A stretch of DNA of 28,736 nt, from the IMG/VR virus record IMGVR_UViG_3300029448_008690, positions 16,353 to 45,088 of that record; one strand, 5' to 3'. Positions within the stretch are counted from its first letter, which is position 1. Every line of letters begins with the position of its first letter. The stretch is from a virus. Under the pieces are notes generated by a model. The model searched no databases. It saw nothing but the letters and a program-made list of their open reading frames with translations, and was not told the origin of the DNA. Shown here in pieces: positions 1 through 28,736 of the stretch. A program made the position numbers and the translations under genes.

Positions 1-707
1 ATAGTTCTGTTATACAAATTTTAGATATTACAGATCTTACAAATATTAAACAAGTTGCAGAGTATTGTAGTAATACAATTAACCCATATGAATTCGCGAC
101 TAAGGTACATGATATATGTGAGCATTGGGGTTCTCCTCCTGTTTTAATAGAACGAAATAATAGCGGAGCTCAGGTTGTAGATTTATTATATCAAAATTAT
201 AGATACCCTAATATTGTAAGTTACAGTCCTAGAACAGGTAAATTTAAATTTGATAGAATGGGAGTATATGCTCATACTAATACCAAATACAAGGGTGTTA
301 TGAATATGAGATATTGGGTACATGAGTTAAAATGTATTCTGTTTAGAAGTAAAGAGACAATACAAGAACTAAAAGCATTCCAACGTAAACCCAATGGTAC
401 GTGGTGTGCAAAGCCTGGTTATGATGATGATAGAGTTATGTCTCTTATATGGGCTTTAATGATCCTTGATAGCGCTTTAGTACAGAGATACTATGATGTT
501 GTAGAATTAGATGATAATGGTAAACCGAAAAATATAATTTTATCTGAATTTGTTCATCAAAACTTTAAAGGTTTTTTAAATGATTATAAAACCGAAAATG
601 CAGCAGATACATGGCAACCACCTAATGTAGTATTCCAAGATATAAATATTAGTGAAGACCCATCTGAGATAGATGATCTCGTCGCACAAGGCTGGGAAGT
701 ATTATAA
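1..707 (+). CDS. terL: Terminase large subunit, C-terminal nuclease part (partial, 5' end outside window)
   Basis: The DNA-packaging motor's large subunit combines an N-terminal ATPase with a C-terminal RNase H-like nuclease that cuts concatemeric DNA. The reading frame is open from base 3 and gives 234 residues, all from the nuclease half. Visible landmarks are LIERNNSGAQVVDLL (residues about 48-62 of the fragment), matching the motif with the second catalytic acidic residue (Glu50), and YDDDRVMSLIWAL (about 140-152), the Asp-rich motif that closes the active site in T4 gp17-type terminases. The first catalytic Asp and the Walker ATPase motifs must lie upstream of the window. An internal ATG at 258 is not the start, because conserved sequence continues upstream of it. 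The stop codon shares its last base with the next ATG (TAATG), suggesting translational coupling. Confidence 0.93.
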   Translation, partial: SSVIQILDITDLTNIKQVAEYCSNTINPYEFATKVHDICEHWGSPPVLIERNNSGAQVVDLLYQNYRYPNIVSYSPRTGKFKFDRMGVYAHTNTKYKGVMNMRYWVHELKCILFRSKETIQELKAFQRKPNGTWCAKPGYDDDRVMSLIWALMILDSALVQRYYDVVELDDNGKPKNIILSEFVHQNFKGFLNDYKTENAADTWQPPNVVFQDINISEDPSEIDDLVAQGWEVL

Positions 708-1273
708 TGAATCAATCACCACTTAATAAAAATAGAAACGATAAGTTTATTCTAGTATTAAACTTACCTGATGTATTGAAGGAAATAAATGATAATATAT
801 CTCGTAACAATAATAGAGTTAACTCTAATAGTCTCGAGATGAGTGTTTATGGCTCTCTAACTCCTTCAACGAAAATAAATTCTATAAATGTACCATACGG
901 TTCCCAATCTATAAAAGTTACCTCACACGCGCGAGAAGCATATGAAGATATAACTCTAGATTTTAAAATAGATAATGAATATAGAAACTATTGGGTTATA
1001 TATAAATGGTTAGATATTCTAAATGATGTTAAAACAGGTATTTTTAATAATGATGATATCATACCTATTAGAAGACATCAGTCTTTAAAAGCATATTCAT
1101 CTACTTTTACGATTTATGGTTTAGATGAATATGAAAATAGAAAAATACAGTTTGATTATATCGGTGCATTTCCTACCAATCTGACAGAAATTAAATGGAG
1201 CTATGGGGATTCTAGTGAAATATCATCAGCGGCCACTTTCAGTTTTACTAGAATGGAAGCAAAGCTGCTTTAA
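707..1273 (+). CDS. Tail tube-fold structural protein (gp19-like paralogue)
   Basis: This 188-residue protein has the pattern of phage tail tube/tube-terminating proteins: a first strand FILVLNLPDVL (about 15-25), a central loop ending in a VPYGSQSIKVTSHAR segment (about 62-76), then DITLDFKIDNEYRNYWVIYKWL (about 81-102) and a C-terminal block that includes FDYIGAFPTNLTEIKW. The order 'strand, VP-x-G loop, hydrophobic strand with aromatic W/Y, closing strands' recurs in the tube proteins at 4867 and 5449. It sits directly after terL with a TAATG overlap, before the sheath gene, so it may be a tail terminator, tube initiator or minor tube ring. The exact role is inferred. Its last 26 bases overlap the end of the convergent rmlA-like gene. 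No Shine-Dalgarno sequence is evident. Confidence 0.65.
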   Translation: MNQSPLNKNRNDKFILVLNLPDVLKEINDNISRNNNRVNSNSLEMSVYGSLTPSTKINSINVPYGSQSIKVTSHAREAYEDITLDFKIDNEYRNYWVIYKWLDILNDVKTGIFNNDDIIPIRRHQSLKAYSSTFTIYGLDEYENRKIQFDYIGAFPTNLTEIKWSYGDSSEISSAATFSFTRMEAKLL

Positions 1274-2090
1274 TAATATTTTCTTTATATTTACCATTTG
1301 GCATTGTAAAAAGTAATTTATTAAGCTCGTCTTTCGTTATATTACCCGCTTTATATGTTTCTAATTCTATAGAGCCAATCATTTGATTAGTTCTATTTTG
1401 AATACTTTTAACATACATAGTAGCTTCAAACATTTGGTCAGTATCTCCGGTGTCAAACCAAGCGTGCTCGGAACCTAGTATGCTCAAGTTCAAATCCCCT
1501 GAACGCATGTAGTTTTTGTTCAAATCAGTAATTTCTAATTCATTCCTACCTGACAGCTTTAATGACTTAGCTCTCTCTGAGCAAGTGTTATCGTAGAAAT
1601 ATAATCCCGTAACTGCGATATTGCTTTTCGGGGAGACTGGTTTTTCTTCAATATCAGTTACTATACGTTCTTTATCACACTCGACAACTCCGTAATCCTC
1701 TGGATTGCTAACTTTATAACCTACAATCGTTGATCCACTTGTCCTTGGATTATCTACCCCAGTAAAAATATTATCTCCTAAAATTAATGTAACATTTTGA
1801 TCTCCAATAAACTGTTCACCGATAATTAGAGCCTCGGCAATGCCTCTTGGTTCTCTTTGTACTTTGTAAGAAATATTAATACCTAAATTAGTTCCATCTC
1901 CCAAGAGATCTAAAAATGTATGTACCTTATTAGAAATAATTAAAATATCTGTTATCCCTAGTTTAATAAGAGTAGAGAGAGGGTAATATATTGTAGGCTT
2001 ATCGTATACAGGTAGTATCTGTTTAGATAAAACTTTCGTAGTAGGATAAACTCTTGTTCCAGAACCACCAGCTAGTATAATACCTTTCAT
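1248..2090 (-). CDS. rmlA: Glucose-1-phosphate thymidylyltransferase (RmlA/RfbA-type nucleotidyltransferase)
   Basis: This family makes dTDP-glucose from dTTP and glucose 1-phosphate, the first step of the dTDP-rhamnose/dTDP-deoxysugar pathway. The 280-residue product shows the signature LAGGSGTRVYPTT...SKQILPVYDKP (residues 6-32), with the nucleotide loop, Arg13 and Lys23; LGDNIF (104-109) with the metal Asp; EDYGVVE (131-137); EEKP (148-151) with the sugar-phosphate Lys; AVTGLYFYD (159-167); ELEITDLN (184-191); and AWFDTG (210-215). All catalytic elements look intact. Relative to the remembered E. coli RmlA, about 10 residues are missing after LGDNIF (VDNPRTSGS replaces a helix) and the C-terminus is shorter. 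It is a single minus-strand gene between tail genes and overlaps the 3' end of the tube-fold gene by 26 bp. It could serve host surface remodelling or virion/DNA glycosylation; the partner genes are not in the window. Confidence 0.93.
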   Translation of the reverse strand: MKGIILAGGSGTRVYPTTKVLSKQILPVYDKPTIYYPLSTLIKLGITDILIISNKVHTFLDLLGDGTNLGINISYKVQREPRGIAEALIIGEQFIGDQNVTLILGDNIFTGVDNPRTSGSTIVGYKVSNPEDYGVVECDKERIVTDIEEKPVSPKSNIAVTGLYFYDNTCSERAKSLKLSGRNELEITDLNKNYMRSGDLNLSILGSEHAWFDTGDTDQMFEATMYVKSIQNRTNQMIGSIELETYKAGNITKDELNKLLFTMPNGKYKENIIKAALLPF

Positions 2091-2091
2091 A

Positions 2092-2139
2092 TATTTAATA
2101 TAATATCTAGTTTTTTAAAAAAATCAATATGTATTTAAT
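2092..2139 (-). promoter_or_regulatory. Candidate promoter words for rmlA-like gene
   Basis: In the 98-bp divergent spacer before the sheath gene, the minus strand carries the word ATTAAATA twice: at 2132-2139, 41 nt before the rmlA start, and at 2092-2099, 1 nt before it. The same 8-mer lies just before the gp25-like gene and the gene at 12733-13185. The distal copy leaves room for a normal leader, while the proximal one is too close to initiate transcription upstream of the ATG. No Shine-Dalgarno sequence is visible. The spacer is extremely AT-rich, so either copy may be chance. Confidence 0.3.
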
Positions 2140-2161
2140 TTATTATTTTGTCTCGGGGTTT

Positions 2162-2169
2162 AATAAATA
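2162..2169 (+). promoter_or_regulatory. T4-late-like promoter for sheath gene (AATAAATA)
   Basis: The word AATAAATA, close to the T4 late promoter consensus TATAAATA, lies 19 nt upstream of the sheath ATG. The same 8-mer precedes the tape measure gene. Between it and the start is AAAGAAAG, at best a weak ribosome site, so here a short leader is predicted, unlike the 5-8 nt spacing at other units. The assignment rests on the recurrence of the word at transcription-unit heads. Confidence 0.5.
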
Positions 2170-2188
2170 ATTAAAGAAAGTTATAACT

Positions 2189-4777
2189 ATGTCTAGACGA
2201 ACAATACAATCTCCAGGTGTAGAAATTAGAGAAATTGACTTAACACAACGCCCTGCAGCTCCAATTGGAACCAGTGTTTTTATACCTGGATTTTCAAATC
2301 AAGGGCCAACGGATGAAGTGTTAAATGTTGGTACCTTTTCTGATTTCGAGGAAATTTACGGTAAGCCGACTAATGCGGCTGAACGATACTTTTATCACAG
2401 TGTAAAACAGGTTTTTAATAGTGATGCAAATGTTTATGTATCAAGATTACCCTATGGTAGCGGTGGTGGTTTATCCTCTTCTGAAAACAAATACACAGCT
2501 TTAGTATATCCAGTTGTTGCTCCATTTACAATGCCAATTACTGATATTGGTACCAATTCAATTAAATTGTCTGCAACAACAAACGGATTTACAACCGGAA
2601 CAACTCTTACAGGTGATTTCTTTTTTGAGATAATAACAAAAGACGATCAAGGAAATACAAAGTATTCTACTTTCAGTGTCGCAGATGCGGCTTTATCCTC
2701 TTTATCTGTTACTGTTCCAGCCAGTGCTCTTAGTGGTTTATCGGGTGATGTTTTAATCAAAGGTACCTGTTATAGTACAGCTAGTGCCGGTGTATCTGGT
2801 TTTAACAGTTCTTTAAGTGCTTCTGATTATTACATTATTGGTAACCCCACTCTTGTTGAGCTAGATCAAGATGAGTATAATAAACTAAAGGATAGTAATT
2901 TTACTTGGAGTGACGACGCGTCAGCTGGAGATGATGAATCGTTCACTAATACCACATTGACCGGTACACCGACAGGCGCTGGTATTATAGTTTTAAATAC
3001 AGCCAAAACTACTATTAATAATAACTATGAGGGTTACTACGCTGGACTCATTGATGGTGTCAATTTGAATCCTGCTACAAGTTTTGATGGGGCTCTTACT
3101 CAATATGCAGGTACAAGTGCAGGTACAAAATCCCCTTCTGCTTTTTCTGCAGTACCATCTAGTAGACTAGATTATAGCTTAAGTGCTACAAGTACATCTA
3201 ATGCAAAATGTGTTGGTAGAACTCTTGAAGATATTCCAAGTTTCAATATTCAAGGAGGAGATTTTGTTGATACTATTGCGTTTGGTTTATTCAAAGTAAG
3301 AGTAACTCCGTTTAGTAATACTGATCTTAAGCTCAGCTATTTCTTAGCAGAAGGTTATACTGGTTCATTAAATTCTTACAGAAAAGTACAGAATGAAAAC
3401 GGTGGAGAAAGAAAATCATTCTTTTTAGAAGAGCAAGATGATTCTTCACCTAATGTAAAGATTCTTGTTAATCCTTATATTAGTAAATATGCAGGAGATT
3501 GGACTTCTCCATCGTCTGAAGCGCCGACTAAGTTTGTGAGAGTTAATAGAACAACTGATAACAACACGGCTGAGATTCAACATAAATTTCAGACTGCAAA
3601 ACTTGCAAATAAATTAAATTATAAAGATAAACAAGGCATCTTTGGTTTTGGCTCTTATGCAGATACAAAACCAACTTCTAAAAATTTAGGTAACATACCT
3701 ACAAAATTAGATCGTATATTTAATATTGCTTCTAACGTGGATCGATTTGTTATTGATGTTTCTATAGAAGCTGGTTTAGGTACTATTTGGGTTAATCTGC
3801 AATACAGTAGTAATACTACAGTTAAAAACCTCAGCTCATTCGATGATAGTGCATATTTAAATATTGGTAATATTAAATCTGGTACAGGTTTTTACACTAT
3901 TAATGAAAATATGGTTGCTGAAGGATCTGCAATTAAGATAAGAAATGATTATAGGACTATCTTTAACCAGTTTGAACAATTTGCACGAGAAACTCGTAAA
4001 GATCATATCTTTATTGCAGATGTATTGCGTAACATTGTTGTTCAAGGAGAAGATTCTAAGATCTTAGACGATAAAAATAAAAACTTCAGTCAACATGTCT
4101 ATTGGCCATTACGTCATCAGTTTGGCACAGCAAATAGTAATTATGCTACAGTTTATAGTAACTGGATAAAGGTATATGATGCTGTATCTGATCAACAAGT
4201 ATGGGTTCCATTCTCTGGTAACGCAGCTGGTTTATATGCAAGAAACGATGCTAATTTCGCACCGTGGTATGCACCAGCAGGGTACACTAGAGGGGTTGTA
4301 ACATCTGTTAATGATATTGCTATTAGCCCTACTCAGCGACAGAGAGATCAATTATACAGGGTAGCTCTTAACCCTGTAACACAGTTCCCAAATGAAGGTA
4401 TCATCATATTTGGTCAAAAGACATTACAGCGCAAGCCAACTGCATTTGATAGAGTAAATGTACGTAGATTGTTCTTAGATCTTGAAAAGCGTACTAAAGA
4501 GACCATTAAACACTTCATTTTTGAGCCAAATACATTCTTAACACGTACTAAAGTTGTTAATACTTTAACACCAATATTTGAGAATTGTAAGCAAACAGAG
4601 GGTGTTTATGATTACTTAATCGTATGTGATGAAAGAAATAATACTTCTGCAAGAATTGAAAATAACGAATTGGTAGTAGATATTTACTTAAAGCCTGTTC
4701 GAGCTGCAGAGTTCATCCTTGTTAACTTCTATGCAGTTAATAATGATGTTAATTTCGAAGAGATTGTAGGTCAGTAA
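2189..4777 (+). CDS. gp18: Tail sheath protein (T4 gp18-like)
   Basis: Sheath subunits wrap the tube as helically stacked hexamers and contract to drive it through the envelope. The 862-residue product begins with the classic sheath N-terminus SPGVEIREIDLTQRP...IGTSVFIPGFSNQGP (residues 8-42) and continues with FEEIYGKPTNAAERYFYHSVKQVF (about 49-72). The conserved C-terminal polymerisation core, about 586-862, includes VPFSGNAAGLYAR, a FAPWYAPAG segment, the NPVTQFPNEGIIIFGQKTLQ region, RVNVRRLFLDLEK and the final YLKPVRAAEFILVNFYAV. At 862 residues it is about 200 longer than T4 gp18 (659). The extra length is Ser/Thr/Gly-rich sequence between about 95 and 580, likely surface-exposed domains. 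A hairpin terminator follows the stop. Upstream is a late-type word. Identity is secure; the division of the middle region is inferred. Confidence 0.96.
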   Translation: MSRRTIQSPGVEIREIDLTQRPAAPIGTSVFIPGFSNQGPTDEVLNVGTFSDFEEIYGKPTNAAERYFYHSVKQVFNSDANVYVSRLPYGSGGGLSSSENKYTALVYPVVAPFTMPITDIGTNSIKLSATTNGFTTGTTLTGDFFFEIITKDDQGNTKYSTFSVADAALSSLSVTVPASALSGLSGDVLIKGTCYSTASAGVSGFNSSLSASDYYIIGNPTLVELDQDEYNKLKDSNFTWSDDASAGDDESFTNTTLTGTPTGAGIIVLNTAKTTINNNYEGYYAGLIDGVNLNPATSFDGALTQYAGTSAGTKSPSAFSAVPSSRLDYSLSATSTSNAKCVGRTLEDIPSFNIQGGDFVDTIAFGLFKVRVTPFSNTDLKLSYFLAEGYTGSLNSYRKVQNENGGERKSFFLEEQDDSSPNVKILVNPYISKYAGDWTSPSSEAPTKFVRVNRTTDNNTAEIQHKFQTAKLANKLNYKDKQGIFGFGSYADTKPTSKNLGNIPTKLDRIFNIASNVDRFVIDVSIEAGLGTIWVNLQYSSNTTVKNLSSFDDSAYLNIGNIKSGTGFYTINENMVAEGSAIKIRNDYRTIFNQFEQFARETRKDHIFIADVLRNIVVQGEDSKILDDKNKNFSQHVYWPLRHQFGTANSNYATVYSNWIKVYDAVSDQQVWVPFSGNAAGLYARNDANFAPWYAPAGYTRGVVTSVNDIAISPTQRQRDQLYRVALNPVTQFPNEGIIIFGQKTLQRKPTAFDRVNVRRLFLDLEKRTKETIKHFIFEPNTFLTRTKVVNTLTPIFENCKQTEGVYDYLIVCDERNNTSARIENNELVVDIYLKPVRAAEFILVNFYAVNNDVNFEEIVGQ

Positions 4778-4798
4778 AGTTATATATCTGTAATACAG

Positions 4799-4830
4799 GA
4801 GCCTAACATTTATGTTAGGCTCTTTTTTTT
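4799..4830 (+). terminator. Rho-independent terminator after sheath gene
   Basis: A perfect 10-bp stem (GAGCCTAACA at 4799-4808 with TGTTAGGCTC at 4813-4822) encloses a TTTA loop and is followed by eight T residues (4823-4830). It lies 21 bases after the sheath stop. It is the strongest terminator seen in the window and separates the sheath transcript from the tube unit, whose promoter starts 20 bases later. Confidence 0.93.
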
Positions 4831-4850
4831 GATTAATTATATGATTTAGA

Positions 4851-4858
4851 TATAAATA
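4851..4858 (+). promoter_or_regulatory. T4-late-like promoter for tube unit (TATAAATA)
   Basis: This is an exact match to the T4 late promoter -10 word TATAAATA, immediately after a terminator and only 8 nt before the tube ATG at 4867. If transcription starts about 6 nt past the final A, as in T4, the mRNA begins at about 4864 and is essentially leaderless. No Shine-Dalgarno sequence exists between the word and the start. Confidence 0.68.
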
Positions 4859-4866
4859 TTTAAAGT

Positions 4867-5445
4867 ATGGCAGATATCAAACAAACAATACAGGACTTTT
4901 ACAAAGTAGCACAATCGAGAGATTTTGCAAGAAAGTTTCAGTTTAGAATATTAGATGTATCTAATAAAGGAGCATCTGTATTTGATGAGGATGAATTAGT
5001 GTATGCTACAGGGGCTACTATACCAGGAAAAACTATTGGAGCTCAAGAAGTTCCATATAATGGTTTTACTTTTAGAGTACCCGGAACTGTTTCATATACA
5101 AACTCTGAAGCTTTTAACATTACATTTTATTGTGATGCAAATACTTCAACTCGTATAAAAATGGAAAACTGGGTAGAAGAAACCTTTAGTGACTCAACTA
5201 CAACTGGTGATGGAGTATTGCATAATAATAGTACCATAACACTAGCTCAACTAGATACTCAATTTGAAGTATTGCGGACATATAAACTATTCGGTGTATT
5301 TCCTGTTACAGTGGGAGATCTAGAATACGATATGACCAATACCGGAGAAATATTGACATTCCAAGGTGGATTTGCTTATCAGTTCTTCCGTAGAGATAAC
5401 GAAATCGGTCAAGTTGTAAACAAGGTCGGTAAACTACTATCATAA
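4867..5445 (+). CDS. gp19: Tail tube protein (T4 gp19-like)
   Basis: This is the major tube subunit, which forms the stacked hexameric inner conduit for DNA. The 192-residue product matches the gp19 layout. An N-terminal helix and first strand (RDFARKFQFRILDV, about 18-31) are followed by the loop containing YATGATIPGKTIGAQEVPYNGFTF (about 46-69), VPGTVSYTNSEAFNITFYCD (about 71-90), a helix-like KMENWVEETF segment, and closing strands around RTYKLFGVFPVTVGDLEYDMTNTGEILTF (about 138-166), ending in a conserved FAYQFFRRDNE. The length is close to that of T4 gp19 (163), with a small extension. It heads a unit of four genes whose joints are a 3-nt gap and then short overlaps. Its place right after the sheath is the standard order in T4-like phages. 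Confidence 0.93.
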   Translation: MADIKQTIQDFYKVAQSRDFARKFQFRILDVSNKGASVFDEDELVYATGATIPGKTIGAQEVPYNGFTFRVPGTVSYTNSEAFNITFYCDANTSTRIKMENWVEETFSDSTTTGDGVLHNNSTITLAQLDTQFEVLRTYKLFGVFPVTVGDLEYDMTNTGEILTFQGGFAYQFFRRDNEIGQVVNKVGKLLS

Positions 5446-5448
5446 TGT

Positions 5449-6156
5449 ATGCCTATAGAATTATCAGAACTTGATTTGCAGAACGGTGGAACGCTAACTG
5501 GTAATTTTTACCAGTTACTAAACGAAGTCGAGACCACCCTGCCTATACCTAACCTGTTTATAGTTAAGTTTGATATTCCCGCTGTAATTTCAGATGAAGT
5601 TCATGATAACTTAGGCGAATCTCCTAATGATGGTAAAACTAATATAAATGTAGCCGCTAATCTATTTAAAGATTCTAAAATAAGCACTAATACTGGCTTT
5701 GCTCTATGTAACGGTATAGACGCAAATACAGAAACTATTACGGTTGAAAAGGTAGGTAATGAAGTTAATGGTTACCTACCCCTCTCCTTTAATAAAAATA
5801 GAGATTTTAATCCAACAGATCTTGGTTTACAATTTATAGAATCAGTGATTAGTGTATCAGATTTTATTTTTAAACCGTGGATTAGAATGGTAGCTCGGAA
5901 TGGTGGCTTTTCGGATAGTAATTTGCATACTGATTTAGAAATTCTTTATTTAGAACGTTCTACTAAAACAGGTTTTTTTAACTTCTTTAATAATACAGGA
6001 TCGCCTTCTATAAGAAAAATTTATACTTTTTATAACTGCCTTCCTTATACCGTAGATGCAGAAGGTATACAGACATACGCTGATAGTCCAGCTTTAATAA
6101 ATAAACTTGTAAAATGGAAATTTGACAGGTATGATATTAAATTACCTAAGAAGTGA
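5449..6156 (+). CDS. Second tail tube-fold protein
   Basis: This 235-residue protein follows the main tube gene by 3 bases. Its N-terminus carries an NLFIVKFDIP strand (about 35-44). The middle has a long loop ending in NGYLPLSFNKNRDF, and the C-terminal half shows FIFKPWIRMVARNGG (about 139-153), DLEILYLER and IRKIYTFYNCLPYTVDAEG (about 188-206). The latter parallels the 'YKLFGVFPVTVGDLEY' block of the neighbouring tube protein. I infer a minor tube or hub-tube adaptor with the same fold, for instance a ring between hub and tube or a tail terminator. No enzymatic motif is visible. Translation is probably coupled to the tube gene, since no ribosome site or promoter word precedes it. An ATG four bases earlier is out of frame. 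Confidence 0.62.
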   Translation: MPIELSELDLQNGGTLTGNFYQLLNEVETTLPIPNLFIVKFDIPAVISDEVHDNLGESPNDGKTNINVAANLFKDSKISTNTGFALCNGIDANTETITVEKVGNEVNGYLPLSFNKNRDFNPTDLGLQFIESVISVSDFIFKPWIRMVARNGGFSDSNLHTDLEILYLERSTKTGFFNFFNNTGSPSIRKIYTFYNCLPYTVDAEGIQTYADSPALINKLVKWKFDRYDIKLPKK

Positions 6157-6872
6157 ATTTTCTTGACGTACTATCATTATCTAAAAAAATAAATTCAAAA
6201 GACTATACTGAGTTTTTTAAATTTATAAATTTGAATTACAAACCCCGTACTTGTATTGATTTAATACTTAGCATTAAAAAAGAAATATTCAGCTCTAACC
6301 CAGTATATAAGGTTACAAGAAATATTAAAGGTAAATCCTATAATCTCAATTTAGAGTATAACGATTTCCTTAATGTTAAATCTGAAGATGATGTTATTAT
6401 AGAGGGTAGATTCAAATATAAAGTTAATTACCCTAATGTTTTATCTATTACATCTCCACATTTAAATATCGTAAGTATAATAAAATCCATTTATATACAA
6501 AATAAGTGGATTGACATAAATTCATATGATTCTGATGATGTATATCAGATACTCTCAAATTTAGAGCTAGATGACTTTAAAATAATAAAAACAAAATATG
6601 AAGAGTATATAGATAAAATATCAAATTATACTTATATTACTTTCAACAAAATAACTGAACCACTATCTTTTGATATGATAGTGAAGTTTTTTATCGAGAA
6701 TTTTTATTATGAAACGAAAAACTTGCAGCAATTATTACTTTCTCTCATGAGACATTTTAATTTTACATATAGTGATTTTAAAGAAGTAGACTTTTTTGAA
6801 GTTTTGTCACTAATTAATATAGGTAAAGAGATTGTAAAAGAAGAAAACGATGTAAATAATAAAAATGAGTAA
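6153..6872 (+). CDS. Probable tape-measure chaperone / gp26-like assembly protein
   Basis: The 239-residue product starts at a GTG that overlaps the previous stop (GTGA). The frame has a stop at 6147, so this GTG is the only reasonable start. The protein is Lys/Asn/Ile-rich with no recognisable catalytic motif. Its C-terminal region, about 170-235, is helical with LSFDMIVKFFIENFYYETKNLQQLLLSLMRHFNFTYSDFKE, ending in a Lys/Glu/Asn tail. That architecture resembles C-termini of T4 gp26-type baseplate-hub assembly proteins and of tape-measure chaperones, and the gene lies between tube and tape measure, where such chaperones usually sit. It overlaps the next gene by 8 bp (AAAAATGAGTAA). The function is inferred mainly from position. 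Confidence 0.42.
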   Translation: MNFLDVLSLSKKINSKDYTEFFKFINLNYKPRTCIDLILSIKKEIFSSNPVYKVTRNIKGKSYNLNLEYNDFLNVKSEDDVIIEGRFKYKVNYPNVLSITSPHLNIVSIIKSIYIQNKWIDINSYDSDDVYQILSNLELDDFKIIKTKYEEYIDKISNYTYITFNKITEPLSFDMIVKFFIENFYYETKNLQQLLLSLMRHFNFTYSDFKEVDFFEVLSLINIGKEIVKEENDVNNKNE

Positions 6873-7554
6873 TGTAAATTTAATACTTTCAGAGTTATCT
6901 AAAAAACAAGAAGATAGTATTACTCTTCCTTTCAGTAAAAAAGAGGTAAATGTTTCTAAGCCTAAATTTAAGTTTCAAGAAGAAATTGTACAATTGTTTG
7001 AGAGTTATGATTCTGAACAATCCGCGATACTTTCTTACAGAAAATATATTAATGATTACTGTTCAACTATTATAGGTAATGACGTTAATATATTAGATAA
7101 AAGTTATTTCTTATATTACTTAGCAAGTAAACTTTCTAAGGGTAATAAATATCAAAGTATTAATGATAATATATCTAATTTAGATATCTCTAGTGTGTTT
7201 GAAATAGAAGAGGATGATATAAAATTTAAATTTATTGTAGATGTTCCGTTAATTAGTACTGAAAATAGTTTTTTACGTTTTTTCAACGCAAAGAAAAAGC
7301 TTAAAGTTGTAGAATATGCCTTTTGTGATATTTTTAGATTTGTTAAAACTATTATTATTAATAATAGCGAAAGTTTGACTATTGATATATCTGATACTGA
7401 TATTAACTCTATATATAAGATATACACCTCTCTCCCTGTCGCTACGTGCAGTAGCTTAATAGATTACATTAATAATAATATTTCTTCTAAAATCAAAGAG
7501 GCTCAAAAGGATAACGATATTGAACAAGACCCGACCATATTTGTGAGTATTTAA
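6865..7554 (+). CDS. Probable gp26-like baseplate hub / tape-measure assembly protein
   Basis: This 229-residue protein begins inside the end of the preceding gene, in the +1 frame relative to it. The N-terminal part reads ITLPFSKKEVNV (about 18-29), then FKFQEEIVQLFESYDSEQSAILSYRKYINDYCS (about 36-68), and LDKSYFLYYLASKLSKG (about 77-93). The pattern 'LP-f-s-k, short helix, lone Cys, L-x-x-x-D/S-Y-x-L-Y-Y-L-A-S-K-L-S' resembles the T4 gp26-like baseplate family, which needs the residue order D-x-x-Y/F-L-x-x-x-x-R/K-x-S. The C-terminal half is beta/helical and unassigned. With its upstream neighbour it occupies the slot of the paired tape-measure chaperones. It ends just before the promoter word of the tape measure gene, which overlaps its stop region. 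Confidence 0.42.
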   Translation: MSNVNLILSELSKKQEDSITLPFSKKEVNVSKPKFKFQEEIVQLFESYDSEQSAILSYRKYINDYCSTIIGNDVNILDKSYFLYYLASKLSKGNKYQSINDNISNLDISSVFEIEEDDIKFKFIVDVPLISTENSFLRFFNAKKKLKVVEYAFCDIFRFVKTIIINNSESLTIDISDTDINSIYKIYTSLPVATCSSLIDYINNNISSKIKEAQKDNDIEQDPTIFVSI

Positions 7555-7560
7555 TAAATA
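7553..7560 (+). promoter_or_regulatory. T4-late-like promoter for tape measure unit (AATAAATA)
   Basis: AATAAATA overlaps the stop codon of the preceding gene and lies 6 nt before the tape measure ATG at 7567. The intervening TTTACA contains no ribosome site. The predicted transcript begins at or within a base or two of the ATG. The 8-mer is identical to that before the sheath gene. Confidence 0.6.
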
Positions 7561-7566
7561 TTTACA

Positions 7567-9039
7567 ATGGCAGAGCTAAATGCAGTTGCAAATGTTTTAG
7601 ATACACTTGGTAAGGCAATTTCTGATCTAAGTACAAATATTGAGAAAAGTTTTTCTGAGTTAAACGATAACTCAGAAAAACTCAATAAAAAGCTATCTAA
7701 ACAATTAGAAGAAGAGAAAAAAGGCAAGAAAAAAGAATCCCCTGAAACAGGTTTAAGAAGAGCCTTTAAGAATGTAAAAATAAATGAAAAACCTATTGTT
7801 AGAAAAGATAATACAGAATTAGTTAAATCTTTAGATGGTTTAGTTCAAAAACTACCTGAAAAATTAGAAAAATACGCTCAATCTGCAACTAAAAAGTCTT
7901 CTTTCATAAAAGCTGGATCTTTTTTAGAAAATAAAGCTCAATCTATAAAATCCAATGCAGCTTCTAAAACCGGTCTACGTGGAGGTCTTGCAAAAATTGG
8001 AGGATCAGCTACTGGAGGATTAGGTAAGTCTTTAGGTTTTCTAGGTAAGTTATTACCTAAATTAGTTAAGTTCTTAGGACCAATGGCTGTAATAGGAATG
8101 AAGCTTATAAAGGTTTTCGACATGTTAGAAGGAACCTTAGGGTTCTTAATATCAGGGGCGATTGCTTTAATTGGTACTTATATCTTTACTTGGATAGAAA
8201 TAATAAAAGATATAATAAAATGGTTCAAAGAGTTACCTGGAAAAATTTATAGATTTTTCAGCGAAGACTTACCTTTACTATTTGAAGCAGCAATTATTAA
8301 ACTAAAAGAAACCTTCACAAATTTATACAACTATTTACAAGAAAAAATATTTCAACCATTAGCAGATTATTTATATGAAGCTTGGGAAGGAGTATTATTA
8401 TATTGGGATGAGTTTAAAGCAGCATTTAATCAAAAAATCGAGGAAATTGCTGATTCAATTTATGAGACATGGGAAGGAGTGAAAATCTGGTACAACGAAC
8501 TCAAACAAAAATTTAGTGCGTGGTTAGAAGAATTTGCCGATGGATTATATGAAGCTTGGGAAGGGATCGTTGCATATAAAGATGAACTAATGGCGTCAAT
8601 TAATAATATGGTTAATAATATTAAACAAGCTGCTATTGGAATGTTTACTAATATTATAGGGTGGATTAAAGAAAAAATTGATGCTGTTCTTGACATAGGT
8701 GGTAAGGCTGTTGACGCAGTAAAGGGGTGGTTCGGTTTCGGTGGTGATGAACAACCTGACTCAGTAAAAGAACAAAAGGAACTAACTCCTGAGGAATTCC
8801 CGAGTGGGGTTGTCAATCAAAATACAGTTCCTGTAATTAATATTGAGGCGAATGATGAACAAATGAAGATCATAAACGAGACATTAAAGCAAAATCAGCG
8901 TCAAAATGAAAAAGTAAATCAAACAATTGAGTTATTAATTAATACAATTGATAAAAAAGAACTTGGAACTACTGTTATTAACAATACTGCTCCTACACCA
9001 ACCCAATCATATAGTAATGGTGGAAAGGTAAGAAGATAA
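7567..9039 (+). CDS. Tail tape measure protein
   Basis: This 490-residue helical protein sits in the tape measure position. The N-terminal 120 residues are charged and coiled-coil-like, with a Lys/Glu-rich stretch (about 47-58). A Gly-rich, strongly hydrophobic middle (about 150-215) includes two membrane-segment-like runs, near 160-182 (FLGPMAVIGMKLIKVF) and 191-213 (GFLISGAIALIGTYIFTW), as is common in tape measures that enter the host membrane. Then come three 29-residue repeats of ADxLYEAWEG type (266-352). The C-terminus contains a coiled coil (about 418-462) and ends in YSNGGKVRR. For comparison, T4 gp29 is 590 residues. The protein is released into the tail lumen and sets tube length. 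It heads a five-gene unit with the cap, gp53-like, hub and an unknown gene. Confidence 0.82.
   Translation: MAELNAVANVLDTLGKAISDLSTNIEKSFSELNDNSEKLNKKLSKQLEEEKKGKKKESPETGLRRAFKNVKINEKPIVRKDNTELVKSLDGLVQKLPEKLEKYAQSATKKSSFIKAGSFLENKAQSIKSNAASKTGLRGGLAKIGGSATGGLGKSLGFLGKLLPKLVKFLGPMAVIGMKLIKVFDMLEGTLGFLISGAIALIGTYIFTWIEIIKDIIKWFKELPGKIYRFFSEDLPLLFEAAIIKLKETFTNLYNYLQEKIFQPLADYLYEAWEGVLLYWDEFKAAFNQKIEEIADSIYETWEGVKIWYNELKQKFSAWLEEFADGLYEAWEGIVAYKDELMASINNMVNNIKQAAIGMFTNIIGWIKEKIDAVLDIGGKAVDAVKGWFGFGGDEQPDSVKEQKELTPEEFPSGVVNQNTVPVINIEANDEQMKIINETLKQNQRQNEKVNQTIELLINTIDKKELGTTVINNTAPTPTQSYSNGGKVRR
8362..8622 (+). repeat. Three in-frame 87-bp tandem repeats in tape measure gene
   Basis: Copies lie at 8362-8448, 8449-8535 and 8536-8622 (residues 266-294, 295-323 and 324-352), each exactly 29 codons. 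Each begins A-D-x-[LI]-Y-E-[AT]-W-E-G, followed by an amphipathic Tyr/Trp-rich helix with a D/N-E-[FL] step at positions 16-18. The DNA has diverged while the protein register is exact, so the units are old duplications held by selection on length and helix phase rather than a recent slippage product. Confidence 0.9.
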
Positions 9040-9043
9040 TTAT

Positions 9044-10078
9044 ATGAATTTATTCAAACTTGATAATCAACATCCCTTAACATATCCAGACGGAGCAAAT
9101 TTTAAAACTGCGGTATCAAATGCACCTATAGCTAAACCTATATTAGGTAGCGAAAAAATTATAGATGTAGTTAATGACTTTAAATGGACTAAAACATTAA
9201 AAGAAGGGAGGAGTGATATACCTACTATGAGGTTAAGGGAGCGCTATGTTACTAGGAGCTCTTTCATTGGTAATCTTGCATATGCAGCAAATGTTTTTGT
9301 TGATACAACTGAGATAGCAACCGAGGCTATTGGTAATGTTGCAGGGGATTTACCAGTAGTTGGGGATTATATCAAAAAAGGATCAGAAGGATTCAAAAAA
9401 TTTACAAGAGATACTGCTCAATCAGTTGGATTAGATAATAAGAATAATATACCATTACATTTAAATAGCTACTATAATTTATATGGAACTAAAGATACTG
9501 GTTTTAGATATACGTTACCTTATTTACAGGATGATTGGAAAGTAGTTACTTCTGAATGGGGCGCTGGTATGGCAGAAGGCCTAGCAAAATCATTGTTTAG
9601 TTTTACTTCTGCCATAGTAGAGGGATTTAGTATGGAATCTGCAAAAAGTTATAAGTTCCCTGAAAAGGGTCCATCGATATCAACAACATTATTTTTAGAT
9701 AATACAAAGGATGTAAACCAAGATGGCCAGCTTCCATCCTGGCAGCAAAACTGGCAGCTCATATTTTTATTAGTTTATCAAAATTTACCTAATAGATTGA
9801 ATCGATTTTTATCTCAACCTTCTGCTTTATATGAATTAAAAATGGATGGGTTAAATTATTTGCCATACTGCTATATACCTGAGCTTCAAGTTAAATGTCA
9901 TGGAGTACGTAAACAAAAGACAGTAACATATCAGTTAAACAACGAAACTAAAGAAGTAAAAACACTTGTACCTGAAGTTTATGAATTAAATTTAAAATTC
10001 ACATCTCTAATAGCAGAGTCTAAAAATTTATTTTATGAGAGTTTTTCTAACAATATATCATTTCAGCTAGAGGAATAA
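9044..10078 (+). CDS. Baseplate tail-tube cap/initiator (T4 gp48/gp54-like)
   Basis: This 344-residue protein lies 4 bases after the tape measure gene. Its C-terminal third matches the layout of gp48/gp54, the hub-tube connectors that cap the baseplate and start tube assembly. A helix LPSWQQNWQLIFLLVYQNLP (about 227-246) is followed by ALYELKMDGLNYLPYCYIPELQVKCHG (about 262-288), a variable hairpin, and the closing PEVYELNLKFTSLIAESKNLFYESF (about 312-336), comparable to the 'P-x-x-x-L-E-I-x-M-x-E-I-x-x-L-x-R-x-x-x' ending of T4 gp48. The central region (about 70-130) is Gly/Ala-rich and helical. The size is between T4 gp54 (320) and gp48 (364). Which of the two it corresponds to cannot be decided from the sequence alone. 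Confidence 0.6.
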   Translation: MNLFKLDNQHPLTYPDGANFKTAVSNAPIAKPILGSEKIIDVVNDFKWTKTLKEGRSDIPTMRLRERYVTRSSFIGNLAYAANVFVDTTEIATEAIGNVAGDLPVVGDYIKKGSEGFKKFTRDTAQSVGLDNKNNIPLHLNSYYNLYGTKDTGFRYTLPYLQDDWKVVTSEWGAGMAEGLAKSLFSFTSAIVEGFSMESAKSYKFPEKGPSISTTLFLDNTKDVNQDGQLPSWQQNWQLIFLLVYQNLPNRLNRFLSQPSALYELKMDGLNYLPYCYIPELQVKCHGVRKQKTVTYQLNNETKEVKTLVPEVYELNLKFTSLIAESKNLFYESFSNNISFQLEE

Positions 10079-10079
10079 T

Positions 10080-10451
10080 ATGATAAAAGATTTACAATTA
10101 TATCATAACGACATAGAAGAGTTATCTAAATTATCTTATACTAGATATGAGAATATTTTTCAGATAGCTAAAAATAATAATTACTATTTTTATAATATTC
10201 TCAAAAAGATAAACTTTCCAGATAATATAGATAGCAGATCTTATAACGAGGTTATTGTTAGTAGTAGTGTACCATATACTACTTTGAGTTTTAAATACTA
10301 TGATACTCAAGACTTATGGTGGTTAATATGTATGGTCAATAACATCAAGAACCCAATAACAAATATTAAAGCAGGAACTAAACTCAAAATTCTATCCGTT
10401 GATGCTGTAAATCAAGTATTAGCAGCTATAGATAACACTATTAAAAATTAA
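10080..10451 (+). CDS. gp53: Baseplate wedge protein, gp53-like
   Basis: This 123-residue protein has the LysM-like pattern of T4 gp53 wedge components: an early YTRYENIFQIAKNNNYYFYNILKKINFPD segment (about 18-46), then PYTTLSFKYYDTQDLWWLICMVNNIKNPIT (about 66-95), and G-T-K-L-K-I-L (about 100-106). The motif 'D-T-x-x-W-W-L-I-C-x-x-N-x-I-x-N-P ... G-x-x-L-x-I' is typical of gp53/LysM-type tail proteins. In T4, gp53 joins the wedges to the hub during baseplate assembly. T4 gp53 is longer (196), so only the core is present here. A site AGAGGA lies 5 nt before the ATG, one of the few good Shine-Dalgarno sequences in the window. It overlaps the hub gene by one base (TAATG). Confidence 0.72.
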   Translation: MIKDLQLYHNDIEELSKLSYTRYENIFQIAKNNNYYFYNILKKINFPDNIDSRSYNEVIVSSSVPYTTLSFKYYDTQDLWWLICMVNNIKNPITNIKAGTKLKILSVDAVNQVLAAIDNTIKN

Positions 10452-11917
10452 TGTTACCTAATATTAAAAAGAATCCATCTAAGGAAAATAGAGATATAAC
10501 TATTGATGTTGGCGGTACTAGTTATATTTTAAAAATATTCTTTGTAAACAAAGATGGTTTATTTCGTGTACAAAAAAATAGCTTCAAACAATTAGAATTT
10601 AGAGATAATATTTACAATCCTTTTCTCTCTATTAGCTTAGTATTACTTAATAATAAAAACGAACTTGAAAGTAATTTAGTAACTACTCCAAAAACAGGTA
10701 TAGAGAGTTTACAATACGAATTTAAAGGTAATAGTGATGAATTTGTTTTAATAACCCTGAAACCTGAAATTGAATCAGCTGGTTCAATTACTAAAAAAGA
10801 TAAGTTTGAATATAAACTTGAGCTATCATGTTTTATAAAAGATGAAGAAGAGTTCGTGGAGGGAGAGAATACATATAAAATTTTTGAGTTAATGGATGTA
10901 AAATACCGTGAACTTACTTACCCAACAAAAGAATGGAGTACAAATAAAACTCTACTTAAAAACAAAAATATTAAACCAATAACTCAATTAAGTGATAATG
11001 AAAGATCAGTTCACACAGGATTAGCTTTGCAAGATGTTATTGAGACGTTTGTAAGTGATAAAGTAATTAATAAAGAGCGCTGGGATCGTGGATCCACTAA
11101 ACTGTTCTATACATCTCCAATAGGTACAACTCCTATGCAGATAATGGATTATATAATAGATAACCATGCTTCTGAAAAAGGTAATAACTTATGCTTACTT
11201 AGAGAAGATAAATTCGGTAAATTAAATTTTTTGAGTGTAGAAGATATTTTTAATGGTATATCTAATAAACGTTTCTTTATGCAAGGTCCTGAGGTTGTTG
11301 GTAGTTATGAATTACCTATAGATACTGATAATATATCTGGATCAAGCATAGCTAAACCAGCTTATAAGGATATATCTCCTTTTGTATCTAATTTCCCTAT
11401 AAGAAAATACAATTATTTAAATTTTGCTGCGACAAGTAGTTTGGAGCGTTTACGTTCTACCAATGTTATAAACTATGACTTCAAAAATAAAAAATATTCT
11501 TTTTTGAAAAAGGAAGGTGATATAGAAAGATGTATAAAATATTTTGATGATAATTTTTTAAACTCTGTACCGAGTAAGAAAGCAAAAGTAGCTTTTGAAC
11601 CCGGGGAAAATGTTTTAAATAGAAATTTATTTACTACATTATATAGTACATCTCAGGATATAAATTCTACTAGATACGAAGGAAGAAATGAAGTAATAAA
11701 AAATTTATTATATCTTTCTAATAATATTGAAATAGAAGCTAATGGTAATTTAAATCTACGTTCTGGTAAATTTGTTAATGTAGTAAGAAAAACTGGCATT
11801 GATTCAAAATTTGAAAGAAAAATACAAGGTTATTATTTTATATTAGATACTCAACATATAATTAATAATAAAGAATATATAAGTAATATTATAGCAACTA
11901 AACCTTATTCAGTATGA
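10451..11917 (+). CDS. Baseplate hub protein (gp27-like)
   Basis: The 488-residue product is predicted to be the hub protein that links tube, spike and wedges. An N-terminal beta region (about 15-130) precedes a block with GLALQDVIETF (about 190-200), FYTSPIGTTPMQIMDYIIDNHAS (about 219-241) and LLREDKFGKLNFLSVEDIF (about 248-266). This 'P-M-Q-I-x-D-Y-I ... ED-x-x-G-x-x-x-F-x-S' arrangement is typical of gp27-type hubs. The last strand, GYYFILDTQHIINNKEYISNIIAT (about 460-483), matches the closing 'G-x-y-x-I-x-x-x-x-H-x-I-x-x-x-x-Y-x-x-x-x' of hub proteins. The start overlaps the previous stop (TAATG) and the stop overlaps the next start (ATGA). A gp27-like fold is inferred from pattern and from the neighbouring gp53-like and cap-like genes. 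Confidence 0.55.
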   Translation: MLPNIKKNPSKENRDITIDVGGTSYILKIFFVNKDGLFRVQKNSFKQLEFRDNIYNPFLSISLVLLNNKNELESNLVTTPKTGIESLQYEFKGNSDEFVLITLKPEIESAGSITKKDKFEYKLELSCFIKDEEEFVEGENTYKIFELMDVKYRELTYPTKEWSTNKTLLKNKNIKPITQLSDNERSVHTGLALQDVIETFVSDKVINKERWDRGSTKLFYTSPIGTTPMQIMDYIIDNHASEKGNNLCLLREDKFGKLNFLSVEDIFNGISNKRFFMQGPEVVGSYELPIDTDNISGSSIAKPAYKDISPFVSNFPIRKYNYLNFAATSSLERLRSTNVINYDFKNKKYSFLKKEGDIERCIKYFDDNFLNSVPSKKAKVAFEPGENVLNRNLFTTLYSTSQDINSTRYEGRNEVIKNLLYLSNNIEIEANGNLNLRSGKFVNVVRKTGIDSKFERKIQGYYFILDTQHIINNKEYISNIIATKPYSV

Positions 11918-12744
11918 GTTTAACCCCAGCAAAAACTTTAAAAGAGGAATTAATAAGTACTAAGCTCGCAGATTCAGCAGCTAATCAAATAGCTAGTATT
12001 GATAACAACAATCCTTTCTCTGTTTATAAAGATCATTTTGATTTATACATTCAATATGAAAACACCAAAACAAAAAATGACCCTATAACTAGTGAAGTAG
12101 AGTTTTGGAAAAACAATATTAGTAAATTTGAGAGTCTGGAACCTGAATTCATTTTATTTTGGATGCGTAAATTATCAAATGCTAATCCTCAGGTTTTAGA
12201 GGATTTGAAAGATAGTTTAAATATTGAAACCTCAACCTTACAAACTTTAAGTGATAGTTTGGGTAATATATTTGATCAAGATATAACAATAGATAGTAGG
12301 TATACCCCTATGTTTGATATTGATTTTGATAGTAATAATCCCTTACCTTATAATAACATACTTGATAGTAAGTTGAATTTTCAGTATAAGAAAAATATAT
12401 CTCAATTAAGTACTAAAGTAAATAGCTTATTCAATCAAAATATAACTAATATAGTACAGCCATCCTCCCCTAAAGTACCACACGGAGGCAATCTTGTAAC
12501 TGACTTTACTCATATAAATAGAATTGCAGAAAATAAACCAACTTTTTATGCAACAATAGCTGATAAGTTAGATAGTTCATACGAGACGTTTGTGTTTTTA
12601 GCTAATTATAAACTCAACAATTTACAAGAAGTAGTCAAAGTGGAGTTTGATAATAATGTAGAGGGAGTGTCTGTTAGAATCGACCTTAAAGGTGATAAAA
12701 TTCAAACCGAGAAGAGTGTCAATACTAAAGATCTACTCATCTAA
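11914..12744 (+). CDS. Uncharacterised tail/baseplate protein after the hub
   Basis: I do not recognise this 276-residue protein. The N-terminal half is helical and acidic (an FILFWMRKLSNANPQVLEDLKDSL segment near 77-100); residues about 120-190 are Asn/Asp/Ser-rich; and the C-terminal 70 residues (ETFVFLANYKLNNLQEVVKVEFDNN, then VRIDLKGDKI) look like beta strands. It occupies the place after the hub where a spike or hub-lysozyme could lie in other phages, but no lysozyme, amidase, peptidase or PAAR motif is visible. ATGA overlap with the hub gene suggests coupled synthesis. The last 12 bases overlap the convergent minus-strand gene. Confidence 0.8.
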   Translation: MSLTPAKTLKEELISTKLADSAANQIASIDNNNPFSVYKDHFDLYIQYENTKTKNDPITSEVEFWKNNISKFESLEPEFILFWMRKLSNANPQVLEDLKDSLNIETSTLQTLSDSLGNIFDQDITIDSRYTPMFDIDFDSNNPLPYNNILDSKLNFQYKKNISQLSTKVNSLFNQNITNIVQPSSPKVPHGGNLVTDFTHINRIAENKPTFYATIADKLDSSYETFVFLANYKLNNLQEVVKVEFDNNVEGVSVRIDLKGDKIQTEKSVNTKDLLI

Positions 12745-13185
12745 CTTTTCAGCATCTACATTAATAACATCTTTACCGTCTATTAATTTCTTCAGTACAT
12801 CCTCTCTGGATATTTTTAATTTATGTTCTTGCTCACTATTTTGTAATATTTGCTTAGATTGAATATCTAATTGTTTTACTTGCAATTGAGTTTTAGATTT
12901 CTTATCCTGTGTTACAAGCTTATTAAGAGTTTCAATGGCACCAGTAGATGCTTTAATTAAATCGGCAAGAGATGAAACATTATCTGCATCGGGAACATGA
13001 AAAACAACTTCTTTCATGTTATCAATCATTTCCATGCTATCTTGTATGAGTTTTGCTGATTGATCTATAATAAATTGCTCGACTTTTTCTTTTTCTAGAG
13101 GTTCGATATCTTCCTTATTAGCTATCTGCTTAGCTTCTTTTGGAATTTCTTTGAGCTGTGCTATAATATCATTAGCTTCATCCAT
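12733..13185 (-). CDS. Helical protein, possible terminase small subunit (gp16-like)
   Basis: This 150-residue, almost wholly helical, charged protein resembles the central core of T4 gp16: a helix with FIIDQSAKLIQDSMEMIDNMKEVV (about 38-61), a short 'HVPDADN' turn, a second helix VSSLADLIKASTGAIETLNKL (about 70-90), and a long Lys/Gln-rich helix (91-125). In T4 gp16 the corresponding order is 'helix, A-K-N-A-D-S-P-R-H turn, helix ending in E-I-L-K-L-H-K'. Small terminases form rings that regulate the large subunit. The assignment is weakened by low specificity of helical sequences and by distance: terL ends at 707. It is transcribed opposite to its neighbours and overlaps the upstream plus-strand gene by 12 bp. 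The alternative is a coiled-coil scaffold or assembly factor. Confidence 0.42.
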   Translation of the reverse strand: MDEANDIIAQLKEIPKEAKQIANKEDIEPLEKEKVEQFIIDQSAKLIQDSMEMIDNMKEVVFHVPDADNVSSLADLIKASTGAIETLNKLVTQDKKSKTQLQVKQLDIQSKQILQNSEQEHKLKISREDVLKKLIDGKDVINVDAEKLDE

Positions 13186-13190
13186 AGGAG

Positions 13191-13198
13191 TATTTAAT
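13191..13198 (-). promoter_or_regulatory. T4-late-like promoter for minus-strand helical protein (ATTAAATA)
   Basis: On the minus strand, ATTAAATA is followed by CTCCT and then the ATG, a 5-nt spacing. CTCCT is the opposite of a ribosome site, so initiation on a leaderless message is the simplest reading. The same 8-mer precedes the gp25-like gene. Confidence 0.5.
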
Positions 13199-13220
13199 TG
13201 TGGGAGCTAAAAAATAAACC

Positions 13221-13253
13221 TTGAAATAGAGTAAGAAAAATATATCATATAAT
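13221..13253 (+). promoter_or_regulatory. Possible early/middle promoter for dut-clamp loader unit
   Basis: This short divergent spacer lacks the TAAATA word found at late units. It contains TTGAAA (13221-13226) and the AT-rich TATATCATATAAT (13241-13253), which could act as sigma70-type elements, but no pair has the ideal 17-nt spacing with a good -10. TATAAT at 13248-13253 is directly before the ATG. A different promoter class would fit genes of nucleotide metabolism and replication. Confidence 0.25.
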
Positions 13254-13254
13254 T

Positions 13255-13740
13255 ATGACCGATGAAAATATAAATTGGAACATTGTAGATAAACCGTACA
13301 TCAACGTAAGATTCCTCAAAACTCATGATGATGCTGTTCTCCCTAAAGTTAATAATCAAGCTTTTGGAACAGGAGATTCTGGCTACGATATTTTTAGTGT
13401 TGAAGAAGTGGTTGTACCCGCTCGAGGGAGCGTTGTGGCTCCTGTAGGTGTTACCGTCGCTGATATCTCACCTGGTTATTGGTTTAGAATCGAGCCTAGA
13501 TCTGGCCTCGGATTTAAACATAATATTCAACCTCATTTAGGAGTGATTGATAATCAATATCGAGGTGATCTAGGAGTTAAACTCTACAACTTCAGTGATG
13601 TTGATGTTTCTATCGAGAAAGGAAAAGCGATCGCACAGTTTGTAGTTTACCCTCTCGTACAAGTATCTGTTGACTGGTCAACGGAAGTTACCGAGACTGC
13701 TAGAGGTAATAATGGTTTTGGTTCATCTGATAATAAGTAA
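13255..13740 (+). CDS. dut: dUTPase (deoxyuridine triphosphate nucleotidohydrolase)
   Basis: The enzyme hydrolyses dUTP to dUMP and pyrophosphate, keeping uracil out of DNA and supplying dUMP for dTMP synthesis. The 161-residue protein has all five motifs of homotrimeric dUTPases: I GDSGYDIFS (40-48), II PRSGLG (81-86), III GVIDNQYRGD (96-105) with the catalytic Asp99 and base-stacking Tyr102, IV GKAIAQ (123-128), and V RGNNGFGSS (150-158), the mobile C-terminal arm that closes over the nucleotide. The length is normal, with a short N-terminal extension. It is three bases upstream of the clamp loader gene and forms a two-gene DNA-metabolism island inside tail genes. A dTTP pool role could also connect with the dTTP-using RmlA-like enzyme, but that is inference. 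Confidence 0.97.
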   Translation: MTDENINWNIVDKPYINVRFLKTHDDAVLPKVNNQAFGTGDSGYDIFSVEEVVVPARGSVVAPVGVTVADISPGYWFRIEPRSGLGFKHNIQPHLGVIDNQYRGDLGVKLYNFSDVDVSIEKGKAIAQFVVYPLVQVSVDWSTEVTETARGNNGFGSSDNK

Positions 13741-13743
13741 CTT

Positions 13744-14667
13744 ATGGAACTCACTGACATCTGGGTAGAAAAATATAGACCGAGTAAATTAGATGATGTA
13801 GTTTTATCTGAAGAGACTAGATCTTATTTCAATAATATCAAGCGGACTGGTAATTTACCGAACTTGCTTTTAGTTGGCACCCCAGGTGTCGGTAAAACTT
13901 CTTTAGCTAAAATTATTATCAGTGATATACTTAAGGTACAGTATCTTTACATTAACGCGTCTGATGAAAATGGTATTGATACTATTAGAACTAAGGTTCT
14001 AAATTTTGCCCAGACGCAGAGTTTATTTAATAATATCAAAGTAATCATTCTTGATGAGTGTGATGGGCTCAGTCTAGATGCACAAAAGGCGCTGCGTAAT
14101 AGCATGGAAGAGTATCATGATATTGCAAGGTTTGTATTAACTGCAAATTATCAGCATAAGATAATTCCTGCTTTACAATCTAGATGTCATGTATTTGTTT
14201 TCAACCCACCTAAGGAGGATTATGTAAAGAGAATTGTACATGTAGTAAATCAGGAGAAAATAAGCATAGAAAAAGATATTTTATCTGAAATTATTAATAA
14301 ATCTTATCCCGATTTACGTAAATGTATTAATAACTTACAGAAGTTTAATATATCTGGTAAACAGATGAGTGTACTTAATAGTGCAGAGGCCGTTGTATCT
14401 TCATGTCTCTCGTTAGTTAAGAGTAATGATATGTACAAGGCACGTAAACACATCATCGAAAACGAGAGCGCGTTTGGAAATGATTATGACACTCTATTCA
14501 AAGCATTATTCGATCACTTATATGCAAACAAGCTAAAGTTATCTGATCAAAAAAACAGAGACTGTATGATTACAGTCTCTGAGTACTTTTATAGAAATAA
14601 TATTGTTATTGATAAAGAGATTAATTTCTACACTTGTCTTATAGAATTATCAAGACAAGTATTTTGA
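13744..14667 (+). CDS. gp44: Sliding clamp loader ATPase subunit (T4 gp44 / RFC small subunit-like)
   Basis: This AAA+ ATPase opens and places the sliding clamp on primer-template DNA. The 307-residue product shows IWVEKYRPSKLDDVV (6-20), the RFC-type N-terminal box; Walker A GTPGVGKTS (45-53); Walker B with the RFC-like DECD box, VIILDECDG (100-108); sensor 1 LTANY (132-136); SRC (146-148), the arginine-finger motif acting in trans between subunits; and a C-terminal helical collar (about 205-307). It is close in size to T4 gp44 (319). The partner gp62 and the clamp gp45 are not in this window. The gene follows dut by three bases. Its last 18 bases overlap a convergent gene and include one arm of a 9-bp inverted repeat. 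Confidence 0.95.
   Translation: MELTDIWVEKYRPSKLDDVVLSEETRSYFNNIKRTGNLPNLLLVGTPGVGKTSLAKIIISDILKVQYLYINASDENGIDTIRTKVLNFAQTQSLFNNIKVIILDECDGLSLDAQKALRNSMEEYHDIARFVLTANYQHKIIPALQSRCHVFVFNPPKEDYVKRIVHVVNQEKISIEKDILSEIINKSYPDLRKCINNLQKFNISGKQMSVLNSAEAVVSSCLSLVKSNDMYKARKHIIENESAFGNDYDTLFKALFDHLYANKLKLSDQKNRDCMITVSEYFYRNNIVIDKEINFYTCLIELSRQVF
14632..14660. repeat. 9-bp inverted repeat at convergent gene ends, possible terminator
   Basis: ACTTGTCTT (14632-14640) pairs perfectly with AAGACAAGT (14652-14660) across an 11-nt loop, followed on the plus strand by ATTTTG. It lies at the end of the clamp loader gene and inside the end of the minus-strand gene. The stem is modest and the T run short, so termination is only a possibility. 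It is partly constrained by coding sequence. Confidence 0.35.
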
Positions 14668-15156
14668 TGTGTAACTCTCACCGGCTAATTTGTAATTACC
14701 GTTATCTATTTTAGATTTATTACCTACTGCTACGTCTTGATCTTTCACAGGTTCAGGCTTAGCAGTATTTTTTTCTTCCTTCTCGTTGTTTTTATCTGTT
14801 CTAGTCGCTCTATGATCTGAAGAACTCATATCGAATTCCACTAATTCTATAGGTATAGAAAGATTATTTGTATAAAATCCAGGAGCTTCTTCCACAGTAA
14901 TATCTGCAATATACTCTTTCGAGCCTAGAGCGTTGGTCTCATACTGTGTAGACTTTATCGCACTAAAAAGAATATATTTCCCAGCTTCTTGTAACTGGAT
15001 AATATTTTCTACATAAGCTTTCCTGGTTTCATCTAATTTTTTATACCAGTCAGAGCTTTTCACATTAGAGCGGATCTTTACGTAATCTCCTGGGATCGCG
15101 CTAGTTTTACTGAAACGCTGGTATACTTCATTGTATATTTCGATAAATTTTCCCAT
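14650..15156 (-). CDS. Uncharacterised minus-strand protein with disordered charged linker
   Basis: I do not recognise this 168-residue protein. Residues 1-115 look folded: IEIYNEVYQRF (5-15), IPGDYVKIR (21-29), a helix DETRKAYVENIIQLQEAG (about 42-59), then strands KYILFSAIKS and KEYIADITVEE. Residues about 110-150 are a Ser/Asp/Lys/Glu/Pro-rich, probably disordered segment (DKNNEKEEKNTAKPEPVKDQ), followed by a short tail ending YTSKYLS. 'GDYVKIR' hints at a small beta-barrel, but no family is assignable. It starts from one arm of a perfect divergent inverted repeat, 6 nt downstream of the late-type word, so it is probably expressed with the tail genes, and it overlaps the clamp loader 3' end by 18 bp. 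Confidence 0.8.
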   Translation of the reverse strand: MGKFIEIYNEVYQRFSKTSAIPGDYVKIRSNVKSSDWYKKLDETRKAYVENIIQLQEAGKYILFSAIKSTQYETNALGSKEYIADITVEEAPGFYTNNLSIPIELVEFDMSSSDHRATRTDKNNEKEEKNTAKPEPVKDQDVAVGNKSKIDNGNYKLAGESYTSKYLS

Positions 15157-15162
15157 TTTAAT

Positions 15163-15170
15163 TATTTATG
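15163..15170 (-). promoter_or_regulatory. T4-late-like promoter for minus-strand orphan gene (CATAAATA)
   Basis: CATAAATA on the minus strand is followed by ATTAAA and ATG (6-nt spacing). The same 8-mer precedes the C1q-headed fibre gene. A leaderless or near-leaderless transcript is predicted, as no ribosome site fits in the spacer. Confidence 0.6.
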
Positions 15171-15184
15171 CTTTTTGTTTTATT

Positions 15185-15192
15185 ATTAAATA
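15185..15192 (+). promoter_or_regulatory. T4-late-like promoter for baseplate wedge unit (ATTAAATA)
   Basis: ATTAAATA is followed by ATTAAA and ATG (6-nt spacing), a mirror image of the divergent promoter. It heads a four-gene unit (gp25-like, gp6-like and two large structural genes). Confidence 0.58.
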
Positions 15193-15198
15193 ATTAAA

Positions 15199-15681
15199 AT
15201 GGCTATTAGTTTAGACTTTTTAGATGAAAATAAGTTAAAAGATAAGACAACTACGTTCTCTTATAGTGATCTTGCTTTAGATTTTGAATTGAGCTCAGAT
15301 ATTAATAATAAACCATTAAATCGAGCAGATAATAAAAAAGATGTTAAGCTCTTATATGATGAACAAGCTATCTATCAGAGTATACAAAATATTTTCAATA
15401 CAATACCAGGTCAAAAGATACTAGACCCTGAATTTGGTTTAGATTTAAGACAATACTTATTTCAACCTATAAATGAAAATACAGGTATACTTATAGGAGA
15501 AACTATACAAGAAAAATTACCTTTATACGAACCGAGAGTGACTGTTCATCGAGTTAATATAAAAGGTAGACCTAACCAGAATGAATATATTATAGAGTTA
15601 GTTGTCGTTATACCAACATTAAATAATAAAGAACAGTTAGTTAAAGGAGTTTTAGATACTCAAGGATTTAGATATAATTAA
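15199..15681 (+). CDS. gp25: Baseplate wedge protein, gp25-like
   Basis: This protein belongs to the GPW/gp25 family, found in nearly all contractile injection systems, where it joins the gp6-type wedge and nucleates the sheath. The 160-residue product carries the family core QSIQNIFNTIPGQKILDPEFGLDLRQYLFQPI (about 60-91) and then IQEKLPLYEPRVTVHRVNI (about 101-119), followed by strands IIELVVVIP and a C-terminal G-V-L-D segment. The 'N-T-x-P-G-x-x-x-x-x-P-x-F-G-x-x-L-x-x-x-L-F' motif is diagnostic. It has about 50 extra N-terminal residues, somewhat longer than T4 gp25 (132). The start sits in one arm of the divergent inverted repeat. A 2-base gap precedes the gp6-like gene. Confidence 0.93.
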   Translation: MAISLDFLDENKLKDKTTTFSYSDLALDFELSSDINNKPLNRADNKKDVKLLYDEQAIYQSIQNIFNTIPGQKILDPEFGLDLRQYLFQPINENTGILIGETIQEKLPLYEPRVTVHRVNIKGRPNQNEYIIELVVVIPTLNNKEQLVKGVLDTQGFRYN

Positions 15682-15683
15682 CC

Positions 15684-17516
15684 ATGGATAATATAACAGA
15701 GTTTAATTTACCTACAAATAGCTACGCATCATTTGATGCGCAAAGCATGAGAGACTTAATTATTGATAGGCTCAATAACGATTCCTCTATTTCGTTTACT
15801 GACCAAAACTTCCAAGGTAGTAATCTGAACGCTATGATTGATATAATATCATATTCTTTTCACACTTTACTATTCTATCTAAATCAAACAAGCTCAGAAG
15901 CAGTGTTTACAGATGCGCAATTATACGAAAATATGAATCGTATAGTCAAGCTAATTGATTATAAACCTTTAGGTAAACAAACATCTGTAGTATCTACATC
16001 TATTAAAGGAACTGCTAACTTATCTTCAGGATATTATACTTTACCTAAATTTTCATTTGTCACGTCAAATGGTAAGACATACTCCACTACTAAAGATTTG
16101 ACATTCCAAAAAATCAATAGTTCAGTAGCTGAGACATTATCTGCTATAGATAGCTCTCTTTTTTATGAAGGTCAAGTTAAAGAATATCCTGATATTACAG
16201 CTATTGGAGAAGATTTTGAAACAGTAACATTGTTACCAGGTGATAATATAAATGTTGATCATTTTAGCACATCTGTTTATGTTAAAGAAAATTCAACTAG
16301 TACCTGGTATGAATACAGGAGAGTTCCTTCTTTGTATCTAGCTAAACCAAATGAACGTGTTTTTGAAAGTAGATTAAATCAAAATAAAAATTACGAAATA
16401 ACTTTTGGTAATAATATTAACGGTAGAAGCCTCGTAGCGAATGAAATAATAGGTATTTATTATATTGGTTCTACTGGTACAGAAGGTCAAATTACAAAAA
16501 ATACATTTTCTGATACTTCTATCAATGTCTATAATACAACTCGATACGATAATATATTTGCAAATATAAAGGATACTACTTTAAATTATGTAACAGTTAA
16601 TGATAGTGTTGATATAAAAGTAACAAATACCGATGATAGTACTTTATATAGTGAGGAAGAAAGTGTTGAAGATATTAGATCTAATGCGCCTAAATTTTTC
16701 AGCTCAGAATATAAATTAATTACTAAAAATGATTATGAAAATTTTATTGATCGTAATTTTAAAAATTTTATATATGATATAAAAGTAAGTAATAATTCTG
16801 ATTATTTAAATATATTTAAAAAATATCTATCAGATGATTTAAATTTAGAATCATATACTGATTATAATAATGCCCTATATAATCAGTATAATTTCAGTGA
16901 TAGTTTTGATGTTAATAATATTTTTGTTACTATTGTACCTAAATTCAAAAAAGATAATTCTGTAGTAAAGAGATCTAATTATGTATCTACAAGCTTAAAA
17001 AATGAAATACTATATACTTTAAGCGATTATAAATTAATTAATAGTGAGATAACGTTTATTGATCCTGTTTATTTAGCTACAGACTTACTACTGAAAGCGG
17101 CAAATGAGCTTAATAGAGTTGACTTTAAAGATGTAACTGAGCTCAGAATTGTGAGAAACTCTGCGACAATAGCTAACGATGATACTATTAAAAACAAAGT
17201 ATCTACTATCATTACAAATTATTTTAATAAAGCTAAATTAGGGCAATTAATTGATATTAAACAACTCAATACTGATATTATTAGTATTGAAGGTATAGAT
17301 AGTTTTTATACTTATAGAACAGATATACAATTAAAATCAAATGGATTAAGTTTAGGTATATATAATCCAATACATTCTGGGAATGATTTAAGAGTTGTAG
17401 ATACAAATCATGAATTAAAATATTTTCAAATTCCATACATAGAAGACCCAGTATTATTTAAAAATAAAATTAAAGTAGAGACAATAACTAAATCAAAAAC
17501 AGTAATTGAATATTAA
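15684..17516 (+). CDS. gp6: Baseplate wedge protein, gp6-like (baseplate J family)
   Basis: The gp6/J-type wedge forms the inner ring around the hub. The 610-residue product is close in length to T4 gp6 (660). It opens with a conserved block: SFDAQSMRDLIIDRLNN (about 17-33), FTDQNFQGSNLNAMIDIISYSFHTLLFYLNQTSSEAVFTDAQLYENMNRIVKLIDYKPLGKQTS (about 38-104). The middle contains strand-rich sequence with EITFGNNINGRSLVANEIIGIYYIGSTG (about 237-264). KLITKNDYENFIDRNFKNFIYDIKV (about 346-370) is the ring-forming segment common to J-type wedges. Order and spacing behind the gp25-like gene are as in T4-type clusters. Confidence 0.9.
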   Translation: MDNITEFNLPTNSYASFDAQSMRDLIIDRLNNDSSISFTDQNFQGSNLNAMIDIISYSFHTLLFYLNQTSSEAVFTDAQLYENMNRIVKLIDYKPLGKQTSVVSTSIKGTANLSSGYYTLPKFSFVTSNGKTYSTTKDLTFQKINSSVAETLSAIDSSLFYEGQVKEYPDITAIGEDFETVTLLPGDNINVDHFSTSVYVKENSTSTWYEYRRVPSLYLAKPNERVFESRLNQNKNYEITFGNNINGRSLVANEIIGIYYIGSTGTEGQITKNTFSDTSINVYNTTRYDNIFANIKDTTLNYVTVNDSVDIKVTNTDDSTLYSEEESVEDIRSNAPKFFSSEYKLITKNDYENFIDRNFKNFIYDIKVSNNSDYLNIFKKYLSDDLNLESYTDYNNALYNQYNFSDSFDVNNIFVTIVPKFKKDNSVVKRSNYVSTSLKNEILYTLSDYKLINSEITFIDPVYLATDLLLKAANELNRVDFKDVTELRIVRNSATIANDDTIKNKVSTIITNYFNKAKLGQLIDIKQLNTDIISIEGIDSFYTYRTDIQLKSNGLSLGIYNPIHSGNDLRVVDTNHELKYFQIPYIEDPVLFKNKIKVETITKSKTVIEY

Positions 17517-17518
17517 TA

Positions 17519-19660
17519 ATGGCTACTTGCGATCCAATTGGCGAAATATCAGAATGTCCTAGTACAATAGCAATACCTATAGGTGTTACTCCTGCCCTTT
17601 CTGGTTATACAAGATTTACCGAGTTTACATTCACACCAAAATTAACTGGTAATTTTGCAAATTATTATCATAAAGATATAAGTGAAGTAAAGGTTGTATG
17701 GGACTTCGGAGATGGTTACACTCTTAGTGCAGATACACCTTTAGAACCCACGTATAGTTATAGCTACCCAGGTACTTATACTGTAACTTTATATTTTTAC
17801 GATAATGAAGGTAAAGCCTTGATGAACACTTTAACTAAATCAATAAGTGTAGATAATTTTGTCGGTAATAAAATTACATTTCAAGGGGATAAGAAGATAT
17901 CAAAAGCAGGTAGTCTAACTACTGTAGGAAATAATAATAAAATTGATTATAGAGTCCAAGTTACTTGGCAAGATTACTACAGCGATAATACAAGTGTATT
18001 TTTTTCTGTAAGCGGCCTCAAAGCTGATTTGTATGATCCTACATATAAATATTCGTTTCTATTACCTTTTAGGTCGTTTTATAATTATACAAATAATCAA
18101 TTTAAAATACTTGAAGGTAATAGACAAGAAGTCTCTATGAGACCGATGTACTATATTCGAAACGGTAACACACCTACTCTCACTAGTGATCCAGCTCCGC
18201 TTTCCTCAGCTTACATTTTAGGAGCCGAGGGTACTTCTTCAATATATTATTTTGATGACAAACCAGGTAGTAAAAAACTATACGGAACAATAGATACATC
18301 TAAGCATACATTACCAGATTACTACATAAATAATGTAAGTGATAATATAAATTTGTCTGATCTTAGCTATCAAGAAACCAACATAAGTCATATAAACGTT
18401 GAAACAGTACGTAACAGATCAACAAAATTAATACTTACAAGTACTGGCAATAAAAATATGCCTTTACCGGAGTACAAACGCCAAGGAGATAAATTTAGAG
18501 TTTTTGTCGCGGCTGGAAGTGATAGCGGTGATATACATAAGTTTTATAATAAATTTTATTATGATAATGAAGGTTATGATAACGGGGAATTAAAAAAATT
18601 CAAAGTTACTATAGGATCAACTCTGTCATCAAGTGTTACAAGTTCATTAATATCAAGTGTTAGTACTGATAAATTCCCATATAATACTTCACTAAGCAGT
18701 AGTGCTTTAACATCATTCTTTTATTTTAACTACACTCCTACTAACGTTGGTACACATACTTTATATGTAATTGGTAAGCCTACAGTTGATTCTGGTGTAC
18801 TTTCAGGTTCTTATACTTTTACAGTACTACCTTCTGCAGGAAGTGAATTTTATAAAATAAATGAACTAGAATTTGATCATAAAGAAGTTCTCAAAAGTTA
18901 TAGATTTCAAGACTTCTTACATGAATATGATAACTTATTCGATGGAGTTTTAGGTTCTATAGTTGGAACAGTTTCGAGTAGCCCTAGTACATACGGTAAA
19001 GCTGTTTATGAGAAAATTAGCAATTTCGTAACCAATAACTCTGATGTTGATACATGTAATATTGACATTCTTAAAAAGTTATATGATTTACTGAACGAGG
19101 AAAATACATTTAACACCATTGCTGTTCCTCCATCGCTTAAAAGGTTATATGATTTATATACAATAAGATTTAGACGTTTAATGGGCATGAACGAGAAGTT
19201 TGATGAGAGTTTTGACACTTTCTATACTAGTAATTCCGCATATGCTCAAAACGTAGATTACAATAACCCATTGTCAGTTACAACATACACAGTAACAGCA
19301 GGAACACCATTTGTGGCTGTTCAAAAGTTCAACAAAGAGGTAATTAAAATAAATCCAATGAACGTACCTAATACAACAATAAATACAGGTACAACAAGCG
19401 CTTATCCTTTAAGTAATTTTAATTTATCAGCCAACTGGGGATGGTCGTTGGATGATACTACAGCTGGAACTCAGTTATCTGCTATATATGATTTCTATCC
19501 TTATATTGAAAATTATAATAATGAGAGAAAGAATAATATTTTGGACTATACGAATTTAAGTCATAATACACTTACAACACAACTCACTAGTACATCAGCT
19601 TGGAATACAGAGGTGTATAAAAATATTGACCTCCAAATTAGAGAGGGATTAAGTTTATGA
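17519..19660 (+). CDS. Large baseplate/tail protein with PKD domain
   Basis: This 713-residue protein follows the gp6-like gene by two bases, the place of gp7 in T4, but I cannot show homology to gp7. Residues about 25-112 form a PKD (Ig-like) domain: EVKVVWDFGDGY (57-68), PTYSYSYPGTYTVTLYFYDN (77-96). A second beta domain around 140-260 and a third, Ser/Thr-rich one at about 355-440 ending SGSYTFTVLP, look Ig-like. The C-terminal part (about 450-713) is helical: KEVLKSYRFQDFLHEYDNLFDG, then DILKKLYDLLNEENTFNTIAVPPSLKRLYDLYTIRFRRLMG, probably the conserved baseplate-binding segment. The PKD domain may bind carbohydrate or neighbouring proteins. It overlaps the next start by 4 bases (ATGA). 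Confidence 0.72.
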   Translation: MATCDPIGEISECPSTIAIPIGVTPALSGYTRFTEFTFTPKLTGNFANYYHKDISEVKVVWDFGDGYTLSADTPLEPTYSYSYPGTYTVTLYFYDNEGKALMNTLTKSISVDNFVGNKITFQGDKKISKAGSLTTVGNNNKIDYRVQVTWQDYYSDNTSVFFSVSGLKADLYDPTYKYSFLLPFRSFYNYTNNQFKILEGNRQEVSMRPMYYIRNGNTPTLTSDPAPLSSAYILGAEGTSSIYYFDDKPGSKKLYGTIDTSKHTLPDYYINNVSDNINLSDLSYQETNISHINVETVRNRSTKLILTSTGNKNMPLPEYKRQGDKFRVFVAAGSDSGDIHKFYNKFYYDNEGYDNGELKKFKVTIGSTLSSSVTSSLISSVSTDKFPYNTSLSSSALTSFFYFNYTPTNVGTHTLYVIGKPTVDSGVLSGSYTFTVLPSAGSEFYKINELEFDHKEVLKSYRFQDFLHEYDNLFDGVLGSIVGTVSSSPSTYGKAVYEKISNFVTNNSDVDTCNIDILKKLYDLLNEENTFNTIAVPPSLKRLYDLYTIRFRRLMGMNEKFDESFDTFYTSNSAYAQNVDYNNPLSVTTYTVTAGTPFVAVQKFNKEVIKINPMNVPNTTINTGTTSAYPLSNFNLSANWGWSLDDTTAGTQLSAIYDFYPYIENYNNERKNNILDYTNLSHNTLTTQLTSTSAWNTEVYKNIDLQIREGLSL

Positions 19661-21813
19661 TTAACCTGAATACAGTAACACCGTTAACATTCAATAAGTT
19701 TAGAGATTATTATAAAAACTATAATAACTATAATGAGCTCCAATCTTTATATAGTCAATATATTTTAGATTATAAAAATAATAAGGCGGCCCTGACTATA
19801 TCTGATAATAATTTTATATCAGATAATTATAAGGAGTTTATTAAAAATGTTGATAATGATGATATTAATGTTGAGGTAAAAACTTTTTTAAATGAACTTG
19901 ATTATAACGATCCTTACGAGCTCGATATTGCTGCTCATTATGTTTCAGATAATTTAAAAAGAGAATTTTCTCGCTTAAAGGATTATAGAGATGAATTAAA
20001 GTTTGTAAAAACTAAAAATAATTTAAAAGCTTCTCCTGCAGGCTTAAAAATTTATTTAACAAACTTTCTATCAAGATTATTAAGACAAGATAGTTTTATC
20101 AAAGGCAATACTAATGTTACATCTATTAACATAAAAGAGCTTATTAATAAACTATCAATAAAGTTTATACAATATAGCTCAAATGATATAACCAGAAGTG
20201 ATAATAGTATTGATGTTAATGATTTTAATACTTTAGATTTTTCAGAAAAAATTAAAAAGGAATCTAAAAAAACAATCCAAGGGCTAAATATTACTTCAAA
20301 AGGTAAAAAATATTTACTTTCTACTAATATAGGTAAAAAAATATCTATAAATAAATTGTTTACTAATCCATTGAGGTTACCAGAACGTTTTTTTGCTAAT
20401 GAAGTTAAGTCAATAGAAAATCTTAATATTAGTTTGAAGGAAAAATTATCAGAAAAATATTTAAATACAGATGTTTATTATCTATCTGGAGATACTTTTC
20501 AATATGGTTTAAAGAGAATTCTTACTGCTGAAAATTCTAATTCATATATTAATCGATATAACCCAACTGCTGTTAATAACTATGGTACTTTAATAAAGAG
20601 TGATAAACTACCATACCAACTTAGCTTTAATAATAGTGGACTTGCGCAAGCATTATCTAAAAACCTAACCTTTAATATAAATGTTTCTGCCGTCGCTGGT
20701 GAGTATATTATTCCAGATCCAAACAAAGTACAACCTGGGATAGGTATAAGGAAAGGTGTTGATAAGAAGAGTACCCCTATAAACTTTGTAAGTGATAATT
20801 TTTGGATTAAGAATAACGATAGAGATAGTATTAAAGTCGCAGATACTGATACTCTTAAAAGTTATGGTTATCAGTCAAAAGAGAGCTCGCTGAAGTACAA
20901 TTCTACAGGTATAAATCGTTCCCATGATGAAATTAGTTTTTGGACTGGTACCCAACAAAATATTTGGAAAAACGAGGATGTATATAAAAGACATAACTTA
21001 AATGAGTATCCTGAAAATGAGAGGTTAGAAGATCTATTAATAAAAAATGAAACTGCAGTCGTTCTCAAAAACGATATTTACGGTAATGAATTCATTTTCT
21101 ATAAGAGTGTGTCTCCGAAGCGATACGCGGATACTTCGTTTACACTATATAATACTACCAATACATTGACAGCAGATACTACTGCTTGTGAGCTTTACGA
21201 TGGGTTGTATTTTAATAGTGTTCTGAGTGCAATATCTGCAGATGGTAATTATAGTAGTCTCACGGGTATGTATGACACCGTGCTTACTAACGATATATCT
21301 TCTTGCTTGGGTTCAGGAGGTTTTTTTGCTCCTTTAAGTACTGCTAATTGTAGTGCTGTGTCTGGTAATGATTTAGTTGACTGTTATTTGTTTTCTGGTC
21401 ATCCTTGTGATGGTTCTCATTTCACAGCTATGTACTTTGAGAAATATAATATAAATTCATTTATTAATGTCTCTATACCCAGTGGCTTCACAACTACATA
21501 TGAATTAACAAGTCTTGATAACCCATCTTTAAGTACTGTACCTTTATATGAACAGAAATATATTAATACAGGGTCTCTATTTGTAAGGGATATAAGTTCT
21601 CAAAAGGTAAGTACTTTTTATGACAAATTGAGTGGGGTATTTAGTAAAATATCAGCAACAGCTAAAAATGCCATCTCTTCTAATGAAGTAGTAAATTTTG
21701 ATATTATAGGTAATACAATGTATATACAAACATCTGCTAATACGTTTACAGAGAGTTATACATACGATGGTAGTACTTTCAAAGTTGCACTGCCGTCGAA
21801 TTCTATTATTTAA
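19657..21813 (+). CDS. Large uncharacterised virion structural protein
   Basis: This 718-residue protein has no family I can name with confidence. The first 200 residues are Asn/Lys/Asp/Tyr-rich and helical. Residues about 410-495 include EISFWTGTQQNIWKNEDVYKRHNLNEYPENERLEDLLI and YGNEFIFYKSVSPKRY, a segment that resembles large structural proteins of other marine-type phages as I remember them. All five cysteines fall in one stretch of about 80 residues (about 508-590: ACELYDG, SSCLGS, ANCSAV, VDCYLF, HPCDGS), whereas I find none before or after. The C-terminal 130 residues are beta-rich. A GAGGG sequence lies about 9 nt upstream, a fair ribosome site, and the start overlaps the previous stop (ATGA). 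A baseplate or fibre-attachment role is inferred from context. Confidence 0.72.
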   Translation: MINLNTVTPLTFNKFRDYYKNYNNYNELQSLYSQYILDYKNNKAALTISDNNFISDNYKEFIKNVDNDDINVEVKTFLNELDYNDPYELDIAAHYVSDNLKREFSRLKDYRDELKFVKTKNNLKASPAGLKIYLTNFLSRLLRQDSFIKGNTNVTSINIKELINKLSIKFIQYSSNDITRSDNSIDVNDFNTLDFSEKIKKESKKTIQGLNITSKGKKYLLSTNIGKKISINKLFTNPLRLPERFFANEVKSIENLNISLKEKLSEKYLNTDVYYLSGDTFQYGLKRILTAENSNSYINRYNPTAVNNYGTLIKSDKLPYQLSFNNSGLAQALSKNLTFNINVSAVAGEYIIPDPNKVQPGIGIRKGVDKKSTPINFVSDNFWIKNNDRDSIKVADTDTLKSYGYQSKESSLKYNSTGINRSHDEISFWTGTQQNIWKNEDVYKRHNLNEYPENERLEDLLIKNETAVVLKNDIYGNEFIFYKSVSPKRYADTSFTLYNTTNTLTADTTACELYDGLYFNSVLSAISADGNYSSLTGMYDTVLTNDISSCLGSGGFFAPLSTANCSAVSGNDLVDCYLFSGHPCDGSHFTAMYFEKYNINSFINVSIPSGFTTTYELTSLDNPSLSTVPLYEQKYINTGSLFVRDISSQKVSTFYDKLSGVFSKISATAKNAISSNEVVNFDIIGNTMYIQTSANTFTESYTYDGSTFKVALPSNSII

Positions 21814-21814
21814 C

Positions 21815-21822
21815 AGTAAATA
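21815..21822 (+). promoter_or_regulatory. Possible late-type promoter for lectin unit (AGTAAATA)
   Basis: AGTAAATA lies 12 nt before the ATG at 21835 and overlaps the end of the previous gene. A second AT run (TATATATAA) touches the start codon. It is weaker and more distant than the other words of this class, but again stands at a unit head. Confidence 0.38.
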
Positions 21823-21834
21823 TTTTATATATAA

Positions 21835-23328
21835 ATGTTTCAAAGCAAACAATCAGATTATTGGTTTAAAGAAGATACAAGAGAATTCTTAGTATGCGCA
21901 GTTACGTCTGTATCAGCTCAAGGGCCTCCTTGCAAGGGAGACCTTATAGCTCATTTTCCTTGTATATATAGTATTAATAAGAATACTAATAAAAAGAAAC
22001 TAATATTTCCTTCAGATATTACGGACTGCTCATCAGCTCAATTAACTTCAGAATCTGCGCCAGGGTACATGTATTCTTTCGTACCATCTGAAAGTGCAGA
22101 TATTAATATATCCGAGATAAGTAAACCTATAATATCTTATAATGAAAAATCAGATTTGTATAATATTACATACTTAGGTCGGTATCAAAGCTCCTCTGAT
22201 GGATTTTCTATATTCTCTTATGTGTTTCAATATGTAGATGAGTATATGAAACCAATAGATAGTAGAGTCATACTACCTGAAAGTAAACGTAGAGACTTAA
22301 ATTTTACTTTTGCAAATGGAAATATACATAGAGATTTTTATGTAGATGGTAACTCAACAGCGACGAATACTACTGTGTTCGGTGTCAATTCAAACATAGA
22401 TATAGGAGAGAGGCCTCCGAATTACAAAATTCGACCATTCCATAAAGGTGATGATATTGTTTTTAATACAGCAATGTATTCTGTCTCGTGTACGGAATTA
22501 ACAGCTAACTCTTCTTTACCTTTAGGTCATTCTGGTGGTTTCATTACACAAACACCTAATACATTAGCTTATACTACTAACCACTGTATAAGAGTTGACT
22601 TTACCTGTAAATCATATTCTCTACCTGGTAATGATCAGATAGGTTTTCTGGGTACTAGAACTATTTCTGGAACACCTCTATCATCCTCAAGAGCTATACA
22701 ACAACATACTTTGAGTGCTGGGCCCGCTGAAGGATTCTGTGTTTTCTTTTATGAACAACCGGATGTTGATTTAAAGCTAGATCTTAACGGTGTTAATAGT
22801 TCTATGGGTTATTGCCCATCTACTTCTACTCAATTAGAAGAGGGTGGATTTGATGGTTGGTCAACAACTGGTATAAATTTAAGCGGGTTTGTTGGTATTG
22901 CGTTTGATATCGCAGGTAACTTTTGTACAACAACAGAGGGTAAACCTGGTTCATATAACAATACAACATATACTCAAACAATGTGCTCTATAGGAGTTAG
23001 AGCCGGTAACGATAATAATTATAAAACTATAGGGCAATCAACTCAGATTACATCCATACCCTTACATGAAACCGTTACTGCCGCAGCTAATGCTACGTAT
23101 AAGGATTTCAGAGTAGAGCTATCTCAAATGGGACGCACTATTATAGTTTCAGGGAAAATTTCTACAGATGCAGAATACACAGAATTATATAGATTAAATA
23201 TGGCCAAATTAGTTAATTTTGATTTTACAGTACCGAAAAATATTAAAGTAGGTCTCAGCTGTACTACGTCTCTAAGTGTATTTAATTTTGAGCTCAAAAG
23301 CTTTAAAGTAGAAGGAATAACTCAATGA
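21835..23328 (+). CDS. Cysteine-rich protein with L-type lectin/ConA-like C-terminal domain
   Basis: This 497-residue protein is probably part of the host-recognition apparatus. The N-terminal half (1-235) is beta-rich and unassigned. The second half looks like a concanavalin A/L-type lectin jelly roll: CIRVDFTCKSYS (about 249-260); GPAEGFCVFFYEQPD (296-310), comparable to the 'aDGiaFfl' strand; GGFDGWS (about 335-341); NLSGFVGIAFDIAGNFC (about 348-364), comparable to 'l-x-VEFDT-x-x-N' with a potential metal/sugar-binding Asp; and VGLSCTTSLSVFNFELKSFKVEG (473-495), the closing strand. I count 12 cysteines, unusual for this genome. Sugar binding is inferred from fold only. It ends in an ATGA overlap with the next gene. 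Confidence 0.7.
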   Translation: MFQSKQSDYWFKEDTREFLVCAVTSVSAQGPPCKGDLIAHFPCIYSINKNTNKKKLIFPSDITDCSSAQLTSESAPGYMYSFVPSESADINISEISKPIISYNEKSDLYNITYLGRYQSSSDGFSIFSYVFQYVDEYMKPIDSRVILPESKRRDLNFTFANGNIHRDFYVDGNSTATNTTVFGVNSNIDIGERPPNYKIRPFHKGDDIVFNTAMYSVSCTELTANSSLPLGHSGGFITQTPNTLAYTTNHCIRVDFTCKSYSLPGNDQIGFLGTRTISGTPLSSSRAIQQHTLSAGPAEGFCVFFYEQPDVDLKLDLNGVNSSMGYCPSTSTQLEEGGFDGWSTTGINLSGFVGIAFDIAGNFCTTTEGKPGSYNNTTYTQTMCSIGVRAGNDNNYKTIGQSTQITSIPLHETVTAAANATYKDFRVELSQMGRTIIVSGKISTDAEYTELYRLNMAKLVNFDFTVPKNIKVGLSCTTSLSVFNFELKSFKVEGITQ

Positions 23329-24347
23329 AGATATCAACTTATACTTTAACTACATCTCAACAAACCAATACAGCTACTATATCTACAGTAACTCAAAACC
23401 TCACTGGGACAACCAATATAACATTTAGTTTAAGTGGTATTGATCAAGTACAATCTCCTGTTGATAAGATTATAGTTACATTCTATGATGATCGTGAAGT
23501 TGTATACAGCCGGGATCTCGAAACTACAACAGATGTTAAATCTCTAAGCTCTGCTGTATTTACCCAGGTTATACATAGTGAGTTAATTGATGGGTGTGAA
23601 AAACAGGTGGATTTTCTATTACACAGAGATGATGGTATTTCAGATTTATATACTGTCGCGTTTAAAATGTATAAGAGTATATTAAGCGACTATGTTGATA
23701 TTAATCTCGTAAAGTCGGATTTTTTTGAAGTCGATAGTAACGGTAACAACGGTGATACGTTATTACTAACTTTTGAAGCGGATAATCCTGAATTAGTTGG
23801 ATTAAATTATCTCAATTTGGATTCAAATGATTATAACTATTTTGGATCAACTGAAAATACTAATACTAGTTCTTGCTCTACAGTAGTAGATTTTGTCGCG
23901 AAAGACGAGATCGCTATTATAGAAGCATATCGGAGTCATAGTTTAATAGATGTATCTGCCGCTGGCTGTCTTGATAGTAAGTTTAATTTAAAATACAGGA
24001 CTAGAACAGGTATAGGTACAGCAAATTTACCAGGACTAGGTTGGGTAGAACCTGCAATAATGAATTCGCAATTCATGCATGTAACAGGTTTCCTTCAATG
24101 GCATTCTAATGACGATTCATCTATTAAAGATATAAATATTCCTATTATAGATATTTACGGATCTAATCTTGAAAATCCTTATAGTGTTTATTTAAATAAT
24201 GTATGTACTGGTGTAGGTACCAGCTTAATGCCTGTAAGTGGTGGATACTTTTTTGTAGATCTGTATGGCCTTGCAGGATGTGAAACTGTTAATATAGGTA
24301 CAAGCACTCTCACGGCTTATATAAGTTATAACGAATTTCAAGCATAA
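23325..24347 (+). CDS. Uncharacterised beta-rich tail protein
   Basis: I do not recognise this 340-residue protein. It is Ser/Thr/Asp-rich and appears to be made of beta domains. The first (about 25-125) has an Ig-like feel: NITFSLSGIDQVQSPVDKIIVTFYDD, then QVDFLLHRDD. The C-terminal half includes FNLKYRTRTGIG (about 215-226), GLGWVEPAIMNSQFMHVTGFLQW and a terminal STLTAYISYNEFQA. Five cysteines are spread along it. A good Shine-Dalgarno (AAGGA, 8 nt before ATG) and the ATGA overlap indicate coupling with the lectin-like gene, so the two are probably partners in the same structure. Its stop codon lies inside the promoter word of the next unit. Confidence 0.75.
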   Translation: MKISTYTLTTSQQTNTATISTVTQNLTGTTNITFSLSGIDQVQSPVDKIIVTFYDDREVVYSRDLETTTDVKSLSSAVFTQVIHSELIDGCEKQVDFLLHRDDGISDLYTVAFKMYKSILSDYVDINLVKSDFFEVDSNGNNGDTLLLTFEADNPELVGLNYLNLDSNDYNYFGSTENTNTSSCSTVVDFVAKDEIAIIEAYRSHSLIDVSAAGCLDSKFNLKYRTRTGIGTANLPGLGWVEPAIMNSQFMHVTGFLQWHSNDDSSIKDINIPIIDIYGSNLENPYSVYLNNVCTGVGTSLMPVSGGYFFVDLYGLAGCETVNIGTSTLTAYISYNEFQA

Positions 24348-24350
24348 ATA
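24343..24350 (+). promoter_or_regulatory. T4-late-like promoter for fibre unit (CATAAATA)
   Basis: CATAAATA overlaps the stop codon of the preceding gene, 5 nt before the fibre ATG at 24356; the intervening bases are ATTAT. It is the same 8-mer as before the minus-strand gene at 14650-15156. A leaderless transcript is predicted. Confidence 0.6.
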
Positions 24351-24355
24351 ATTAT

Positions 24356-25168
24356 ATGGCGCTAGAAGACGAGATTATTAATATAGAAGATTTAGATATA
24401 GCTACTGAAATTAAGATAGGTGATTATGTTCTATTAGAGACGACTAATGGAACGAAATTATTGGATTTTAAGGATTTTGTTATTGGAGTAGACAATATAA
24501 CATTTTTTGACCGAATATCTGGTTCATACTTACAGGTCTCAGATATATCTGCAATAAGCGCTAAGACTCTTAATAACGAAACATTACTCTCGAGTATAAG
24601 CGGTGTAAACACTGATATTAATGAGATTAGAACTAGAATTGGCTCTGTCGAGGCCTCTTTTGTTAATTTAGTAGAAAATATTAATACAGATGCCATTAAT
24701 GCATCAGATATAACTAGTTTTATAAATGGTACAATAGGGTTCACAGTATCTAATACTGCTAACCGGATTTTGAGTCATAGTAGAGGTTTTCTTAAATTTG
24801 AAGAGTTTGTGTTTTCTGGTACTGCCTTAGCTAAATCTAGTACTGGGGATATCAATTTATCAGCTGAACCAGATGATGCAAAGGGCTTTTTCTACAAGGC
24901 AAAAGGTTCATATGGTATGCTGTTTAATGGAACTATAAATACTCAAGCTCAAGCTCGTAGTAATTTTCTTTTACAGCTCAGAAAAAATGGTAAACCCATC
25001 GCCGAGTACACCGCTAGTAGTACAACCGCGGATGGTAATACAAAACAAAGTAATAATTATAACTTTTCTTTATATTTGAATTTAGTAGCTAATGACGTGA
25101 TTTCTTTAGCGTTTACTAACCCAGATGTAACTTTAAAAAACTCTATATTCTCTGGTATTAAGATTTAA
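24356..25168 (+). CDS. Short tail fibre with C1q-like head domain
   Basis: This 270-residue protein is laid out as a trimeric fibre. The N-terminus, with IKIGDYVLLETTNGTKLLDFKDFVIGVDNITF (about 19-50), looks like a particle-attachment domain. A coiled coil follows (about 74-112: LLSSISGVNTDINEIRTRIGSVEASFVNLVENIN). The C-terminal 110 residues match a C1q/TNF-type jelly roll: GFFYKAKGSYGMLFNGTIN (about 176-194), NFLLQLRKNGKPIAEY (about 203-218), NFSLYLNLVANDVISLAFTNP (about 236-256), and the final NSIFSGIKI. The 'L-x-L-x-x-x-D-x-[IV]-x-L ... N-S-x-F-S-G' ending is the C1q signature. Such heads bind host surface ligands. It lies 2 bases upstream of the large adhesin gene, with a likely shared transcript. 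Confidence 0.75.
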   Translation: MALEDEIINIEDLDIATEIKIGDYVLLETTNGTKLLDFKDFVIGVDNITFFDRISGSYLQVSDISAISAKTLNNETLLSSISGVNTDINEIRTRIGSVEASFVNLVENINTDAINASDITSFINGTIGFTVSNTANRILSHSRGFLKFEEFVFSGTALAKSSTGDINLSAEPDDAKGFFYKAKGSYGMLFNGTINTQAQARSNFLLQLRKNGKPIAEYTASSTTADGNTKQSNNYNFSLYLNLVANDVISLAFTNPDVTLKNSIFSGIKI

Positions 25169-25170
25169 CA

Positions 25171-28100
25171 ATGAAAGTACATACTCTAGAGCCAAAGATA
25201 GTTAAGCCAGTCAAGCTGAAACATCCTACAGATCGTACTCTTAAATACAAAGGGGAACTAGAGAACTTTAATTTCGGTCTTCATATACAAAACTATAATG
25301 TTTTAGAAAACTTAAAGGATAGACAAACTAATTATAATACTGCTTATTACTTATCTGACTTATATAGCTTAAGTTCTATAATAGAACTAGATACCCCTTA
25401 CACAATATCAAGCGATGCAGCATTTACAACATATTTAAAAAATGGTAGTAATTATGCTAAGGTAGAATCAGCGACATCTGAATTTACATACGATAGTAAT
25501 TTCAATACACTATCTTCAAAATATTTCTTTACACTTAATATAAGCACTAATAGATATCTATATATAACAAAAGAAATAAATGATAGTACTTATTATGCTT
25601 TTTGCTCAGCTGAGCTGATTGAATTATCTGCATCAGTACCTGGTTTGAGCTCTCACTTATTTGAATATGTAGTTGAAGATAATCAACTCAAACTTTTTCC
25701 CTATAAAGATATAGTTAACCCTTCTAACAGATATCAAGTTATATTTTCTAACGTATTAGAGCTTACCAGTACTACTGCAGGTAATACTGTTAGTTCTGTT
25801 ATTGATATAAACAGAAATACACTTACAAAACTAAAAGGTAATCTTAATAATACATTTAGTTTCTATCTTTCAAGTTTTAATAAAGATAACGTAGGGTTAA
25901 ATCTTAATACAACAACTAATATTGTTAGTAATAACTACTTAGGTTTTGCTAGCAATTACACTCTTGATTATTGGTCTGCAGAAGATAATGGTAATAGTAC
26001 TGTAGCTTTTAATATTTTACCTCTAAAGAATCAAGCTACAGTAGAGGAATATTACTCCCCAAGTAATCATTATAACTCTCAACCAGATAATTTAAATAGA
26101 GTATACGAAAAAGTATTTGCAGGTAATAATCAAACTCAAGGATATGATAAAGTATTTTTATCTTATAATATAGGTACCAAAGATATTCCTTTTCCACCTT
26201 CTAAGTTAACTTACTTCACTACCCCATCGAGTATTTCTCCATATACAAAACTAAATGTAAATGACTCTAAAATCGATAATCTCGGAGCAATACCAGGAAG
26301 CAATCCTTTAGTATCAGATAAAATATTCAAACGTAGGATCGATTTTAAATCTAATAATTTTAGTGACGATGTTAATGCAACATATCTATGTAGCTGGTTA
26401 TCAGGTAATGAAGATGGTGGAAAATTATGGGTAGATAGGTATTATAACCCAGAAGCGAAAAGCTTTAATGAAGCAATCTCAGGTACATCATTCTACAATA
26501 CAGTAACTTCTGCAAGCGCGCAATCAACATACGTATTTGATATTAGCTCTAGATTAACTTTTCAAAAAAATAATGATTATGCGTACTATCATATCGGAGA
26601 GCTTGATTACTATAATCATATACAGTCCTTGAATAAATTCAGATTGTCTGATAATATGGAAGTATTATCTGAAAAGGGATCTATAGCAACATATAATAAT
26701 GTAAAAAATGATATAGAATTAGATCTCAACGGAGATAGATTCGGTAAGTTTAGAACCGATCATAAAGGAGATACATCATTTACTTTTTGGTTGAGCGCGA
26801 AAGATTTTTCTCTGCCTTTAGGATATAAGATTCTTGGTAATTTCTTCGAAGAGGGTATTGGTGTTTTCAATACTGATTTTGTAACTCCAAATATTTATAT
26901 ACCTGTAGGTCATAAATTATTATTACTTAATAATGACTTAGAGATTTATGATGAGATTGAAATTCTCGAAGGTAATACACCTGTCAATATTAAAAGTGTA
27001 TCGCGTAAAGATAATTTCAGTGAGTTTTATATATTAGGAGAAAATAATGTTATTTACATATACAATAGTAATCCTAATCTTGTAAGTAAAATTACAGAGT
27101 TATCGAGTTATTCAAGTATTGTTATTGATGATACTGATGTAACTAAAGATAGATTTTATGTTGGTTTAAATCCAGCTGGTAAGTCAGGTTATTTCTATTA
27201 CGACTCATCTGATAATTCTACTCATTTGAAACGATCTGTGAGTGCAGATACTATAGGAGATAAGAATAAAATTTATGTTAACCCAGTTAACAATAATATA
27301 TCATTTTATAGGGCGGATGGTGATATTGATACTGGCAACGAACTCGCTGTAAATAGCAAAAGAGAAGCGTTTACTATTAGACAAAAATCTCCAACACAAA
27401 AACCTATACCTTATAACTTAATATATAAAAATAGATTTCAAAACAATAATACAAATACAATACAAGTTACAGGTGGTAATGTTGAGTCATTTATTACTAA
27501 CGTTATAGTAGATGATGAGGATTATGTCATAACCCTTCATGATAAGAATCGAATATCAAAGCTTAAATCAACTAGAGAATTAGTTTCATTCAAAGATCTA
27601 ACATTCTTGGATAGTAATACTACTAAATATATCGATATTATATTAGACTTTGAAGGAAGTGATTATGTTAAATATTATCTTATAATAGAAAAATTTTCTA
27701 ACAAAACATTATTACATAAGTTAGATAGAAACTTTAATCTTGTAAAAACAAAAAGCCTAGGTAAAAGATTAGTTAATAATCTCAATTTAACCAAATCTGT
27801 TACTAGTTATTATTTCTTAAAGAAATACAATGCTTGTAAAAATAAGTTAAAAGTGGTTCTCAAAGTAAAACCTAAGTTTACTAAGACAGGTGCATTCAAG
27901 AAAACAGAAGCTGTTATTGTATACGATATTTCCCAGCTCAAATCCGGGTATAATCACTTTGCAGTTAATATTAGCTTGAAAAAAGGCTGGATGGATTTAT
28001 ACATAAATGGTTACAAGTATGAGAGAAGAACTTTCTCTCCTGGTACATTTCTATTAGATAACCCACTAGGCTCTGGGATGTTTATAGGAGCGTTGAGTAC

Positions 28101-28530
28101 TCCATACTATTTAACACTCTCAAGTAGATTACAACAATCAGGCAAATACTTCTTACATAATGCTAAGATAAAGGGGTTTAATATGTATAATAGAATATTA
28201 GACTTTTATGAGATAAGATCTCATTACAATTATCATGGAATTAATAAAGACGTTGTATGGTCATTTCCTATAGGTCAGAGAACTTATTTGGATACTATTG
28301 ATAGGTTATATAAGTTTAACTTACCAGAGAAAAATACTAATACATATGATATTGAAATAAAAAATCTTAATATTAGTGACGATAATCTTAAGCAAAAAAT
28401 TAAATCCGAAATACGTAAGGAAATGCCTAAAGTAACTCCTTACTATGATACTCTTAACCAAGTAACAATCCAGCAAGGAGTAACAGGTACGGACCCTATC
28501 ATCGTCGAAGGCCAAATTGTAAGTAATTAA
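25171..28530 (+). CDS. Large adhesin/tail fibre with split LamG-like domain and propeller-like insert
   Basis: This 1119-residue protein is the longest in the window. Residues 1-40 are basic and extended. The region about 270-420 contains FNILPLKNQATVEEYYSP, GNNQTQGYDKVFLSYNIGTKDIPFPPSKLTYFTTP, SDKIFKRRIDF and WVDRYYNPEAKSF. At about 505-575 the strands TSFTFWLSAKDF and YKILGNFFEEGIGVFN resemble the first half of a laminin-G/ConA-like domain. A stretch of about 310 residues (575-885) follows with short repeated beta motifs such as HKLLLLNNDLEIYDEI, FYILGENNVIYIYNSNP, YVITLHDKNRISKL and TLLHKLDRNFNLV, like propeller blades. The second LamG half (about 890-1020) has YDISQLKSGYNHFAVNI, GWMDLYINGYKYE and AKIKGFNMYNRILDFYEIRSHY. 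A probable coiled coil follows near 1065-1090. It is likely a receptor-binding fibre. Confidence 0.75.
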   Translation: MKVHTLEPKIVKPVKLKHPTDRTLKYKGELENFNFGLHIQNYNVLENLKDRQTNYNTAYYLSDLYSLSSIIELDTPYTISSDAAFTTYLKNGSNYAKVESATSEFTYDSNFNTLSSKYFFTLNISTNRYLYITKEINDSTYYAFCSAELIELSASVPGLSSHLFEYVVEDNQLKLFPYKDIVNPSNRYQVIFSNVLELTSTTAGNTVSSVIDINRNTLTKLKGNLNNTFSFYLSSFNKDNVGLNLNTTTNIVSNNYLGFASNYTLDYWSAEDNGNSTVAFNILPLKNQATVEEYYSPSNHYNSQPDNLNRVYEKVFAGNNQTQGYDKVFLSYNIGTKDIPFPPSKLTYFTTPSSISPYTKLNVNDSKIDNLGAIPGSNPLVSDKIFKRRIDFKSNNFSDDVNATYLCSWLSGNEDGGKLWVDRYYNPEAKSFNEAISGTSFYNTVTSASAQSTYVFDISSRLTFQKNNDYAYYHIGELDYYNHIQSLNKFRLSDNMEVLSEKGSIATYNNVKNDIELDLNGDRFGKFRTDHKGDTSFTFWLSAKDFSLPLGYKILGNFFEEGIGVFNTDFVTPNIYIPVGHKLLLLNNDLEIYDEIEILEGNTPVNIKSVSRKDNFSEFYILGENNVIYIYNSNPNLVSKITELSSYSSIVIDDTDVTKDRFYVGLNPAGKSGYFYYDSSDNSTHLKRSVSADTIGDKNKIYVNPVNNNISFYRADGDIDTGNELAVNSKREAFTIRQKSPTQKPIPYNLIYKNRFQNNNTNTIQVTGGNVESFITNVIVDDEDYVITLHDKNRISKLKSTRELVSFKDLTFLDSNTTKYIDIILDFEGSDYVKYYLIIEKFSNKTLLHKLDRNFNLVKTKSLGKRLVNNLNLTKSVTSYYFLKKYNACKNKLKVVLKVKPKFTKTGAFKKTEAVIVYDISQLKSGYNHFAVNISLKKGWMDLYINGYKYERRTFSPGTFLLDNPLGSGMFIGALSTPYYLTLSSRLQQSGKYFLHNAKIKGFNMYNRILDFYEIRSHYNYHGINKDVVWSFPIGQRTYLDTIDRLYKFNLPEKNTNTYDIEIKNLNISDDNLKQKIKSEIRKEMPKVTPYYDTLNQVTIQQGVTGTDPIIVEGQIVSN

Positions 28531-28736
28531 CGACCAGACAAGAAGTGAGATTTTATGTTATTGAGTTCATATAAGAAATCTCTGTAACATTGTACAGTAA
28601 CAGCATCAGTACCCTCCATGATCAATTGCTGCCCATTATGTTGGTATTTTTCTACGAGAGTCTGGTACTTATTAATAGCTGAGTTTATAGCTTGTAGGGT
28701 GAGAGTAGGTTTGGTACGTTCAAATTCACTTACGTT
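28527..28736 (-). CDS. Minus-strand hypothetical protein, C-terminal 69 residues (partial)
   Basis: The minus strand is open from the right edge of the window to a TAA whose complement is at 28527-28529. The 69 visible residues are mostly helical and mixed-charge: SEFERTKPTLTLQAINSAINKYQTLV, then KYQHNGQQLIMEG, AVTVQCYRDFLYELNNIKSHFLSGR at the C-terminus. I do not recognise it. Its stop overlaps the stop of the adhesin gene by 4 bases, the same convergent tail-to-tail arrangement shown by the other three minus-strand genes. The absence of stops over 69 codons in such AT-rich DNA and the normal amino acid composition support it as real. Confidence 0.75.
   Translation of the reverse strand, partial: NVSEFERTKPTLTLQAINSAINKYQTLVEKYQHNGQQLIMEGTDAVTVQCYRDFLYELNNIKSHFLSGR

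Follow-up and report, generated by a model that had tools for sequence, protein, structure and literature searches.

In the phage lineage represented here, a late-promoter box that would be read by the phage sigma factor gp55 is very probably fused to the start codons of late genes, yielding late mRNAs that are leaderless or nearly so. The analysis covers a window of 28,736 nucleotides (positions 16,353 to 45,088 of the virus record IMGVR_UViG_3300029448_008690), the whole 45-kb record and related phages. The box, its position and context, a flanking consensus, gp55 in relatives, abutting terminators and the lack of Shine-Dalgarno sequences are all seen directly in the DNA.

Probable late-promoter boxes adjoining start codons

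An earlier sequence-only reading of the window had placed promoter-like words before eight genes, two of which (lectin and C1q fibre) carry the names it gave them. All eight placements and spacers were verified in the sequence. The genes are as follows.

2189..4777, + strand: tail sheath protein (PF17482, PF04984, phrog_23)
4867..5445, + strand: tail tube protein, gp19-like (phrog_45, E 3.6e-30)
7567..9039, + strand: tape measure protein (phrog_58, E 1.4e-14)
12733..13185, - strand: w13185(-), 150-aa protein without assigned function (no Pfam or PHROG match; conserved among relatives)
14650..15156, - strand: w15156(-), 168-aa protein without assigned function, divergent from gp25 (no Pfam or PHROG match)
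15199..15681, + strand: gp25-like baseplate wedge (PF04965, E 2.1e-14)
21835..23328, + strand: lectin-like gene, 497 aa (no Pfam or PHROG match)
24356..25168, + strand: C1q-like gene, 270 aa (no Pfam match; PHROG match weak)

Their boxes are listed below, together with one weak box before a further gene.

2162..2169, + strand: box AATAAATA, sheath; spacer 19, predicted leader 14 nt with GAAAGTT
4851..4858, + strand: box TATAAATA, tube; spacer 8, predicted leader 3 nt (AGU)
6851..6858, + strand: weak box TGTAAATA, gene w6865, which overlaps its upstream neighbour; spacer 6
7553..7560, + strand: box AATAAATA, tape measure; spacer 6, predicted leader 1 nt
13191..13198, - strand: box ATTAAATA, w13185(-); spacer 5, predicted +1 at the A of AUG
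15163..15170, - strand: box CATAAATA, w15156(-); spacer 6
15185..15192, + strand: box ATTAAATA, gp25; spacer 6
21815..21822, + strand: weaker box AGTAAATA, lectin-like gene; spacer 12, predicted +1 T
24343..24350, + strand: box CATAAATA, C1q-like gene; spacer 5, predicted +1 at the A of AUG

The box lies exactly 5 nt from the start in 13 of 14 orthologues of w13185(-) and in all six of the C1q-like gene, at 6 nt in 5/5 orthologues of w15156(-) and at 6-7 nt in 5/5 of gp25. The last two genes diverge across a gap of 42 bp that contains both putative promoters. The 6-nt spacing of the tape measure gene recurs in its other orthologue, and most tube orthologues have TAAATA at 5-11 nt. Most close orthologues of the sheath gene place the box at 16-19 nt, and AGTAAATA lies nearer the start codon in orthologues of the lectin-like gene. 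Outside the window, further boxes are found at record 11184(+) (6 nt), 13109(-) (5 nt) and 14044(-) (5 nt).

Positional enrichment

Chance matches in AT-rich intergenic DNA have to be considered, since the G+C content of the window is about 31% and TAAATA is frequent. However, TAAATA occurs 5-6 nt before 9 of the 51 starts in the whole record, compared with 0.48 +/- 0.70 (maximum 4) after the upstream regions were dinucleotide-shuffled 1,000 times. For distances of 5-8 nt the count is 11 of 51, and the shuffles give 0.96 +/- 0.94 (maximum 5). Within the window the word is found 76 times when 101 are expected; it is not over-represented overall, and the signal is thus purely positional.

Related phages give the same picture. 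Among their 1,523 upstream regions, TAAATA is the top-enriched hexamer at 4-8 nt (305 seen, about 15-16 expected), unlike its reverse complement TATTTA, which is found at the same position 34 times against 20 expected. With similar sequences collapsed, the most common spacing is exactly 5 nt, and spacers of 7-12 nt are common. Orthologues that are 42-91% identical retain their box spacing. The shuffles, the reverse-complement control and this conservation agree, and together they rule out chance or base composition, to which practically no weight remains. The earlier estimate that such placements are unlikely to be accidental is thereby borne out, as is the positional enrichment before all gene starts that had been proposed as its check, both in the record and in the relatives.

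Promoter or translation signal

The same reading had inferred a T4-type late promoter and had also considered an AT-rich translation-initiation signal, used by a host that does not rely on Shine-Dalgarno sequences, with transcripts that begin further upstream. Shine-Dalgarno words in the phage family are at background (10.5% compared with 10.7-11.5% in control windows), so translation must begin in some other way, and a word 5-8 nt from starts could serve this purpose. However, the box marks the heads of late transcription units rather than genes in general. In relatives it stands at 5-7 nt before only 3 of 308 coupled genes but before 43 of 120 divergent genes. The earlier statement that it is missing before genes coupled by overlaps therefore very nearly holds, the exception in the window being w6865, whose TGTAAATA is retained in 4 of 11 orthologues. 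Late and early genes of the family differ in box occurrence (p = 2e-4), and in HTVC008M, a cultured Pelagibacter phage, boxes precede 9 of 23 late genes and 0 of 21 early genes. Most replication genes have no box near the start, gp32 and phoH being exceptions.

The flanks of the box also argue against a translation signal. An A/T-T-T-A consensus follows it and, across spacings of 6-20 nt, keeps register with the box and not with the ATG. In 30 of 270 box-bearing genes a terminator ends no more than 12 nt from the box, compared with 6 of 1,253 others; one example consists of a hairpin, TTTTTTTATAAATAATTAT and then ATG. Such adjoining terminators leave no space for a leader. Moreover, the word lies 16-36 nt upstream of some HTVC008M genes, mostly with a Shine-Dalgarno sequence in between, and 9-46 nt upstream in T4, while early unit heads have a different, canonical promoter at the place of the late box. 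A translation signal is therefore disfavoured and very unlikely. The word appears instead to behave as a T4-type late promoter, a reading supported by its context, its flanking consensus, the lack of a -35 element (no TTGA peak is found upstream of the box in relatives) and gp55 in relatives.

The early promoters of the family are sigma70-like and peak exactly 6 nt before the start, which would likewise put +1 on the AUG. Elements of this kind in the window are listed below.

2122..2127, - strand: -35-like TTGATT, early-type promoter of w2090(-)
2100..2105, - strand: -10-like TATTAT of w2090(-), 9 nt before the start (TATAAT 8 nt before the ATG in orthologues)
13243..13248, + strand: -10-like TATCAT of the dUTPase gene (w13255), 6 nt before the start, with TTGAAA at 13221-13226

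A TAAATA located 1 nt before w2090(-) was rejected as a late promoter, since orthologues carry TTGA-N-TATAAT at that place; to judge from this comparison, it is probably a by-product of the sigma70-like promoter.

Late sigma factor and co-factors

The proposal that a gp55-like late sigma gene be sought is met in the relatives. All 10 long relatives encode gp55 (phrog_234, E 1.5e-28), although it was not found in the 45-kb fragment itself. No gp33 was detected in any relative with the HTVC008M protein and phrog_254 as queries, and weak phrog_254 matches were discarded as they are located inside a long baseplate frame. A divergent homologue of the gp45-type clamp is encoded at record 5219-5959 and matches the clamp of relative G007 (E 1.8e-29). 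It escaped detection with PF02916 and was reached through a clear phrog_223 match in one relative, whose protein then matched others. The gp44 clamp loader is also present in the record. The ribosomal protein bS21 is annotated in HTVC008M and in Mosig, another Pelagibacter phage, but was set aside as a component of the mechanism, being found in only one of the 10 long relatives of the window phage.

Predicted mechanism and leaders

Under the proposed mechanism, host RNA polymerase with the phage sigma gp55 would recognise NNTAAATA, the box of a T4-type late promoter, and in this lineage that box would be fused to the reading frame. T4 late promoter boxes are located at -13 to -6 (PMC1524935), and with this geometry a 5-nt spacer would make the first base of the AUG the +1. 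Transcription would begin 6 nt beyond the final A of the box, either at that first base of the AUG or, with spacers of 6-10 nt, 1-5 nt before it. The mRNAs from late unit heads would then have little or no leader, ribosomes would bind their 5'-terminal AUG directly, and downstream genes of each unit would be translated by overlap coupling. A minority (sheath, record 14109) would retain a short leader. The reading of the box by gp55, the exact 5' end and translation from a 5'-AUG are all inferences.

A late promoter might instead start transcription at another distance from the box than in T4, either downstream or upstream, with genes translated from other starts or short leaders. Spacers of 7-12 nt are common and some reach 19 nt, and the gp55 of the family is divergent. 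Yet a purine occupies the predicted +1 in 78-93% of cases, at a position fixed relative to the box for spacings from 6 to 20 nt. The late and early modes of 5 and 6 nt are exactly the two values expected for leaderless transcripts, and annotated HTVC008M starts fit the 5-nt placement. A shifted start is accordingly unlikely.

Start sites at the T4 position thus remain preferred, and late mRNAs with no leader or one of up to 5 nt are strongly predicted from sequence, although no 5' end has been mapped. By the criterion of leaderlessness, a Shine-Dalgarno word precedes the start in 0 of 10 cases in the record, 5% in the family and 2 of 13 box-proximal HTVC008M genes, compared with 8 of 10 box-distal genes of that phage. 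Geometry and missing Shine-Dalgarno words thus support the leaderless mRNAs forecast by the sequence-only reading. A zero-length leader throughout fits spacers of 5 nt but not the many predicted leaders of 1-5 nt. The suggestion in that reading that the host does not use Shine-Dalgarno sequences is probably right, given the absence of their signal in the family. A search of bacterial genomes for terminase relatives that might point to this host gave no match, and there are no tRNA genes from which it might be inferred.

Implications

It seems fairly probable that an entire lineage of lytic T4-like phages now does mostly without 5' untranslated regions. Promoters of both classes, early sigma70-type and late gp55-type, would place +1 at the AUG or no more than a few bases from it, some unit borders would be compressed into modules of terminator, promoter and AUG that measure about 45 bp, and Shine-Dalgarno sequences would go unused. 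A T4-type promoter fused to the start codon very probably extends across a widespread uncultured phage group and, in part, to a cultured Pelagibacter phage, an arrangement very unlike that of T4. A published search for late promoters in pelagimyophages failed (PMC7029224), and a box that adjoins the start codon offers a possible explanation. Its position also gives a sequence rule for annotating start codons in such genomes, and leaderless translation at viral scale becomes testable in an existing phage-host pair.

Comparison with known systems

Late transcription in T4 is a textbook system whose mRNAs carry leaders with ribosome-binding sites. Shared with T4 (gp55/gp33/gp45; consensus TATAAATA) are the box, the lack of a -35 element, downstream morphogenesis genes, a gp55 homologue in the long relatives, and a homologue of the gp45-type clamp together with gp44 in the record. 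The two differ in spacing. TAAATA in the main late region of T4 lies mostly 9-46 nt before genes, with a peak at 27-28 nt and no case at 4-8 nt. A Shine-Dalgarno word accompanies 13 of the 14 box-distal genes there, whereas in the family of the window phage the box adjoins the start and no Shine-Dalgarno signal exists. The literature searched, in which subscription journals are thinly covered, yielded no description of T4-type late mRNAs that lack leaders.

The Pelagibacter phages HTVC008M and Mosig (both Kyanoviridae) combine the two designs. The box lies exactly 5 nt before 11 GenBank-annotated starts in HTVC008M and before five genes in the 100 kb of Mosig examined, and gp55 is annotated in both. 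However, Shine-Dalgarno sequences occur at about half of their starts and many of their late genes have leaders, such that leaderless units are a subset.

Leaderless mRNAs are also made from sigma70-type promoters, lambda cI from PRM being the textbook case in a phage, and many are known in actinobacteria and Deinococcus. These share a promoter element directly before the AUG and the lack of a Shine-Dalgarno sequence, and the early genes of the family are alike. The late class of the window differs in that a phage-sigma box without a -35 element is spread over the gene set of a lytic phage rather than serving one repressor.

The phage and its genes

The window, which spans positions 16353-45088 of a viral record 45,088 bases long, encodes a T4-like phage with a contractile tail, whose genes are placed as follows.

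Inside the window: sheath, tube, tape measure, gp25, gp6, clamp loader gp44 and dUTPase
Upstream of the window, same record: gp41 helicase, gp32, primase and terminase
Record 5219-5959: sliding-clamp homologue
Window 1248-2090 (-): nucleotidyl transferase (PF00483), on the opposite strand amid tail genes
Window 17519-19660: PKD-domain protein, after the baseplate gene gp6

Relatives retain the nucleotidyl transferase gene, with a promoter of early type. Isolates are distant: among the best matches listed, identity is at most 42% for terminase and about 30-47% for sheath. Uncultured relatives are many. In one of them (G004, sequence L197), the terminase large subunit frame lies in two pieces at 48385-49995, reflecting a frameshift, an intron or an assembly error.

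Position of the late box

All eight octamers named by the sequence-only reading, six close to the T4 late-promoter consensus and two looser versions, are present with the spacers it gave between box and start codon. The hexamer TAAATA stands 5-6 nt before 9 of the 51 record starts (shuffle mean 0.48) and 5-8 nt before 11 (shuffle mean 0.96). TAAATA as such is not over-represented in the window (76 against 101 expected), so what carries the signal is its placement. Beyond the window, the record has the arrangement again at 11184(+), 13109(-) and 14044(-). A weak box, TGTAAATA (window 6851-6864), lies 6 nt upstream of a gene overlapping the one before it, and 4 of 11 orthologues keep it.

Positional enrichment, without which that reading would have failed, is found in relatives as well as in the record. 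Related contigs supplied 1,006 distinct upstream regions, in which the commonest spacers are 5 nt (111) and 6 nt (65), with a few per position beyond 20 nt. A larger collection, of 1,523 regions, has TAAATA as its first-ranked hexamer at 4-8 nt (305 versus 15.9 expected), whereas its reverse complement, a control, is barely raised (34 versus 20). When similar sequences are collapsed, which corrects only partly for the kinship in family counts, a spacer of exactly 5 nt is the most frequent (85), followed by 6 nt (49). Spacing is kept in orthologues despite diverged flanks: 5 nt for the C1q-like gene (6/6), window gene 13185(-) (13/14) and record 14044(-) (7/7), and 6-7 nt for gp25 (5/5). Because gene calling simply took the longest ORF, some starts may be wrong, which would blur peaks rather than create them.

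Promoter or translation signal

An AT-rich translation signal had been offered as the alternative to a promoter. It is disfavoured by gene context, since in the record and four long relatives only 3 of 308 coupled genes have a box at 5-7 nt, versus 43 of 120 with an opposite-strand upstream neighbour. It is also disfavoured by gene class (Fisher p = 2e-4): many structural genes carry the box, whereas the family's gp41, gp43, gp44, gp46, gp47, gp55, gp61, uvsX, uvsW and nrd genes have none near the start, save isolated matches at about 40 nt. Finally, with genes sorted by spacer, the bases after the box fit the consensus A/T-T-T-A at almost all spacings, and the base 6 nt after the box is a purine in 78-93% (spacings 6-20). 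This constant register indicates conserved sequence anchored to the box.

The box has no -35 element, as expected for gp55-type promoters. The suggested search for a gp55-like late sigma factor succeeded in all ten long relatives; the 45-kb record itself lacks gp55, and the co-activator gp33 was not detected in relatives. On the grounds of context, gene class, register, the missing -35 and gp55 in relatives, the box is read as a promoter and not as a translation signal.

Predicted leaderless messages

T4 late boxes occupy -13 to -6 (PMC1524935), so by the same geometry a 5-nt spacer would set +1 on the A of AUG. The predicted leaderless late mRNAs are supported by promoter geometry, and also by abutting terminators and the lack of Shine-Dalgarno sequences. 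No 5' end has been mapped, but late mRNAs are expected to have no leader or almost none. Many spacers are 7-10 nt, giving predicted leaders of 2-5 nt; a few genes, such as sheath, have predicted leaders of 11-14 nt. Two leadered late genes, sheath and record 14109, share GAAAGTT in the stretch before the start (window 2170-2188 and record 14090-14108), at nearly equal distance from ATG. In more distant orthologues of the sheath gene the word is AAAGGTT; this is possibly a residual ribosome-binding element.

Of 270 box genes, 30 have an intrinsic terminator that ends no more than 12 nt before the box, versus 6 of 1,253 others. At record 13109(-), the hairpin's U-run passes into TATAAATA, then ATTAT, then ATG (fold z-score -6.1), placing hairpin, late box and ATG within about 45 bp (record 13110-13165, minus strand). 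A transcript begun upstream of this hairpin would include the terminator. The box lies at 5-6 nt in 11/11 distinct orthologues, with the terminator visible in all eight displayed. The same module recurs at other genes of relatives.

Among the record's 10 box-proximal genes, none is preceded by a Shine-Dalgarno word, and throughout the family such words stay at background level (10.5% versus 10.7-11.5%). The same measure gives a clear signal in T4 (76% versus 13%) and the cultured Pelagibacter phage HTVC008M (55% versus 15%).

Early-type promoters

Sigma70-like promoters (TTGH, 17-20 nt, TANNAT) end 4-9 nt upstream of 13-14 starts per genome in four long relatives, versus 0.7-0.9 expected. After collapsing, their spacer mode is exactly 6 nt (32/139). 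The sigma70 -10 box occupies -12 to -7, making 6 nt the leaderless value and suggesting that the family's early mRNAs are leaderless too. Two promoter types of different internal geometry therefore both have their commonest spacing at the value that would put +1 on the A of AUG. In the window, early promoters of this kind likewise end 4-9 nt before ATG at 2090(-) and 13255.

Comparison with cultured phages

Neither T4-type late promoters nor leaderless mRNAs are new in themselves; the searchable literature turned up no account of the two fused throughout a phage lineage. A 2020 survey reports that attempts to predict late promoters in pelagimyophages failed (PMC7029224), possibly because the box abuts the start codon. 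In the regions examined, a box at 4-8 nt precedes no gene of T4, XG4, phiM9 or Syn9, six genes of Mosig, and one each of Melnitz, CP220 and S-SKS1.

HTVC008M, a cultured relative, shows both designs. Its box lies at exactly 5 nt in 11 genes, including gp2, gp4, gp48, gp25 and gp3, whose starts match the GenBank annotation; gp2 and gp4 are divergent, with both promoters inside 26 bp. HTVC008M gp43 and gp61 (L167 47061, L168 18253) share TTGTGATATAATATAT; the -10 box stands roughly 11 nt upstream of ATG, hence predicted leaders of about 5 nt. In the late genes gp8, gp20 and gp21, the late box stands 18-30 nt upstream with a Shine-Dalgarno-like sequence between, and Shine-Dalgarno words accompany 8 of 10 box-distal genes versus 2 of 13 box-proximal ones.
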